Shown: positions 1 to 64,000 of the stretch, piece after piece
How the letters are laid out: each line of letters opens with the position of its first letter
How positions within the stretch are numbered: the stretch's first letter is position 1
Source of the DNA: Methylobacterium radiodurans
Lineage (GTDB): Bacteria; Pseudomonadota; Alphaproteobacteria; Rhizobiales; Beijerinckiaceae
DNA length: 64,000 nt
Reading direction: 5' to 3'
Assembly: GCF_003173735.1 (NCBI RefSeq)
Contig: NZ_CP029551.1
Location: 4,975,001-5,039,000, forward strand
Position numbers and translations under genes: made by a program
The notes under the pieces: generated by a model
What the model saw: only the letters and a program-made list of their open reading frames with translations
Told to the model about the DNA's origin: nothing
Databases searched by the model: none

Positions 1-3408
<3,408 letters not shown>

Positions 3409-3560
3409 GCTGCGCGAACACCGCCTGCGGTACCTCCGTCCGAGATATCGCAGGCTCCACAGCCCGTGATCCACCCCCTGTGTCCCGCGCGCGCTTGACC
3501 CGACAAGCGGAGCCGTTTCAATGCGCCTTCCCGAGGGCGCGTGACGGAGTGGCGACGAGG

Positions 3561-4001
3561 ATGCGACGGCTCGCAGGCGCGCTCGTCCTGGCGCTCACTC
3601 TCGGGGGCTGCACGGGCTTCGCCTACATCTCGAAGACCTATGTCAGCCTCACCCCGCAGGTGGTGACGATCGGCTGCAAGGACCCTTACGAGGTCTACGA
3701 CCAGCGCCAGACCCGCAGCATGCTGGTCGTCTCCAACACCCTGCGGGAGGTGACCGGCTGCAGCGTCGGCGAGGCCTTCCGTGGGCGCGATCCGGCCGAG
3801 ACGCGGGTCGAGCGCTTCCGGCTCGCGGCCCGCACCTATCTGGATGAGACCGTGCGGGAGGATTGCAGGATCGTCGGCGAGCGGGTCTTCAACGACCTGC
3901 AGACCGAGTTCCGCTACACCTGCGCCGCGCCGATCGAGCCGCGCGGCACCACGGTGCCGCGGCTGCCGGGCAGGATCAATCCGGGACTCGGGCCGCGCTG
4001 A
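3561..4001 (+). CDS. Small putative lipoprotein of unknown function
   Basis: Encodes 146 residues. The N-terminus is a short signal peptide (MRRLAGALVLALTLGGC) with a lipobox-like LGGC, so the mature protein probably starts at the Cys and is lipid-anchored in the envelope. The remainder has several Cys residues (CKDPYE, TGCSV, EDCRI, YTCAA) that could form disulfides in the periplasm, and no domain I recognise. The ATG at 3561 fits the signal peptide best; an in-frame GTG at 3549 is an alternative. It follows metH by about 150 bases with no sign of coupling. Function is unknown; the lipoprotein call rests only on the N-terminal motif. Confidence 0.65.
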   Translation: MRRLAGALVLALTLGGCTGFAYISKTYVSLTPQVVTIGCKDPYEVYDQRQTRSMLVVSNTLREVTGCSVGEAFRGRDPAETRVERFRLAARTYLDETVREDCRIVGERVFNDLQTEFRYTCAAPIEPRGTTVPRLPGRINPGLGPR

Positions 4002-4004
4002 GGC

Positions 4005-4232
4005 CTAATCCCGCTCCGGCGGCGGCGTGAAGGTCCGCTCCGCCGCGTCGCCCGCGGCGGCGAGCAGCGCCCGGGCGAAGGCGCGGGCCTCGGACCGGTC
4101 GAGGGTGATGATCGCGGTCGCCGGCGCGCCGCCGAGATCGGCGAGCCCGAGTTCGAGCCGCACGCCGTCGGCGACCGGCGTGGCGGCGAGGCTCCAGCCG
4201 CCCGTCTCTCTGCCCTGACCCGGCATCCGCAT
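4005..4232 (-). CDS. Small hypothetical protein
   Basis: A 75-residue reading frame with a composition like real coding sequence: alternating hydrophobic and polar residues (LELGLADLGGAPATAIITLDRSEARAFARALLAAA) suggest a small beta-strand plus helix fold. It ends three bases from the convergent stop of the preceding lipoprotein gene. No signal peptide, membrane segment or known motif is visible. The ATG at 4232 is the only sensible start. It could be a small cytoplasmic protein conserved in methylobacteria; I cannot assign a role, and it might be spurious. Confidence 0.4.
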   Translation of the reverse strand: MRMPGQGRETGGWSLAATPVADGVRLELGLADLGGAPATAIITLDRSEARAFARALLAAAGDAAERTFTPPPERD

Positions 4233-4440
4233 CTTCCCGTCCCGGACACGCCCGCCCCCGCGGCAGGTCCGTCCGCCTCAATGGCCGATCGAATCCCGCC
4301 TGACCAGAGGCCCGGGCGATTGACCTGCGGCGCCCGCGGTGCTTCTCCCGCCCGAGGCGCGGCCCCGCTCGGCGCTCGCACAAGAACAGCCCCGAGCAGC
4401 GCCCGAAGAAACGCCCCGACAACAGCGCAAGGGAAAGACC

Positions 4441-4980
4441 ATGTCCGAGATCTGGTTCCGCACCGGCGAGGCCACCGTGCTCGCCGCCGAGGGGCAGTAC
4501 ACAGACGCGATGCCCGAGGTGCTGATCGGTTCGGTCCGCGGCCCGGTGGGCCAGGCCTTCGCGTCGATGATGGGTCAGGTGCAGGGCCACACCCGCATGT
4601 TCGTGGTGCGCGACCTCAACCAGCTGGTGCGCCCGGCCACCATGATGACCACCAAGGTCACCATCCACACGGCCGAGTACGCCGAACTGCTCGGCGGCGT
4701 CGTCCAGGCGGCGACCGGCGACGCCATCATCGACTGCATCATCGAGGGCATCCTTCCCCAGGACGGGCTCGACGAGCTCTGCATGATCATCATGATCTGG
4801 CTGGACGAGCGCTGCGCCGCTCACGAGGATCTCGACCGCAAGGACCTCTACCGCACCAACTACGAGGCCACGAAGCTCGCCATCGGCCGCGCGATGAAGG
4901 GCGAGCCGACCGTCGAGGAGCTGATCGCCAACCGCAAGACGGTGAAGCACTACGCGCTGGAAGACGTGATCGACTACTGA
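4441..4980 (+). CDS. Formaldehyde-activating enzyme (Fae) homologue lacking the catalytic His
   Basis: A 179-residue protein matching the Fae family end to end (Fae is about 170 residues). Recognisable family segments are VLIGSVRGPVGQAF near the N-terminus, PATMMTTKVTI in the middle and YRTNYEATKLAIGRAMKGEP near the C-terminus. Fae condenses formaldehyde with tetrahydromethanopterin in methylotrophs. In authentic Fae the segment before the LIIG strand reads A-H-I-D and its His is the catalytic acid; here it reads A-M-P-E, so that His is replaced by Met. This therefore resembles the divergent Fae paralogues of methylobacteria rather than the main enzyme, and may sense or bind formaldehyde or pterin instead of catalysing. 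A purine-rich AAGGGAAAG lies upstream of the ATG. It stands alone between convergent neighbours. Confidence 0.85.
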   Translation: MSEIWFRTGEATVLAAEGQYTDAMPEVLIGSVRGPVGQAFASMMGQVQGHTRMFVVRDLNQLVRPATMMTTKVTIHTAEYAELLGGVVQAATGDAIIDCIIEGILPQDGLDELCMIIMIWLDERCAAHEDLDRKDLYRTNYEATKLAIGRAMKGEPTVEELIANRKTVKHYALEDVIDY

Positions 4981-5010
4981 TCGCCGCGGGACGCGCTCGA
5001 CCGGCGCGTC

Positions 5011-5463
5011 TCACCCCGGCGGGATGCGCCCGACCGAGCAGAGCGTGCGGAAGCTGCTACCCCCCGGATCGGTGTAGCAGCTCGCCGACCAGCCGTTCTG
5101 CTGGATGAAGGACTTGCGCCGCTCGGCGAGCGAGGCGGCGTGCGCCCGGGCGATGATTCGGGCGACGGTCGCGGCCGGTTCGCCGACCAGGATCTGCGAG
5201 GCGACCGCGAGATCGTTGAAGAACGCCGGCGAGGGCTGAGCCTCGGCGGAACTCGCCTGCACGATCGGCTCGGCCCGGCAGGTCACGTCGACCTTGATCG
5301 CGCCCGGCATACGGATGTCGATGCTGGGGCCGGAGCGCCGGCCGACCTTGCCGCCGATCGACTCGGCGATCTGGCGGGCGAGACCGTCGCACTCGTCCGC
5401 GCGGGCGGCGCCAGTGATGAGGAGGAGGCAGGCGAGGGCGAGGCGCAGCATGGACCTAGGCAT
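5011..5463 (-). CDS. Putative secreted protein, unknown function
   Basis: About 150 residues beginning with a clear signal peptide (MLRLALACLLLITGAARA, cleavage probably after ARA). The mature part contains Cys residues (DECDG, VTCRAE, SCYTDPG, TLCSVG) that could form disulfides, consistent with a periplasmic location. No catalytic motif or known domain is evident. Two ATGs, at 5463 and 5451, both keep the signal peptide; I take the outer one, with low certainty. It converges on the Fae homologue with only 30 bases between the stops. Confidence 0.6.
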   Translation of the reverse strand: MPRSMLRLALACLLLITGAARADECDGLARQIAESIGGKVGRRSGPSIDIRMPGAIKVDVTCRAEPIVQASSAEAQPSPAFFNDLAVASQILVGEPAATVARIIARAHAASLAERRKSFIQQNGWSASCYTDPGGSSFRTLCSVGRIPPG

Positions 5464-5551
5464 GAAGCAGGGCCGCCGCACTGTCGAGCCTCCGCGCAGG
5501 CTTTCCCTCCAGTAGGCAGCGGGGCAGAGTCCGAGGTCACCGGAGCGTCCC

Positions 5552-5896
5552 ATGCCCCCTGCCCCTGCCAACCTTCTCGCCGGCCTGCCCCCCAGCCTGC
5601 CCGAGGAGATGCTCTCCGAGATCCTGTCCCGGCCGGACCTGCGGATCGAGCGGATCGTCTCGACGGGTCACGCCAGCCCTCCGGGCTTCTGGTACGACCA
5701 GCCGTGGGACGAGTGGGTGCTGGTTCTCGCGGGCGCCGCCCGCCTGCGCCTCGCCGACGAGGCGGAGGACCGTGCCCTCACGCCGGGCGATCATGTTCTG
5801 CTGCCGGCAGGCACCCGCCACCGGGTCGCGTGGACCAGCCCGGACGAGCCGACCGTGTGGCTGGCCGTGCACTGCCCCCCGCGGCGGGACGGCTGA
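5552..5896 (+). CDS. Cupin-fold protein
   Basis: A 114-residue single-domain cupin. The second cupin motif is visible as LTPGDHVLLPAGTRHRVAW with the conserved G-D-x-x-x-x-P-x-x-x-x-H pattern. The first motif is degenerate (WYDQPWDEWVLVLAGAARLRL), with the usual metal-binding HxH replaced by YDQPWDE. It may therefore bind metal weakly or differently, or act as a small-molecule binding protein. It is a small cytoplasmic protein, without a signal peptide, divergent from the preceding gene and convergent with dnaE2. The substrate is unknown. Confidence 0.8.
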   Translation: MPPAPANLLAGLPPSLPEEMLSEILSRPDLRIERIVSTGHASPPGFWYDQPWDEWVLVLAGAARLRLADEAEDRALTPGDHVLLPAGTRHRVAWTSPDEPTVWLAVHCPPRRDG

Positions 5897-5944
5897 CGCA
5901 GCCCCGTCCCTGCACGAGGGGGAGGATACCCAGCCTTCGTGCGA

Positions 5945-8900
5945 TCAGTGGAAGTCGCGGCTGCGGAAGACCCGCCGGTCGACGTCCGCGCTGAAATCGT
6001 TCGTCTCCGGGTCGAGGCGCAGGCCGCCGTCGCGTAGCTGCCGCAGCTCGCCGGTGAGATCGCGAAACCGCTCCGAGATCAGGTGGACCACAGCGCCCGC
6101 CCGCTGCACCCGGCCCTGCACGGCCAGGAACCGGGCATTCATCGCGACGTGGCGGTTCGCCTCGAAGACCGACTTCCAGACGATGACGTTGGCGATGCCG
6201 GTCTCGTCCTCCAGGGTCAGGAACACCACGCCCTTGGCGGTGCCCGGCCGCTGCCGCGTCAGGACGAGGCCCGCCACGCTGAGGCGGGCGTTCAGGGGCA
6301 GCCCCGGATCGAGATGGTCGCGGGCCGGCACGACGCCGATCCGGGCGAGCCGCGTGCGGAAGAAGGCGACCGGGTGCCCCTGCAGCGAGAGACCGGTCGC
6401 GGTGTAGTCCTCCGCGACCGCCTCGGAGGGCGGCATCGCGGGCAGATCGACGGCCGGCTCGTGGCGGAACAGGCCGTCGTCGGCGTGGAGGGCGAAGAGC
6501 GGCAGGGGCGCTTCCAGCAGATGCGCGCGCCGCTCCTCCGCCTCCGGCGCGCGGCGGGCCCCTCCCCCGTCGAGGGTGCGCACGGCCCAGAGCGCGCCGC
6601 GCCGGTCGAGGCCGAGCGAGCGGAAGGCGTCGGCCTCCGCGAGCCGTTCGAGAACGGCCCGGGGCAGGCCCAGCGCCGCCTGCAGCCCCTCGATGCTGGC
6701 GTAGCCGTTGGCCCGGAGGTCCACGAGGCGCCGTAGCGCGGCCTCCGGCAGGCCGCTGACGAGGCGAAAGCCCAGGCGCACCGCGAGCCGCCGCGCGGTG
6801 CCGGGCGGCGTGGCTTCGGCGGCGGGCTCCAGGGTGCAGTCCCAGGCGCTGGCGTTGACATCGATACCCCGCACCTCGACGCCGTGGGCGCGGGCGTCGC
6901 GCACGAGCTGGGCCGGCCGGTAGAAGCCCATCGGCTGCGCGTTCAGGATCGCGGCCAGGAACACGTCGGGGTGCCGGCACTTCAGCCAGGCCGAGGCGTA
7001 GACGAGGAGCGCGAAGCTCGCCGCGTGGCTCTCCGGGAAGCCGTAGGTCGAGAAGCCCTTGATCTGCTTGAAGCAGCGTTCCGCGAAGTCGCGCGCGTAG
7101 CCGCGGGCCGTCATGCCGCCGACGAATTTCTGCTCGTAGCCTCCGATCGTTCCGACATGCCGGAAGGTCGCCATGGCGCGCCGCAGGCCGTCCGCCTCGG
7201 CCGGCGTGAAGCCCGCCGCCGTGATGGCGATCTGCATGGCGTGCTCCTGAAAGAGCGGCACGCCGTAGGTCCGCTGTAGCAGGGCGCGGAGCTCGTCCTT
7301 CGGCCCGTGGTCCGGATGAGGCGCCGGGTAGGTGGCGGGCTCCTCGCCGGTGCGGCGGCGCAGGTAGGGATGGACCATGTCGCCCTGGATCGGGCCCGGC
7401 CGCACGATCGCGACCTGCACCACGAGGTCGTAGAACTCCCTGGGCCGCAGGCGCGGCAGCATCGCCATCTGGGCCCGGCTCTCGACCTGGAACACGCCGA
7501 CCGAATCGGCCCGGGCCAGCATGGCGTAGACGTCCGCCTCCTCTGCCGGCAGGTCGGCCAGGGTCTCGTAACGGAGGCCGTAATCCTCCTCCAGGAAGGC
7601 GAGGCCGCGCCGCAGGCAGCTCAGCATGCCGAGCGCCAGCACGTCGACCTTCATCAGGCCGACCACGTCGATGTCGTCCTTGTCCCACTCGATGAAGGTG
7701 CGCCCCGGCATCGCGGCGTTGCCGACCGGCACGGTCTCGTCGAGGCGTTCCCGGGTCAGCACGAAGCCGCCGACATGCTGGGACAGGTGGCGCGGGAAGC
7801 CGACCAGAGCGGTCGCGAGATCGACCGCCTGCCGGATCGCGGGGTTCCTCGGGTCGAAGCCGGCCTGCGCGATGTGGGCGTCCGGCAGGTCCTTGCCCCA
7901 GGAGCCCCAGACCGTGTCGGCGAGGGACGCGGCCACGTCCTCGGAGAGGCCCAGCACCTTGCCGACCTCGCGGATCGCCGAGCGGGGACGGTAGTGGATC
8001 ACGGTCGCGCAGATCGCGGCGCGCTCCCGGCCATACTTCCCGTAGAGGTACTGGATCACCTCCTCGCGGCGCTCGTGCTCGAAATCGACGTCGATGTCGG
8101 GCGGCTCGTCCCGGTTCTCGGAGATGAAGCGGGCAAACAGCAGCCGGATCTTGGTCGGATCGACCGCGGTGATGCCGAGGCAGTAGCAGACGGCGGAGTT
8201 GGCCGCCGAGCCCCGCCCCTGGCAGAGGATGCCCCGCGAGCGGGCGAACTCCACTACGTCGAAAAGGGTGAGGAAGTAGCGGGCGTAGCCCATCTTCGCG
8301 ATGAGCCCGAGTTCCGCGCGCAAAGTTGACGCGACCGGGTTCGGCACGCCCTCCGGATAGCGCCAGCGCGCCCGCTCGAAGGTCTTCGCCTCCAGGTAGG
8401 CCTGCGCCGTCCAGCCGGGCGGCACGGGCTCGTCCGGGTACTCGTAGGCGAGGTCGCCGAGCGAGAAGCTGCAGGACTCGGCGATCTCGACCGTGCGGGC
8501 CAGCGCTTCCGGATGGTCGGCGAAGAGCCGGGCCATCGCGTCGCCCGGCTTCAGGTGGCGCTCGGCGTTCGCTTCCATCCGGTAGCCGGCCTCGGCCAGG
8601 GTGCAGCCTTCCCGGATGCAGGAGACCACGTCCTGCAGCGGGCGCCGGTCCGGGTGGTGGTAGAGCGCGTCCGAGACCGCGACGAGCGGTGCGCCGAGCC
8701 GATCGCCGATCTGGGCCAAGCGCCCGAGCCGGGCGCGCTCGTCGCCGCGTCGCCGGTGGCTGCCGGCCAGATAGGTCCGGCCGGGCGCCGCCGCGGCGAG
8801 GCGGGCGAGGTGTGCTATGAAGTCCTCCGGCGGCTCGATCCCGCCCTCGGGCGGCAGCGCGATCAGGATCTGGCCCGCGCACGCGTCCAGCATCTCCTCG

Positions 8901-9265
8901 AAGCCGAAGCGGCACGCACCCTTGGTCGCGCGCCGGTTGCCGGCCGAGAGCAGGCGGCAGAGCCGGCCGTAGGCCGCCCGGTCCATCGGGTAGGCGATCG
9001 CCTCGAAGCCCTCCTCTGTGACGAGGCGAACGCCCGGCAGGAAGCGGATTTTCCAGGTCTCGGGATCGCCGGGCTTTCGCGGGCCCCCGGGCTTCACCCG
9101 CGCCGCCGCGTAGGCGCGCACCAGCCCGGCCGTGGTGTTGCGGTCGGCGATGCCGATGGCGTCGAGCCCGTAGGCCAGCGCCTGCTCCACGTATTCCTGC
9201 GGATGCGAGGCGCCGCGTAGGAAGGAGAAGTTGGTCTGGACGGCGAGTTCCGCGTACCCCGTCAC
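5945..9265 (-). CDS. dnaE2: Error-prone DNA polymerase III alpha subunit, DnaE2/ImuC
   Basis: A 1,106-residue C-family DNA polymerase used in damage-induced mutagenesis. The N-terminus ([23 protein letters not shown]) is the DnaE2-type PHP domain. The catalytic centre shows the palm aspartates in [20 protein letters not shown], followed by the [21 protein letters not shown] finger segment and a C-terminal OB-fold region ([18 protein letters not shown]). The length fits DnaE2 (about 1,050-1,100) and is shorter than replicative DnaE. Translation starts with GTG. Its usual partners imuA and imuB are not next to it: upstream is dksA and downstream a cupin. No LexA box was found by eye in the 22-base gap to dksA. 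Confidence 0.95.
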
Positions 9266-9287
9266 GCCCGCCCCTCCGGGATCCCGG

Positions 9288-9707
9288 TCAGTCGTCGCGG
9301 TAGACCCGCTCGCGGCGCTCGTGGCGCTCCTGCGCCTCCAGCGACAGGGTGGCGATGGGCCGCGCGTCGAGGCGCTTCAGGGAGATCGGCTCGCCTGTCT
9401 CCTCGCAGTAGCCGTAGGAGCCGTCCTCGATCCGGGCGAGCGCGGCGTCAATCTTGCCGGTGAGTTTGCGCTGACGGTCGCGGGCGCGCAACTCGATCGC
9501 CCGGTCGGTCTCGGAAGAGGCACGGTCGGCGATGTCGGGGTGGTTCTCGTTCTCGCTCTGGAGGGCGGCCAGCGTGTCCTGCGCCTCGCGCAGGATGTCG
9601 CTTTTCCAGCTCAGAAGCTTGCGCCGGAAATACTCGCGCTGCCGGTCATTCATGAAGGGCTCGTCGTCGGACGGGGCGTAGCCGTCCTCCAGCGTTACCT
9701 TCGCCAT
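9288..9707 (-). CDS. dksA: DksA-type RNA polymerase-binding transcription factor with one zinc-finger Cys
   Basis: A 139-residue DksA/TraR-family protein that binds the RNA polymerase secondary channel and works with ppGpp on stringent control. The coiled-coil tip region ([20 protein letters not shown]) and the C-terminal finger ([33 protein letters not shown]) are clear. Of the four Cys that hold zinc in E. coli DksA only the first remains; the others are Thr, Ser and Ala. This is typical of alphaproteobacterial DksA and does not suggest decay. It lies 22 bases upstream of dnaE2 on the same strand, so the two may be cotranscribed. Confidence 0.92.
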
Positions 9708-9857
9708 GTCTCGCCCTCACATTCTGCGTGCAGCCTGCCGGCGGCGATGTCCCGTGCCGTATAGTCGAGGCGCTTTGCTGCTACAACGGAGGCCAACGCA
9801 AGGTTCGGACCCGGATGTCACGGGCCCGCGCGGCTGCGGCTTCGCGGCCACGGTCCA

Positions 9858-10880
9858 CTACTCCTTCGGGGCGCGCAGACGGAGGATCGCGGCGGCGATG
9901 TCCTCCGCGACGCGGCGGGCGAGCGGGTGGCGGTAATGCGTCCGGTCGAAGAACAGGGCCGGGTCGCGCGCCGTCTCGCCGTCCCGGCGCCAATCGAGGA
10001 GGGCACTGCGGGGATGCGTCGCCAGCGCCTGCCCGATCGCCGCCGCGCAGGCGGCTTCCGCGGCGGCACGGGGGGTGCCGGGGCGCGGCAGGCCGGCGTG
10101 GTAGACCGGCGGTTGCACGGCGACGACCGCTGTCTCCGCCGGCACCTGGGCGAGAGCCGCCCGCAGGCGCTCGGCCGCCGGGAAGGGACCGGCCTTGCGG
10201 GGATCGGGCGTGTCCGGCACCGGCGCCTCGCGGGTCGCCTCCCATTTCGGGTCGCGGCCGAAGCCGAGGTTGAGGTAGTCCGGCTCGTAGTCCCACCAGC
10301 CATCCGCACGGGCGAGCGGGCGCCGCGTCTTCACGAGCCAGCCGATCCGGCCGACGACCTCCTGGGCGACGGCGTAGCGCATCAGGCCGCGCAGGTAGCC
10401 CGGCAGGTCGCGGGCGAACAGCCAGAACGGGAAGGGCTTGTCGTTGGCGAGCGCCGGGTCGTCGGTGCACCAGAAGTCGTCCGGGGCCAGCACGATGGCG
10501 GCGGGCGCCGGGTGGTGGCGCAGGAACCAGTCGAGGACGCTGAGCTGCTCGCCGGGGCCCGTGGCGGGGATTGCGAGTTGCACGAAGGGGATGTGGGTGA
10601 GCGCGGAGAGCCGCGCCGGCTCGATCAGCTGGATGTGCGAGTTGCCGATGATGGCGCCCGAGAAGGCGGCGTCGCGCCCGCGGACGGCCGCGGCGGTGCG
10701 CGGTCCCTGCGGCCGGACCGCGCCGACCGAGAACAGCCTCGAGCGCCCGCTGTCGTAGGGATCGACCGCGAAGGCGAGCGCCAGATAGCCGAGCGCCAGC
10801 GCGGCGGCCGTGCCGACGAGGAGCCGGGCGAAGCCGCGCCACGCGTCCCCGCTCCGCTCTTGAGTTTCGCGCGCGGGCAT
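9858..10880 (-). CDS. Membrane-anchored SGNH/AlgX-like partner of an MBOAT acyltransferase
   Basis: About 340 residues. A single N-terminal membrane segment (LLVGTAAALALGYLALAFAV) is followed by a periplasmic domain. GAIIGNSHIQLIEP resembles the SGNH motif with the Ser in a GNSH context, and FFDRTHYRHPLARRVAEDI near the C-terminus holds an Asp-x-x-His pair, as in SGNH/GDSL hydrolases that act with AlgI-type MBOAT proteins. The ATG at 10880 lies four bases after the MBOAT stop, so the pair forms a two-gene operon. It probably completes O-acetylation or another acyl transfer to an exported glycan; the substrate is unknown. An upstream in-frame ATG at 10919 would overlap the MBOAT gene and is less likely. 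Confidence 0.75.
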   Translation of the reverse strand: MPARETQERSGDAWRGFARLLVGTAAALALGYLALAFAVDPYDSGRSRLFSVGAVRPQGPRTAAAVRGRDAAFSGAIIGNSHIQLIEPARLSALTHIPFVQLAIPATGPGEQLSVLDWFLRHHPAPAAIVLAPDDFWCTDDPALANDKPFPFWLFARDLPGYLRGLMRYAVAQEVVGRIGWLVKTRRPLARADGWWDYEPDYLNLGFGRDPKWEATREAPVPDTPDPRKAGPFPAAERLRAALAQVPAETAVVAVQPPVYHAGLPRPGTPRAAAEAACAAAIGQALATHPRSALLDWRRDGETARDPALFFDRTHYRHPLARRVAEDIAAAILRLRAPKE

Positions 10881-10884
10881 CGGC

Positions 10885-12258
10885 TCAGAACTGGAAGTAG
10901 ATGAACTCGTAGTTCGCATCGTCCCCGATCTTCAGGAGCACGACCACGAACAGGAGTCCGAACAGGATGGCGAGCCCGCGCCGGGGCGGCAGGCGGTGGA
11001 CCGCGGCCCAGGCGGTCGGTCCGACGAGCGCGACGAGCGCCGCCGGCAGGAGGGCGCGCCACTTGAAGCCGGAGCCGAACTCGGTGAGGCCGAAGAGCCC
11101 CTTGTAGATCGCGAGCGCCGCCTCGAAGCTGGTCGCGCGGAACAAGACCCAGGTCAGTACCACGAAGAGACCGGTCAGCACCCATCCGACAGGGGCCGGC
11201 ATCGGCAGGCCGGTCCGGCGCCAGAGCACGCCCGCGCCGAGGCCCGCCCCGTGCAGCGCGCCCCAGACCACGAAGGTGAGCCCGGCCCCGTGCCAGAGCC
11301 CGCCGAGCGTCATGGTGGCGAGGAGCGCCAGGAGCTGAAGGCCAAGGCCCCGGCGGTTGCCGCCGAAGCCGATGTAGAGGTAGTCGCGCAGGAAGCGCGA
11401 CAGGGTCATGTGCCAGCGCCGCCAGAAATCCTGCAGGCTGGTCGCCCGGTAGGGCACGTCGAAGTTCTGCGGCAGCACCACGCCGAACAGCAGCGCGATG
11501 CCGAGGGCCATGTCGGTGTAGCCCGAGAAGTCGAAGTAGATCTGGAAGGTGAAGCCGAGGGTCGCCTGCCACGCCTCGGCCGCCGTCACGGCCTTGCCGG
11601 CCGCGGCCGCCTGGAAGACCGGGTTGACGTAGGCCGCCAGCGGATCGCCCAGGAACACCTTCTTGGCGAGGCCGACAGTCAGCAGCATCAGCCCGCGCCC
11701 GACCCGCTCGGCCGCGTCCGGGCGGTCGTAGGGCCGCTCGTCGAACTGGTGCATGATCTCGCTCCAGCGCACGAGCGGGCCGGCGAGAACCTGCGGGAAG
11801 AAGGCGATATAGAGCGCGTACTTGGTCAGCCCGAAGCCCGGCGCACGGCCGGCCCTCAGGTCGGTCAGGTACATGATGTGGTGGAAGGTGAAGAACGAGA
11901 TGCCGAGCGGCAGGACCCAGCCGGGCCGGGCGAGATCGACGCCCGGGATCAGGTCGGCGAGGTCGGTGAGGAAGTCCAGATACTTGAAGAGCGCCAGCAC
12001 CGCGAGGTTGAGGGCGATCGCCAGCGGGATCAGCCAGGGGCCGGGCGCGCGCAGGTAGAGGCGCGACACCCACCAGTTCAGCAGCACCGAGGCCGCGAGC
12101 AGGGGCACGAAGCGCGGGTCCCACCAGCCGTAGAAGACGAAGGAGAGCCCGACGAGCAGGCCCAAACGCCAATCCGGCCGGACGCGCTCGGTCAGCGCGT
12201 GGAGCGCCAGGGCGGCCGGCAGGAAGGCGAGAAGGAAGACGAAGGAGTTGAACAGCAT
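10885..12258 (-). CDS. MBOAT-family O-acyltransferase, AlgI-like
   Basis: A polytopic inner-membrane protein of about 457 residues with ten or more hydrophobic segments. The MBOAT core motifs are present: YIAFFPQVLAGPLVRWSEI, FQIYFDFSGYTDMALGIALLFG, SLQDFWRRWHMTLSRFLRDYLYIGFGGNRRG, and the catalytic His in LGGLWHGAGLTFVVWGALHG. AlgI-type members move acyl groups across the membrane for O-acetylation of exopolysaccharide. The ATG at 12258 (MLFNSFVFLL) places the first membrane helix at the N-terminus, as is usual for the family. It is followed four bases later by a SGNH-like partner. No polysaccharide biosynthesis genes are adjacent, so the acceptor is unknown. Confidence 0.92.
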   Translation of the reverse strand: MLFNSFVFLLAFLPAALALHALTERVRPDWRLGLLVGLSFVFYGWWDPRFVPLLAASVLLNWWVSRLYLRAPGPWLIPLAIALNLAVLALFKYLDFLTDLADLIPGVDLARPGWVLPLGISFFTFHHIMYLTDLRAGRAPGFGLTKYALYIAFFPQVLAGPLVRWSEIMHQFDERPYDRPDAAERVGRGLMLLTVGLAKKVFLGDPLAAYVNPVFQAAAAGKAVTAAEAWQATLGFTFQIYFDFSGYTDMALGIALLFGVVLPQNFDVPYRATSLQDFWRRWHMTLSRFLRDYLYIGFGGNRRGLGLQLLALLATMTLGGLWHGAGLTFVVWGALHGAGLGAGVLWRRTGLPMPAPVGWVLTGLFVVLTWVLFRATSFEAALAIYKGLFGLTEFGSGFKWRALLPAALVALVGPTAWAAVHRLPPRRGLAILFGLLFVVVLLKIGDDANYEFIYFQF

Positions 12259-12585
12259 CGGCCGTCGAACCGGCCGCACCGCCGGAGGGAGTCGGATCGC
12301 GGTCGGGCCCGCGGGATCGGGCCGCTCGCCGCGGCCTTGTCGGGGATCGGGGACGGGGCGTCAATCGGGGCCGTGCCGCGCCCTTGATCCTCCGACGCCG
12401 GCCCTGCTAGGCTCGTCGCATCGACCGAGTGGCAACTAGGGTTCCGGGCGCAAGGCACCTTCGGGCGCGCCGCTGGACCGAGCGTTGCAGAGACCGCGGG
12501 CGTTCCGCGGCTGCACCCAAGGGACAAAAGCCCAGGGGCGGAGACGTCGAGATCACCGGCGCTGCGGCGCTCTCGGGAGATCTCC
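12259..12585. other. Intergenic region, 327 bases
   Basis: A divergent spacer between the MBOAT gene and the EamA transporter. It should hold promoters for both. I see no convincing small gene, hairpin or repeat; the reading frames that cross it look like shadows. Confidence 0.5.
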
Positions 12586-13458
12586 ATGACGCTCGCCTCC
12601 CTGTCCCTCGTCGTCCTCGCGTCTTTCCTGCATGCCGGCTGGAACCTGCTGGCCAAGCGCGCCGCCCCGCTCGGCCCGCTCTTCGTCTTCGCCTACAACC
12701 TCGTCGCCTTCGTCGCCTACGCGCCCTGGGTGGTCTGGCACCTCGCCAACGGCGGCGCTGCCTGGACCTGGGCGGGTGCCGCCATCGTCGGCCTGAGCGG
12801 GCTCATCCATCTGGCCTATAGCCTCTGCCTCCAGCGCGGCTACCAAGTGGCGGACCTCTCGGTCGTCTATCCTGTCGCGCGGGGCACGGGGCCGATGCTG
12901 TCGAGCCTCGGGGCGATCCTCGTCCTCGGCGAGCTGCCCTCGGGCCGGGCGCTCGCCGGACTGGCCCTGGTGGTCGCCGGCATCGGCCTCATCGCGACGC
13001 AGGGGCGGCTCGCCGCCTTCCGCGGGCCCGGCGGCGCGGCGGGCGTCCAGTGGGGGACGGCAACGGGCGGCCTGATCGCCACCTACACCGTGGTCGATGC
13101 GTACGCGGTGAAATCGCTCGGCATCGCGCCCGTGGTCCTCGACTGGTGCAACAACCTGCTGCGCTTCGTCCTCCTGGCGCCCCTGGTGCTCGCCGACCCG
13201 CGCCGCGCCTGGGCGGCGATGCGGGGCTACCGGCTGGTGGCGCTCGGCGTCGGGCTGATGTCGCCGCTCTCCTACATCCTGGTCCTGGCGGCGCTCGACG
13301 GCGGCGCGCCGCTGAGCATCGTCGCGCCGATGCGCGAGATGTCGATGATGGTGGGCGCCGTGCTGGGCATGATCGTCCTGCGCGAGGCGGCAGGCCCCTG
13401 GCGCCTCGCCGGCTGCGCGGTGCTGATCGGCGGGGTTATCCTGCTCTCATCGGCCTGA
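12586..13458 (+). CDS. EamA/DMT-family transporter
   Basis: A 290-residue inner-membrane protein with about ten hydrophobic helices in two repeated halves, as expected for EamA (DMT superfamily) permeases. The ends of the halves are visible (ILVLGELPSGRALAGLALVVAGIGLIATQG and VLGMIVLREAAGPWRLAGCAVLIGGVILL), each with the helix-E-helix pattern. Such proteins export or import small metabolites; the substrate cannot be read from the sequence. No coupled genes are present. The ATG at 12586 puts the first helix (LASLSLVVLASFLHAGWNLLA) at the N-terminus. Confidence 0.88.
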   Translation: MTLASLSLVVLASFLHAGWNLLAKRAAPLGPLFVFAYNLVAFVAYAPWVVWHLANGGAAWTWAGAAIVGLSGLIHLAYSLCLQRGYQVADLSVVYPVARGTGPMLSSLGAILVLGELPSGRALAGLALVVAGIGLIATQGRLAAFRGPGGAAGVQWGTATGGLIATYTVVDAYAVKSLGIAPVVLDWCNNLLRFVLLAPLVLADPRRAWAAMRGYRLVALGVGLMSPLSYILVLAALDGGAPLSIVAPMREMSMMVGAVLGMIVLREAAGPWRLAGCAVLIGGVILLSSA

Positions 13459-13474
13459 CGCGGCCGTCCGGAGT

Positions 13475-13909
13475 TCAGGCCGCGGGCCGCCTCTCCAGCT
13501 TCGCGAGCTCCACCGCCGCGCGCAGCTCGATCTCGGCCATCAGCCCGTCGAGGCGCGGGTCGCCTGAGGCGCTTGAGCGCTCGGCGAGCCGCCCGGCGAT
13601 GGCGCGCAGGTCCTGCGCGGCCACCCGCCCGCCGAGGAGCGCGGCCTTCAGACGGTCGAGCCCGTCGAGGAGATCGTGTCCGCGGCGCACGCTACGGCGG
13701 CGGCGCTCCTGCGGTGTATCGGCCTCCGTCTGCAGCATCAGCACGGCGTCGAGTCCCGCGAGCGTCGCCGCGCCAGCGGTGCCGGCTGTCGCGCCGGCCC
13801 GCGCGGCACCCGCATGCGCCTCCAGGTTGAAGCGGGCGGCCCCCTCCGCCCGGCGCGTCGTCGCCGGGGCGGACAGGGCGGGGAGACCGGTGCGGGGATC
13901 GACGCGCAT
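13475..13909 (-). CDS. fliX: Flagellar assembly regulator FliX
   Basis: A 144-residue protein matching FliX of Caulobacter and relatives: a basic, low-complexity N-terminus (MRVDPRTGLPALSAPATTRRAEGAARF), the signature LAGLDAVLMLQ..DTPQERRRRSVRRGHDLLDGLDRLKAALL, and a helical C-terminus. FliX couples assembly of the early flagellar basal body to the sigma-54 activator FlbD in Caulobacter. The gene is divergent from flgI, the arrangement known from other alphaproteobacteria, which supports the call. The substrate-recognition region is intact and the length is normal for the family. Confidence 0.88.
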   Translation of the reverse strand: MRVDPRTGLPALSAPATTRRAEGAARFNLEAHAGAARAGATAGTAGAATLAGLDAVLMLQTEADTPQERRRRSVRRGHDLLDGLDRLKAALLGGRVAAQDLRAIAGRLAERSSASGDPRLDGLMAEIELRAAVELAKLERRPAA

Positions 13910-14100
13910 CGTCAGGACTACTCCGAACGCGGGGGCGCGTCCTGGTACGAGACAAGACGGTCGGCAGGGTTAAGCGGCAGTAAACGGCCCGGCAGAAGCT
14001 GCCGACCCGGCACGAACGGGACCGGCACCGAGGCCGGCCGCTCGATGCGGGCGTCCGATAAAATCCTTACCGGCCAGATGCTTGCAGGTCGGCATCCTGG

Positions 14101-14116
14101 TGGCACGCGGCTGGCA
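14101..14116 (+). promoter_or_regulatory. Sigma-54 (-24/-12) promoter of flgI
   Basis: TGGCACGCGGCTGGCA matches the sigma-54 consensus TGGCACG-N4-TTGCA with the invariant GG and GC ten bases apart; only one T of the -12 element differs. It lies 37 bases upstream of the flgI ATG, which fits a short leader. Sigma-54 control of rod and ring genes with FlbD/FliX is known in alphaproteobacteria. Confidence 0.75.
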
Positions 14117-14152
14117 ACGGTGAAGCCGGACCCGACCGCCCCGACAGCCGGC

Positions 14153-15286
14153 ATGCACACCTTGCCCCTCCCGCTCCGCTTCCTCACCCGTCTGGTGGCC
14201 GCACTCGCGCTCTCGGTGCTCGGCCTCGCCCAGCCCGCGCTCGCGCTCTCGCGGGTGAAGGACCTCGCGGCGATCGAGGGCGTGCGGCAGAACCAGCTCG
14301 TCGGCTACGGCATCGTGGTCGGCCTCAACGGCACGGGCGACACGCTCAACAACATCCCGTTCACCAAGCAGTCGCTCCAGGCGATGCTGGAGCGGCTCGG
14401 CGTCAACACCCGCGGCGCCACCATGCGGACCCAGAACCTCGCCGCCGTGATGGTGACGGCGAATCTCCCGCCCTTCGCCGCGCAGGGCACGCGCATCGAC
14501 GTCACCGTCTCCTCGCTGGGCGACGCGAAGTCCCTACAGGGCGGCACGCTGCTCGTAACGCCGCTGCTCGGCGCCGACGGCGAGGTCTACGCGCTGGCCC
14601 AAGGGTCGGTGGCCATCGCCGGATTCTCGGCGGAAGGGGACGCGGCCAAGATCACCCGCGGCGTGCCGACGAACGGCCGCATCGCCAACGGCGCCAATAT
14701 CGAGCGCGAGATCGCCTTCAAGCTGAACGACGCGCGGTCGCTGCGCCTGTCGCTTCGCAACCCCGACTTCACCACCTCGAAGCGGATCGCGGCGGCGATC
14801 AACGATTTCATGGGCGCCGACACGGCCGAGCCCACCGATCCGGCCACCGTCACGATCCAGATCCCGCCCCGCTACAACGGCAATATGATCCGACTGATCA
14901 CCGAGGTGGAGCAGCTGAAGGTCGAGCCGGACCAGACCGCGCGGGTCGTGGTCGACGAGCGCTCCGGCATCATCGTGATGGGCCGCGACGTGCGCGTCTC
15001 GACGGTCGCGATCGCGCAGGGCAACCTCACCGTCACCATCACCGAGCAGCCGCAGGTGAGCCAGCCCGCCCCGCTCTCGAACGGCCAGACCGTGGTGGTC
15101 CCGCGCACGGGCGTGAAGGTCGATACCGGCGACGGCAACAAGCTCGCCCTGGTCAAGGAGGGCGTGAGCCTGCGCGAGCTGGTCGACGGCCTCAACGCCT
15201 TGGGCGTCGGCCCGCGCGACCTGATCTCGATCCTCCAGGCTATCAAGGCGGCGGGCGCGCTGCAGGCCGACATCGAGCTGATGTGA
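14153..15286 (+). CDS. flgI: Flagellar P-ring protein FlgI
   Basis: A 377-residue periplasmic P-ring subunit. An N-terminal signal peptide (RFLTRLVAALALSVLGLAQPALA) precedes the conserved start SRVKDLAAIEGVRQNQLVGYGIVVGLNGTGD. Other family segments are MLERLGVNTRG, QNLAAVMVTANLPPFAAQGTRIDVTVSSLGDAKSLQGGTLLVTPL and the C-terminal SLRELVDGLNALGVGPRDLISILQAIKAAGALQADIELM. The length is normal. The ATG at 14153 is chosen because it gives the signal peptide and lies just after the sigma-54 promoter; longer in-frame extensions run through the promoter. It heads an operon with the rod-binding protein and the FlgN-like gene. Confidence 0.96.
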   Translation: MHTLPLPLRFLTRLVAALALSVLGLAQPALALSRVKDLAAIEGVRQNQLVGYGIVVGLNGTGDTLNNIPFTKQSLQAMLERLGVNTRGATMRTQNLAAVMVTANLPPFAAQGTRIDVTVSSLGDAKSLQGGTLLVTPLLGADGEVYALAQGSVAIAGFSAEGDAAKITRGVPTNGRIANGANIEREIAFKLNDARSLRLSLRNPDFTTSKRIAAAINDFMGADTAEPTDPATVTIQIPPRYNGNMIRLITEVEQLKVEPDQTARVVVDERSGIIVMGRDVRVSTVAIAQGNLTVTITEQPQVSQPAPLSNGQTVVVPRTGVKVDTGDGNKLALVKEGVSLRELVDGLNALGVGPRDLISILQAIKAAGALQADIELM

Positions 15287-15317
15287 CTTTTCCCCGGATA
15301 CAGGAGACCGAACCGCC

Positions 15318-15686
15318 ATGCTCCCGCTCGCGACCTTCGCGGCCTCGGCCGCCATCGGTGTCGGCAAGTCCATCGCCTCCTCCATCGCGCAGTCCGCCAG
15401 CCAGTCGAGCGCGCAGCCGAGTGCCCAGTCCGCGGCGAAGCTGCGCAAGACCGCGACCGACTTCGAATCGATGTTCCTCGAATCCTCGCTCGATCGGCTC
15501 ACCCAGTCCGAGGGCACGGACGGGCCGCTCGGCGAGAACGGCACGGGCGGCGGCGTCTACCGCTCGATGCTGACCAAGGAATATGCCGGCCAGATCGTGA
15601 AGAGCGGCGGCGTCGGCATCGCCGATCAGGTGTTTCGCGAGATGATGAAGCTCCAGGGGGCGACGGACGGGGCGGCCCGTGGCTGA
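15318..15686 (+). CDS. FlgJ-type rod-binding protein (CheL-like), no muramidase domain
   Basis: A 122-residue protein with the FlgJ N-terminal rod-binding domain: KLRKTATDFESMFLESSLDRLT followed by GGGVYRSMLTKEYAGQIVKSGGVGIADQVFREMMKLQ. It caps the assembling flagellar rod. The peptidoglycan hydrolase half of enterobacterial FlgJ is absent, as usual in alphaproteobacteria, where the hydrolase is a separate protein. It follows flgI by 31 bases and overlaps the next start by eight bases, so the three genes are one operon. Confidence 0.9.
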   Translation: MLPLATFAASAAIGVGKSIASSIAQSASQSSAQPSAQSAAKLRKTATDFESMFLESSLDRLTQSEGTDGPLGENGTGGGVYRSMLTKEYAGQIVKSGGVGIADQVFREMMKLQGATDGAARG

Positions 15687-16161
15687 TTCCGCCGCAAGCC
15701 CCCTCCCCCGCGTCGCCGACAAGGCGGGCGCCGACGCGCTCGTCGCCTCGGTGAGCGAGGCCATGCAGGCGCTCGAGGCGCTGCTCGCCGCGGAGAGCTG
15801 TGCGGTCGGGACCGGCCGCCTGCGCCAGGGCCTCGCCGATCCGGCCCAGAAGAGCGCGCTCGCGGCGGCCTACGTGCTGCGGCTGGAGGCCGTGAAGGCG
15901 AACGCCGTGGCGCTCGCGCGCTTCGCCCCCGGCGGGCTGGAGCGCCTGCGCGCGGAGCACCGCCGCTTCACCGCCGCGGTCGAGCGCAACCAGACGGTGC
16001 TGGGCACCGCGCGCTCAGTGTCGGAGACCCTGATCAAGTCGCTCGCCGACGATCTCGGCCGGGCCGCTGTTCCGATGACCTACGGCCGTCCCTCGGTCGC
16101 CCCCTCGCCCTACGGACGGGGCGTGCGCAGCGGGCCGCTGATCCTGTCGCGGAATCTGTGA
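15679..16161 (+). CDS. FlgN-like flagellar chaperone
   Basis: A 160-residue, mostly helical protein starting with GTG inside the end of the rod-binding protein gene (eight-base overlap). The helices SVSEAMQALEALLAAESCAVGTGRLRQGLADPAQKSALAAAYVLRLEAVKANA resemble FlgN, the export chaperone for hook-associated proteins, and the position after flgI and the FlgJ-like gene agrees. The C-terminal tail contains TYGRPSVAPSPYGRG, a proline-rich unstructured segment. The assignment rests on context plus weak similarity. Confidence 0.7.
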   Translation: MADSAASPLPRVADKAGADALVASVSEAMQALEALLAAESCAVGTGRLRQGLADPAQKSALAAAYVLRLEAVKANAVALARFAPGGLERLRAEHRRFTAAVERNQTVLGTARSVSETLIKSLADDLGRAAVPMTYGRPSVAPSPYGRGVRSGPLILSRNL

Positions 16162-16196
16162 GCGGCGCGCGCTGAGACGGGCGGCAGAGCCCCCGC

Positions 16197-16610
16197 TCAG
16201 CGATGCCCGCTGCCGACCCGGAGATAGGTGCGCACCGGGCCGAGATCGGTGTCGGTGCGGGTGTCCAGGGCGAAGCGGCCCGCCGCGTCGGGCCTGGCGG
16301 CAGCGCCCGCGCGGTCGGCGCGCAGGTCGAGGCCCGCCGCGACGCGCCCCGAGAGACGAAGGCAGGTCCGGCTGCCGGGCAGGCGGACGAAGCCCGTGCC
16401 CAGCGTCGGGCAGGCTTCCGCGCCGCGCGGCCACGGTACCGCGCGAGGGGGCGCCGCGCGATCGGGCGATTCGAGTTTCGGCAGATCGAGCTTGGGCAAG
16501 TCGAGAGCCGGAAGGGCGAGCGAGGGCCTGTCCTGCGCCGCGGCCGGGCCGGCGAGCAGGACCAGGAGCGCGGCGCATCCGAGCCAGCAAAACGGCGACA
16601 CGAACCCCAT
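16197..16610 (-). CDS. Short porin-like secreted protein
   Basis: A 137-residue protein with a signal peptide (LGCAALLVLLAGPAAAQ) and a repetitive linker with two copies of LDLPKL. It then has CPTLGTGFVRLPGSRTCLRLSGRVAAGLDLRAD, which resembles the N-terminal strand of alphaproteobacterial porins (a Cys-GxGFVxxPGxxTC motif followed by the first beta-strands). It ends after about 60 more residues, so only two or three strands exist. It cannot form a barrel alone. It is either a decayed porin or one of the short porin-N-terminus proteins seen in methylobacteria. It converges on the flagellar operon. Confidence 0.6.
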   Translation of the reverse strand: MGFVSPFCWLGCAALLVLLAGPAAAQDRPSLALPALDLPKLDLPKLESPDRAAPPRAVPWPRGAEACPTLGTGFVRLPGSRTCLRLSGRVAAGLDLRADRAGAAARPDAAGRFALDTRTDTDLGPVRTYLRVGSGHR

Positions 16611-16858
16611 GCGCGGACCTCACGGCGCGAACCTGCTGCGTCCCGCGTCTGAGCCCCTGAAAAGCGGCGGGATCGTGGTGGCCGACACAGGACACGCGAC
16701 GGCGACGCTCGCCGCGTCCGGTGCGAGACCGCGGCCGCGCCTGGGACCGTCCTGTCGGCTCCCTGGCTTTCCACCGCTGAAGCCCGGCGGGCGGCCGTTT
16801 ACGCGCCGTTATCGGGCCTCGCCTAGCATGCTCCACGCGGATCGTCGGGGGAAGGAGC

Positions 16859-17326
16859 ATGCGCGGCAAGCGGACGAGCCTCGTCCATCTGATCTACTTC
16901 TCGCGGTTGAGCCTGTCCTCCGAGCCGCAGCTGCGGACCAGCCAGATCGGCGACATCACCCGCCAGGCGCAGAAGAAGAACGAGTTCTCGGTGATCACCA
17001 GCTTCCTGATGATCGACCAGAGCTTCGCCGTGCAGATCATCGAGGGCGAGCGCACGCTCGTCCAAGAGACCTTCAACCGCATCGCGGAGGACCAGCGCCA
17101 CCGCGACGTGCTCATCTGCGAGTGGCGCGAGATTCCGAAGCGCGAGTTCGTAAACTCGTTCAAGGTCGTGGTCCGCGGGCCGGCCAGCGAGGCCCATTTC
17201 GCCAAGGCGAACCTCACGCCGTCGCTCCAGCGGGGCACGCCGAAGGCGAGCGCGATCCTGGCGCTCGCGACCGCGCTGCAGTCCGACGCCATGTCTAAGC
17301 AGGGCATCGACCACCTGTTCATCTAG
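16859..17326 (+). CDS. BLUF-domain blue-light photoreceptor
   Basis: A 155-residue single-domain BLUF protein that should bind FAD and sense blue light. The key residues are present: the flavin-side Tyr in LIYFSRLS, an Asn in KKNEFSVITSFL and the Gln in FAVQIIEGE, followed by the helix with RIAEDQRHRDV. The segment that normally carries the semi-conserved Trp and Met (RxFxxWxM) reads REFVNSFKV, so both are replaced. No output domain is fused; about 35 residues follow the fold. The next gene is a receiver-only response regulator, a possible partner. Confidence 0.88.
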   Translation: MRGKRTSLVHLIYFSRLSLSSEPQLRTSQIGDITRQAQKKNEFSVITSFLMIDQSFAVQIIEGERTLVQETFNRIAEDQRHRDVLICEWREIPKREFVNSFKVVVRGPASEAHFAKANLTPSLQRGTPKASAILALATALQSDAMSKQGIDHLFI

Positions 17327-17381
17327 TTCGGGTATGGCGGTTCGACTGCCCAGCCCGCGTTCCGAACCCGAGTAGACGCCG

Positions 17382-17840
17382 ATGAGCGAGACCGAGACGC
17401 CTCCGATCCTCGTGGTCGACGACCAGGAAAAGCTCCTGCGCCTCGTGGTGATGCTGATGAACCGCATCGGCTTCCCCGATGTCGAGGGCGTGACCGACGC
17501 CCTCCAGGCGCTCGAGCGCATGCGCGAGCGCCGCTACGCCCTGGTGATCTCGGACCTCGAGATGGAGCCGATGGACGGCATCGCGCTGCTGCGCGAGATT
17601 CGCGCCGACGACGCCCTGATGAACACGCCCTTCATCCTTACGGAGGCCTCCTTCGACTTCGAGGACATCAACGTGGCCCACCAGGCCGGCGCCGACGCAT
17701 TCATCCTGAAGCCCTTCGACATGGCCGTGCTGAAGTCGAAGCTGAAGCAGGTGCTGAACGGCAAGCCGCGCCGGCGCGAGGCGCCGGTCGCGGCCGAGAC
17801 GAGCCTGAGCGTCGACTTCCCGATGCTGGGCAAGTTCTGA
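17382..17840 (+). CDS. Single-domain response regulator, CheY-like
   Basis: A 152-residue receiver protein with acidic residues at VVDDQEK, the phospho-acceptor Asp in VISDLEMEPMDG, the switch Thr in FILTEAS and the conserved Lys in FILKPFD. The C-terminal about 25 residues (RREAPVAAETSLSVDFPMLGKF) are not a known output domain. It probably works by protein contact, for example in motility, since flagellar genes lie about 2 kb upstream. It begins 55 bases after the BLUF gene on the same strand, suggesting joint expression. Confidence 0.9.
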   Translation: MSETETPPILVVDDQEKLLRLVVMLMNRIGFPDVEGVTDALQALERMRERRYALVISDLEMEPMDGIALLREIRADDALMNTPFILTEASFDFEDINVAHQAGADAFILKPFDMAVLKSKLKQVLNGKPRRREAPVAAETSLSVDFPMLGKF

Positions 17841-17862
17841 GGACTCGCCCAGCGGCCCGCCC

Positions 17863-19482
17863 TCAGGCGGCCCGCTTCTGGTAGTCCTTGATGTCGGTGA
17901 AGCGCACGGCCGGGTAGCGCTCCTCCTCGTAGCGCAGCGAGAAGGCGGTGGTGGCCATGAAGACCGGTGCGCCGTCGAGGTCGCGTGCCATGCTGGAGCC
18001 GTGGCTGTCCACGAACTTGTCGAGCTCGGCTTCCGAATCCGACGAGACCCAGCGGCAGACCGTGAAGCGTGAGGTCTCGTAGTCGATCGGCAGGCCGTAC
18101 TCGGCGGCGAGCCGCTCCTTCAAGACGTCGAGCTGCAGCGCGCCGACGACGCCGACGATGGCCTGGGAGCCGTCCTGCGGCAGGAAGACCTGCACCACGC
18201 CCTCCTCGCCCATCTGCTGGAGAGCCTCCTTCAGTTTCTTGGCCTTCATCGCGTCGGTGAGCTTGATCCGGCGTAGGATCTCTGGCGCGAAGCTCGGCAC
18301 GCCCCGGAAGACGATCTCCTCGCCCTCTGTGAGCGTGTCGCCGATGCGCAAGGTCCCGTGGTTGGGGATGCCGACGACGTCGCCCGCATAGGCCTCGTCC
18401 GCGATGGCGCGGTCCTGCGCGAAGAAGAACTGCGGCGCCGAGAGCGAGATCGGCTTGCCGGTGCGCACCAGCCGCGCCTTCATGCCCCGGTTCAGCCGCC
18501 CCGAGCAGACACGCATGAAGGCGATGCGGTCCCGGTGGTTCGGGTCCATGTTCGCCTGGATCTTGAAAACGAAGCCCGTCATCTTCGGCTCGGAGGGCTC
18601 GACGGTGCGCTTGTCGGCGTCCTGCCCGCGCGGCGGCGGTGCGAACCGGCTGAGCCCGTCGATGAGGTCGCGCACGCCGAAGTTGCGCAGAGCCGAGCCG
18701 AAGAAGACGGGGGTGAGGTGCCCCTCGCGGAAGGCCGCGAGGTCGAAGGCCTTCAGCCCGCCCTCGGCGAGTTCCACCTCGTCCCGCCACGCCTGCGCGG
18801 CACCGTCCTCGGTGAGGAGCTCGTCGAAGAGCGCGTCGCCGGGGCCGGAGACGGGGATCGTGCCGGCATCGTCCGCGGCGTCGAGCCGGCGCACCCGGTT
18901 GCCGCCGAGTTCGTAGGTGCCGGCGAAGTTGCGCCCGAGGCCGATCGGCCACGTGACCGGCGCGACATCGAGGGCGAGCGTCTTCTCGATCTCGTCGAGG
19001 AGCTCGAACGGGTCGCGGGCCTCGCGGTCGAGCTTGTTCACGAAGGTGACGATCGGGATGTCGCGTAAGCGGCAGACCTCGAACAGCTTGCGCGTGCGCG
19101 CCTCGATGCCCTTGGCGGCGTCGATCACCATCACGGCCGAATCGACCGCGGTGAGCGTGCGGTAGGTGTCCTCCGAGAAGTCCTCGTGGCCCGGCGTGTC
19201 GAGCAGGTTGAAGACGCAGTCGCCGTACTCGAACGTCATCACCGAGGTGACGACCGAGATACCGCGCTCCTTCTCGATACCCATCCAGTCGGAGCGGGTC
19301 GAGACGCGGTTGCGCTTGGCCTTCACCTCGCCCGCGAGCTGGATGGCGCCGCCGAAGAGCAGGAGCTTCTCGGTCAGCGTGGTCTTGCCGGCATCCGGGT
19401 GGGAGATGATCGCGAAGGTCCGTCGCCGCGCCACGGGATCCTGCTCGGCGGGGTCGGCCTTCGTCTGGGTCTGCATCAGCAT
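17863..19482 (-). CDS. prfC: Peptide chain release factor 3
   Basis: A roughly 540-residue translational GTPase that recycles RF1/RF2 from the ribosome after termination. G motifs are visible: SHPDAGKTTLTEKLL (P-loop), RGISVVTSVMTF (switch I), LLDTPGHEDFSEDTYRTL (DxPGH) and VNKLDREARDP (NKxD). RF3-specific features are EKERGISVVTS and the C-terminal FTVCRWVSSDSEAELDKFVDSHGSSMARDLDGAPVFMA. The length is normal. I take the ATG at 19482; 19476 and an upstream start at 19500 are also possible. It converges on the response regulator. Confidence 0.95.
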   Translation of the reverse strand: MLMQTQTKADPAEQDPVARRRTFAIISHPDAGKTTLTEKLLLFGGAIQLAGEVKAKRNRVSTRSDWMGIEKERGISVVTSVMTFEYGDCVFNLLDTPGHEDFSEDTYRTLTAVDSAVMVIDAAKGIEARTRKLFEVCRLRDIPIVTFVNKLDREARDPFELLDEIEKTLALDVAPVTWPIGLGRNFAGTYELGGNRVRRLDAADDAGTIPVSGPGDALFDELLTEDGAAQAWRDEVELAEGGLKAFDLAAFREGHLTPVFFGSALRNFGVRDLIDGLSRFAPPPRGQDADKRTVEPSEPKMTGFVFKIQANMDPNHRDRIAFMRVCSGRLNRGMKARLVRTGKPISLSAPQFFFAQDRAIADEAYAGDVVGIPNHGTLRIGDTLTEGEEIVFRGVPSFAPEILRRIKLTDAMKAKKLKEALQQMGEEGVVQVFLPQDGSQAIVGVVGALQLDVLKERLAAEYGLPIDYETSRFTVCRWVSSDSEAELDKFVDSHGSSMARDLDGAPVFMATTAFSLRYEEERYPAVRFTDIKDYQKRAA

Positions 19483-19596
19483 GGGGCAAGCTCGGAACAC
19501 CGCGGGTCCGGGCGGGCGGTCGCGGCGGGTTCGATGGTTCTGGGGCGGGTCGTCCGCATGTAAGCCGATCGGGCTCGGAGCGCAAAAGCGGCGCGC

Positions 19597-20340
19597 TCAG
19601 CCGCGGCCGATCCAGGGCATCTGGGTCGCGGCGAGCGTCATGAACTGGACGTTGGCCGCGAGCGGCAGCCCCGCCATGTAGAGGACCGCATCGGCGACGT
19701 GGCGGACATCCATCACGGCCTCGGCCCGGAGGGAGCCGTCGGCCTGCCGCACGCTCTGGGCGAAGCCGCGCGTCATCTCGGTCTCGGCATTGCCGATGTC
19801 GATCTGCCCGCAGGCGATGTCGTAGGGCCGCCCATCCAGGGCCGTGGCCTTCGTCAGCCCGGTGATCGCGTGCTTCGTCGCGGCGTAGGGTGCGGAGTGG
19901 GGACGGGGCACCTGCGCCGAGATCGAGCCGTTGTTGATGATGCGCCCGCCCCGCGGCTCTTGCGCCTTCATCAGGCGGAAGGCGGCGCGGGTGCACAGGA
20001 AGGCACCGGTAAGATTCGTGTCGAGGCTCGCGCGCCAGTCGGCCAACGCGATCTCGTCGATGGCGGCGGCCCGCGGGAAGATGCCCGCATTGTTGAACAG
20101 CACGTCGACGCGGCCGAACGCCTCTCGTGTGTGCGCGAAGAGGCGATCGACCTCGGCCTCGACCGCGACGTCGGCCTCGACGACGAGCGTCTCGCCCTCT
20201 ACTTCCCGCGCGACGGCCTCAAGGGAGGCTCGGCGCCGGCCGCTGAGTACGACGTGGTACCCGTTGGCGCCGAGCGCCATCGCGACGGCGCGCCCAATCC
20301 CGGATCCGGCCCCGGTGATCACTGCGATCCGTGCGCCCAT
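19597..20340 (-). CDS. Short-chain dehydrogenase/reductase
   Basis: A 247-residue classical SDR. The nucleotide-binding motif is [12 protein letters not shown], followed by the NNAG motif ([12 protein letters not shown]), the catalytic Ser in [10 protein letters not shown] and the active-site pair YAATKHA. The Arg in SGRRRAS after the second strand suggests NADP(H). The substrate is unknown. It lies just before tRNA-Gln on the opposite strand and is the last core gene before the island. The ATG at 20340 starts the Rossmann fold with only a few leading residues, as usual. Confidence 0.88.
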
Positions 20341-20425
20341 GCCCGTCGTCCTCGACCGAAGAAGCCGTGCGCTGCATAGCTGTTGCCACGGGCCCGTTCC
20401 AGGGCTAGAGAGCGCCGTCCGCCGT

Positions 20426-20500
<75 letters not shown>

Positions 20501-20541
20501 AACTTCCGAAGCGCTTCAACAGCTTGCGGAGCGAGACATTT

Positions 20542-20570
20542 TCGATACACCGGAACAGACGGTGTATCGA
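20542..20570. repeat. Perfect 11-bp inverted repeat near the tRNA end
   Basis: TCGATACACCG, a seven-base loop, then CGGTGTATCGA, starting 42 bases after tRNA-Gln. There is no T tract, so it is a poor terminator. It may be a recombinase or excisionase binding site, or a weak tRNA terminator. Confidence 0.6.
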
Positions 20571-20879
20571 CGACGCACAAGAGTCGGCACAGGGGCTTAT
20601 AAGTGCGAGAGCTGCTGGCCAATCTCCCGATGCGACAGCCTGCCACGCCCCTCTTAGTTAAGTCGTGCGGCCAGCATCAAGGCTCGCACGTTTGTCGCGT
20701 CGTACTCCACACCCTCGTCGATGACGCGGACCGAGGACAACCGGACCGCCACCCGCTCGAAATAGCTTTGTTCTAGCAGCAGACCTGCTTGGACACGGAA
20801 GCCCTATGGCTGCAATCGCGGAAGCTTCCCACACTGACCCTGCACTAAATTAGAACTTGGACCACCGCGTGGGGGCCGA

Positions 20880-21040
20880 TCAGCCACCGTACACCTTGCG
20901 CCATCGGTAATAGCTTTGCTCGGAGATCTCCGCCTCCTGAGCTGAGCCAAAGCCAAACTCTTGCCCTGGGCGGTCTGCACCTCGATCTGGCGCAGCTTCA
21001 GCACGACCTGCTCCGCGCTCGTCTTCTGTCCTCGTCGCAT
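20880..21040 (-). pseudogene. IS3-family transposase orfA fragment, frameshifted
   Basis: Starts with an IS3 orfA helix-turn-helix N-terminus (MRRGQKTSAEQVVLKLRQIE, then VQTAQGKSLALA). After that the frame shifts, and in the shifted frame the expected continuation reads QEAEISEQSYYRWRKVYGG before a stop. Only about 50 residues of orfA remain; orfB and the terminal inverted repeats are not present. It is a dead insertion-sequence remnant and marks past mobile activity at the island end. Confidence 0.75.
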
Positions 21041-21475
21041 GTCCGACTCCTTCGGTCCTAGCTGATCCTCTCGATCAGCCCGGTCCAAAGCCACCAGCCG
21101 GTCACGTCAGGTTTTGGCACGGACCTCCAATCTTATGATGCCTGCACCTCTCATAGGAATGGCCGTTCAGACATCCGCGCGCCTTGAGCAATGCCGCATG
21201 CCGGGACCGAACATTTAGTGCCTCGACCTCGTTGCCGCCCAACCGCCAAATCGTCGTGTATGAGCCGTCCCAGCGCTCATCGTGATCCGAGATGGATCGG
21301 ACTGGGATGTGCGCGCACCGGCATGAAATTGGAAATTATGTACTTTCGAGATCCTTACCAGCATATCAGACTGCCCCGAAGCGGACCCCCTTCGCGCCCG
21401 CTTTGAAGCATTCGGCACCCTAAGGGACGATCATTCTACTGGCACGCCGCGGCCATTTCGACCGCGGCGCCCGGT

Positions 21476-22105
21476 TCAGATCTCGGTCTGCTCTGAGGCG
21501 ATGAGGGAGTCGTCGACTTCGATGCCTAGGTAGCGCACCATGCTCTCCAGCTTGATGTGGCCGAGCAGCAGTTGGCAGGCTCGAATATTGCCGGTTCGCT
21601 TGTAAACCAGCGCGACCTTCCTGCGGCGCAGGCTGTGTGTGCCGAAGCCGAAGGGTCCAGATCGATCAAGCCGACCCAGCGGTCGATTAACCCGCTGTAG
21701 TGCCGTGTCGTGAGATGCTCTCCGCATCGGCTGCGGCTTGGAAACAGCCAATCACCGGCTCACAACCTGCGCGCAGCCAGCAAAGCCGTGAAGAGCCTCG
21801 CGCGTTGGTTCGGTGATCTCGAACGGGACCGGCCTGCCGGTCTTACGCTGGCACACAGTGGCTCGGAGACGCACGGCATCGCCCAGATGGATGTCGCTCA
21901 CGCGCAGGCGGACGAGATCACACCCGCGCAGCTTGCTGTGGACGGCGAGGTGGAAGAGGGCGAGGTCTCGCGTGCGATTGGCAAGCTGTAGGCGCGTGCG
22001 CAGGGCCCAGATGTGTTTCGGCTTCAGTGGCGGTTTAGGTCCGACAAAATGGCCGCGGTTCCAGGGTACACGTTTGCTAGTGGGAACGGTGACGACTTCG
22101 GGCAT
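21476..22105 (-). pseudogene. Degraded tyrosine-recombinase integrase
   Basis: The 5' part reads as an intact N-terminal half (MPEVVTVPTSKRVPWNRGHF through RLRVSDIHLGDAVRLRATV and RKTGRPVPFEITEPTREALHG). Near 21,785 the frame shifts: the continuation LLAARRL-stop-AGDWLFPSR, then HLTTRHYSGLIDRWVGLIDLD, lies in another frame with one internal TGA. Near 21,655 a second shift restores the first frame at FGTHSLRRRKVALVYKRTGN and LLGHIKLESMVRYLGIEVDD, which holds the HxLRR, LGH and catalytic Tyr motifs. So there are at least two frameshifts and one stop. It was probably the island's original integrase, located close to the tRNA. Confidence 0.85.
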
Positions 22106-22401
22106 GACAGGCTCCTGGGTTTAGGAGCTCGTCATGAGGAACCCGCTGCTGCCGATAGGCCCAATGTCGAATGACAGATCTTTGCAGCACAAGCCGACAC
22201 TCGCGTCGTCGGACCCAGACCGCTGCTTCTGACCTAAAGCAGATCCTCGCAACTTCCGCATACGGGCAGGCTGATGGGCGGGATAGTCGATCGATACTGA
22301 TCGTCTCGTGTTCGGCTAAATCGGGACTAGCCTCCAGGTTCATCTCGGCTCGCTCTGACCTCGTCTTTCGATAGGTCCACGCTCGCCGACGCCTGCAAAA
22401 G

Positions 22402-23352
22402 TCAGCGGACGGGCGGCGCCCAGATCCCAAGGGCGGTAGTATCTACGGAGCGCGGCAGCAGCCCCTCGGCCCGGAACGCGTCGGCAATTGTCTGCTGCTC
22501 GGATAGGCCCTCGCGCGTGACAGGCTCGACCCGATAGCTGCGATGCGCGTTGGCCGTGACGACGATGTCCGGCTCCAGCCGCCAAAGCGGAGAGAGCCGG
22601 GCGGCGGCCTCGGCCGAATTCGCCTTCACCCAGGCCCCGGTCTGGGCGAGCTTGGCGAAGAGCACGCCCAGCACCGGGCCATTGGCCGCCACGTAGGCAT
22701 CGGCCGCAAGATAGTAGCGCTTGTAGAGGGACAGCCCGGTCCCGTCGCGCAGGATCCGCGCGCCCGTCTGCTGCTGCGCCGCCGTGAGGAACGGGTCCCA
22801 GGCAGCCCAGGCCTCGACACCGCCGCTCGCCAGCGCCGCCCGCCCGTCCGCGGGCGTGAGGTAGGCCGGCACGATGTCGCGGAAGCTCAGCCCGGCCTCT
22901 TTCAGGGCGGCGAGCACCAGGAAATGGTTGCCCGCGCCCTTGGTCAGCGCGACCCGCTTGCCCTTCAGGTCGGCGACCGTGCGGGCGGGGGAGCCGGCCG
23001 GCACGAGGATCGCCTGTGCCTCGGGTGAGGCCGCCTCCTGAGCCACGTAGGTGATGCCCGCGCCGGCCGCCTGCGCGAAGACCGGCACCGTGTCGGCGAC
23101 GTCGGCCGAGACGTCGATCTGCCCGGCGTTCAGCGCCTCCATGATCGGCAGGCCGCTGGTGAACTCATGCCAGGACAGACCTGTGCTCTGGGCCTGGAGC
23201 GCCGCCTCCAGGCTGCCGTCCTGACGCAGCAGAGCGACCAGCGTGGAAGAGCGCTGATAGCCGATCCGCAAGGTCGCCGCGGCGCGGGCCGGAAGGCCGA
23301 GGAGGGCGGGGGCGGCGAGGCCGGCGAGCACGGCGCGGCGGGACAGGGACAT
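22402..23352 (-). CDS. Aliphatic sulfonate ABC transporter substrate-binding protein (SsuA-like)
   Basis: A 316-residue periplasmic binding protein with a signal peptide (SRRAVLAGLAAPALLGLPARA, including a twin-arginine-like SRR). The fold features of SsuA/TauA are present: LRIGYQRSSTLVALL, the ligand-pocket segment LPIMEALNAGQIDVSADVADTVPVFA, VADLKGKRVALTKGAGNHFLVLAALKEAGL and GGVEAWAAWDPFLTAA. It probably delivers sulfonates or taurine-like compounds to the permease encoded just upstream. It follows the ATPase gene by 81 bases on the same strand. Confidence 0.9.
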   Translation of the reverse strand: MSLSRRAVLAGLAAPALLGLPARAAATLRIGYQRSSTLVALLRQDGSLEAALQAQSTGLSWHEFTSGLPIMEALNAGQIDVSADVADTVPVFAQAAGAGITYVAQEAASPEAQAILVPAGSPARTVADLKGKRVALTKGAGNHFLVLAALKEAGLSFRDIVPAYLTPADGRAALASGGVEAWAAWDPFLTAAQQQTGARILRDGTGLSLYKRYYLAADAYVAANGPVLGVLFAKLAQTGAWVKANSAEAAARLSPLWRLEPDIVVTANAHRSYRVEPVTREGLSEQQTIADAFRAEGLLPRSVDTTALGIWAPPVR

Positions 23353-23433
23353 CGGATCCTCGAAGAATGGGGTTCGGAAACGCGGTAGAGGGCCCGCGCG
23401 GCGGCGCGAGCCTGTTGACGGAGGCGAGCAGGC

Positions 23434-24240
23434 TCAGGTCGGCTGGCCGAGGATCCCGAGGATCTCGCGGCGCAGGCGCACGAGTTCGGGATCGTCGCGG
23501 TGGCGCGGGTAGGTCCGGTCGACCGGGATGTCGGCCCGGATTGCGGCGGGTCGCTCGGAAAGCACGATCACCCGCTCGGCCAGCACCAGCGCCTCCTCCA
23601 CGTCGTGCGTGACGAGGACCGCGGTGAAGCGCGCGCGCTGCCAGAGCCGCAGGATCTCGGCCTGCATCGCGAGCCGCGTCAGGGCGTCGAGCTTGCCCAA
23701 CGGCTCGTCGAGCAGGAGCAGGCGGGGCTCGTTCACCAGCGCCCGGGCCAGCGCCGCGCGCTGGGCCATGCCGCCTGAGAGCTGGTGCGGGTAGACCTCG
23801 GCGAACCCGTCGAGCCCCACGAGGCGCAGAGCCGCGTCCGCGCGGGCCGCCCGCTCGCGGCCGATGCCCCGCGCCTCCAGGCCAAGCGCCACGTTCCCGC
23901 GCACCGTACGCCAGGGATAGAGCGTGGGATCCTGGAAGACGAGGAGGCGGGACGGGTCGGGTCCGGTCACCGCCGCGCCATCGACCGCGATGCGGCCGGC
24001 ATTGGGCGGCTCCAGCCCGGCGACCAGCCGCAGCAGGGTGGACTTGCCGCAGCCCGAGGCGCCGAGCAGCGCCACGAAGCCGCCGGGCTCCACGTCGAGG
24101 CTCAGCCGGTCGAGCACCGGCAGGGGCGTGCCGCGGATGTCGAAGGCGTGCGAGACGGCCTCGACCGTCAGCCGGGCGCCCGCCGGGACCGTCCCGGCAG
24201 AGGTGCCGGGGTCGGGGTGCTCGCGCGTCGCGGCTACCAT
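23434..24240 (-). CDS. Sulfonate-type ABC transporter ATPase (SsuB-like)
   Basis: A 268-residue ATP-binding subunit with Walker A LLGASGCGKSTLLRL, the Q-loop LLVFQDPTLYPWRTVRGNV, the signature HQLSGGMAQRAALARAL, Walker B LLLLDEPLGKLDALT and the switch His in LVTHDVEEAL. The YPW after the Q-loop is typical of the nitrate/sulfonate/taurine group. It powers uptake with the neighbouring permease. The ATG at 24240 overlaps the end of the permease gene by seven bases, showing translational coupling. Confidence 0.93.
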   Translation of the reverse strand: MVAATREHPDPGTSAGTVPAGARLTVEAVSHAFDIRGTPLPVLDRLSLDVEPGGFVALLGASGCGKSTLLRLVAGLEPPNAGRIAVDGAAVTGPDPSRLLVFQDPTLYPWRTVRGNVALGLEARGIGRERAARADAALRLVGLDGFAEVYPHQLSGGMAQRAALARALVNEPRLLLLDEPLGKLDALTRLAMQAEILRLWQRARFTAVLVTHDVEEALVLAERVIVLSERPAAIRADIPVDRTYPRHRDDPELVRLRREILGILGQPT

Positions 24241-25259
24241 TGCACCAGCCCCTTCTGCCAGGAGAGCACCCGGTCGCGGACCGCGAACAGCAGGGTGATC
24301 AGCCCGGAGCACATCAGCGCCATCACGATCAGCGCCGCGTACATGTTGGCGTAGGCCGCCCAGCCCTGCGCCCATTGCAGGTACCAGCCGAGGCCGGATT
24401 TCACGCCGAGCATCTCGGCCACCACCAGCACCGCGAAGGAGCCGCCGAGGCCCATGAACAGGCCGACGAAGACGTGCGGCAGCGCGCCCGGGACCGCCAC
24501 CCGCAGGACGAGGAAGGCCGGCGAGGCGCCGAGGGTGCGCGCCACGTCGAAATAGGCCTTGTTGACCCCCGCCACCCCCGACCAGGTCAGCACCGTGACG
24601 GGGAAGCCGGTGGCCAGCGCGACCAGGAAGGTGCTGGCCGACCATGAGGACGGGAAGACGAAGAAGGCGAGCGGCAGCCACGCTGTCGCGGGGAGAGGCC
24701 CGACGAAGCGCAGCACCGGGTGGGCCCAGTAGCCGACCGCCTTCGACCAGCCGATGGCGACGCCCGCCGCGAAGCCGAGTGCCGCTCCGATCAGGTAGCC
24801 GCCGAGGAGCAGCTTCAGCGAGTTGAGGATGCTGCCGCCGAGCTTCGGCCAATCCTCCAGGAAGACCTCCAGGATCGCCTGCGGCGGCGGGAAGAACGGC
24901 ATCGGCAGGAGGCCGAACTTGGCGGTGATCAGCTCCCAGGCGAGGAAGGCCAGAGCCAGGGCGGCGAGCCAGGGCGTCCAGTAGGCGAGCGACACGCCGA
25001 CGCGTCCGAGGCGCCCCGAGAGGGCCGAGGCTGGCGGCAGAGCCAGCCCAACGGCGAGAGCGGCCGTCGCGAAGGCGACCGTGTAGGGGAAGTCGCCCTC
25101 CTCCGGCAGGCCGTAGGTCGCGCCCGCGAGCGCGAGCCAGGCCGCGCCCGCCGCGAGGCCGCGCAGGGACAGGACGGGGAGCCGGTCGGCGGCGCGGCGC
25201 CGGACCTCGCGCGGGACCCCGGCTGCGACGCCGGTTGTGCTTGCCGGTGAGCTTGCCAT
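24234..25259 (-). CDS. Sulfonate-type ABC transporter permease (SsuC-like)
   Basis: A 341-residue inner-membrane permease. The ABC permease EAA-like loop is DVARTLGASPAFLVLRVAVPGALPHVFVGLFMGL, and the surrounding helices match the nitrate/sulfonate/taurine group. The N-terminal about 90 residues hold two extra hydrophobic segments (LAAGAAWLALAGATYGLP and FATAALAVGLALPPA) beyond the usual about 260-residue SsuC, so this is a longer variant. It sits between the second binding protein (ten bases upstream) and the ATPase (seven-base overlap) in one operon. Confidence 0.92.
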   Translation of the reverse strand: MASSPASTTGVAAGVPREVRRRAADRLPVLSLRGLAAGAAWLALAGATYGLPEEGDFPYTVAFATAALAVGLALPPASALSGRLGRVGVSLAYWTPWLAALALAFLAWELITAKFGLLPMPFFPPPQAILEVFLEDWPKLGGSILNSLKLLLGGYLIGAALGFAAGVAIGWSKAVGYWAHPVLRFVGPLPATAWLPLAFFVFPSSWSASTFLVALATGFPVTVLTWSGVAGVNKAYFDVARTLGASPAFLVLRVAVPGALPHVFVGLFMGLGGSFAVLVVAEMLGVKSGLGWYLQWAQGWAAYANMYAALIVMALMCSGLITLLFAVRDRVLSWQKGLVQW

Positions 25260-25269
25260 GCCGGCCCCC

Positions 25270-26361
25270 TCAGCTCAGCACGTCGGCGTAGACGCGCTCA
25301 GCGAACTTCGCCGTGTCGGTGCTGCGCTTGAGGACGTTCACCTGCTTCAGCTCGTCGCCGTAGAGCACGAGCTGCCGCTTCAGGTCGGCCCCGACCGGGC
25401 GGTCGCCGTGGTGCTGGCTGCGCAGCATCGCGGCGAGATCCTCGACCGAGCCCTTGCCGCCGTAGCCCGAGAAGATCCGCGCGGCTTCCTCCGGGTTCTC
25501 GTGCACCCGGTGGCCGCCCTCAAGGATGGCGCGGGTGAGCGCGGAGGCCGCGGCGCGGTCGTTGCGGATCAGGCTGCCCCGCACCGCGACCACGCAGCAG
25601 GTGCGGTCGGCATATTCTCCTGAGAGGTTGGTGGCGACCTCCGTGAAGTTCGGGTTCTTCAGCCAGATCCAGGTGCGCGGGTCAGAATCGGCGAGCGCCT
25701 GGGCCTCCCCCTTCTCGACCGCGAGGTTGAGGAGGTCGGCCGGGTACTGCCGCCACTCGACGCCCGTCTCCGGGTCGATCCCGGCCTTCGCGAGCAGCAG
25801 GCCGAAGAAGTTCTTGGCCGGGCTCGCGTGGTCGCTGATCGCGATGGTCTTGCCCTTGAGCGCGGCGACCTCGGTGATGCCGCCCGACCTCGCGCCGAGC
25901 AGACGCAGGCAGCCGCCGTGGAGGCCCGCGGTGATCTTCACATCGAAGCCCTGCTCCAGGGGCTTGAGCCAGCGCAGGGCCATGCCGATGCCGGCATCGG
26001 CCTTGCCGGTGGCGATCGCCTCCAGCAGCGCCTCGGTCGAGCCGCCGAAATTGACGAACTCCACGTCGAGCCCGTGGCGCGCGAAGATGCCCCGCTCCTT
26101 GGCGAGCGGCGCCGCGGCGGTGCAGATCGCCGTGGCGTTCCAGGCGAGCTTGATCGGCTTCAGCGGGCCGCTCCCCTCCGCCGGCCCCTCCGCGGCGGCA
26201 GGCCGGCAGAGCGGGCCGGGATCGAAGGGCAGGTCCGGCCCCGGCCCCCAGGCGCGGCCGGTGCCCATGCCGAACAAGGGCAGGGCCGCTGCGGCGGCGC
26301 CCGCGCTCAGCAGGAACCGGCGCGACGGCGCGATGCCGGGGCGCTGGGGCTCGTCGGTCAT
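25270..26361 (-). CDS. Second NitT/TauT-type substrate-binding protein
   Basis: A 363-residue periplasmic binding protein with a twin-arginine-like signal (SRRFLLSAGAAAAALPLFG). The core matches the SsuA/TauA/nitrate family: IKLAWNATAICTAAAPLAKERGIFARHGLDVEFVNFGGSTEALLEAIATGKADAGIGMALRWLKPLEQG and LKGKTIAISDHASPAKNFFGLLLAKAGIDP. It heads the transport operon and is transcribed away from the monooxygenase genes. It differs clearly from the SsuA-like proteins at 22.4 and 29.3 kb, so it probably recognises a different ligand. Confidence 0.88.
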   Translation of the reverse strand: MTDEPQRPGIAPSRRFLLSAGAAAAALPLFGMGTGRAWGPGPDLPFDPGPLCRPAAAEGPAEGSGPLKPIKLAWNATAICTAAAPLAKERGIFARHGLDVEFVNFGGSTEALLEAIATGKADAGIGMALRWLKPLEQGFDVKITAGLHGGCLRLLGARSGGITEVAALKGKTIAISDHASPAKNFFGLLLAKAGIDPETGVEWRQYPADLLNLAVEKGEAQALADSDPRTWIWLKNPNFTEVATNLSGEYADRTCCVVAVRGSLIRNDRAAASALTRAILEGGHRVHENPEEAARIFSGYGGKGSVEDLAAMLRSQHHGDRPVGADLKRQLVLYGDELKQVNVLKRSTDTAKFAERVYADVLS

Positions 26362-26972
26362 GATGGTCTCCGGATGCCGCGGGCAGGGCGGCGGGTCGTG
26401 CGGACGAACGGCGCGAGCGGAAGCGCCCGATGGCTCGGGCGACGTATCGGCGTCGTTCCGGGAGCGGCTCTCTGGCGGAGCCGATGCATTCAGTGTTCAA
26501 TCACGCGATCGCGATGTCAACGAAAGCGTATTCTCATTCGCGATCATCCGCGAAAGGAGTCTATTCGATCGGGGCGACAGCGCGAGAACGTTCTCATCAC
26601 CGGCCGGAGACCATTATGTGTAGGGGTCGTGCGCCGTTCAACGGGCCGCGCGCCCGCACCTCCGGCCGTTAAAGCGCTCTCCGCCGAAGTGGATGCCGGT
26701 TCGGCGCAAGAGAGCGCGTCAACGCAACGGCTCTAGCCTCGCCACGCATGGATGCCGCCATCGACGCCCCATGTTCAAGGGAAGATATATTGCGCGCCAT
26801 CGATACGGAATCGCGCATTTAGCCTCGCGCAGCGGCAGGTAACGCGAGGAATGTTCTTCCGCCAACCCGATCTTTAGAAATCGACTTCGTTGACGATCGC
26901 CCGCTCCGGCCCGACCCTTGGGGAGGTGGCTCCTGGCCTCCGCCGAAGCGCTCCGCAACCTCCCGATCTCCG
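26362..26972. other. Divergent promoter region of the sulfonate block, 611 bases
   Basis: Separates the transport operon (minus) from the oxidation operon (plus). The middle (about 26,480-26,680) is lower in GC than the genes and likely holds both promoters. I found no clear palindrome or sigma-54 site by eye, and no convincing gene. A CysB- or SsuR-type regulator could act here, but no regulator gene is adjacent. Confidence 0.5.
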
Positions 26973-28118
26973 ATGACCGTCGCCGTTCCTCCGCCCGATC
27001 CCGCCCGCACGCTCGCCGAACGCTTCGCCGTCCATGCGGGCGCGCACGACCGCAGCGGCGCCTTCCCGCACGCCAACCTCGCGGCTCTGCACGAGGCCGG
27101 GCTCGTCGCGCTCACGGTGCCGCGGCGGCTCGGCGGCGGCGGCGCGGGCCTCGGGCGCGCCGCGGAGGTGGTCGGGCGGATCGGGACTGGCGACCCGGCC
27201 ACCGCCCTCGTCCTGGCGATGACACTGCTCCAGCACGGCCTGATCCACCAGGTGGGCTCGCCCTGGCCGCGCGCCCTTGCCGACGCGGTCGGGCGGGACG
27301 CGGCTCTCAGTGGCGCCTTCATCAACGCCCTGCGGGTCGAGCCGGAGCTTGGCACCCCGGCCCGCGGCGGCCTGCCCGAGACAGTGGCCCGCCGCGACGG
27401 CGACGGCTGGCGCGTCACGGGCCGCAAGATCTACTCCACCGGCGCCCCGGCGCTCGCCTACGGTCTCGTCTTCGTGCGCACCGACGAGCCGGAGCCCAGG
27501 ATCGGCAACCTGCTCGTGCCATTCGGCGCGCCCGCCATCCGGATCGTGGAGACCTGGGATCATCTCGGCCTGCGGGCCTCGGGCAGCCACGACGTGATCT
27601 TCGAGGACGTCCCCGTGCCGGGCGCCAACGCTGTCGACCTGCGTCCGCCCGCCGGCTGGCAGGCCCCCGACGCGCTGCAGCAGGCCTGGAGCTGCACCCT
27701 GCTCGCGGCGCTCTACGACGGCGTCGCCCGGGCAGCCCAGGACTGGCTCGTCCGCTTCCTGCGCGAGCGCCGACCGGGCAGCCTCGGCGCGCCGCTGGCA
27801 AGCCTGCCCCGCTTCCACGAGGCGGTGGGCGAGAACGAGCGCCTGCTCGCGGTCAACGCGCGCCTCGTCCGGGGGCTCGCCGCCGAGACCGACGCGGGCG
27901 CGCCGCCGGCCCCGCGCGAGGCCGGCTTCGTGAAGGTCACTGTCACCGAGAACGCCATCCTGGCGGTGCAGCGGGCGACCGAGCTCTGCGGGAACGCCGC
28001 CCTCGCGCGGGCTAACCCGCTGGAGCGGCACCTGCGTGACGTGCTCTGCGCGCGCATCCACTGGCCGCAGGGCGACGCCGTTCGGGCCGCCGCCGGCCGC
28101 GCCGCGCTGGGCCTCTGA
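26973..28118 (+). CDS. Acyl-CoA dehydrogenase-like flavin monooxygenase (SfnB/DszC type)
   Basis: A 381-residue member of the acyl-CoA dehydrogenase fold. Members found in sulfur operons (SfnB, DszC) are FMNH2-dependent monooxygenases or desulfurisation enzymes. Visible: the N-terminal helical domain (LAERFAVHAGAHDRSGAFPHANLAALHEAGLVALTVPRRLGG), the mid beta-domain WRVTGRKIYSTGAP and WDHLGLRASGSHDVIFEDVPVPG, and a C-terminal segment AVQRATELCGNAALARANPLERHLRDVLCARIHWPQGD. It is placed with an SsuD-like oxygenase and Ssu transport genes, so the substrate is probably an organosulfur compound rather than an acyl-CoA. Confidence 0.85.
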   Translation: MTVAVPPPDPARTLAERFAVHAGAHDRSGAFPHANLAALHEAGLVALTVPRRLGGGGAGLGRAAEVVGRIGTGDPATALVLAMTLLQHGLIHQVGSPWPRALADAVGRDAALSGAFINALRVEPELGTPARGGLPETVARRDGDGWRVTGRKIYSTGAPALAYGLVFVRTDEPEPRIGNLLVPFGAPAIRIVETWDHLGLRASGSHDVIFEDVPVPGANAVDLRPPAGWQAPDALQQAWSCTLLAALYDGVARAAQDWLVRFLRERRPGSLGAPLASLPRFHEAVGENERLLAVNARLVRGLAAETDAGAPPAPREAGFVKVTVTENAILAVQRATELCGNAALARANPLERHLRDVLCARIHWPQGDAVRAAAGRAALGL

Positions 28119-28126
28119 TCCGCGTC

Positions 28127-28162
28127 GCGGACCCCTTCGCGGACCCCTTTGCGGACCCCTTC
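28127..28162 (+). repeat. Three tandem 12-bp repeats
   Basis: Three direct copies of GCGGACCCCTTC (the middle one ends in T) lie in the 56-base spacer between the SfnB/DszC-like and SsuD-like genes. They could be slippage-prone spacing DNA affecting translation of the second gene, since they end 12 bases before its ATG. Confidence 0.9.
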
Positions 28163-28174
28163 GAGGACGACACC

Positions 28175-29272
28175 ATGAGCCTGCTTCCGCCTGAGAGAAC
28201 CGAGTTCATCGGCTTCGTCGCCCCGCGCGAGGTCTCGGAGACGCGCGCGCCGCAGGGGCCGGCGATCGACCGCGACTACCTGCGCCTGCTCGCCCAGGCG
28301 CAAGAGTGGGGCGGCTTCGACCGCGTCCTCGTGGCCGCCTACTCCACCGCGCCCGACCCGCTGCTCGTGGCCGCAGCGGTCGCGGCGGTGACGGAGCGGG
28401 TCGGCCTGATGATCGCCCACCGCACCGGCTTCGTCGCGCCGACGGTGGCCGCGCGCCAGTTCGCGACCCTCGACCAGCTCACCGGCGGGCGCGTGGCGAT
28501 CCACGCGATCAGCGGCGGGGACGATCGGGACCTCGCCAAGGACGGCGACCACCTCACGAAGGACGAGCGCTATGCCCGCACGGGCGAGTTCCTCGACATC
28601 CTCCGCCTGTCCTGGACCTCGGACGCGCCCTTCGACTACGCGGGCGCGCATTACCGGGTCGCGGGCGGCTTCTCGGAGGTGAGGCCGGTCACGCGGATCC
28701 CGGTCTATTTCGGCGGGGCCTCGCCCGCGGCCCTGGCGGTCGCCGGGCGCCACGCCGACACCTACGCGCTCTGGGGCGAGACGCACGCGCAGGTGCGCGA
28801 GCTGATCGGCCGCGTGCGCGCCGAGGCCGCCCGGCACGGGCGCGCCCCGCGCTTCAGTCTCTCGGTGCGGCCGATCCTGGCCGGGACGGAGGCGGAGGCC
28901 TGGGCGAGGGCGGACGACATCCTGGCGCGGACGCGGGCCGTACGGGCGGCCCGGGGGCTCGGCCCCGCGGCCACGCCCCCGAACGAGGGTTCGCGCCGCC
29001 TGCTCGCGGCGGCCGCCTCCGGACCGCGCCTCGACAAGCGCCTCTACACGGCGATCGCCGCGGAGACGGGTGCTGCCGGCAACTCCACCGCCCTCGTCGG
29101 CACGCCCGAGCAGGTGGCGGACGCGCTCCTCGACTACCACGACCTCGGGGTGCGCACCTTCCTGATCCGCGGCTTCGACCCGCTGGAGGACGCGCTCCAG
29201 TACGGGCGGGCGCTGCTGCCGGCCTTCCGGGACCTGCTCGCGCGTCGCGGCGGCACGGCGGAGGCCGCCTGA
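28175..29272 (+). CDS. LLM-class FMNH2-dependent alkanesulfonate monooxygenase (SsuD-like)
   Basis: A 365-residue luciferase-like monooxygenase. Family features are FIGFVAPREVSET at the start, VAAVTERVGLMIAHRTGFVAPTVAARQFATLDQLTGGRVAIHAISGGDDRDLAKDGDHLTKDERYARTGEFLDILRL and the C-terminal LVGTPEQVADALLDYHDLGVRTFLIRGFDPLEDALQYG. The paired R-x-G and FLIRGF patterns are characteristic of SsuD, which cleaves C-S bonds of alkanesulfonates to release sulfite. The stop overlaps the next gene's ATG by one base. A flavin reductase is not encoded nearby and must come from elsewhere. Confidence 0.92.
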   Translation: MSLLPPERTEFIGFVAPREVSETRAPQGPAIDRDYLRLLAQAQEWGGFDRVLVAAYSTAPDPLLVAAAVAAVTERVGLMIAHRTGFVAPTVAARQFATLDQLTGGRVAIHAISGGDDRDLAKDGDHLTKDERYARTGEFLDILRLSWTSDAPFDYAGAHYRVAGGFSEVRPVTRIPVYFGGASPAALAVAGRHADTYALWGETHAQVRELIGRVRAEAARHGRAPRFSLSVRPILAGTEAEAWARADDILARTRAVRAARGLGPAATPPNEGSRRLLAAAASGPRLDKRLYTAIAAETGAAGNSTALVGTPEQVADALLDYHDLGVRTFLIRGFDPLEDALQYGRALLPAFRDLLARRGGTAEAA

Positions 29273-30210
29273 TGCGCGCCCTCGTCCTCGCCCTGACGGC
29301 GCTGCTGACCGTCCTGTCCGCCCGCGCTGAGGAGGTGCTGCGCGTCGGCGATCAGCGCGGCAACGCCCGCGCTCTGATGGAGGCTGCGGGCGTCCTCGAC
29401 GGTCTGCACTACCGGCTCGAATGGGCCGAGTTCGCGGCCGCGGCGCCGCTTCTGGAGGCGCTCAACGCCGGCGCCATCGACGCGGGTGGGGTGGGGGACG
29501 CGCCCTTCACCTTCGCGGCCGCGGCCGGCGTGCCGGTCCGGGCCTTCCTCGCCTTCCGCAACCGGCAGGACGGGCTCGCGATCCTGGTCCGCCCCGATTC
29601 GCCGATCCGCACGGTGTCGGACCTGAAGGGCCAGCGCATCGCCACCAACCGCGGCTCGATCGGCCACCAGATCGTGCTCGCCGCCCTGGAGGAGGCCGGC
29701 CTGCCGGCCGACAGCGTGCGCTTCAACTTCCTGCCGCCGGCCGACGCCAAGCTCGCGCTGGCCTCCGGCGCGGTCGATGCGTGGGCGACCTGGGAGCCCT
29801 ACACCTCGGCGGCCGAGCTCGCCGGCCTCGTGCGCGTGGTGCGCGACGGCAACGGCATCACGCCGGGCCTGAGCTTCGCGGTGGCGAGCGAGGCGGCGCT
29901 CAGGACCAAGCGCACCCTGCTCGCCGACTACGCGGCACGCCTCGCCCGCGCCCGCGCCTGGGCGCTGAACGACCCGGCCCCCTACGCCGCCGTCTGGTCG
30001 AAGCTGATCGGCCTGCCTGAGGCCGTGCCGCTGCGCTGGTTCGGGCGGGCGCAATACCGCGCGGTGCCGATCGACGCTGCGGTGATCGCTGACGAGCAGC
30101 GCATCATCGACCTGTACGTCCGCGCCGGATTGATCCCGCAGGCCCGTGCGCCCCGGGCCGAGAAGATCCTCGATCCCGGGTTTTCCGAAGCGCTCGCGGC
30201 CGTGCGATGA
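29272..30210 (+). CDS. Third SsuA-like substrate-binding protein
   Basis: A 312-residue periplasmic binding protein with a short signal peptide (LVLALTALLTVLSARA). The SsuA features are LLEALNAGAIDAGGVGDAPFTFAAAAGVPVRAFLAFRN, VSDLKGQRIATNRGSIGHQIVLAALEEAGLPADSV and SGAVDAWATWEPYTSAAEL. It is coupled to the SsuD-like gene (one-base overlap) and to the His-rich cupin (four-base overlap), so it is part of the oxidation operon although the permease is in the divergent operon. It lies closer to the 22.4 kb SsuA than to the 25.3 kb protein. Confidence 0.9.
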   Translation: MRALVLALTALLTVLSARAEEVLRVGDQRGNARALMEAAGVLDGLHYRLEWAEFAAAAPLLEALNAGAIDAGGVGDAPFTFAAAAGVPVRAFLAFRNRQDGLAILVRPDSPIRTVSDLKGQRIATNRGSIGHQIVLAALEEAGLPADSVRFNFLPPADAKLALASGAVDAWATWEPYTSAAELAGLVRVVRDGNGITPGLSFAVASEAALRTKRTLLADYAARLARARAWALNDPAPYAAVWSKLIGLPEAVPLRWFGRAQYRAVPIDAAVIADEQRIIDLYVRAGLIPQARAPRAEKILDPGFSEALAAVR

Positions 30211-30776
30211 TCGGCGCCGGAGGAAGCCACATGCACGATCCCGGCGACGGCCACACGCACAACCACGATCATGACCACGGGCACAAGCACGACCATACCC
30301 ACGGGCAGGACGCCGCGTCCGAGCGCTGGAAGCACGACGGAGTGCGGGTGATTCCGGGCGACCGGCTCGACCCGAACACCGCCCAGACACCCGGCATGTT
30401 CCGGCAGGCGGCGGTCAACGCCGCCCGGGTCGGCGCGCAGAAGATCTGGGCCGGCACCGTGGCGATCGAGCCCGACGCCAAGACCGGGGTGCACCACCAC
30501 GGCGCGCTGGAAAGCGTGATCTACGTCGTCTCGGGCCGCGCCCGCATGCGCTGGGGCGAACGGCTCGAATACGTCGCCGAGGCGGGGCCCGGCGACTTCA
30601 TCTTCGTGCCCCCTTACGTGCCGCACCAGGAGATCAATGCCTCGACCGACGAGCCCCTGCACTGCGTGCTGGTGCGCTCCGATAACGAGGCGGTCGTGGT
30701 CAACTTGCCGGACGTCGCAGCGGCCGAGGCACCCGAGACCGTCTACTGGGTCGATCCCATCCACAAGCATCCCTGA
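30207..30776 (+). CDS. Cupin with histidine-rich N-terminal tail
   Basis: A 189-residue protein. Residues about 8-33 are a His/Asp-rich tail (GDGHTHNHDHDHGHKHDHTHG) that should chelate divalent metals. A single cupin follows, with motif 1 VHHHGALESVIYVVSGRARMRWG (metal ligands His-His and Glu) and motif 2 AGPGDFIFVPPYVPHQEIN. It overlaps the binding-protein gene by four bases. The cupin may act on an intermediate of sulfonate oxidation, with the tail supplying its metal. A shorter start at 30231 would still keep the tail. The cupin at 57,293 resembles it, including a similar VVNLxDV end. Confidence 0.85.
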   Translation: MIGAGGSHMHDPGDGHTHNHDHDHGHKHDHTHGQDAASERWKHDGVRVIPGDRLDPNTAQTPGMFRQAAVNAARVGAQKIWAGTVAIEPDAKTGVHHHGALESVIYVVSGRARMRWGERLEYVAEAGPGDFIFVPPYVPHQEINASTDEPLHCVLVRSDNEAVVVNLPDVAAAEAPETVYWVDPIHKHP

Positions 30777-30796
30777 TAGGGCCGGAGAGCGCACGC

Positions 30797-31802
30797 ATGA
30801 GCCAGGACCGCCGCCTGCATCTTGGCGCCTTCATGGCCCGGTGGGCATCCACGCCGCTTGGTGGCGCTATCCGGGCGGCTGGCCGGACGCGAACTTCAAC
30901 TTCGAGCATCTGGCGCACTTCGCCCGGCGCCTGGAGGCGGCGAAGTTTGACACCTTCTTCATGGCCGACCACTTGGCCGTGATGTACATGCCGGAGGCGG
31001 CCCTGCGCCGCTCGGCCACCGTGACCTCGTTCGACCCGCTGACGCTCCTGCCGGCGCTCGCCGTGCTGACCGAGCGCATCGGCCTGATCGCCACCGCATC
31101 GACCACCTACAACGAGCCCTACCACGTGGCCCGCAGGTTCGCCTCGCTCGACCACATCTCGCGGGGCCGCGCTGGCTGGAACCTCGTCACCTCTAGCAAC
31201 CCCGACGAGGCGCTGAATTTTGGGCGCGACGCGCATCTCGAGCACGCGGTGCGCTACGCGCGGGCCCGCGAGTTCTTCGACGTGGTGACGGGTCTGTGGG
31301 ATTCTTTGTGGTGCTCGGCGAGACGGAAGCGGAGGCCCGAGCCAAGAAGGCGCGCCTCGACGACCTCGTCCATCCCGACAGTGGGCTTGCCAACCTCTCG
31401 GTGCGCCTCGGAACCGACACCTCGGTCTTCGATCTCGACGCGCCGCTGCCCGAGATCCCGGAGACCAATGCGAGCAAGAGCGGGCAGGCCCAGATCGTCG
31501 ATTACGCGCGCCGCACCGGTGCAACGGTGCGCGATCTCGCCCGTAAGGTCGGCGGCTACGGCGGCCTTCAGATGGTCGGCACCGCCGCTCAGGTGGCCGA
31601 CAGGATGGAGGAATGGCTGAAGACACGCGCCTGCGACGGCTTCAACGTAATGTTCCCGTTCTTGCCGGAAGGTCTCGACGACGTGGTCGACCGCCTCGTG
31701 CCCGAGTTGCAGAGGCGGAACCTGTTCCGTACGGCGTACGAGGGCACGACGCTACGCAACCATCTTGGCCTGCCGCGGCCGGGCAACCGCTTCTTCCACT
31801 GA
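30797..31802 (+). pseudogene. Broken NtaA/SnaA/DszA-family FMN monooxygenase
   Basis: Starts MSQDRRLHLGAFM, then the frame shifts near 30,840. The expected sequence continues in the next frame as VGIHAAWWRYPGGWPDANFNF and then ISRGRAGWNLVTSSNPDEALNFG. After FFDVVTGLWDS at about 31,300 a large internal piece is missing and the frame changes again to FFVVLGETEAEARAKK, ending properly with LRNHLGLPRPGNRFFH. The family is about 440 residues; only about 330 codons remain, so roughly 110 residues around the FMN-binding centre are deleted. It is non-functional. It was the last gene of the oxidation operon. Confidence 0.9.
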
Positions 31803-32050
31803 GCCGCCTCGAGGCTTCTAGAGCATCCGGGCAGCATGGGCGCTAAAACCGGGGTTCCCCATGCGTTTGCTGACGGCCATCATTGCTTGCCAATCTAGAT
31901 AACTGTGTTAGGTCGATCGCGGAATGTCCGCCCACGAGCGGGCATCAAAGCATGCTTTCGACCCAACCCAGACGCTCGGACCGCGTGCCCCACAAACCTG
32001 AAAGCGGACACGCCTTGAGCTGCACGTCCGACTTATTCGGCGGCGGTCGC

Positions 32051-33394
32051 TCACTCGGTGAAATCGGCGCGGTTCAGCCCGTAGCGCTGCATCTTCTCGT
32101 TCAGGGTCCGGCGGGGGAGGTCGAGCAGGCGCATGACCTCGGCGATGTTTCCCCGAGTCTCTTGCAGGGTGTGGCGGATCAGATCGCGCTCGAATGCGTC
32201 GACCCGTGCCGACAGGGGTTGCGGTTCGCCCGTCGCCGCCTCCTGCGACCCGTCAAGCTGATCGAGGCCGAAGGCGTAGCGCTCAGCGGCGTTGCGCAAC
32301 TCGCGGACGTTGCCGGGCCACGGGCGCGCCGCGAGATCCTGTATGAGCCGGGCGCTGAGGGGGCGCACCGTCCGGCCATGCGCCTCGGCGGCGCGGGTCG
32401 CGAAGACCTCGAACAGCAATGGGATATCTTCGCGCCGTTCCCGCAGGGGCGGGATCCGCAACTCCGCGACGCCGAGGCGGTAGTAGAGGTCGGCCCGGAA
32501 CTGCCCGGTGGCTGAGTGCGCGCGCAGATCGACCTTGCTCGCGCAGACGGTGCGAAGGTCGGCCGGCACCGTCGCGTTCGAGCCGAGCCGCTCCAGGCTG
32601 CCCTCCTGGAGCACCCGCAGGAGGGTCACCTGCCCAGCAAGCGGCATGGCCTCGATCTCGTCGAGGAAGAGCGTGCCGCGATGGGCGTATTCCAGCTTGC
32701 CGACCCGGCGTTTCAGCGCGCCCGTGAAGGCGCCGGCCTCGAAGCCGAACAGCTCGCTCTCCATCATCGTGTCGGGGATGGCGCCGCAATTGACCGCCAC
32801 GAAGCGGCCGTCCCGCCGGCTGGAGAAGGCGTGGAGGCACTGGGCGACCAGTTCCTTGCCGGAACCGGTCTCACCGTTGATGACGACGTTGACCGGGGTG
32901 GCGGCGAGGCCGAGCACCTCGCGCCGCAGATTCTCCATCGCCCGCGACGTGCCGATGAGGCGGCTCTCGATGCCTTGCGCATCATCGACGGCGTGGAGCC
33001 TGCGCAACCGCAGGGTCAGGTGGCGCTTCTCGCAGGCGCGGCCGATCGCATCGACCAGACGCTCGGGCACGAAGGGCTTCTCGATGAAGTCGTAGGCGCC
33101 CCGTTGCATCGCCTCGACCGCCATCGGCACGTCCCCGTGCCCGGTGACCAGGAGGACCGGCAGGTCTGGGTCGCGGGCGAGCGCCCGTTCGAGGACTTCG
33201 AGGCCGTCGATGCCCGGCATCCGCATATCGCTGACGAGGATGCCGGGGAAGGACTCGTCGATAAGGCCCAGCGCCGCCCGCGGTTCCTCGAAGGTCGAGA
33301 CCTCGAAGTCGGCGAGGGTCAGCCACTGATGCAGCGCCTCGCGCACCGTCTCCTCGTCGTCCACGAACAGGACACGCGCCGCCCGACCCACCAC
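32051..33394 (-). CDS. Sigma-54-dependent response regulator, DctD-like
   Basis: A 447-residue NtrC-family activator. The receiver domain carries FVDDEE, the phospho-acceptor Asp in ILVSDMRMPG and the Lys in FIEKPFVPE. The AAA+ domain has Walker A GETGSGKE, the sigma-54 contact ELFGFEAGAFTGA (the GAFTGA loop is intact) and Walker B GTLFLDEI. The C-terminal Fis-type helix-turn-helix reads GNIAEVMRLLDLPRRTLNEKMQRYGL. It starts with GTG five bases after the sensor kinase stop. A sigma-54 promoter at 40,210 upstream of the transporter is the likely target. Confidence 0.93.
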   Translation of the reverse strand: MVGRAARVLFVDDEETVREALHQWLTLADFEVSTFEEPRAALGLIDESFPGILVSDMRMPGIDGLEVLERALARDPDLPVLLVTGHGDVPMAVEAMQRGAYDFIEKPFVPERLVDAIGRACEKRHLTLRLRRLHAVDDAQGIESRLIGTSRAMENLRREVLGLAATPVNVVINGETGSGKELVAQCLHAFSSRRDGRFVAVNCGAIPDTMMESELFGFEAGAFTGALKRRVGKLEYAHRGTLFLDEIEAMPLAGQVTLLRVLQEGSLERLGSNATVPADLRTVCASKVDLRAHSATGQFRADLYYRLGVAELRIPPLRERREDIPLLFEVFATRAAEAHGRTVRPLSARLIQDLAARPWPGNVRELRNAAERYAFGLDQLDGSQEAATGEPQPLSARVDAFERDLIRHTLQETRGNIAEVMRLLDLPRRTLNEKMQRYGLNRADFTE

Positions 33395-33399
33395 CGCGC

Positions 33400-35253
33400 T
33401 TACCCCTTCGCCGCAGGTAGGACGATGGCGAGCACCGCGCCGCGCTCGTCGTTGGCGGCGGCGATGCTGCCGCCGAGATCGCGCACGATCAGCGAGGACA
33501 GCGATAGGCCGAGGCCGAGGCCCTCGCCGGCCGACTTCGTGGTGAAGAAGGGATCGAAGACCTGCCCCATGTGCTCCTTCGCAATCCCGCCGCCACTATC
33601 GGCGACGCTGAGGCGCCAGGTGCCATCCGCTTCGCGCGCACCGGTCAAATGAAGCAGGCGCTCGGGCGTGCTCCGCATCGCGTCGAGGGCGTTGACGATC
33701 AGGTTCAGCAGGACCTGCTCCAAGCGAACCGGCTCCGCCTGCACGAAGGCCTCGGCGGGGATCGCGCAGGTGACGGTCACTCCCTCGGACCGGATGCGGG
33801 CCTGGAGCAGATCCAGGACGGCCTCCGCTGTCGCCTGCAAGCTTACCGGCTCACGATGTTCCGGCCCGGTCTTGCGGGCGAAGGCCTTCAGGTGGCGGAT
33901 GATCTCGCCGATGCGCTGCGTCACCTGCGTCATCCGCTCGAGGTTCCGCTCCACCGTCGCGAGATCGCCACGTTCCAGGAACTTCGCCGTGCTGGCGAGG
34001 AAGGTGCGCAGGGCTGCCAGCGGCTGGTTGATCTCGTGGTTGATGGCCGTCGAGATCTGTCCCAGCGCGGCGAGGCGGCCGGCATGGATCAGCTCGTCCT
34101 GGGTCGCCCGTAGCGCCGCGGTGGCGCGCTCCCGCTCCGCGACCTCGCCGCGAAGGCGGTCGTTGGCGGCGCTCAGGGCCTGGGTACGATCCGCGACGCG
34201 CTGCTCCAGGGAGAGGCGCATCGCCCGCTCGCTCTGCAGCCGTCGTTGCCGCTGGCTCCGGGCAGCCAGGGCGAAAGCCAGGGCCAAGCAGGCGATCGCC
34301 GCAACCAGGGCCGCGAGCAAGGCCTGTCGCAGGGCGGGTCCAGTCGGCGTCACGTACCAGACCGTCCAGGACAGATCCGGCATCGCCGCGCGCTCCACGA
34401 GCCCGCTGACGGTTCGGCCCTCGACCGGCAGATCAATGACGCCCGCGAGGTCCGCCTGCTCGCCGTCGAGAAGGGGCTGCAGGGTACTGTCGCCGTATTG
34501 TCGCTCGGCTTGGATCCGCGCCGCATCGGCCACGCCGACCGGGTGGAACGGGCGATACTTCCACGCCGGCTCGCTCGCGAGGAAGACCACGCCGGCGGCG
34601 TCCGAGACCAGCACCTGCTCGCCGGCCGCCCGCCACTCACCCTGCAGTCCCTCCAAATCGACCTTGACAACCACGATCCCCACGACCCGGCCGTCCGGTC
34701 CGGAAACGGCCTTGCCGACGAACAGGCCGGGAAGGCCGGTTGTCGTGCCGACGCCGAAATAGCGTGAGACGCCAGTGGTCTTGGCCGCGGTGAAGTAGGG
34801 CCGGTAGGCGTAGGACGCCCCGATGAAGCTGAGCGGCCGGTTCCAGTTGCTCGCGCCGCGCGTCAAGCCGTCGGCATCCAGGAGGTAGATGGCCGAGACG
34901 TTCGAGGTCGCCGCGACGGCCTCGAACTTGGTGTTGACGGCGGCGATGCGGTCCGGCGCATCGACGGCTTCGAGGAGGGCCTGCACCTGCGTGTCGAGGG
35001 CGAGGACCGTGGGCAGATACTCGTACCGGTTGACGGCCGCCCGCAGCACGGCCTCGGTAATGACGAGGCGCTGGCGCGCTTGGCGACGGGCCAGGTCGAG
35101 GCCTGCCTCCAGAGTGAACGCGAAGACCACGAGGGTAGCCACGAGCGTGATGGCCGCCAAGATCCACCGCCACAGCCAGATCGACCTGAGCACCGGACCC
35201 GGCCCGGTGAGCTTTCGCGGAACCGCCCGGGCGACGCTGGCTATGACGTTCAT
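33400..35253 (-). CDS. DctB-like membrane sensor histidine kinase
   Basis: A 617-residue sensor kinase with two membrane segments (around residues 25-45 and 305-325). The periplasmic double-PDC domain carries the DctB signature SNWNRPLSFIGASYAYRPYFTAAK and YFGVGTTTGLPGLFVGKAVSGPDGRVVGIVVVKVDLEGLQGEW. A coiled coil leads to HisKA with the phospho-acceptor His in ISTAINHEINQPLAALRT, and the ATPase domain has NLIVNALDAM, DSGGGI and GLGLGLSLSSLIV. DctB proteins sense C4-dicarboxylates; the neighbours here suggest a related 2-oxoacid or dicarboxylate. The ATG at 35253 precedes the first membrane helix. It is paired with the regulator five bases downstream. Confidence 0.93.
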   Translation of the reverse strand: MNVIASVARAVPRKLTGPGPVLRSIWLWRWILAAITLVATLVVFAFTLEAGLDLARRQARQRLVITEAVLRAAVNRYEYLPTVLALDTQVQALLEAVDAPDRIAAVNTKFEAVAATSNVSAIYLLDADGLTRGASNWNRPLSFIGASYAYRPYFTAAKTTGVSRYFGVGTTTGLPGLFVGKAVSGPDGRVVGIVVVKVDLEGLQGEWRAAGEQVLVSDAAGVVFLASEPAWKYRPFHPVGVADAARIQAERQYGDSTLQPLLDGEQADLAGVIDLPVEGRTVSGLVERAAMPDLSWTVWYVTPTGPALRQALLAALVAAIACLALAFALAARSQRQRRLQSERAMRLSLEQRVADRTQALSAANDRLRGEVAERERATAALRATQDELIHAGRLAALGQISTAINHEINQPLAALRTFLASTAKFLERGDLATVERNLERMTQVTQRIGEIIRHLKAFARKTGPEHREPVSLQATAEAVLDLLQARIRSEGVTVTCAIPAEAFVQAEPVRLEQVLLNLIVNALDAMRSTPERLLHLTGAREADGTWRLSVADSGGGIAKEHMGQVFDPFFTTKSAGEGLGLGLSLSSLIVRDLGGSIAAANDERGAVLAIVLPAAKG

Positions 35254-35362
35254 CGGGCGGCATCCTGACGAGGGCGAGCATACGCGCCAGCGGTGTCGCA
35301 CACCACGCCCCACGCGCCGCGGGCGAAAGCCGACCCTTACCCCCAGCGAAGTCGGAGAGCTC

Positions 35363-36835
35363 TCAGGCGCCGAGGCCGCCGACGCAGACGTACTTGGTGT
35401 TCAGGTAGTCGTCGATGCCCTGGTGGCCGCCCTCGCGGCCGACGCCCGACTCCTTCACGCCGCCGAAGGGCGCCACCTCGGTGGTGATGATGCCCTCGTT
35501 GACGCCGACCATGCCGTATTCCAGCGCCTCTGAGACCCGGAAGACCCGCCCGAGATCGCGCGTGTAGAAGTAGCAGGCCAGCCCGAACTCCGTGTCGTTG
35601 GCCATCGCGATCGCCTCCGCCTCGTCGCGGAAGCGGAAGAGCGGCGCCAGCGGCCCGAAGGTCTCCTCCTTCGCGACATCCATGCCCGGCACCACGTCGA
35701 CCAGCACGGTCGGCTCGAAGAACGAGCCGCCGAGCGCGTGGCGGCGGCCCCCCGCGATCACCCGCGCGCCCTTGGCGGTGGCGTCGCGGATATGCGCCTC
35801 GACCTTCTCGACCGCGGCGTGGTCGATGAGCGGGCCCTGCACCACGCCCTCCTCCGCGCCGTTGCCGACCTTCAGGGCCTTGGCCGCCGCCGCCATCTTC
35901 TCCGCGAAGGCGTCGTAGATGCCGTCCTGCACCAGCACCCGGTTGGTGCAGACGCAGGTCTGGCCCGAGTTGCGGTACTTGGCCAGCATCGCGCCCTCGA
36001 CCGCCCGGTCGAGGTCGGCATCGTCGAACACGATGAAGGGCGCGTTGCCGCCGAGTTCCATCGAGACCTTCTTCACCGTGCCGGCGGCCTGGCTCATCAG
36101 GAGCTTGCCGACCTCGGTCGAGCCCGTGAACGTGACCTTCTTCACCAGCGGGTTGCCGGTGAGTTCGCCCCCGATCGCCCGGGCCGAGCCGGTGAGGATC
36201 GAGACGAGGCCCGCCGGGATGCCGGCCCGCTCGCAGAGCAGGCCCCAGACCAAGCCCGAGAGCGGCGTCTGGGCGGCGGGCTTGATCACGATCGGGCAGC
36301 CGGCGGCGAGTGCCGGCGCGAGCTTGCGGGCGATCATCGAGGACGGGAAGTTCCAGGGCGTGATCGCCCCCACCACGCCGACCGGCTCCTTGGTGACGAG
36401 GATGCGCCGGTTCTGCCAGGGCGAGGGGATGACCTCGCCGTAGACGCGCCGGGCCTCCTCGGCGAACCACGTGACGTAGCCCGCCGACATGGTGACCTCG
36501 GCCCGCGCCTCGGCGAGCGACTTGCCCTGCTCGGCGGTGAGGATGCGGGCGAGATCCTCCTGGTTCTCGGTGATCAGCGCCGCGAGCTTCTTGAGCAGCG
36601 TCGCGCGCTCGGCGGCGGTCTTGGCGCGCCAGGCCGGATAGGCCGCGTGCGCCGCCTCGATCGCCCGGCGCGTCTCCTCGGCGCCTATGTTGGGCACCCG
36701 CGCGATGAGCGCGCCGGTGGCGGGGTTCGTCACCTCGATCGACCCGGACCCGCTCTTCGACCATTCGCCGCCGATCAGGCAGGCATCGACGAGCAGGCTC
36801 GGGTCCTTCAGGGACAGGGTCTCGGTCTCAGGCAT
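35363..36835 (-). CDS. NAD(P)-dependent succinate-semialdehyde dehydrogenase, GabD-like
   Basis: A 490-residue aldehyde dehydrogenase. Key segments are the oxyanion Asn in TPWNFPSSMIARK, the nucleotide-binding FTGSTEVGKLL, the general base Glu in MELGGNAPFIVFDDADLDRA and the catalytic Cys in YRNSGQTCVCTNR, where the second Cys (TCVC) is typical of succinate-semialdehyde dehydrogenases. The C-terminal PFGGVKESGVGREGG agrees. It would oxidise succinic semialdehyde to succinate. It lies 60 bases downstream of a TPP enzyme whose product could be that aldehyde. Confidence 0.92.
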   Translation of the reverse strand: MPETETLSLKDPSLLVDACLIGGEWSKSGSGSIEVTNPATGALIARVPNIGAEETRRAIEAAHAAYPAWRAKTAAERATLLKKLAALITENQEDLARILTAEQGKSLAEARAEVTMSAGYVTWFAEEARRVYGEVIPSPWQNRRILVTKEPVGVVGAITPWNFPSSMIARKLAPALAAGCPIVIKPAAQTPLSGLVWGLLCERAGIPAGLVSILTGSARAIGGELTGNPLVKKVTFTGSTEVGKLLMSQAAGTVKKVSMELGGNAPFIVFDDADLDRAVEGAMLAKYRNSGQTCVCTNRVLVQDGIYDAFAEKMAAAAKALKVGNGAEEGVVQGPLIDHAAVEKVEAHIRDATAKGARVIAGGRRHALGGSFFEPTVLVDVVPGMDVAKEETFGPLAPLFRFRDEAEAIAMANDTEFGLACYFYTRDLGRVFRVSEALEYGMVGVNEGIITTEVAPFGGVKESGVGREGGHQGIDDYLNTKYVCVGGLGA

Positions 36836-36895
36836 AGTCGGATTCCCTCGGGGGCTTCGACGGGTTCAGGCGATGACGGGTCTGGCGGACGTCGC

Positions 36896-38548
36896 TCACT
36901 CAGTGGGTGCGGCGTCCTTCACCTTCTCGCGCAGCTCCTTCACGAGCACGCGGGTGTTCTCCGAGTAGTCGATCGGCACCGCCACGAGGTGGACGCCGCC
37001 GGCCTGGAACGCCTTCTCCAGCGTCGGCCCCAGATCCTCGACCGCGCCGACCCGGTGTCCCGTGGCGCCGTAGGACTCGGCGTACTTCACGAAGTCCGGG
37101 TTCTTGAAGGTCATGCCGTAATCCGGGAACTCGTCCACCGCCTGCTTCCAGCGGATCATGCCGTAGGCCGAGTCGTCCAGGATCAGCACCACGAGGTTGA
37201 GGCCGAGCCGCACGGCCGTCTCCATCTCCTGGCTGTTCATCATGAAGCCGCCGTCGCCGCACACCGCCATGACACGGCGCTTCGGGTAGAGCAGCGCCGC
37301 CATCATCGCCGAGGGCAGGCCCGCGCCCATCGTGGCCAGCGCGTTGTCGAGCAGCAGCGTGTTGGCCACGTAGGTGCGATAGTTGCGGGCGAACCAGATC
37401 TTGTACATCCCGTTGTCGAGGCAGACGATGCCGTCCTCGGGGATCACCCGGCGCACGTCGCGCACCAGCCGCTGCGGGGTGACGGGGAAGCGGTCCTCGT
37501 CGGCCCGGTCGGCGATGCGGGACAGGATGTGCTCGCGCAGCGGCAGCAACGCGCCCGCGTTCGGCAGCCTGTCCTCCAGCCGGTCGGCGAGCAGCTTCAG
37601 GGTGGGGCCGAGATCGCCCACCACCTCGGCGTCGGGGTAGTAGACCTGCTCGACATTGGCCGGGGTGTAGCTGATGTGCAGCACCTTCTGGTCCGGCTGG
37701 CCCATGAAGAAGGGCGGCTTCTCCACCGTGTCGTGGCCGATGGCGATGATGAGGTCGGCGGCGTCGATCGCCTCGTGCACGTAGTCGCGCTCCGACAGGG
37801 CGGCGGTGCCCATGTAGAGGCGGGTGCCGTGCGCGACCGTGCCCTTGCCCATCTGGGTGGTGAAGAACGGGATTCCGGTGCGCTGCACGAAGCCGCCGAG
37901 GTCGCTCGTCGAGCGCGGGCGGGAGGCGGCCGCGCCCAGCATCACCAGCGGGCGCTTGGCCGCGACGATCATCTCGGCGGCGCGCTCGATCGCCTTCGGA
38001 TGGGCGACCGGGATGTCGATCGGGTGGGAGGGCACCGTGTACGAATCGGCTTCCTCGGCCGCGATGTCCTCGGGCAGCTCCAAGAGGACCGGGCCGGGCC
38101 GCTCCTCCATGGCGACCCGGAAGGCGTCGCGCACGATGGTGGGGATCGAGGAGGCGGAGACGATCTGGCGCGCCATCTTGGTGATCGGCTTCATCGAGGC
38201 GATGACGTCGACGATCTGGAAGCGGGCCTGGCGCGAGGAGAGGATGCCCTTCTGGCCGGTGATGATGATCATCGGCATGGCGCCCAGATGCGCGTAGGCG
38301 GCGCCGGTCGAGAAGTTGAGCGCGCCCGGGCCGAGCGTGGCGAGGCAGACGCCGGGCTTGCCGGTGAGCCGCCCGTAGGTCGCGGCCATGAAGGCTGCGG
38401 CCTGCTCGTGGCGGGTCAGGACGAGCTCGATCTTCGAGGTGCGCAGGGACTCGACGATGTCGAGGTTCTCCTCGCCCGGGATGCCGAAGACGCGGTCGAC
38501 GCCCTCGTTCTCCAGCGCTTGCACGAGCAGATCTGAACCTTTGGACAT
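36896..38548 (-). CDS. Acetolactate-synthase-like TPP enzyme, possible 2-oxoglutarate decarboxylase
   Basis: A 550-residue ThDP-dependent enzyme. The catalytic Glu lies in TRHEQAAAFMAATYGRLTGKPGVCLATLGPG, and the TPP/Mg motif is VCGDGGFMMNSQEMETAVRLGLNLVVLILDDSAYGMIRW. The N-terminus reads FGIPGEENLDIVE. This PGEENLD signature, unlike the PGGAV of true acetolactate synthase, is shared by the cyanobacterial enzymes first annotated as acetolactate synthase and later shown to be 2-oxoglutarate decarboxylases that work with a neighbouring succinate-semialdehyde dehydrogenase. The same partner is present here. I take the ATG at 38548; a TTG at 38560 is possible. The substrate is inferred. Confidence 0.85.
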   Translation of the reverse strand: MSKGSDLLVQALENEGVDRVFGIPGEENLDIVESLRTSKIELVLTRHEQAAAFMAATYGRLTGKPGVCLATLGPGALNFSTGAAYAHLGAMPMIIITGQKGILSSRQARFQIVDVIASMKPITKMARQIVSASSIPTIVRDAFRVAMEERPGPVLLELPEDIAAEEADSYTVPSHPIDIPVAHPKAIERAAEMIVAAKRPLVMLGAAASRPRSTSDLGGFVQRTGIPFFTTQMGKGTVAHGTRLYMGTAALSERDYVHEAIDAADLIIAIGHDTVEKPPFFMGQPDQKVLHISYTPANVEQVYYPDAEVVGDLGPTLKLLADRLEDRLPNAGALLPLREHILSRIADRADEDRFPVTPQRLVRDVRRVIPEDGIVCLDNGMYKIWFARNYRTYVANTLLLDNALATMGAGLPSAMMAALLYPKRRVMAVCGDGGFMMNSQEMETAVRLGLNLVVLILDDSAYGMIRWKQAVDEFPDYGMTFKNPDFVKYAESYGATGHRVGAVEDLGPTLEKAFQAGGVHLVAVPIDYSENTRVLVKELREKVKDAAPTE

Positions 38549-38757
38549 GGGAGCGACCAATTCTTCTTCGATTGTTCGGTGACAGAGAATGCGGAGGTCG
38601 TGGCGACGCTGCCCGGGACCGGTGGCAGGGGGCGGAGGGGTCGGATCATCGCCGCCTGGTGCTTGCCGGTGCAGCGCTCGTCTTCCCGGTCCCGGCCGCT
38701 TCGGGCCGGGACCCCTCTCGCCGAGATCGTGCAGATCCCCGGCCGGTGTGCCGGTCC

Positions 38758-40086
38758 TCAGTCCTTCATCCGGCCGTTGCCGTCGAGATAGCCGTACTTG
38801 CGGGTGTCGGGCATCCAGAGCGACGCCAGGAAGGCGACGGAGGCCATGGCGGCAACGTAGTAGAAGAACAGGCTCTCGTTGCCATAGGACTTGAACGAGA
38901 GCGCGACATACTCCGCCGTACCGCCGAACATCGCATTGGCGATGGCGTAGGGCAGACCGACTCCGAGCGCCCGCACCTCAGCCGGGAAGAGTTCGGCCTT
39001 CACCACGCCGCTGATCGAGGTGTAGAAGGTCGCGATCACGAGGCCGGTCAGGATCAGCCCGAAGGCCGCGTAGGGGCTCGTCACCAGCGATAGCGAGGAG
39101 AGCAGCGGCACCGCACCAAGGGTGGCGAGGCCGCTGAATAGGATCATGTTGTTGCGCCGGCCGATCCGGTCCGACAGGGCACCGAAGAGCGGCTGCAGCA
39201 GCATGAACACGATGAGCGCTAGGGTCATCACCGTCGAAACCGCCTTGAGGTCGAGCTTCACCGTGTTGACGAGGAACTTCTGCATGTAGGTCGTCATCGT
39301 GTAGAAGTAGAGCGACCCACCCATGGTGAAGGCGAGCGTGATCAGCAGCGCCCGCTTGTGCTGCATGAGGGCCCGCAGCGAACCGGCTTCCTTGCTGTTC
39401 ATCGTCTCCTGGGAGATCGACTCCTTCAGCGAGCCGCGCAGCATCATCGCAACGACCGCGGCGGCGGCGCCGATCAGGAACGGGACGCGCCAGCCCCAGG
39501 CCCGCATCTCCTCGCCGGTCAGGGCGTGCTGGAGGGCGAAAACGACGAGCACCGCGAGCAGCTGCCCGCCGATCAAAGTGACGTACTGAAACGAGGACAG
39601 GAAGCCGCGGCGGCCCTTGCCGGCGACCTCGCTCATGTAGGTCGCAGCCGTGCCGTACTCGCCGCCGACCGAGAGCCCCTGCGCAAGCCGCGCGACGAGG
39701 AGCAGGACGGGCGCGAGCACGCCGATGGTCTCGTAGGTCGGCAGCAGGCCGATCATCAGCGAGCCGGCGCACATCAGCAGCACCGAGAAAACCATCGACG
39801 ACTTGCGCCCACGCCGGTCGGCGATGCGGCCGAAGATCCAGCCGCCCAGCGGCCGCATGAAGAAGCCGACGGCGAAGATGCCGGCCGTCGCCAGGAGCTG
39901 GCCGGTCGGGCTGCTGCTTGGGAAGAACGCCGAGGCGAAATAGATCGAGGTGAAGGCGTAAGCATAGAAGTCGTACCATTCGACGAGATTGCCGGAGGAG
40001 GCGGCGACGATGGCCTTGATCTTCTGCCGATCAGAGGTTTCGACGGTCGGGATTGATCCCGTCACCGCCGGGACAGCCGTATTCAT
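38758..40086 (-). CDS. MFS transporter, metabolite:H+ symporter (KgtP/ProP-like)
   Basis: A 442-residue permease with twelve predicted helices. The MHS-family signature is present: [26 protein letters not shown] near the N-terminus, [25 protein letters not shown] between helices 2 and 3, and [24 protein letters not shown]. KgtP imports 2-oxoglutarate and related members carry dicarboxylates, citrate or betaine. It is first in the run transporter, TPP enzyme, dehydrogenase, DctB-like, DctD-like, all on the minus strand, and is preceded by a sigma-54 promoter. The substrate is inferred from neighbours. Confidence 0.9.
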
Positions 40087-40980
40087 GTGCGTTCTCCCAT
40101 CTTCATGCCACTAACCCCGCATCTGCGGCGGGGCGGGATCGACGCGCTTCCACTCCCCTGGGCCTTCGGCCTCTTTGGGCAGCATCATCGAGACGCGTAG
40201 CACGGCATTGGCAACGGCGATGCCAAGTCAGAAAATTCGAGAAGTACGTGTAAAATCATATATTTGGCGCCGATTAACCTGTCGCTGTTCGGCAAGTTTC
40301 CGCCGTTTGGCATTTGGCCTTCGGCGAGATTCCGCCGATCGCTGTCGCCTGCGGACGTGAGGGGGCTGTTTGCGGACCCAAGAGGCCTGGCAAAAGGCTT
40401 CGAAACACCCTTCGCTGCCAAACGGATACTCCCGCCTCTTCCCAAGACGAGCATCTCTCCGAACTCTGCTCTCGCTCGACTCGAAGCAGTTTCTCGGTCT
40501 TCGGCCAATTACCGCTAACCGCCGAGCGTCCGCCTTCGCTTGTTCTACGCCCGAAAGCGGACTGGCGGATATCCACCCGACCCGGCCTTGGACCTCTACC
40601 CCACCAGCCTCGAAGCGGACCTTCCGAAGCGCTGCAAGGGGTCAGGAGTTCGCACGCACTTGTTCGGCTGTGCGCCATGAGCCAACCTTGGGCTGATAGG
40701 CGCTGAACCGCCGCTCCCGACCCAAAACGGACTCTGAGAAGGTCTGCTTCTGGATGGTTTGATCTTTTCCGGCTGGCCAGGGCTTTTAATTCATTAGATG
40801 ATCATTTGCGGCAAAAGTTTTGATATATTGATATGATAGAGGAGATGATCTCGTTCGGTTCATCATCTGCCATCAATGAAGCTAGAGAATGACTCGCCGC
40901 TGATTGTACCCAACCCGCGGCTCGCCGCGATTGGTGTCGGGCTTCTTCCTCGGTCCATCTCCTGAGCGAGGACGACCTCG
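40087..40980. other. Long intergenic region, about 890 bases
   Basis: It holds the sigma-54 promoter at 40,210-40,225 for the transporter operon. The remainder has no convincing gene: short frames on both strands lack start context and family features. The core octamer RCGGAC recurs here in various contexts (GCGGACCC, AACGGATA, AGCGGACT, AGCGGACC, AACGGACT). The end near 40,790-40,860 is clearly AT-rich. Confidence 0.55.
40210..40225 (-). promoter_or_regulatory. Sigma-54 (-24/-12) promoter of the transporter operon
   Basis: Read on the minus strand it is TGGCATCGCCGTTGCC, with GG and GC exactly ten bases apart as in TGGCACG-N4-TTGCW; the match is 9 of 11 informative positions. It lies about 125 bases upstream of the transporter ATG. 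The operon encodes a sigma-54 activator, so autogenous control is likely. Confidence 0.7.
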
Positions 40981-41220
40981 TCAGAGGAATGCCTTGAAAG
41001 CAATGATCGTCTCGGAATCCTTGACATTCTTGAGGTTCAGCAGGAAATCGTTGACGAACAGTCCGATATCGATATCGTTGTCGACATGAAATTTCGCCAT
41101 GATATCGAATCGTCCGGCGGTCGAATAAATTTCCGATGCCAAATTCATGGAGAGAAGGCTGTCGGAGACCTCGTAGGTTTTTCCGATTTCGCATTTGATC
41201 TGTACGAAGAACGTCTTCAT
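40981..41220 (-). CDS. Stand-alone Lrp/AsnC ligand-binding (RAM) domain protein
   Basis: A 79-residue protein (MKTFFVQIKCEIGKTYEVSD and so on) with the beta-alpha-beta-beta-alpha-beta pattern of the C-terminal domain of Lrp/AsnC regulators, without a DNA-binding part. VQIKCEIGKTYEVSDSLLSMNLASEIYSTAGRFDIMAKFHVDNDIDIGLFVNDFLLNLKNVKDSETIIAFKAF fits the family well, including the VKDSETIIAFKAF end. Such proteins bind amino acids or aromatic acids and may modulate other regulators. It lies 32 bases downstream of the globin-MCP gene on the same strand. Codon use is less GC-rich than in its neighbours. Confidence 0.8.
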   Translation of the reverse strand: MKTFFVQIKCEIGKTYEVSDSLLSMNLASEIYSTAGRFDIMAKFHVDNDIDIGLFVNDFLLNLKNVKDSETIIAFKAFL

Positions 41221-41252
41221 GCACCTCTCCTGGCGATCGGCCGGTCTGTGTT

Positions 41253-42578
41253 TTAGGCCCGTCGCAGGTTGTGCGCAAAGGCGTCCACGGTCTCCCGCAG
41301 CGCGTCGGCCGTGGTTTTGAGCTTTTCCGTCCAGACCGTGAGATCGTCGGCCATGCCGACGCCGCGCGCGGCCGAGGTCGCGATGTTCTCGGCCTCGTGA
41401 TGCGCCCGCCGCGTGACGGTCGAGGCGTCGCGGACGGCCTCGGCGATCTGTCGCGCGTCGTCGGTCTGCTGGCGCACGGCCGCGGTGAGGCCCTGCGACG
41501 TGTCGCGCAGGATGCCCATCGTGCCACGGATCGCGTCGAGGTCGCCGTCGGTGGCCTGCGCCGCGCTGCCGACGTCGCCGACGAGGCGTTCGATCCGGGT
41601 GGTCGCCGCGGCCGTCTCGTCCGCGAGTGACTTGACCTCGGCGGCGACGATCGCGAAGCCCCGACCCGCCTCGCCCGCGCGCGCGGCCTCGATCGTGGCA
41701 TTGAGGGCGAGCAGGTTGGTCTGCCGCGCGATCCCGCCGATCAGCGTGCTGACGCTGGAAATTTCGGACAGGGCCGTCCGCAAGCCGTCCATGGAACGGC
41801 TCGCCGTTGCGATCTGACCGAGCGTCTCGGTGGCTGCGGCGGAGCCGCGGTCGCTGATGGCGCCGATCTCCCGATTCGAGGCGGCGATGCGGTCGGCGGC
41901 CTGAGCGGCGACGCCGACACTCGAGGATGCAGCCTCGAGCGCGTGGGCGACCGTTTCGGTTGCGATCTCGGACGTCCCCGCCGTGGCCTTCAGGTTCGCC
42001 GAGAAGTCCGAGAGAGCGGATGCGGTCTCCTGAACCGTGGCGCTGACGCCGTCCATGCCGGTTCCGAACGCAGCGAGATCGCGCGTCAGGCTCTCGTAGC
42101 GGTGCCGCGCGCTCGCCTGTGCCGCCTCGTGATGCGCCGTGATGGTGGAGGCGAGGTCGAAGGCGAGAAGCTGCGCGATCAGCGCGCCCTGCTCGGCGAC
42201 GGAGCGGGAGCCCAGCGGGCTGCGCCGCGCCAGGGCCGGGAGGCAGGCGCACAGGAGCGCGTTGCCCGCCATCGCGCGAGCGCGGGCGTCGAGGCCGAGT
42301 TCGGCTTCCCAGCCCGCCAATTCGGCGGACCGCCCCGCGTAGGCCGCATCGATCACGCCCGACAGGAGCATCCTGAAATGCGCCCGGAGGCGGCCGGCGA
42401 TCTCCGCACCGTGACGCTCGAAGATCGGGCCGACATTCGGCATGCGCCCGGCCGCTTCGACATAGGCCTCCACGGCCCCGTCGATCACGCCGCCGAGCGG
42501 CGTCGCGAGGCGGGCGGCCCGAGCCAGACGGTCCGACGTCAGTCCGTAGAGCGACAGGCGGGCGGCGAACTCGGACAT
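41253..42578 (-). CDS. Soluble globin-coupled methyl-accepting chemotaxis protein
   Basis: A 441-residue cytoplasmic chemoreceptor with no membrane segment. Residues about 1-165 resemble the protoglobin sensor of HemAT proteins ([35 protein letters not shown] and [21 protein letters not shown]). Residues about 190-440 are an MCP signalling domain with the hairpin tip [41 protein letters not shown]. The place of the proximal haem His reads AGWEAELGL, with no His, so haem binding is doubtful. It lies within the aromatic block beside an outer-membrane protein of aromatic operons, so it may mediate taxis to the substrate. Confidence 0.85.
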
Positions 42579-42636
42579 GGCGGTTCCTTGTCGACGATGC
42601 GTCCGGCCGACGGATCAGGCGCGTCGTCGGAGGCGT

Positions 42637-43620
42637 TCAGTTGAAATGGCCGACCCAGCGCATTGTGTAGCGCTGGCCTTCCGGCCGATTCTGCGCGCCA
42701 AATTCATAATAGGCGTTGAAGAACAGGAAATTGTCCTTGTTGATCGCGTAGAGCGCGCCAGGTCCAAGGGCGAAGACGCGCTCGCGCCGGCCCGGCACCG
42801 CGACGCCGTTGGCGAGCGTGTCGCTGATCTGCTGCAGCCAGTAGCCGTTTACGCCGAGCTTCAGCTCCTTCGTCACGCTGAACTCGCTGGCGAAGTTGGC
42901 GTGCAGGGCCTGACCGGCCTGGGTCGTCACCGCGGTCGGGCCGAAGCCGACGTTCGGGCGGTCGTTCGAGGCGTTCCAGAGGTAGTGGAACCGCGCCGAG
43001 ACGGTCCAGTCGGGCGTCAGGAACAGGGTGCCGGCGACGTAGGGGTTGAACGAAAAGAAGTTCGAGCCGGGGTTGACCGCCGCATTCGGGTCGTAGCGCC
43101 CGGTCGGCAGGATCATCTGCGCCTCGATGCGGCCGACGAACAGCGGCCCCTTCTCGCCCATGATCGGATCGAACTGGATGAACGGGCCGATCAGCAGGTC
43201 GCCGATGCCCTGGCGCGCCTTCAGCACCGCGCCGCCGAGGCCGTCGTCTGCACGCGAATCGATGATCGCCGGAACGATGATGTCGATGCCGAGCGCGCCG
43301 GAGCCGATCTTGATCGGCGAGACGTAGAGGAGCTGGGTCAGGCTGACGAAGGCGCTGACGTTCTCCCGCGGCAGGCCGAGGCTGGCCCCGCGGTTGTCGG
43401 TCAGGCGCCCGGCCGAATAGACCTGGAGATACTGGTTCGGATACCAGCCGGGCCCGGATGGCGGCGCGCCGTCGAGGAAGCTGGTGAAGCCGAGGTTCAG
43501 GTTCGGCAGGTCGTAGGCCTGGGCCGGTGCGGCGAACCCTACGGTTGCCGCCAGGGCCAAAGCTGCCCGCCGCGCGCGCGCCGCGATCCTCCCCCGCCGT
43601 GCTGCCACCCGTTTCGTCAT
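42637..43620 (-). CDS. SphA/MetA-pathway outer-membrane protein
   Basis: A 327-residue protein with a basic N-terminus and a signal peptide (ALALAATVGFAAPAQA). The mature part is rich in alternating beta-strands (LNLGFTSFLDGAPPSGPGWYPNQYLQVYSAGRL and EAQMILPTGRYDPNAAVNPGSNFFSFNPYVAGTLFL) and ends in an aromatic strand (YTMRWVGHF), as outer-membrane barrels do. This matches the phenol MetA-pathway / SphA family found beside aromatic degradation genes, thought to take up hydrophobic aromatics. It lies 75 bases downstream of the cupin gene on the same strand. Confidence 0.88.
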   Translation of the reverse strand: MTKRVAARRGRIAARARRAALALAATVGFAAPAQAYDLPNLNLGFTSFLDGAPPSGPGWYPNQYLQVYSAGRLTDNRGASLGLPRENVSAFVSLTQLLYVSPIKIGSGALGIDIIVPAIIDSRADDGLGGAVLKARQGIGDLLIGPFIQFDPIMGEKGPLFVGRIEAQMILPTGRYDPNAAVNPGSNFFSFNPYVAGTLFLTPDWTVSARFHYLWNASNDRPNVGFGPTAVTTQAGQALHANFASEFSVTKELKLGVNGYWLQQISDTLANGVAVPGRRERVFALGPGALYAINKDNFLFFNAYYEFGAQNRPEGQRYTMRWVGHFN

Positions 43621-43695
43621 GTCTGCCCCCTCGTTTCGCGTTCGTCGCTCGGCGCGCCCGCCCGGCGGACGGGCGCGGTGTGGATGGAGCGGGGC

Positions 43696-44160
43696 TCAGG
43701 CGCCCGGCACCGACCCCGGCGGCAGGAAATCGACTTCGCAAGTCGCGGAGCGGCGCACGACCTCCTCCGGATCCGTCAGGTCGTGGAGCTGGTCGAACAG
43801 CTCCTTCAGCCGCCGGCCGGGGCTGACCCAGAAGATCGCCCGGTTCGGCTTGTCGGTGCGGTTGTAATAGGCGTGCGGCTTGCCCTTCGGCATGCAGACG
43901 AGGTCGCCGACCTTCGCCTGGAGCCACTGACCGTCGAGATAGAGGTCAAAGGTGCCTTCCAGCACGTAGATGAACTCGTCCTGCGTCGGGTGGATGTGCG
44001 GCGGCACGAAGGTGCCCGGCGGATCGTAGGTCTCGAACGAGAAGGCGCTGTCGCTGTTCGCCTTGAACCAGTAGGTGTGGCCGAGAACGTTCCAGACGGT
44101 CCCGTCGACTCCTTCGCCGGCTCGGGTGATGCCAGCCGGAAGTGGTCCGATGTCGCTCAT
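43696..44160 (-). CDS. Cupin protein, possible dioxygenase
   Basis: A 154-residue single-domain cupin. Motif 1 is PPHIHPTQDEFIYVLEGTFDLYLDG (metal ligands His, His, Glu) and motif 2 is AKVGDLVCMPKGKPHAYYN (His); all four usual metal ligands are present. It has no signal peptide. It resembles quercetinase-like small cupins. It heads a minus-strand unit with the outer-membrane protein, divergent from an AraC regulator, with a pair of CTATCC operators 90 bases upstream. The same operator precedes the flavin monooxygenase gene, linking the two enzymes in one regulon. Confidence 0.85.
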   Translation of the reverse strand: MSDIGPLPAGITRAGEGVDGTVWNVLGHTYWFKANSDSAFSFETYDPPGTFVPPHIHPTQDEFIYVLEGTFDLYLDGQWLQAKVGDLVCMPKGKPHAYYNRTDKPNRAIFWVSPGRRLKELFDQLHDLTDPEEVVRRSATCEVDFLPPGSVPGA

Positions 44161-44248
44161 CTTTTCCTCGCTTTGCTGATTTTCTGGGCTGTCAATTCTG
44201 AATAACGGCGGCCTGTTTGGAGAAATAGTCAGGTTTCGGCCTCGGTCC

Positions 44249-44290
44249 GGCTATCCCATTCACGAGCCGGCTATCCGGATCGCGCAGGAA
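44249..44290. promoter_or_regulatory. Predicted AraC-type operator, copy A
   Basis: Contains GGCTATCCCATTCACG and GGCTATCCGGATCGCG, two direct CTATCC half-sites exactly 20 bases apart (44,251 and 44,271). A near copy lies at 47,049-47,090 with the same spacing. It is between the cupin and the AraC gene, about 90 bases from the cupin ATG. Confidence 0.75.
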
Positions 44291-44377
44291 AAGCGGGTCC
44301 TGCCGCGCGAGGGCCCTTGTGCTGGTTTTGCTGCCACAGGCACCATCCGGCGATGGGCCTGGACGACCGATGGGACC

Positions 44378-45412
44378 ATGGACGACGACGCGACCCGCGA
44401 CCCGAGACACCTGCCGAATGCCTCCCGTCCGCTTGCCCGCTACGCGCTGGTCGAGACCCGGGACCCCGAGGCGGCGCGCGACCGGATCGGCCGGATCTTC
44501 TGCCCGCACCGATTGATTCCGGTGGGCGCCGACGCCGCCTCCCTGTTCGAGGCGCGCCATCACACGGTGGGCTTCGGGGGCCTGACCATCAACTACGTCA
44601 CCTACGGCGCGGAAGTTGAGATCGATCCCGGCTTCCTCGACCGGTTCTTCCTGCTGCAGATCCCGCTCGCGGGCGCGGCCCTGGTGCGCAGCGGGCCGCA
44701 CGAAACGATCGCGGACATCGAGCGGGCGACCCTGCTCTCGCCGCTGCTGCCGACCCAGATGGTGTGGGAGGCCGGTTGCGAGAAGCTGATCATCCTCGTG
44801 CCGCGCGACCTCGCGGAGGAGCATATCGTGCGCGTCCTCGACCGCATCCCGAAGCCCTTCGGCTTCGATCCGGCGATCGATCTGCGGCGTCCGCGTGGGG
44901 CGGCGATCCTGTCCCAGGCCAAGCTCCTTCAGCACCTCGCCGAGAGCCGGACGCAGCCGGCTTGCGGCACGAACGTGTTCGAGAGCGAACTCGCCTCCGC
45001 CTTCGTCACCCTGCTGGTCGGGCACATGCTGGAGCACGCGGAAGGCAGCGGCACCCTGCTGCGGCCGCAACTTGTGTCGGTGGCGCCGTCCCACGTGCGC
45101 CGGGCCGAGGAGTATGTCCGCGCGCATCTCGACTCCGCTCTGACGCTGCCGCAGCTGTCCGAGGAGGCGGGGGTCAGCATCCGCTCGCTTCAGGACGGTT
45201 TTCGCCAGTTCCGGGACAGCACGATCTCGGACTTCATCCTGGCCCAGCGCCTCGACCGCTGGCGGGCGCTGCTGCTGGCCTCCGATCCGGAGGCCAAGGT
45301 CGGCGACCTCGCGCTCGCGGTCGGTCTCAACCATCTCGGCCGGGCGGCGGCCGCCTACCGCGACCGCTTCGGCGAGGTGCCGTCCCACACCCTGCGCAAC
45401 CGGCACCGCTGA
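44378..45412 (+). CDS. AraC-family transcriptional regulator
   Basis: A 344-residue regulator. Residues about 30-215 match the AraC_binding_2 domain seen in regulators of aromatic pathways (FCPHRLIPVGADAASLFEARHHTVGFGGLTINYVTYGAEVEIDPGFLDRFFLLQIPLAG). The C-terminal about 100 residues form two helix-turn-helix motifs (LTLPQLSEEAGVSIRSLQDGFRQFRDSTISDFILAQRLDRWRALLL, then VGDLALAVGLNHLGRAAAAYRDRFGEVPS). It is divergent from the cupin gene and convergent with the flavin monooxygenase, so it sits between two promoters carrying the CTATCC operator it probably binds. Confidence 0.92.
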   Translation: MDDDATRDPRHLPNASRPLARYALVETRDPEAARDRIGRIFCPHRLIPVGADAASLFEARHHTVGFGGLTINYVTYGAEVEIDPGFLDRFFLLQIPLAGAALVRSGPHETIADIERATLLSPLLPTQMVWEAGCEKLIILVPRDLAEEHIVRVLDRIPKPFGFDPAIDLRRPRGAAILSQAKLLQHLAESRTQPACGTNVFESELASAFVTLLVGHMLEHAEGSGTLLRPQLVSVAPSHVRRAEEYVRAHLDSALTLPQLSEEAGVSIRSLQDGFRQFRDSTISDFILAQRLDRWRALLLASDPEAKVGDLALAVGLNHLGRAAAAYRDRFGEVPSHTLRNRHR

Positions 45413-45435
45413 GGCGCGGCGCCGGTCGCGCGGGC

Positions 45436-46971
45436 TCAGGCGGCCCGCGGCGTCTCGACCGCCCGGAGACCGGCGGGCTGGGGCGCGGCGACCGCCTGAT
45501 AGGCCGGCGCCCGCTTGAGGAGTTCGGCGTAGACCGGGGGGCGCAGCGGCAGGAACGCGGCCGTGATCGGATTGCCCTCGCGGGTCCGCACGCCGATATC
45601 GGCCAGAAGCCCCGAGAAGTGGTGGTTGTGGTAGGGCGCGATGCAGAGGCCCCCATAGGCCTTGGCCGAGGGGCGCTCGCCGCGCCGCCACGCGAGCGAG
45701 CGGACGATGCCCGCCTCCATCTGCGCCCGGCTCGGCTGGCGCGCGAGCTGGCCGTCCATGAACCGCACCAGCCAGTTGGCGCCGAGTTCCGCCGAGAGGT
45801 TGGTGGCAAAGCTCGAATTGAAGCCGACGAAGCCGAGATCGGACAGGTCCGGGTTCACGATCATCCGGTAGAGCTTGTACTGGCCGTCCGCGTCGATGAG
45901 CTTGGCCCGGTCGGAGGCGTCGAGGATCGGGATCTCCTGGCGCCAGCCGGTGGCCATCACCACGAGGTCGGCCGGCACGCGCTGGCCCCCGGTCAGCACC
46001 GCGCTCTTGCCCTCGTAGGACGCGATGGTGCCCTGGATCGTGCGGATCTTGCCCTCGGTGACCAGCTTGTAGAAGCCTGGCGTCTCGACGGCGAGGTTGC
46101 AGTGGATGTCGTCCTCGATCCGGGTCTTGGGCAGCAGGCCATTCTTCTTCAGCTTGAACTGGGTCTTGAGCAGCGTCTCGAGCGCGCGCCAGTTCGCCCA
46201 GATCAGCGGGGTGGCGAGCCGCTGCACCAGGCGGCGGACCGGGCCGGCGTTGAAGGGCAGGAACATCGATTCCGCCGCGCGGCAATAGAGGATGTTCTTG
46301 AAGTTGATCAGCCCGCCGAAGAAGTAGGGAATCTTCCAGGCCGGATCCAGATAGACCAGCGTCACCCCTTCCGCGCCGTGCTTGACCGCGCTCACCGCCA
46401 CGTCGGTGGCCGATTTTGAGTAGCCGAGCACGATCACCCGCTTGCCCCGCACCGATTCGGCGTCGGTGTGCTCGCTCGAATGCAAGATCGCCCCACCCAT
46501 CGCGCGAAAGTCGTCGGCGCCCGGATGGACCGGCTTGTTCTTCTGGCTGAACTGACCGGTGCAGAGGGCGACGAAGTCGTAAGCCTCGGTCCGGCTCGCA
46601 CCGTCGGCGCCCGCCACCGTCACGTCCCAGCCGCGGTCGGCGCGCTTCTTCAGCGCGCTCACCGACTGGCCGAACCAGATCAGGGGGATGAGGCCAAAGC
46701 GCTCTGCATAGGCGCGCAGGTAGGCGAAAACCTGGCCCCCCGAGGGCCATTCCGGGTAATCGGCCGGCATCGGCATCTGGCTGAAGGCGTAGATGCCCTT
46801 CGGGGTCTGGGTCTTCACGTCGGGATAGGAGCGCGACGGATCCCACACGCCGCCGAGATCGGGGCCGCGCTCGATCACCGTGACGCGGTGGCCGCGCTCG
46901 CGAAAGGCTTTCGCTGCGGCGAGCCCGCTGATGCCGGAGCCGATGACGCAGACGTTGCGTTGCGTGACCAT
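45436..46971 (-). CDS. FAD-dependent flavin-containing monooxygenase
   Basis: A 511-residue FMO/Baeyer-Villiger-like flavoprotein. The FAD Rossmann motif is CVIGSGISGLAAAKAFRERGHRVTVIERGPDLGGVW. The NADPH motif is VIVLGYSKSATDVAVSAVKHG, and the segment before the second Rossmann reads GAILHSSEHTDAESV. ATGWRQEIPIL matches the ATG motif before the third strand. It would hydroxylate or insert oxygen into a small organic substrate with NADPH and O2. Its promoter shares the CTATCC operator with the cupin gene. The RBS GAGGAGGG precedes the ATG. Confidence 0.92.
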   Translation of the reverse strand: MVTQRNVCVIGSGISGLAAAKAFRERGHRVTVIERGPDLGGVWDPSRSYPDVKTQTPKGIYAFSQMPMPADYPEWPSGGQVFAYLRAYAERFGLIPLIWFGQSVSALKKRADRGWDVTVAGADGASRTEAYDFVALCTGQFSQKNKPVHPGADDFRAMGGAILHSSEHTDAESVRGKRVIVLGYSKSATDVAVSAVKHGAEGVTLVYLDPAWKIPYFFGGLINFKNILYCRAAESMFLPFNAGPVRRLVQRLATPLIWANWRALETLLKTQFKLKKNGLLPKTRIEDDIHCNLAVETPGFYKLVTEGKIRTIQGTIASYEGKSAVLTGGQRVPADLVVMATGWRQEIPILDASDRAKLIDADGQYKLYRMIVNPDLSDLGFVGFNSSFATNLSAELGANWLVRFMDGQLARQPSRAQMEAGIVRSLAWRRGERPSAKAYGGLCIAPYHNHHFSGLLADIGVRTREGNPITAAFLPLRPPVYAELLKRAPAYQAVAAPQPAGLRAVETPRAA

Positions 46972-47048
46972 GATCGTGACCCTCCTCGCTCGGGTGCCCC
47001 GTTCGGGGCGTTCCTCATGCAGGAAATGTCATCTCAGGCCGCCCGCGG

Positions 47049-47090
47049 AGCTATCCCGTACACGTGGCGACTATCCGGATTACGCAGCAA
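47049..47090. promoter_or_regulatory. Predicted AraC-type operator, copy B
   Basis: CTATCC half-sites at 47,051 and 47,071, 20 bases apart as in copy A. Shared bases between the copies include CTATCCC, CACG, CTATCCGGAT and CGCAG. It lies about 80 bases upstream of the flavin monooxygenase ATG, close to the 90-base distance of copy A from the cupin ATG. Confidence 0.75.
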
Positions 47091-47259
47091 TGCGCCGGAA
47101 ACTCAAATATTTGGCCTCTTTTCCGGGTGATTTGTTGGGATTTGGTGTTGTTGCGTTGCGGCATGGCCGTGAGCATGTGCAATATATCGGGCAGATTGCC
47201 TGCTCGGAACGCAGCCTGTGCTCAAGATTTGGCTTCTTCTTGATCGGCCGAACACGAAA

Positions 47260-47285
47260 AACCCGGCCCATCATGGGGCCGGGTT
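47260..47285. terminator. Rho-independent terminator, probably bidirectional
   Basis: A ten-base perfect stem AACCCGGCCC/GGGCCGGGTT with a six-base loop. On the minus strand it is followed by TTTTCG, and on the plus strand by GTTGTTTCTTC. It lies downstream of the hydrolase that ends the ligase operon (minus). Confidence 0.8.
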
Positions 47286-47321
47286 GTTTCTTCTCTGGGC
47301 CTGTTTGACGGATTCATTCCC

Positions 47322-47447
47322 TCCACCCCCCTCATCCTGAGGTGCGGAGCGAAGCGGAGCCTCGAAGGAGGGCTCCGGCAGTCGTTGCGATCCCTTGAGC
47401 CCTCCTTCGAGGCCGCTGACGCGGTACCTCAGGATGAGGGGGGTGGA
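47322..47447. repeat. Large palindromic interspersed repeat
   Basis: Two long arms: TCCACCCCCCTCATCCTGAG with CCTCGAAGGAGGGCTC further in, and the mirrored GAGCCCTCCTTCGAGG and CTCAGGATGAGGGGGGTGGA. The core (CTCATCCTGAGG and GCCTCGAAGGAGG) is a dispersed palindrome common in rhizobial and methylobacterial genomes. It lies just downstream of the hydrolase stop. Confidence 0.85.
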
Positions 47448-47475
47448 TGGCGGAGCCGGTCGGCGCCTCCCGACC

Positions 47476-48318
47476 TCAGCACAGAGCCGCGACGGCGCGG
47501 GCCAGCGTTCCGTCCGGCTCGCGCAGGCTCAGCGCGATGTCGAAGTGGTTGTAGCCCGGCATCGCGATCCGCTGCCCGACATGGCCGGCCCCAGTCCAGG
47601 CCCGGAGGTAGCGCTCGGTCTGGTCCTTGAAGGCGTCGCTCTCCAGCCCGCCGACGGAGGCGAGGAGCTGCGCCCGCGAGCGCCCGGGAATCACGTGGAG
47701 TGGGCTGTTGCGGCGGGCCGCCTCGGGGTCGAGGCGCATCCAGGCGTTGATGTGGGTGTGGATCAACGGCTCCAGATCCATCAGGCCCGAGAGCAGCAGC
47801 CCGGAGGCGACCGCGTCCTCCAGCACGCCGAACGCATTTTGCCAACCGCTGGCCAGCAGCATGCCCCCGAGATGCCCACCGGCCGAGGAGCCGCCGACAT
47901 GGATGCGGCGCCCCTCAAAGCCGTAGCGGCCGGCCTCGGCTTGCAGCCACGCCAGCGCTGTGCGGGTCTGGCGCACGATCTCGTCGAGATCGGCGGCGGG
48001 GGCCAGCGCGTAGTTCATCACCGCCACCGAGACGCCGTTCGGCACGAGGCCGAGGGCCGGGAAGGCGTTGTCGTCCTTCGACAGGGCACGCCAGTAGCCG
48101 CCGTGAATCCACAGGAACAGCGGGCTGCTTGGGCCTGCAGGGTAGAGGTCGAGGGTCTGGCCCGAGGCCGTGTCGTAGACGAGGTCCGCCACCCGCTCCA
48201 GGCGCGACACCGCCTCGACGCTCGCCGCGACGTAGCGGGCGTACTCCGTCTCGAAGCTCGGGACGCTGGCGCGTGCGTTGTACTCGCGGTCGAGCCGGTC
48301 GCGGTCCTCGGGCGTCAT
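47476..48318 (-). CDS. Alpha/beta hydrolase, arylformamidase-like
   Basis: A 280-residue alpha/beta hydrolase related to the BNA7/KynB-type kynurenine formamidases and esterases with the HGGYW motif (LFLWIHGGYWRALSKDDNAF). The nucleophile elbow is HVGGSSAGGHLGGML (GxSxG as G-S-S-A-G), with a C-terminal His in MPGYNHFDIAL. An N-terminal YNARASVPSFETEYARYVAAS is typical of the formamidase-like group. It is the last gene of the ligase operon, with only two bases between it and the RidA-like gene. Hydrolysis of an N-acyl or N-formyl anthranilate is a reasonable guess. Confidence 0.85.
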   Translation of the reverse strand: MTPEDRDRLDREYNARASVPSFETEYARYVAASVEAVSRLERVADLVYDTASGQTLDLYPAGPSSPLFLWIHGGYWRALSKDDNAFPALGLVPNGVSVAVMNYALAPAADLDEIVRQTRTALAWLQAEAGRYGFEGRRIHVGGSSAGGHLGGMLLASGWQNAFGVLEDAVASGLLLSGLMDLEPLIHTHINAWMRLDPEAARRNSPLHVIPGRSRAQLLASVGGLESDAFKDQTERYLRAWTGAGHVGQRIAMPGYNHFDIALSLREPDGTLARAVAALC

Positions 48319-48320
48319 CG

Positions 48321-48743
48321 TCACTCCGGCACCACGGCGGTCGCCTCGATCTCGACGAGCGCCGGCGGCTCGACGAGGCGCACCACCTGCACCAGCGCCA
48401 TGGCCGGGAAATGCGCACCGAATACGTTGCGGTAGACGCCGCCGAGATCGCGGCGGGCTTCGAGATAGGCGTCCATGTCGGTGACGTACCATGTCAGGCG
48501 CACGAGGTGGTGCGGCTCGGCGCCGGCCTCGGCCAGGATCGCCCGGATGTTGCTGAGCGCCTGATGCACCTGCGCGACGATCCCCTCGGGGAAGCGCTCG
48601 TCCGCGTCCCAGCCGACGACGCCGCCGGTGACGACGAGCCGGCCGGTGGCGGCCATGCCGTTGGCGTAGCCGCGGGGCGCCGGCCAGCCGGCGGGCTGCA
48701 GGATGGCGGCGCCTTGCGGCCGGATGTCGGTCATGATGCTCAC
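48321..48743 (-). CDS. RidA/YjgF-like protein lacking the catalytic Arg
   Basis: A 140-residue Rid-family trimer-forming protein: YANGMAATGRLVVTGGVVGWDADERFPEGIVAQVHQALSNIRAILAEAGAEPHHLVRLTWYVTDMDAYLEARRDLGGVYRNVF and ALVEIEATAVV. True RidA has an Arg in PARS for 2-aminoacrylate or imine deamination; here the segment reads HFPAMALVQVV, with Met at that place. It therefore belongs to a Rid subgroup without known deaminase activity. The genetic link to an enamine-producing CoA pathway is suggestive. It overlaps the thioesterase gene by four bases. Confidence 0.88.
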   Translation of the reverse strand: MSIMTDIRPQGAAILQPAGWPAPRGYANGMAATGRLVVTGGVVGWDADERFPEGIVAQVHQALSNIRAILAEAGAEPHHLVRLTWYVTDMDAYLEARRDLGGVYRNVFGAHFPAMALVQVVRLVEPPALVEIEATAVVPE

Positions 48744-49231
48744 GGGGTGTCTCCGGATGCTGTCGGAAGGCTTTGGCCGTCGCGGTAGTGCTCGGCCGCC
48801 GCACGCAGGTCGTCGGGAAGGGGAATGGCGCGGCGCTCAGTGAGCGAGGTGGTGACGATGACGAGGCGGGCGGCGATCACGGGCGCGTCGTCGCGAAACC
48901 CGCTCACCGCGAGGTCGAGCGAGGCGCCGCCGACGCGGGCGACCCGCACGAACACGTCGAGACGGTCGTTCCAGAAGCCGGGCCGGAGGAAGTCGGCCTC
49001 GGCGTGTCCGTAGCCGAGGCCGATGCCGCGGGTCTGGTGGAAGGCCTGGTAATCGAGCCCGAGCGCGTTGGTGAACCAGTCCTCCACGACGCCGTTCAGC
49101 AGGTCGAACCAGCGCGGGAAGTAGACGATGCCGGCCGGATCGCAGTGCGAGAAGCGCACGCGCACCGGCGCGCCGAACAGGCCGGCCTGATCCGCTCGCG
49201 CCGGCGGCGCCGCGCGGGCCGGAGCGCTCAT
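48740..49231 (-). CDS. Hotdog-fold acyl-CoA thioesterase, 4-hydroxybenzoyl-CoA type
   Basis: A 163-residue hotdog-fold thioesterase. The active-site motif is RVRFSHCDPAGIVYFPRWFDLLNGVVEDWF (the Asp in HCDPAGIVY), as in 4-hydroxybenzoyl-CoA thioesterase. The central strand GLGYGHAEADFLRPGFWNDRLDVFVRVARVGGASLDLAVSGF is regular. It probably releases CoA from an aromatic or ring-reduced acyl-CoA, either as a pathway step or as protection against CoA trapping. The ATGA overlaps both neighbours by four bases in the order ligase, thioesterase, RidA-like. Confidence 0.9.
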   Translation of the reverse strand: MSAPARAAPPARADQAGLFGAPVRVRFSHCDPAGIVYFPRWFDLLNGVVEDWFTNALGLDYQAFHQTRGIGLGYGHAEADFLRPGFWNDRLDVFVRVARVGGASLDLAVSGFRDDAPVIAARLVIVTTSLTERRAIPLPDDLRAAAEHYRDGQSLPTASGDTP

Positions 49232-50880
49232 GCCGTCACCACCAGGGGCGCGGGCTCGGCAGCCTCTTCGACGGCGCGCAGGCGTAAGGCGAAGCGCTGG
49301 ATCTTCCCGGAGGCGGTCTTGGGCAGGCTGTCGACGAAGGCGACGGCGCGGGGATACTTGTAGGGCGCGATCTCGGCCTTGACGAAGTCCTGCAACGTTT
49401 TGGCCGGGGCCTCGGCACCGGGGGCACGGACGACGTAAGCCTTGACGATGGTGCCGCGCTCGGGGTCGGGCGCGCCGACGACGGCGCATTCGAGCACGTC
49501 GGGATGGCGCAGGAGCACCGCCTCCACCTCCGGCCCGGAGATGTTGTAGCCGGAGGAGACGATCATGTCGTCGCAGCGGGCCTGATACCAGAAGTAGCCG
49601 TCCTCATCCATGAGGTAGCTGTCGCCGGGATAGTTCCAGCCATCGACGACGTAGCTGCCCTGGCGCGGGTCGGCGAGGTAGCGGCAGCCGGTGGGGCCGC
49701 GGACGGCAAGACGACCGATCGTGCCGGGAGGAACCTCGCGGCCCGCCTCGTCCACCACGCGGGCCTCGTAGCCCGGCACCGGGCGGCCGGTGGCGCCGGG
49801 GCGCACCTCGTCCTCGGGCGAGGCGAGGTAGATGTGGAGCATCTCGGTGCCGCCGATGCCGTCGAGCAGCGTCCGGCCGGTGGCGGCCTTCCAGGCGTCG
49901 AAGGTCGCGCGGCTGAGCGACTCGCCCGCCGAGATGCAGCGGCGCAGCGACGACAGGTCGTAGGCGGCGAGCTTGGCCAGCATCGCCCGGTAGGCGGTCG
50001 GCGCGGTGAAGCAGATGGTCGCTCGCTCGCGCCCGATCGCCAGCGCCAGATCCTCGGGCCCGGCCCGCTCCAGCACCACCGCCGAGCCGCCGACCCGCAT
50101 CGGAAACAGGATGATGGCGAGGCCGAAGGTGAAGGCGAAGGGCGCCGAGCCGATGAAGCGGTCGTCGGGCCCGGCGCGCACCACGTGGCGGGCATAGGTG
50201 TCGCAGATCGCCAGCAGATCGCGGTGGAAGTGCATCGCGCCCTTGGGCTCGCCGGTCGTGCCCGAGGTGAAGGCGATGAGGCAGACATCGTCCGCGGCGG
50301 TGTCGGCCGCGGTGAAGGCCGGGCTCTCGCCGGCCATCAGGGCTTCGAGCGAATCCGGCCCGCCGCCCCAGTACACGATGCGCTCCAGCCCCGGCGCGTG
50401 GGCGCGGGCGCCCTCCATCTCCTGCGCGAGGCGATGGTCGCACAAAGCGATGGCGATGCGGGCCTTTTCGAGCGGATAGGCAATCTCGCGGGCCCGCAGC
50501 AGCGGCATGGTGGCCACCACCACGCCGCCGGCCTTCAGCACGGCGAGGTAGGTCGCCACCATCATCGGCGTGTTGCCCGAGCGCAGGAGCACGCGGTTGC
50601 CGGGCTTGAGGCCGAGCCGGTTCACCAGCACGTTGGCGATGCGGTTCACCCGCTCGAGCAATTGCCGGTAGGTCAGCGATTCATGTTCGCCAATCAGGCA
50701 CAGGGCATGGCCGCGGCCCTCCGCGATCCAGCGGTCGAGGAGGTGCGTCACGCAGTTCAGGCGGCGCGGATATCGCAATTCCGGCAGCGCGAAGATCAGG
50801 TCGGGCCAGGAGTCGCGCGGGGGGAGGTGGTCGCGGGCGAAGGTGTCGATCGCCTTGGCCGGCTCGGAGGTCGCATCCAC
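49228..50880 (-). CDS. 2-Aminobenzoate-CoA ligase (benzoate-CoA ligase family)
   Basis: A 550-residue AMP-forming ligase. The AMP-binding motif is IAFTSGTTGEPKGAMHFHRD, the A8 hinge region is YQARCDDMIVSSGYNISGPEVEAVLL, and the catalytic Lys lies in LPKTASGKIQRFALR. The pattern DGIGGTEMLHIYLASPEDEVRPGATGRPVPGYEARVVDE is typical of benzoate/2-aminobenzoate-CoA ligases. It activates the aromatic acid for the divergent monooxygenase/reductase. I choose GTG at 50880: it has GAGGG seven bases upstream and starts at DATSEPAK, whereas the longer frame to 50970 would run through the operator palindrome. Confidence 0.92.
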   Translation of the reverse strand: MDATSEPAKAIDTFARDHLPPRDSWPDLIFALPELRYPRRLNCVTHLLDRWIAEGRGHALCLIGEHESLTYRQLLERVNRIANVLVNRLGLKPGNRVLLRSGNTPMMVATYLAVLKAGGVVVATMPLLRAREIAYPLEKARIAIALCDHRLAQEMEGARAHAPGLERIVYWGGGPDSLEALMAGESPAFTAADTAADDVCLIAFTSGTTGEPKGAMHFHRDLLAICDTYARHVVRAGPDDRFIGSAPFAFTFGLAIILFPMRVGGSAVVLERAGPEDLALAIGRERATICFTAPTAYRAMLAKLAAYDLSSLRRCISAGESLSRATFDAWKAATGRTLLDGIGGTEMLHIYLASPEDEVRPGATGRPVPGYEARVVDEAGREVPPGTIGRLAVRGPTGCRYLADPRQGSYVVDGWNYPGDSYLMDEDGYFWYQARCDDMIVSSGYNISGPEVEAVLLRHPDVLECAVVGAPDPERGTIVKAYVVRAPGAEAPAKTLQDFVKAEIAPYKYPRAVAFVDSLPKTASGKIQRFALRLRAVEEAAEPAPLVVTA

Positions 50881-50940
50881 GGTGAGGCCCTCGCGTTCGA
50901 GTGCGGGCCGGCCGGACCGCGTCGTCCGCCGGAATGATTT

Positions 50941-50996
50941 AGGCTTAAAGCATATTGCCTCCGGGCGCAATATGCTTTAAGCCTGAAACATATTGC
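50941..50996. promoter_or_regulatory. 18-bp palindromic operator plus third half-site
   Basis: AGGCTTAAAGCATATTGC (50,941-50,958), an eight-base spacer, then its exact reverse complement (50,967-50,984). A third, imperfect half-site follows as GCCTGAAACATATTGC (50,981-50,996). It sits between the divergent ligase and monooxygenase genes, an ideal place for the MarR-type regulator encoded downstream. Confidence 0.85.
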
Positions 50997-51035
50997 GGAA
51001 GCCGATCCGCGGGTCTGTCTTCTTGGGAGGGTGCG

Positions 51036-53447
51036 ATGGGAGATGTCACCAGCGCGGTTGCCGACGGTTCCGGCCTTCGCCCGAACGAGACGAGCCGCAA
51101 GCCCCTGCGCATCGCCGTCGTCGGCGCCGGGCCAGCGGGGCTCTACCTCTCCATCCTGGTCAGGAAGCGGTTTCCCGACGCGCAGATCACCGTCTACGAG
51201 CGCAACCGGGCCGACGACACGTTCGGCTTCGGCGTGGTGTTCTCGGACGCCACCCTCGACATCTTCGAGCGCTACGACCCCGAGAGCTACGCCCGCATCA
51301 CGGAAGAATTCGCCTACTGGGACGACATCGCCATCCACGTGAAGGGCGAGGTGCACCGCATAGGCGGCAACGGTTTCTGCGGCTGCGCCCGCGCCACGCT
51401 GCTCACCATCCTTCAGGAGCGCGCCCGCGCGCTCGGCGTCGAGATGATTTTTCAGACGGAAGTCGATGCGGAGGATTTCGACGACCACGACCTCGTGGTC
51501 GTCGCCGACGGCATCAACAGCGCCTACCGGCAGCGCCATTCCGAGCATTTCGGCACCTCGGTCGATCTGCGCCCGAACCGCTTCGTTTGGATGGGCTCGA
51601 CGAGGCCGCTCGACGCCTTCACGTTCCTGTTTCGCGAGACCGAGTGGGGCCCGTTCATCGCCCACGCCTACCAGTACGAGCGCGGGCGGTCGACCTGGGT
51701 GTTCGAGACCGACCCGGACACCTTCGAGCGCGCGGGGCTGGGTGGGCTCGACGAGGCGGGCTCCGCCGCCTTCATGTGCCAGGTTTTCGCCGACTTCCTC
51801 GGCGAGCACGAGGTGCTGACCAACCGCTCGATCTGGCGGCAATTCCCGATGATCCGCAACGCCCGCTGGGTGCGCGGCAACCGGGTTCTGCTGGGCGACG
51901 CTAAGGCGACCGCGCATTTCTCGATCGGCTCCGGCACCAAGCTTGCCATGGAGGACGCCATCGCCCTCTACGAGGCGCTGGTGGCCGAAGCCGAGGTTCC
52001 GGCGGCGCTGACCCGTTTCGAGAAGGGGCGGCGCGAGGAGGTGGAGAAGATCCAGCACGCGGCCGACGTCTCGCTCGTCTGGTTCGAGCACGTGGCGCGC
52101 TACCTCGATTTCGAGCCTGTGCAGTTCGCCTTCGGGGCGATGACTCGGGCCAAGGCCATCACCTACGACAACCTGCGCCTGCGGGCGCCCGGCTTCGTCG
52201 CGCGGATGGACCGCGCCTTCGCCGAGGGCGTCCGGAAGCAGGGCTTCGACGTGCCGCTCGACGAGCCCGCCGCGCCGATGTTCCAGCCGCTGCGCCTACG
52301 CGAGATGGTGGTCCCCAACCGCGTGGCGATGTCGCCGATGTGCCTATATTCCGCGCAAGACGGCGTGCCGAACGACTTCCACCTCGTCCATTACGGCTCC
52401 CGCGCCATCGGCGGGCCGGGCCTGATGTTCACCGAGATGACCTGCGTCGCGCGCGACGCCCGCATCACGCCGGGCTGCGCCGGGCTGTGGAACGACGAAC
52501 AGGAGGCGGCCTGGGCCCGCATCGTGGACTTCGTCCACGCCCAATCGGCCACGAATTTCTGCCTCCAGCTCGGCCATGCCGGGCGCAAAGGCGCGACCAA
52601 GCTGATGTGGGAGGGCATCGACCGGCCGCTCGAAGCGGGCGGCTGGGAGGTGATGTCGGCCTCAAGCCTTCCGTACTTTCCCGACAGCACCGTGCCACGG
52701 GAAATGAATCGTGCCGACATGGACACGGTAATCACGGACTTCGTCCTGGCCACGGAGCGGGCCGAGCGCGCCGGCTTCGACATGCTGGAACTGCACTGCG
52801 CCCACGGCTACCTGCTGGCGAGCTTCCTCTCTCCGCTGACCAACCACCGCACCGACGCCTATGGCGGCAACATCGAGAACCGCCTGCGCTTCCCCCTCGA
52901 GGTCTTCATCGCGATGCGCGCGGCGTGGCCGGCGCATAAGCCGATGTCGGTGCGCGTCTCGGCGACCGACTGGGCCGAGGGCGGTCTGACGCCGGAGGAC
53001 TCGGTTGCGATCGCGAGCGCCTTCCGCGAGGCCGGCGTCGATCTCGTCGACGTCTCCACCGGCCAGACCGCCACGGTCTCGCGCCCGCTCTACGGCCGGA
53101 TGTTCCAGACGCCGTTCGCCGAGCGCATCCGCAACGAGGCCGGCACCGCGACGATGTGCGTGGGCAACATCACGACGCCGGACCAGATCAACACCATCCT
53201 GGCGGCGGGCCGGGCCGATATCGTGGCGCTCGGCCGCCCGCATCTCTCCGACCCCGGCTTCACCCTGCGGGCCGCCGCCTGGTACGGCGCGAAGGACATC
53301 CACTGCCCGCCGCAATACGCGCCGGGCAAGGATCAGGTTTTTCGCAATTCCGTGCGCGACCGGGCCGACCTCGAAGACCTCAAGGCGCGCGGGCGGCCCA
53401 AGACCCGGGCCGAACTGCGGTCGCCAGCCGCCACGGTCGCCTCGTGA
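51036..53447 (+). CDS. 2-Aminobenzoyl-CoA monooxygenase/reductase (fused flavoprotein)
   Basis: An 803-residue two-domain enzyme. The N-terminal about 400 residues are an FAD aromatic hydroxylase ([30 protein letters not shown], a GD-like [24 protein letters not shown]). From about residue 420 an Old Yellow Enzyme-type reductase follows ([69 protein letters not shown]). This fusion is the aerobic enzyme of Azoarcus anthranilate degradation, which hydroxylates and then dearomatises 2-aminobenzoyl-CoA; salicylyl-CoA hydroxylases are close relatives. The ATG at 51036 has GGGAGGG upstream. It is divergent from the ligase. Confidence 0.93.
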
Positions 53448-54049
53448 ACGGGAGCGTGGCCGCCCGCATTTGCGTTGCCCCGCGAAATCGGGCTGATGAC
53501 GCCCGAAGCGTTCAGCGGGCCGGGGTCTTGGATTTGGGCGAGGCGGTCGAAGGTGACGAGGCGACCGGGGGGCGGGACACGCGCACGGCGGTGCGGGCGT
53601 GGCTACGCCTCCTCACCTGCACCACGCTGATCGAGAACGAGATTCGCTCGCGCCTGCGCGAGCAGTTCGACTTCACCCTGCCGCGCTTCGACCTGCTGGC
53701 CCAGCTCGACAAGGCTGAGGACGGGCTCGTGCTCGGGGAGGCCTCCAAGCTCCTGATGGTCTCGGCCGGCAACGTCACCGCGGTGGTCGAGAAGCTCCTC
53801 GTCAGCGGCTACATCACCCGCCAGCCCTCGCCGACCGACCGCCGCGTCCAGATCATCCGCCTGACGCATGCGGGCCGCGCCGCCTTCCGCACCATGGCGG
53901 AGGCGCATCACGGCTGGGTCGAGGAGCTGTTCGGCGGGCTCTCGGACGAGGAGACGGCGACCTTGACCGACAGCCTCGCCCGGCTCAAGCGCTCGGCGCA
54001 GGGGCGGATCGAACCTCGCGAACCGGCCCGGCGGCGGGCGGGCGCATAG
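53444..54049 (+). CDS. MarR-family transcriptional regulator
   Basis: A MarR regulator whose winged-helix core is [38 protein letters not shown], then [55 protein letters not shown] (the DRR wing is intact). Aromatic acids or their CoA esters are the usual ligands. The GTG at 53444 overlaps the monooxygenase stop by four bases; a TTG near 53528 would shorten the unusual N-terminal tail. It is the likely repressor of the adjacent ligase/monooxygenase promoter and perhaps of the 54.7 kb operon. The ligand is inferred from context. Confidence 0.88.
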
Positions 54050-54082
54050 AATGTTCAACGAGGTGAAACCTTGTTGAACATT
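54050..54082. terminator. 15-bp inverted repeat just after the MarR stop
   Basis: AATGTTCAACgAGGT, loop GAA, ACCTtGTTGAACATT, one mismatch. It begins at the base after the stop codon, between convergent genes. There is no T tract, so it could be a weak terminator, an mRNA end stabiliser, or an operator of its own. Confidence 0.55.
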
Positions 54083-54160
54083 CGAAAGGCGGGCTTCCTT
54101 CCAAGCAAGCCCTCGTCCGTCAGCAGAGTGAAGCCCGGACCAGACACCGGGCACCGTCCG

Positions 54161-54559
54161 TTACGGCACCGGCCGCGCCCGCCCCGCTTCATCGAGTGCG
54201 ACCGAGACGAACAGCGCCTCGACCACGCGCCGCCGCTCCCCGCCGGCCGGTGAGCCCGCGAAGCCGTCGAGCTTGAGCCGCATCGAGCTGCGGCCGACCG
54301 ACTCGACCTGCCCGTAGACCGAGAACTCCTCCCCGACCTTCAAGGCCGCGACGAAGCGCAGGTTTTCGACCGCGACCGTGGCGCAAGCGCCTTTCGCGCG
54401 CCGCATCCCGAGCAGGCCGGCGGCCTTGTCGAGTTCGGCCATGATCCAGCCGCCGAACACGCCGCCGTTGAGATTCGCCTCCGACGGCAGGGTCAAGGTG
54501 CGCAGCAGCGGCAGGGCTTTTTCGGTGTCCGCCGCGTCCCGCACCGATGTCTCGCTCAT
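54161..54559 (-). CDS. Acyl-CoA thioesterase (YciA/PaaI-like hotdog)
   Basis: A 132-residue hotdog-fold thioesterase. LRTLTLPSEANLNGGVFGGWIMAELDKAAGLLGMRRA holds the N-x-x-G-x-x-FGGW motif and the catalytic Asp typical of YciA-type acyl-CoA thioesterases. Then come CATVAVENLRFVAALKVGEEFSVYGQVESVGRSSMRLKLDGF. It is the second thioesterase in the aromatic block but in the opposite orientation, convergent with the MarR gene and divergent from the 54.7 kb operon. The substrate is unknown; release of CoA from a medium-chain or ring-derived acyl-CoA is likely. Confidence 0.88.
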   Translation of the reverse strand: MSETSVRDAADTEKALPLLRTLTLPSEANLNGGVFGGWIMAELDKAAGLLGMRRAKGACATVAVENLRFVAALKVGEEFSVYGQVESVGRSSMRLKLDGFAGSPAGGERRRVVEALFVSVALDEAGRARPVP

Positions 54560-54628
54560 GGCTTCGTCCTCGAACGCGGGGCCGCCCGCCGCTGCGACGG
54601 AACCTAGGCGAAGCTCCTACCGGGGGCA

Positions 54629-54702
54629 AGCTTCAAGCTTGAAATTTCCCTTGACACCGTGGCGCAGCGGCGGCCTTATGTTGAAAGCTTCAATCTTGAA
54701 GC
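54629..54702 (+). promoter_or_regulatory. Promoter flanked by two GCTTCAA-N2-TTGAAGC operators
   Basis: Operator 1 (54,629-54,645) reads AGCTTCAA-GC-TTGAAAT and operator 2 (54,687-54,702) reads GCTTCAA-TC-TTGAAGC. A -35 TTGACA (54,651) and a -10 near CTTATG (54,675) lie between them. This geometry suits a dimeric MarR-type repressor covering the promoter of the 54.7-58.5 kb operon. Confidence 0.75.
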
Positions 54703-54732
54703 AAAAGACGACTCGTCCGTTCGGGAGGAACG

Positions 54733-55518
54733 ATGTCCGAGATTCGCCTCCATCTCTTCCAGACTGGCAGCCTCGGCTGCCGCCGTCAGGACATCTACCT
54801 GAACCAGGGCCTGGGCGAGCCCTTCGAGATTCCGGTGCCGTGGTACCTCGTCACGCATCCGCGCGGGCACGTGGTGATCGACGGCGGGTTTCCGGCGGTC
54901 TGTTCCACCGATCCGCGCGGGCATTGGGGACCGGTCGCGGAGGTGTTCGAGCCCCGCGTCGCGCCGGGGCAGGATTGCGCGGCGCAGATGCGGGCGGCGG
55001 GCTTCGATCCGGCCGATGTCCGCACCGTGCTGCTGTCGCATCTCCATCTCGACCATACCGGCGCGATCGGCGTCTTCCCGAACGCCCGCCACGTCGTCCA
55101 GCGCGCGGCGCTCGACTACGCGCTCGCGCCCGACTGGTTCTGCGCCGGCGCCTTCGTTCGGGCCGATTTCGACCGGCCGGGCCTCGACTGGTGCCTGCTC
55201 GACGAGGCGTGGGGCGATTTCTTCGATCTCTACGGCGACGGCGTGATCACCTGCATCCGCTCCCCTGGCCACACTTTCGGGCATCAATCCTTCCTCGTGC
55301 GCACCCCGCGCGGCGCGACGCTGCTGGCGATCGATGCCGCCGACACGATGGACCACTGGGAGGACCGGGCGCTGCCCGGCGCCGTCACCTCCGTGACCGA
55401 GGCGGTGCGCTCCGTCGCCAAGCTGCGCGCGGTGGCCGAGCGGGCGCAGGCCCGCGTGGTGCCGGGGCACGACCCCGCCCTGTGGCCGAGGCTGGCCCAA
55501 TACCCTGCCTTCACCTGA
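54733..55518 (+). CDS. Metallo-beta-lactamase-fold hydrolase, AHL-lactonase-like
   Basis: A 261-residue metallo-beta-lactamase protein. The zinc motif is LLSHLHLDHTGAIG (HxHxDH), with a further His in SPGHTFGHQSF and an Asp in LLAIDAADTMDHW; the C-terminal VVPGHDPALW supplies the last His. The fold resembles AttM/AiiB N-acylhomoserine lactonases and gamma-butyrolactonases. In this operon a role in opening a lactone or cyclic intermediate of ring catabolism is more plausible than signal quenching. It has the RBS GGGAGGAACG and heads the operon, with the two operators just upstream. Confidence 0.88.
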   Translation: MSEIRLHLFQTGSLGCRRQDIYLNQGLGEPFEIPVPWYLVTHPRGHVVIDGGFPAVCSTDPRGHWGPVAEVFEPRVAPGQDCAAQMRAAGFDPADVRTVLLSHLHLDHTGAIGVFPNARHVVQRAALDYALAPDWFCAGAFVRADFDRPGLDWCLLDEAWGDFFDLYGDGVITCIRSPGHTFGHQSFLVRTPRGATLLAIDAADTMDHWEDRALPGAVTSVTEAVRSVAKLRAVAERAQARVVPGHDPALWPRLAQYPAFT

Positions 55519-55534
55519 CACTCGGAGACACGGC

Positions 55535-56380
55535 ATGAAGCTGCTGCGATACGGAGAGCCCGGTGCCGAGCGCCCCGGCCTCCTCGACGCCGAGGGCCGC
55601 ATCCGCGACCTTCGCGACCACGTGACCGACATCGCCGGGCCGTTCCTCACGGACGAGAGCCTCGCGCGCCTGCGCGCCCTCGATCCCGCCCGCCTGCCGC
55701 TGGCGGAAGGCACGCCCCGCATCGGCGCCTGCGTCGGCGCCATCGGCAAATTCGTCTGCGTCGGCCTGAACTACGCCGACCACGCCGCCGAGACCGGCAA
55801 GCCCGCCCCCGACGAGCCGGTGCTGTTCATGAAGGCGACGAGCGCCGTCTGCGGCCCGAACGACGCTGTCGAGATTCCGCGCGGCTCCCAGAAGACCGAC
55901 TGGGAGGTCGAACTCGGCATCGTCATCGGCCGCCGCGCCAAGCACGTCGCGCGGGCGGAGGCGCTGGATCACGTTGCCGGCTACTGCGTCGTCAACGACG
56001 TGTCCGAGCGCGCCTTCCAGTCCGAGCGCGGCGGCCAGTGGACCAAGGGTAAGAGCGCCGACACCTTCGGCCCGCTCGGCCCCTGGCTGGTGACGCGGGA
56101 CGAGGTGCCCGATCCGCAGGCCCTCGGCCTCTGGCTCGATGTCGACGGCGTGCGCCGCCAGACCGGCACCACCGCGCGAATGATCTTCGGCGTCGCCGAA
56201 CTCATCAGCTACATCAGCGGGTTCATGACCCTCCATCCGGGCGACGTGATCGCCACCGGCACCCCGCCCGGCGTCGGCCTCGGCCAGAAGCCGCCGGTCT
56301 TCCTGCGGCCCGGCCAGACCATGCGGCTCGGCATCGACGGGCTCGGCGAGCAGCATCAGGCCGTGATCCAGGTGGAGTGA
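55535..56380 (+). CDS. Fumarylacetoacetate hydrolase (FAH) family protein
   Basis: A 281-residue FAH-family hydrolase/lyase. Family motifs are VGLNYADHAAETG, EPVLFMKATSAVCGPNDAVEIPRGSQKTDWEVELGIVIGRRA (metal ligands in the E-x-E pattern), YCVVNDVSERAFQ, and HPGDVIATGTPPGVGLGQKPPVFLRPG. Relatives cleave C-C bonds in 2,4-dioxo acids or hydrolyse ring-cleavage products, with Mg2+ or Mn2+. It lies 16 bases after the metallo-hydrolase and one base before the SDR start. It probably performs the carbon-carbon cleavage of the dearomatised intermediate. Confidence 0.9.
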   Translation: MKLLRYGEPGAERPGLLDAEGRIRDLRDHVTDIAGPFLTDESLARLRALDPARLPLAEGTPRIGACVGAIGKFVCVGLNYADHAAETGKPAPDEPVLFMKATSAVCGPNDAVEIPRGSQKTDWEVELGIVIGRRAKHVARAEALDHVAGYCVVNDVSERAFQSERGGQWTKGKSADTFGPLGPWLVTRDEVPDPQALGLWLDVDGVRRQTGTTARMIFGVAELISYISGFMTLHPGDVIATGTPPGVGLGQKPPVFLRPGQTMRLGIDGLGEQHQAVIQVE

Positions 56381-56381
56381 G

Positions 56382-57167
56382 ATGGACGCCTTTTCCGATC
56401 TCAGGGGCAAGGCCGCCCTCGTCACCGGCGGCAGCCGCGGCCAGGGCGCCGCGCAGGCGCGGCTGCTGGCGCAATCCGGCGTCGCGGTCACGATCTGCGA
56501 CGTGCTGGCCGACGTGGGCGAGACCTATGCCACGAGCCTTCGGGACGAGGGGCTGGAGGTTCGCTTCCAGGCCGCCGACGTCACGGCGCCGGAGGGCTGG
56601 GACGCGCTCGTGGCGGGCGCGCTCGCGTGGCGCTCGCGCCTCGACATCCTCGTCAACAATGCCGGCATCATCAACCGCACCGGCGTGGCGGCGACCGATC
56701 TCACCGCCTGGAACCGGGTGCTCGCCGTCAACCTCACCGGCGCCTTCCTCGGCATCCGCGCGGTCGCGCCCGCGATGCGCGACGCGGGCGGCGGCAGCAT
56801 CGTCAACATCGCCTCGAACTCGGCCTTCTCGGGCCATGCCGACCCGGCCTACACCGCGAGCAAGTGGGGCCTGCGCGGGCTCACCAAGACCGCGGCGATG
56901 GAACTCGTGGCCGACCGCATCCGCGTCAACGCGGTCTGCCCCGGCCTCGTCGTGACCGGCCTCAACGCCGGCTCGCCACACCTCGCCCCGATGATCGGCC
57001 TGACACCGATGGGTCGCGCGGGCGAGCCCGACGAGGTCGCTCGCCTCGTCCGCTTCCTGGCGAGCGAGGAGGCGAGCTTCATCACCGGGGAGGATTTCGT
57101 GATTGACGGCGGCTTCACCGCGGGCGCCGCCTATCGCCGCGTCGCCGTTGAGACCAGCCTTCTGTGA
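56382..57167 (+). CDS. Short-chain dehydrogenase/reductase
   Basis: A 261-residue classical SDR. TGGSRGQGAAQARLLAQSG is the cofactor motif (GGSRGQG), NNAGIIN the second, NIASNSAFSGH carries the catalytic Ser, and YTASKWGLRGLTKTAAMEL the Tyr and Lys. FVIDGGFTAG closes the fold. It probably oxidises or reduces a hydroxy or keto intermediate. It is immediately downstream of the FAH gene. Confidence 0.9.
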   Translation: MDAFSDLRGKAALVTGGSRGQGAAQARLLAQSGVAVTICDVLADVGETYATSLRDEGLEVRFQAADVTAPEGWDALVAGALAWRSRLDILVNNAGIINRTGVAATDLTAWNRVLAVNLTGAFLGIRAVAPAMRDAGGGSIVNIASNSAFSGHADPAYTASKWGLRGLTKTAAMELVADRIRVNAVCPGLVVTGLNAGSPHLAPMIGLTPMGRAGEPDEVARLVRFLASEEASFITGEDFVIDGGFTAGAAYRRVAVETSLL

Positions 57168-57169
57168 TC

Positions 57170-57290
57170 ATCTAGAGCCGTATCCGACCTGATTGCATCA
57201 GGCCGGCGTCTCTCGGTTCTTGTTTTGCCGCGCATTCTCGCGACGAACCGGTTTCCACTTCGTCGGAATGCGCACTAACGGAGGAAATAC
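57170..57290. repeat. Degenerate interspersed intergenic element
   Basis: Reads like a dispersed Rhizobiales element: a CTAGAG end, the inverted repeat CCTGATTGCATCAGG, then TTCTTGTTTTGCCGCGCATTC and ACCGGTTTCCACTTCG. It fills the 125-base gap between the SDR and cupin genes. I recognise the layout from memory; its copy number needs a genome search. Confidence 0.55.
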
Positions 57291-57292
57291 GC

Positions 57293-57724
57293 ATGTCCGA
57301 TCACGTAAAACCCATCGTCACCCGTGCCGGCCAGGAGGACACCCGGACGGGCCAGTCCGGCGGCGCCGTGCGCGTCTCCGGCGTCAGCCCGCAGCACACG
57401 CCCGCCACGCGCATCTGGTACGGCAAGGTCAGCAACGAGCCGGGCTACCGCTCGCTGCCGCACCATCACGGCGAGGCCGAGACCGGCGGCTACGTGCTGA
57501 AAGGCCAGGCGCGGATCTATTTCGGCGCGGACTACGCCGAGTACATCGACATGAGCGAGGGGGACTTCGTGTTCGTGCCACCCTTCATGCCCCACGTGGA
57601 GGCGAACATGAGCCGAGACGTCGAACTCGTCTGGCTGACGGCGCGCACGCCGGAGAACATCGTGGTCAACCTCGACGACGTGACGGATGCGAGCCTGCCC
57701 GGCTACGTCCGGCCCGGAGCCTGA
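57293..57724 (+). CDS. Cupin protein
   Basis: A 143-residue single cupin. Motif 1 SLPHHHGEAETGGYVLKGQARIYFG has the His, His, Glu ligands; motif 2 MSEGDFVFVPPFMPHVEAN has the last His. It resembles the His-rich cupin at 30,207 without its tail. It lies after the repeat element and four bases before the last SDR. A metal-dependent isomerase, lyase or dioxygenase role in the same pathway is possible. Confidence 0.88.
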   Translation: MSDHVKPIVTRAGQEDTRTGQSGGAVRVSGVSPQHTPATRIWYGKVSNEPGYRSLPHHHGEAETGGYVLKGQARIYFGADYAEYIDMSEGDFVFVPPFMPHVEANMSRDVELVWLTARTPENIVVNLDDVTDASLPGYVRPGA

Positions 57725-57727
57725 GCT

Positions 57728-58480
57728 GTGGACAACGTTCGCCACGCGGTCGTCACCGGTGGCGCCCGCGGCATCGGCCGCGCCATCGCCGAGCGCCTCG
57801 TCCGCGACGGGGCAACCGTGACGATCCTCGGCCGCAATGCCGAGGCGCTGGGGCGGGCCGTCACCGAAGGTGCCGCGCATCATGCGCTCGCCCTCGACGT
57901 GACGGACGGGCTGGCGGTCGCCCGCGCCTTCGCGGAGATCGCCGCGCGCACGCCCATCGACATCCTCGTGGCCAATGCCGGGGCGGCGGAGTCTGCTCCC
58001 TTCGGCCGCAGCGAGCCGGCTCTGTTCCAGCGGATGCTCGACGTGAACCTGTTCGGCACCGTCCACGCCGCGCGAGCCGTGCTGCCGGGCATGTCGGCGC
58101 GGGGGTTCGGCCGGATCGTCGCGGTCGCCTCGACCGCCGGGCAGAAGGGCTACCCCTACGTCTCGGCCTATTGCGCGGCCAAGCACGCGGTGGTCGGCCT
58201 CGTCCGCTCGCTCGCCCAGGAGACCGCCCGCAGCGGCGTCACCGTCAACGCGGTCTGCCCCGGCTTCACCGACACCGACATCGTCGGCGACAGCCTGGAG
58301 CGGATCGTGGCAACGACCGGCCGGGACCGCGACGCGGCCCTGGCCTCGCTCGTGCGCCACAACCCGCAAGGGCGCCTCGTCCGCCCCGAGGAAGTCGCCG
58401 ACGCGGTCGCGTGGCTGTGCGGCGCGGCATCGAGCGCCATCACGGGACAGACGATCGCGGTGGCCGGTGGCGAGGTCTGA
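57728..58480 (+). CDS. Short-chain dehydrogenase/reductase, second of the operon
   Basis: A 250-residue SDR starting with GTG. The cofactor motif is VTGGARGIGRAIAERLV, the Ser is in VASTAGQKGYPY, the Tyr/Lys pair in YCAAKHAVVGLVRSLAQE, and the end reads AITGQTIAVAGGEV. It resembles 3-hydroxybutyrate and cyclic hydroxyacyl-CoA dehydrogenases. It is the last gene of the aromatic block before the island end. Confidence 0.9.
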   Translation: MDNVRHAVVTGGARGIGRAIAERLVRDGATVTILGRNAEALGRAVTEGAAHHALALDVTDGLAVARAFAEIAARTPIDILVANAGAAESAPFGRSEPALFQRMLDVNLFGTVHAARAVLPGMSARGFGRIVAVASTAGQKGYPYVSAYCAAKHAVVGLVRSLAQETARSGVTVNAVCPGFTDTDIVGDSLERIVATTGRDRDAALASLVRHNPQGRLVRPEEVADAVAWLCGAASSAITGQTIAVAGGEV

Positions 58481-58915
58481 CCTGAGCTTCAAAATCTGAG
58501 GAACGGGTCGAGCACCACCATTCTGGGACGGACCCATCGGCCGGCGCTGCGATCTCACCGAGCATGACCCGCAAGGTCAGCTTTCCAGCCACAGTTCAAG
58601 GTCTCCAAATGGCGCGATCCGACCGCTGATGCAGTCCCGGCGCCTGGCTCGCGTCCGGGATCTCACGAGTTGGCGCCGGTGCGCGATCGGGCCGGGTCAG
58701 GCTGTGAGGCATCTAGGCCATGCCGTTGACCCAAGTCCACACGGATGGTCCACTGTGCAGGTCCGAACCCTGCCTGAGGCGGGCGATCGAGGGTCCAAGC
58801 CCTTGCCGTCGCACCCTGCTGCGTAGGGCTGAGAATCCTGGCGCCCCAGCCAAGCCTCAGCTAAGTCATTGATCTAATTTCGATCCATGCTCAGCTGCTC
58901 CCGCGGCTGCGCCGA
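58481..58915. other. Island right end, non-coding, 435 bases
   Basis: No convincing gene. It contains the second attachment repeat (58,833-58,853), then 62 bases to the start of the integrase. Upstream of the repeat I see no tRNA-like fold beyond the repeated 3' end. Confidence 0.6.
58833..58853 (+). repeat. Attachment-site repeat, distal copy
   Basis: Twenty-one bases identical to 20,481-20,501 (3' end of tRNA-Gln). The bases upstream do not continue the tRNA, so this is a fragment left by site-specific insertion. Confidence 0.85.
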
Positions 58916-61399
58916 TTGTACGCAGAGCTGTTGCACGCGCTTGTCCACAGGGGCAGGCCGTTGACGATTTGTTCTAACGTCTACCGTCGCGGAGCGGTAT
59001 ACTGGTGGCGTAGGCGATTCCGTTGCGATGAGCGGACACGACCGACTGGTGCCTCTGTTAAGGGGAGTTCCGCCACGGTCGCTCTGAGCCTGGGCACGAC
59101 CGACCCATCCAGTGCGCGCACGCTCGGCTGGGCGCTCAACGCGGAAAGCCTCCGCGTTCGGGACGATCCCGCCAGGCGCACCACCAGCCAGATCCACGAC
59201 CATCTCCGCGCCTATGTCGACCGGGAGCGAAGCGCGCACTTGACGCGCCTGCGGCGCGACCTCGATCCGCCGCGTGATCCGCTCGTCGGCGACTGGCCGG
59301 CGCTGATGGAGAGGCGTGCGCGAGAGTACCGCATCTTCGGGCGTCTGCAGGCGCTCGCCGGCGAAGACGGTTTCGATGCGGGGTACGACAGCGAACTCGA
59401 TGCGCGCCTGAAGCAGGAAGGCTTCAGCCTGACGGAACGCGGAGCGATCCGCCGCCGCATCGTGAACGGCTACCTGCGCGATCTCGGACGTCCTGACGAG
59501 ACCGGCCGGCTCACGCCACCTCGCGCCTATCTACAGGCAATGCTGATCAGCATGGGCGAGCCCGTGACCGAAACCGGACTGACAAAGTGCCTGCGCGGCC
59601 TCGCGGCCGTCTTGGGGTACGTCTCGCGCGAGTTCGCCACGACCTATGCCGAGGCTCGCCGCGATCCGCGGGAGGCCTGGGCCAACCTCTCGGCGACGCA
59701 TGCCAGGGGTGAGATGCCGTGTGGCACGCTGGGCTGGGCCACATCCGAGTTCGACGGGGCCGACAGCTTCGAGTGGGGCGACTTCGAGGTCCAGGCCCCG
59801 GCAACGCCGCCTCAGTCAGAGGGCAGCGATGCAGATCCGGCAAGTCCCAAATCCGCGCCCGTCGGCCAGCCGGCACCCGACCAAGACCCCATGGCCGACC
59901 GCAACCATCCACCCGTGGCATCAATTCCTGCGTCGTACCCTCTAAAAACGGATCCCGTCGCACAGGAAGAAGCGGCAAGACCATCGTCTGGAGCTTCTGA
60001 GCTTGATGGGGAGGATCGCGTTTCAGCCGCCACCGATTACAGCCCAGATGTCGATCAACCGGGTCTGGACGATGCGCGTGAGGGAAGCGAAGCCGATTCC
60101 GGTTCGGTCACGAACTCGCTGACTAAGGTGGTCGAACAGCTCATCACGCACAAGGGCACCACCTGGGATGCGAAAACCCAGCGTCAGCATCGGTCGGTCG
60201 CGGCGATGCTGGGCGATATCGCCGGCACCGACGACCTGCGGCGGATCACGCACGCGCATCTCGCTGCCTACGTCCAGAACCTTTCGAACCTGCCTAAATC
60301 CTACGGCAAGAGTTCACGCGATGCGGATCTGTCGATCGCAGATCTCGTCGAGCGTGGACGAACGATGAGGGCCGCGGGTCAGGCCGAGAAGGTTGGGCTC
60401 AGTCCCGCGACGGTCAACCGGCATATCACCCAGCTCTCGACGATCGCGAAGTACTGCCGCGCCAAGCAACGCCCGATCGGGCAGGTCGAGCTCCTGAGCG
60501 ACTTCCGGCTGATCGACCCGGAACGGGATGGAGAGAAGCGACCGGCCTTTGAGGTCGACGAGGTGGAGACGCTGTTCGCGCATCCCGTTTGGACCTCGAC
60601 GGCCTCGGAAGAGGATATGCTGCGGGTCGCACGGGGGCAGCAGATCTTCGCTGCCGTCTACTGGCTGCCGCTCCTGGGCTACTACACCTGCGCGCGCCTG
60701 TCCGAACTGGTCTACCTCGAGCTCGGCGACGTCGATGTGGAGCAGGCCACGCTCAAGATCCGGCCGACACCCAGACGGCGCCTCAAGAACGCGGTGTCGC
60801 GTCGGACGCTGCCGCTCCATCCAGAGCTGATCCGCCTCGGCTTCCTGGAATATGTGCGGGGCAGATCCGGTGCACGAAGCGATCTGATCTTCGCGGAGAT
60901 CGCGCAGTTTGGCGAGAACACGCCCTTGTCGAACCTGTTCGACAAGCGCTGGACGGTCGTTCTGGACGAAGCCGTTCCCTCGGCCCGTGAGGAGCACAAG
61001 ACATTCCATTCCTTCCGGCATTTCGGCAATACGGAGATGATCCGGAAGCTGGTGCTCGATCCGATCCGCGAGTCGATGATGGGCTATGAGGGCGCCACCG
61101 TGAACTCACGGAACTACAAGAAGACGCTCAAGCCCGAAGATCTGCGAACGGCCATTGCCGCCATTCCCGAAGTTACGCGGGATTTACGCGCATATGACTG
61201 GACGCTCATTGGGCCATCGCTGATGCTCGGCTCTTTGGGGGACCAAGTACCGGCAAAGGGACGTTGGTCGCGCCGCCGATGCCTCTCGTCATCGTCTCCT
61301 CACTCTGCGCGCAAGGACGCTGCGAAAGGAGCTGGACGTTCCTCCCCGCATACGAGAGCGTGTCCACGCCGAAACGAGAAGCCGCTTCACCTGCCTTGA
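58916..61399 (+). CDS. Large tyrosine recombinase / site-specific integrase
   Basis: An 827-residue integrase. Near residues 23-36 it has a DUF6538-like start (VYRRGAVYWWRRRF), then a helical region, a low-complexity acidic linker (about residues 290-400), a core-binding domain (VEQLITHKGTTWDAKTQRQHRSVAAML) and the catalytic domain. Catalytic residues: Arg in YTCARLSELVYLELGDVD, His and Arg in KTFHSFRHFGNTEM, and Tyr in VNSRNYKK. The usual LGH reads MGYEG, so that His is Tyr. The start is uncertain (TTG at 58916; later starts possible). About 75 residues follow the catalytic domain and look unstructured. It sits beside the tRNA-derived repeat. Confidence 0.85.
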   Translation: MYAELLHALVHRGRPLTICSNVYRRGAVYWWRRRFRCDERTRPTGASVKGSSATVALSLGTTDPSSARTLGWALNAESLRVRDDPARRTTSQIHDHLRAYVDRERSAHLTRLRRDLDPPRDPLVGDWPALMERRAREYRIFGRLQALAGEDGFDAGYDSELDARLKQEGFSLTERGAIRRRIVNGYLRDLGRPDETGRLTPPRAYLQAMLISMGEPVTETGLTKCLRGLAAVLGYVSREFATTYAEARRDPREAWANLSATHARGEMPCGTLGWATSEFDGADSFEWGDFEVQAPATPPQSEGSDADPASPKSAPVGQPAPDQDPMADRNHPPVASIPASYPLKTDPVAQEEAARPSSGASELDGEDRVSAATDYSPDVDQPGLDDAREGSEADSGSVTNSLTKVVEQLITHKGTTWDAKTQRQHRSVAAMLGDIAGTDDLRRITHAHLAAYVQNLSNLPKSYGKSSRDADLSIADLVERGRTMRAAGQAEKVGLSPATVNRHITQLSTIAKYCRAKQRPIGQVELLSDFRLIDPERDGEKRPAFEVDEVETLFAHPVWTSTASEEDMLRVARGQQIFAAVYWLPLLGYYTCARLSELVYLELGDVDVEQATLKIRPTPRRRLKNAVSRRTLPLHPELIRLGFLEYVRGRSGARSDLIFAEIAQFGENTPLSNLFDKRWTVVLDEAVPSAREEHKTFHSFRHFGNTEMIRKLVLDPIRESMMGYEGATVNSRNYKKTLKPEDLRTAIAAIPEVTRDLRAYDWTLIGPSLMLGSLGDQVPAKGRWSRRRCLSSSSPHSARKDAAKGAGRSSPHTRACPRRNEKPLHLP

Positions 61400-61729
61400 A
61401 GACCCATGCGCCACGTCAGCTTCGGTGATCAAGCTCGCTGAAGCCGACGTGCCGTTTTGCGCTCAGTATCGGCCATTCAGTAGCCTTCCGGCATCTCAGA
61501 AACGGACATCGGCGCAGATCGGATCATAGGTCTCAGACGCGCCAGGAGACGACTTTCGAACTTGCGCGGCTTACTGTCCGCTTATGATCTAGGAGCAGCC
61601 ACTTCCGGGCGACGGCATGCACGAGGAGGCTGAGTTACTAGCTGGACGCGGCGTGTGCACCAGCCTGAATGAGCGCGGCGCACGGTCGAGACCACGGCCG
61701 GCCGGTCCGGGGGCCTGCCTCAACCGGGA
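61400..61729. other. Intergenic region, 330 bases
   Basis: Convergent spacer between the integrase and the Rnk-like genes. I see no gene, strong hairpin or repeat in it. Confidence 0.5.
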
Positions 61730-62200
61730 CTACGGGCTCCGGAATCGGACGGCCTCGTGAAAGCGATCGCCCGTCACGGCGACCTCGTAGGGCTGGAACA
61801 GGACCCGCACAGCGGTCAGGCCCCGTAATCCACCCGATGCGGTGCGCCAGCGGATCGACTGCCCCTCAGACAAGCCGAGGAGCGCGGCCCCGACGGGCGA
61901 GAGGACGGAGACCGCCGGAACCTCCGCATCCTCCTCGCCGGGATAGACGAGCGTCACACACCCGACGTGGTCGGTGACGTCGTCCCGGTACGCGACCCGC
62001 GCGTGCATGGTCACGACCTTCGCCGGTACAGCCTCCGGAGGCACCACCGTGGCGCGGTCGAGTTCCTCCGCCAGCCAGGCGGCCACTTCCGCCCGCGGAT
62101 GCGGCGGCCGCGCGGCGACCACCACCGCGCGCAGCGAGCGCAGGTCCGTCATCGGGATGATCAGAGACGGTCGTTCCTCAAAGCTGGCGGGTACGGACAT
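61730..62200 (-). CDS. Rnk/GreA-C-terminal-like protein, paralogue 1
   Basis: About 156 residues. The C-terminal half matches the GreA/GreB C-terminal (Rnk) domain: RVAYRDDVTDHVGCVTLVYPGEEDAEVPAVSVLSPVGAALLGLSEGQSIRWRT. Rnk-type proteins bind RNA polymerase near the secondary channel, and E. coli Rnk affects nucleoside diphosphate kinase. No GreA coiled coil is present. The start at 62200 (MSVPASFEERPSL) aligns with its neighbour; 62248 is an alternative. It is the third gene of a minus-strand run with the Pro-rich protein and paralogue 2. Confidence 0.8.
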   Translation of the reverse strand: MSVPASFEERPSLIIPMTDLRSLRAVVVAARPPHPRAEVAAWLAEELDRATVVPPEAVPAKVVTMHARVAYRDDVTDHVGCVTLVYPGEEDAEVPAVSVLSPVGAALLGLSEGQSIRWRTASGGLRGLTAVRVLFQPYEVAVTGDRFHEAVRFRSP

Positions 62201-62253
62201 CGAGATCTCGTCAGGAGAGGACGGTTTGCGGGCACGGCGGCCTCGCATACGGT

Positions 62254-62676
62254 TCAGGCAAAGGCAGGCTCACGCACGTCCAGCACCGTCAGGCGCTTCG
62301 CCGCGCCGGTGCGCGTCACCCAGTCGATCGACTGTCCCGTGCCCAGGCCGAGCAGGGCCGCGCCGACCGGCGTCAGCACCGAGATCCTGCCCTCGCCGAT
62401 GTCGGCCTCGCCGGGATAGACGAGGGTCACCGCCTGGACCTTGCCCGTGGTGTCGTCCCGGAACTCGACCTCGCAGCCCATCCGGACGAACCCGACGGCG
62501 GCCTTTCCAGACCGCACGACCTGCGCCCGGTCGAGCTCGTCCGCCAGGTAGCCAGCCACCTCCGGCATGCGGTCCATGGCTGCCGTCGCCAGCCCAGCCA
62601 ACCGCTCATGGTCCTCCGCCGTCACCTTGATCTTCGGCAAGCTCCTGCCGCCGGCGGCCTTCCTCGTCATATCCAT
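62254..62676 (-). CDS. Rnk-like nucleoside diphosphate kinase regulator, paralogue 2
   Basis: A 140-residue protein with the typical Rnk layout: PKIKVTAEDHERLAGLATAAMDRMPEVAGYLADELDRAQVV, then GCEVEFRDDTTGKVQAVTLVYPGEADIGEGRISVLTPVGAALLGLGTGQSIDWVTRTG. The LVYPGEADI and VLTPVGAALLGL motifs are those of the GreA/Rnk C-terminal fold. It is clearly paralogous to the next gene downstream, with the same order of elements. Confidence 0.88.
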   Translation of the reverse strand: MDMTRKAAGGRSLPKIKVTAEDHERLAGLATAAMDRMPEVAGYLADELDRAQVVRSGKAAVGFVRMGCEVEFRDDTTGKVQAVTLVYPGEADIGEGRISVLTPVGAALLGLGTGQSIDWVTRTGAAKRLTVLDVREPAFA

Positions 62677-62691
62677 CTCGCAAATCCTAGC

Positions 62692-62844
62692 TCAGGCGGC
62701 GCGCGGGCCGGGGTCGTCGTCCTCGCCCGCCGGGACAGGCGGCTGGTTCAACTGCGGCCGCAGCAGGGGAACGACCGTTCGGTCGCGGGTATCGTCGGTG
62801 GTAGGTTCCGGAGCGGGGGACGGCTCAGGCATGTCGTCGGTCAT
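62692..62844 (-). CDS. Small acidic proline-rich protein
   Basis: A 50-residue frame (MTDDMPEPSPAPEPTTDDTRD...) with the strong RBS AGGAGG six bases before the ATG at 62844. It is rich in Pro, Asp and Glu and is probably disordered. It ends 15 bases before the Rnk-like gene on the same strand. The good RBS is the main support; the function is unknown. Confidence 0.5.
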   Translation of the reverse strand: MTDDMPEPSPAPEPTTDDTRDRTVVPLLRPQLNQPPVPAGEDDDPGPRAA

Positions 62845-63459
62845 GGGGGCCTCCTGCGCGAGTCGAGGCCGCGACGCCGGGGTCCTGGCGTCGCGGTCGC
62901 GCGAACGCGGACCCGGCGGCATCGGGTGCCACTGGCCTGCGCCTCATGGTCTGGAATGGGTACCGTCGAGCCTCTCGGCCGACCCTCGGGCGCTTCGCGG
63001 AAGCTGTCCCGGCTACCCCGAGCGGGACGGGCGGAGACGCACCGTCGGCTCGGGGCTACTTGCCCGCGATCAGGTTACCTGCCCGGAGCAGGCCACGGTT
63101 GAGGGTCGCGTCGAACGGCATGACCCCTTCAGGATTGGTCAAGCGGCAGCGCTTGTCAAACTCGCCCGCCAGTCCCGGACGGGGTGCCTCGGCCCGGCTT
63201 GACACCGCGCGGTGCGGTCCCGACGTTAGGGGTGTCATGTCGAACCGCCTCCAGAGCATCCGCCTCCTGGCGCGCTCGGGCAGCCTGCAAGCAGGCTCGT
63301 AGCCCTGGCGCTCCGCCGGCCCTTTCACGGGCTGCGGCCGAGGCCAGGGACGATCTCCAGCAACCCTTCCGCTCGCTCGCGCGGCGCCCTCCCGGACGCC
63401 GCCGGGGCCGTCCGTGCGCGCACCGGCCGCGCCGGCCGGTCATGCTGTGAGGTGCCAGG
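62845..63459. other. Divergent intergenic region, 615 bases
   Basis: Between the small Pro-rich gene (minus) and the third Rnk-like gene (plus). No reading frame here shows family features or a good start. It should carry both promoters; I see no clear -35/-10 pair, hairpin or repeat by eye. Confidence 0.5.
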
Positions 63460-63906
63460 ATGCACGCGGTCCATGAACTTCCGCCCATCACCGTCACGAC
63501 CCGCGACTTCGACCGGCTCGTGACCTTCGGCCTCGACGCCTACCTGCGCGGCGAGAGCCACGCCGACTTTCTGCTCTGGGAGCTGAAGCGCGCGACCCTG
63601 TGCCCGCCTCGCGCGCTGCCGGGCGAGGTGGTCTCGGTGAACTGCCGGGTGCTCTACCGGCTCGACGACGAGCCGGGCGTGCGGGGCCACCTCCTCGTGC
63701 ACCCCCACGACCTCACCAGCTTGCCCGACGAGCTCTCGGCCGCGTGCCCGCTCGGGACGGCGCTGCTCGGCCTGCGCGTGGGGGACCGCATGCCCTTCTG
63801 CGACAACCGCCTCGGCACCCAGCACGTGGTGACCGTGGAGGGCATCGGCTGGCGCTTCGTCGACGAGCCGGTCCCCGGCCGCACGCTCGCCCCGCGCAAG
63901 GCCTAG
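63460..63906 (+). CDS. Rnk/GreA-C-terminal-like protein, paralogue 3
   Basis: A 148-residue protein with the Rnk-type N-terminal helices (ITVTTRDFDRLVTFGLDAYLRGESHADFLLWELKRATLCPP) and a diverged GreA/Rnk C-terminal domain (VVSVNCRVLYRLDDEPGVRGHLLVHPHDLTSLPDELSAACPLGTALLGLRVGDRMPF). The YPGE motif of its paralogues is HPHD here. It is on the opposite strand from the other two and may have a different partner. The start ATG follows a weak GAGG. Confidence 0.78.
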   Translation: MHAVHELPPITVTTRDFDRLVTFGLDAYLRGESHADFLLWELKRATLCPPRALPGEVVSVNCRVLYRLDDEPGVRGHLLVHPHDLTSLPDELSAACPLGTALLGLRVGDRMPFCDNRLGTQHVVTVEGIGWRFVDEPVPGRTLAPRKA

Positions 63907-63939
63907 CCCCGGTCCCGCGGTCCCAGACAGGAGCCCGTC

Positions 63940-64000
63940 ATGACATATCCACACCCGGGGCAGCCCGCCCCGGGAGGGATCGTGCACGTCGTCGGCGCCG
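63940..64000 (+). CDS. Start of a truncated gene at the window end
   Basis: Twenty codons (MTYPHPGQPAPGGIVHVVGA) preceded by CAGGAG nine bases before the ATG, open to the window edge. The end GGIVHVVGA would suit the N-terminus of a CobA-type uroporphyrinogen-III methyltransferase (usually VHVVGAGPGD), but too little is visible to call it. It begins 33 bases after the third Rnk-like gene, so the two may be cotranscribed. Confidence 0.5.
   Translation, partial: MTYPHPGQPAPGGIVHVVGA

Follow-up and report, generated by a model that had tools for sequence, protein, structure and literature searches.

A possible N-heteroaromatic upper module beside the 2-aminobenzoyl-CoA genes of Methylobacterium radiodurans

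Results

Gene content of the locus

A gene cluster of Methylobacterium radiodurans (NZ_CP029551.1, Methylorubrum-type) may be the counterpart, on an alphaproteobacterial chromosome, of the quinaldine/alkylquinolone clusters, in which an AraC-controlled upper module that oxidises an N-heteroaromatic compound would hand anthranilate to the 2-aminobenzoyl-CoA pathway. We favour this explanation tentatively and stop short of calling it probable. It builds on gene content, cupin-FMO (flavin-containing monooxygenase) linkage, a common upstream repeat, co-occurrence with AbmA, and hydrolase and ligase homology, all computed here for the window, the whole 64-kb stretch of DNA analysed (Table 1). The genes named in an earlier sequence-only reading of this DNA were all open, of full family length and where that reading had placed them. 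The whole set from cupin A to SDR2, which includes two distinct cupins, recurs with its gene order unchanged in four other Methylorubrum/Methylobacterium contigs (L004-L007), so the arrangement is not a product of chance. The Phenol_MetA_deg gene is retained in these four contigs and in L119.

Table 1. Features of the locus, in window coordinates.
Feature	Position	Strand	Evidence
Phenol_MetA_deg outer-membrane protein	42637..43620	-	PF13557, Pfam E 1.1e-55; directly 3' of cupin A
Cupin A, quercetinase-like monocupin	43696..44160	-	PF07883, E 2.7e-20; 3His-1Glu site H55/H57/E62/H96
Candidate AraC-type operator, GGATAG-N14-GGATAG	44250..44290	-	90 bp upstream of cupin A
AraC-family regulator, AndR-like	44378..45412	+	NF041686, E 5.7e-50, 170.7 of 350 bits (under equivalog cut-off); PF14525, PF12833
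Class B flavin-containing monooxygenase (FMO)	45436..46971	-	PF00743, E 8e-40
Candidate AraC-type operator, second copy	47050..47090	-	79 bp upstream of FMO
Amq-like alpha/beta hydrolase, candidate N-acylanthranilate amidase	47476..48318	-	PF20434/PF07859; HGGYW; S145, E226, H258
RidA-family enamine/imine deaminase	48321..48734	-	PF01042
4HBT-type thioesterase	48740..49231	-	PF13279
2-Aminobenzoate-CoA ligase	49228..~50880 (start approximate)	-	benz_CoA_lig TIGR02262 above cut-off, 389 vs 375 bits
Candidate MarR-type operator, palindrome GGCTTAAAGCATATTGC/GCAATATGCTTTAAGCC plus weaker third half-site	50944..50996	.	between ligase and abmA
2-Aminobenzoyl-CoA monooxygenase/reductase fusion AbmA	51036..53447	+	NF006101 above cut-off, 1082.5 vs 1078 bits; FAD_binding_3 + Oxidored_FMN
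MarR-family regulator	53591..54049 (start approximate)	+	PF12802
YciA-like acyl-CoA thioesterase	54161..54559	-	PF03061; PRK10694 below cut-off
AttM-family MBL-fold lactonase	54733..55518	+	NF045700 above cut-off, 404 vs 390 bits
FAH-family hydrolase, lower branch	55535..56380	+	PF01557
SDR1	56382..57167	+	PF13561; 59% to La 6 SDR
Cupin B (HHHGEAE ... H), lower branch	57293..57724	+	homology to cupins near AbmA elsewhere
SDR2	57728..58480	+	PF00106; 53-69% in Bradyrhizobium and Tardiphaga loci

The anthranilate-CoA core and the lower branch

The core that the sequence-only reading had proposed, a 2-aminobenzoate-CoA ligase with a fused 2-aminobenzoyl-CoA monooxygenase/reductase, was supported, both proteins scoring above the cut-offs of their models. 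As in the abm pathway, a predicted anthranilate-CoA ligase and a fused monooxygenase/old-yellow-enzyme reductase stand in one cluster with MarR and RidA genes. The translational coupling claimed between the hydrolase and the ligase operon is also real and runs as a chain: ligase and thioesterase have ATGA in common, thioesterase and RidA have GTGA in common, and the RidA/hydrolase junction is GTGACGATG.

NF006101 carries salicylyl-CoA 5-hydroxylase as its NCBIfam name, and quercetinases, as described in PMC6479552, use 3-hydroxyflavones. The core might thus serve salicylate degradation, with the FMO and the cupin converting a flavonoid-like compound to an O-acylsalicylate. We regard this as quite improbable: RidA is part of the operon, tryptophan dioxygenase/kynureninase genes lie beside relatives, and the window ligase is 52% identical to that of the plasmid pAL1, for which anthranilate-CoA ligase activity is demonstrated in PMC3534580, where the strain is described as not growing on salicylate.

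Enoyl-CoA hydratase or acyl-CoA dehydrogenase genes were found near AbmA in 72 of 98 loci (AbmA at least 45% identical; window and loci L001-L003 and L086-L092 excluded; some contigs repeated, e.g. L013 and L109; L119 scored as having neither although its sequence ends at the AttM gene). MarR, RidA and beta-oxidation genes are found in the Azoarcus cluster. Clusters of the abm type (Azoarcus evansii and Bradyrhizobium/Microvirga relatives) share ligase, AbmA, MarR, RidA and SDR2 with the window, but most of the relatives carry enoyl-CoA hydratase or acyl-CoA dehydrogenase genes, whereas the window has FAH, SDR1, cupin B and the lactonase. No beta-oxidation gene of at least 50% identity was detected near AbmA in L004-L007 or L063, none is present among the window genes annotated here, and genome matches to the hydratase of the Bradyrhizobium cluster reached at most 32% identity. 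The FAH protein shares 40-68% identity with its counterparts in the clusters of BG43, pAL1 and La 6. Cupin B resembles cupins encoded close to AbmA on pRLCBG43 (79% identity), pAL1 (74%) and the La 6 plasmid (71%). An SDR2 homologue of at least 45% identity was present in 69 of 80 AbmA loci.

The cupin A and FMO pair

Both the flavin monooxygenase and the cupin with a full set of metal ligands, which the sequence-only reading had placed around the core, held up: the FMO matches PF00743 and has the full length of its family, and the four ligands of cupin A do not vary across 44 aligned sequences. The cupin adjoins the FMO in 29 of 30 sampled FMO hits, and an AraC gene was present in 29 of the 30. 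Among the matches listed, the nearest structures to cupin A were quercetinases. Two of these, QueD and YxaG, have the 3His-1Glu site in common with it and match its cupin fold along almost the entire chain, but are only 19-24% identical to it in structural alignments, and the activity of cupin A is putative. Cupins are functionally diverse, so a common fold shows no function. Quercetinase chemistry parallels 3-hydroxy-4-quinolone cleavage according to PMC6479552.

PDB 8z12 was among the best sequence matches listed for the FMO. The matches obtained here contained no homologue of the FMO or of cupin A with a known substrate, which counts against our preferred explanation. Moreover, the meq and aqd systems use a class A FAD 3-monooxygenase, whereas the window enzyme belongs to PF00743: MeqD matched it over 35 residues only, and neither AqdB1 nor the Hod-type dioxygenases MeqE and AqdC1 had any match within the 64-kb window at 1e-3. 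This, too, counts against the explanation that we favour: quinolones are not usually 3-hydroxylated by class B FMOs, pAL1 and BG43 both using class A enzymes. A second version of the pair, a PhzS-like monooxygenase with a sister cupin, occurs in Bradyrhizobium and relatives. A PqsH-like identity for this monooxygenase was not supported: its best PDB matches were 3c96/2rgj, presumably PhzS, and it was only 27% identical to AqdB1.

In family f24, AbmA was present in all 10 genomes with the FMO (67 of 198 f24 genomes overall; 1.2e-5), and in f1, the family of the window, in all 6 (59 of 149 overall; 3.3e-3), both values being uncorrected for kinship. The count of 16/16 covers these two families, a third, f2, standing outside it. 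One of the 10 f24 genomes (G506, locus L105) has a 39% identical FMO without the cupin. AbmA lay within the fetched flanks of the module in 14 of 30 hits (window included) and was not found there in the other 16, a point against the favoured explanation. In L101, AraC, cupin, FMO and hydrolase genes form one run with no AbmA in the fetched stretch, which speaks for it.

That the pair and a plain anthranilate cluster are unrelated neighbours is highly improbable. The same core exists in M. aquaticum L063, where the pair is missing, and some modules have no anthranilate-CoA gene nearby, as chance neighbours would, but the genome-level co-occurrence in two families and a linkage that appears in several different gene orders are at odds with it. 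Co-occurrence even where the module lies far from AbmA would also suit a pair that clears a toxic or dead-end product of AbmA running and supplies no substrate, and the AraC protein does resemble AndR, a regulator of an anthranilate pathway. Such a role nevertheless seems improbable, as the FMO is missing at 1e-100 from most AbmA genomes (57 of 67 in f24, 53 of 59 in f1), L063 manages without it, and the pair comes with a regulator of its own and, in this locus, with a porin-like gene.

Regulatory repeats

The operator candidates of cupin A and the FMO are 41-mers that are 80% identical and identically spaced. In five close relatives the repeat precedes cupin A in all five and the FMO in four (not in L004); among 21 more distant loci it was found, allowing up to one mismatch, in three (L013, L121 and L123). 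Within the locus it lies upstream of cupin A and the FMO only, and the hydrolase is outside it. The half-site of the ligase/abmA palindrome occurs nowhere else in the window, even when 3 mismatches are allowed, and the palindrome is retained in L004-L007, L063 and L119. The AttM promoter bears yet another repeat, distinct from both. The locus therefore looks like at least two regulons, the AraC-type site preceding cupin A and the FMO while the hydrolase belongs to the operon of the ligase, which has another palindrome in front of it. These three separate repeats speak against the single regulon of the sequence-only reading; what remains of it is a monooxygenase-cupin unit with a common candidate operator, tied to the anthranilate-CoA core.

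The hydrolase

The hydrolase is 38.4% identical over 276 aa (185 bits) to the hydrolase of pAL1, whose gene we take to be that of Amq (N-acetylanthranilate amidase). Its S/E/H triad aligns with S155/E235/H266 of the pAL1 protein, presumably the Amq triad. In the tree it groups with the pAL1 hydrolase, apart from homologues encoded beside tryptophan dioxygenase/kynureninase genes (support 89/84, midpoint root); such distant homologues adjoin these genes in L104, L115 and L118. A role as kynurenine formamidase was rejected for the window genome because it lacks both tryptophan dioxygenase and kynureninase: PF03301 and TIGR01814 gave no match in it, whereas the controls gave matches in 2 and 10 of 14 genomes. 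In three of the six f1 FMO genomes the hydrolase had no match at 1e-40, so the pair does not always have it as a partner.

This patchy occurrence, and its position outside the AraC-type repeat, would fit a substrate that needs no hydrolase. An open-chain 2-aminophenyl ketone, for instance the kynurenine product 2'-aminoacetophenone, would be turned by the FMO into an alpha-hydroxy ketone that cupin A, on the model of 2,4'-dihydroxyacetophenone dioxygenase, would split into anthranilate and formate, leaving the hydrolase to other N-acyl or ester substrates. The module does lie near tryptophan dioxygenase/kynureninase genes in L084, L104, L115 and L118. We consider this alternative unlikely: the structures nearest to cupin A among the matches listed are quercetinases, and it has no need of the hydrolase homologue found 49-174 bp after the FMO in L101, L102 and L104. 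The absence of dihydroxyacetophenone dioxygenase from the 50 matches listed for cupin A carries no weight either way.

Discussion

All together, the results suggest that the pair makes anthranilate, or an N-acyl form of it, from an N-aromatic compound by enzymes unlike those of known quinaldine/quinolone clusters. They support the anthranilate-CoA core, the monooxygenase-cupin unit, the quercetinase-like cupin, the kinship of the hydrolase to that of the quinaldine cluster and the lack of a kynurenine route in the genome. They do not support the single regulon of the sequence-only reading or a hydrolase that always accompanies the pair, and the substrate and the release of CO and formate are conjectural.

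That reading knew of no described cluster with this set, which needs qualifying, because pAL1 and pRLCBG43 group a monooxygenase, a dioxygenase, a hydrolase, an anthranilate-CoA ligase and AbmA with the same logic; the first two steps come from other enzyme families. Like the window, the quinaldine cluster of pAL1 (Arthrobacter sp. Rue61a) has a monooxygenase, a dioxygenase, a hydrolase and an MFS gene, then the ligase, AbmA (51%), RidA, FAH (43%) and cupin B. Unlike the window, it is plasmid-borne, has PaaX-type regulators and a molybdenum quinaldine oxidase, and uses a class A FAD monooxygenase and the Hod-type MeqE in place of the class B FMO and cupin A. In the alkylquinolone aqd clusters, found on pRLCBG43 of Rhodococcus erythropolis BG43, AbmA, ligase, RidA, FAH and cupin B likewise stand beside aqdA1B1C1, but AqdB is a class A monooxygenase, AqdC a Hod-type dioxygenase, and AqdA1 is only 27% identical to the window hydrolase over 131 aa.

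The indole iif/ind and indole-acetate iad clusters feed anthranilate, as the proposed module would, with enzymes other than an FMO and cupin A. Cupriavidus SHE is reported to convert indole to anthranilate, followed by a 2-aminobenzoyl-CoA cluster, using the two-component oxygenase IifC/D, the SDR IifB and the cofactor-independent IifA (PMC6221969), and the iad route is described as passing through isatin (PMC9613470). The isoflavone ifc cluster of Variovorax V35 also combines a monooxygenase, IfcA, acting first, with cupins, IfcD1 and IfcD2, acting later on a pyranone (PMC11069340), but it differs in substrate and flanking pathway and is likened here by description, not by homology.

In the route that we favour, the compound would enter through the Phenol_MetA_deg porin, and the FMO would hydroxylate its hetero-ring, perhaps at C-3 of an indole or 4-quinolone. 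The ring would then be opened by cupin A, a putative metal-dependent dioxygenase of the quercetinase type, to give anthranilate with an N-acyl group, formyl or longer, which the Amq-like hydrolase would remove to release anthranilate. This would pass on through ligase, AbmA, RidA and the thioesterases, and FAH, cupin B and the SDRs may complete the ring pathway, taking the part usually played by enoyl-CoA hydratase and acyl-CoA dehydrogenase. The AraC protein would bind the GGATAG repeat.

A broader proposal, which we put forward as possible but rather doubtful, is that FMO and cupin provide several families with a hitherto undescribed way to make anthranilate. The class B FMO would hydroxylate an N-heteroaromatic compound and a metal-dependent, quercetinase-type cupin would cleave the ring, another fold doing the work that the cofactor-free Hod/AqdC does on quinaldine and quinolone plasmids, with the PhzS-like/sister-cupin version in Bradyrhizobium and relatives, and with Methylorubrum-type loci using a cupin B/FAH lower branch, not beta-oxidation. 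The cupin B/FAH observation points to the steps by which the aerobic 2-aminobenzoyl-CoA pathway opens its ring. If the proposal is true, plant-associated bacteria would open indole- or quinolone-type rings with a metal cupin, which would bear on signalling molecules, among them indole, quinolones and compounds that resemble auxin, and there would be a matched enzyme pair to study.

Gene layout and core substrate

The genome is a single contig of 5,539,695 bases, and the closest relatives of its AbmA, in a search of genome contigs, lie on contigs of Methylorubrum and Methylobacterium. The cluster begins at the left with a porin-like PF13557 protein, cupin A, a divergent AraC gene and FMO; after FMO comes a leftward chain (ligase-thioesterase-RidA-hydrolase). 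Rightward follow AbmA and MarR, then a YciA-like thioesterase, and at the right the run AttM lactonase-FAH-SDR1-cupin B-SDR2. The genes noticed in the sequence-only reading thus stand, and the translational coupling it proposed for the ligase chain is supported by start/stop overlaps.

Features of the window and of compared loci
Location	Feature	Remark
22402-31620	NMT1-type ABC transporter genes, luciferase-like monooxygenases, acyl-CoA-dehydrogenase-like protein, further cupin	
32051-40086	TPP enzyme, aldehyde dehydrogenase, MFS carrier, sigma-54 two-component pair	may be a catabolic cluster of aryl-glyoxylate type, going by gene content alone
43696-44160	cupin A	
45436-46971	FMO	
47319-47450	25-base inverted repeat (96%)	hydrolase/FMO gap
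51036-53447	AbmA	
54630-54702	two TTCAAGCTTGAA-type palindromes	5' of AttM
54733-55518	AttM-family lactonase	inside the lower operon; above NCBIfam cut-off
55535-57724	FAH, SDR1, cupin B	
58916-61399	tyrosine integrase gene	immediately beyond SDR2; possible mobile edge; no tRNA nearby
20426	tRNA-Gln	sole tRNA of the window
L009:12437-14262 and L013:12520-14320	PhzS-like FAD monooxygenase/cupin pair	second pair, adjoining AbmA; loci of Bradyrhizobium and Tardiphaga; its cupin shares 50% identity with cupin A
L097:1-6000	2-oxoacid ferredoxin oxidoreductase and cyclase-family gene	La 6 plasmid, about 10 kb from abmA; resemble IAA-degrading iad loci

Ligase and AbmA both scored above their family cut-offs in a profile search. 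Despite the NCBI family name of AbmA, which refers to salicylyl-CoA, we favour anthranilate as the core substrate, because a RidA gene is present in the ligase operon, because related clusters (Sagittula and loci L104, L115 and L118) carry tryptophan dioxygenase/kynureninase genes, and because the 52% identical ligase of pAL1, the quinaldine plasmid of Arthrobacter sp. Rue61a, has measured anthranilate-CoA ligase activity (PMC3534580). According to that paper, Rue61a degrades anthranilate by the CoA route only.

A possible lower branch

Cupin B shares 71-79% identity with its counterparts on La 6, pAL1 and pRLCBG43, the alkylquinolone plasmid of Rhodococcus erythropolis BG43, whereas AbmA there is just 47-51% identical. 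We examined 98 AbmA loci, scoring hydratase and acyl-CoA dehydrogenase near AbmA at 50% identity: cupin B and FAH occurred without either enzyme in 8 (five of them Methylorubrum/Methylobacterium), one or other enzyme without cupin B in 72, neither in 18 and both in none (Fisher 1e-5, kinship and repeated loci ignored). In the window's genome no hydratase-like protein exceeds 32% identity to the cluster hydratase. On this pattern, FAH and cupin B may open a dioxo-ring, the product that RidA would leave. In Rue61a a CoA ester was seen that might be cyclohexanedione-carboxyl-CoA (PMC3534580). The FAH-SDR1-cupin B segment resembles a lower branch of the 2-aminobenzoyl-CoA pathway that takes the place of the beta-oxidation genes. 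Among the loci tabulated, the AttM lactonase was found only in L004-L007, L063 and L119.

The cupin-FMO module is associated with AbmA

Among 80 AbmA loci found on genome contigs, 12 have an FMO of at least 50% identity, always with the cupin within 1.4 kb (12/12). An FMO search at 1e-100 over three families (198, 149 and 149 genomes) gave 30 matches, window counted, and the flanks of all were inspected. In 29 of them a cupin lay within 1.4 kb, in 27 directly adjoining FMO (at most 210 bp), and 29 had an AraC gene no more than 1 kb away. L105, whose FMO of 37-39% identity lacks the cupin, and L120, where no AraC gene was found, are the exceptions. AbmA was inside the inspected flanks (mostly about 9 kb per side) in 14 of the 30; other modules, e.g. 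on a Phaeobacter plasmid and in L095, L112 and L121, have no anthranilate-CoA gene nearby. At the genome level, counted in two of the three families, AbmA occurred in 10/10 FMO genomes of f24, sampled at one genome per genus, versus 67/198 of all (chance 1.2e-5), and in 6/6 of f1, the window's own family, versus 59/149 of all (chance 3.3e-3), these six representing three genera. The proposed direction, an N-aromatic feeding the anthranilate-CoA core, is strengthened. Only 2/7 sampled genomes of the window's genus had FMO at 1e-100, thus the trait is patchy. Gene order around the module differs among Methylorubrum, Tardiphaga, Bradyrhizobium, Sagittula and the La 6 plasmid, and the association with AbmA therefore arose or was kept several times.

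Module and core carry different repeats

A 41-base stretch 5' of cupin A recurs, 80% identical, 5' of FMO, and both copies contain GGATAG-N14-GGATAG, 90 bases (cupin A) and 79 bases (FMO) ahead of the start codon. Allowing one mismatch, the repeat occurs exactly twice in the window (random sequence with matching dinucleotide frequencies would give 0.15). Five related module-bearing loci hold nine repeats, all of them ahead of one of the two genes, cupin A or FMO. The module-free locus L063 has none at one mismatch, and most of the more distant loci are without the repeat (present in 3/21). A direct repeat of 20-base period suits an AraC protein, and the motif fits a candidate AraC-type site. 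The ligase/abmA gap carries another palindrome, unlike this repeat, so the hydrolase seems, as far as these motifs go, to follow the core and not the module; the single regulon proposed earlier is corrected to this extent. The TTCAAGCTTGAA-type palindromes at AttM differ from that of the ligase/abmA gap; two copies were found in 4/5 relatives examined and a single copy in L007.

The hydrolase

The hydrolase is 38% identical to that of the pAL1 quinaldine cluster, whose Ser, Glu and His, at what we take to be the triad positions, are aligned in it; AqdA1 matched it at just 27% over 131 residues. In a midpoint-rooted tree it clustered with proteins of pAL1, Tistrella and Leisingera at a support of 89/84, short of the strict mark; homologues encoded next to tryptophan dioxygenase, or within the FMO operons found in other families, fell elsewhere. 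A profile search found no tryptophan dioxygenase or kynureninase in the window's genome, and one close hydrolase relative (P0125) bears the UniRef name N-octanoylanthranilate hydrolase. A 68% identical homologue directly adjoins AbmA in genome G797, where FMO has no match at 1e-100, and 3/6 FMO genomes of f1 had no hydrolase match at 1e-40; this corrects the obligatory place given to the hydrolase in the sequence-only reading. Given these two observations and the likeness to pAL1, it most likely acts on N-acylanthranilates in general.

Comparison with described clusters

The sequence-only reading knew of no described cluster with such a set, but pAL1 and pRLCBG43 hold monooxygenase, dioxygenase, hydrolase, ligase and AbmA together. 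pAL1 encodes a molybdenum oxidase, an FAD monooxygenase, the MeqE dioxygenase, hydrolase, ligase, AbmA, RidA, FAH and a cupin; on pRLCBG43, aqdA1B1C1 adjoins AbmA, ligase, RidA, FAH and cupin. MeqE, AqdC1 and AqdB1 had no match in the window at 1e-3 and MeqD matched over 35 residues only, therefore the window differs from both plasmids in steps one and two. This difference is the new element, and indole, a quinolone or an aminophenyl ketone are candidate substrates of the module.
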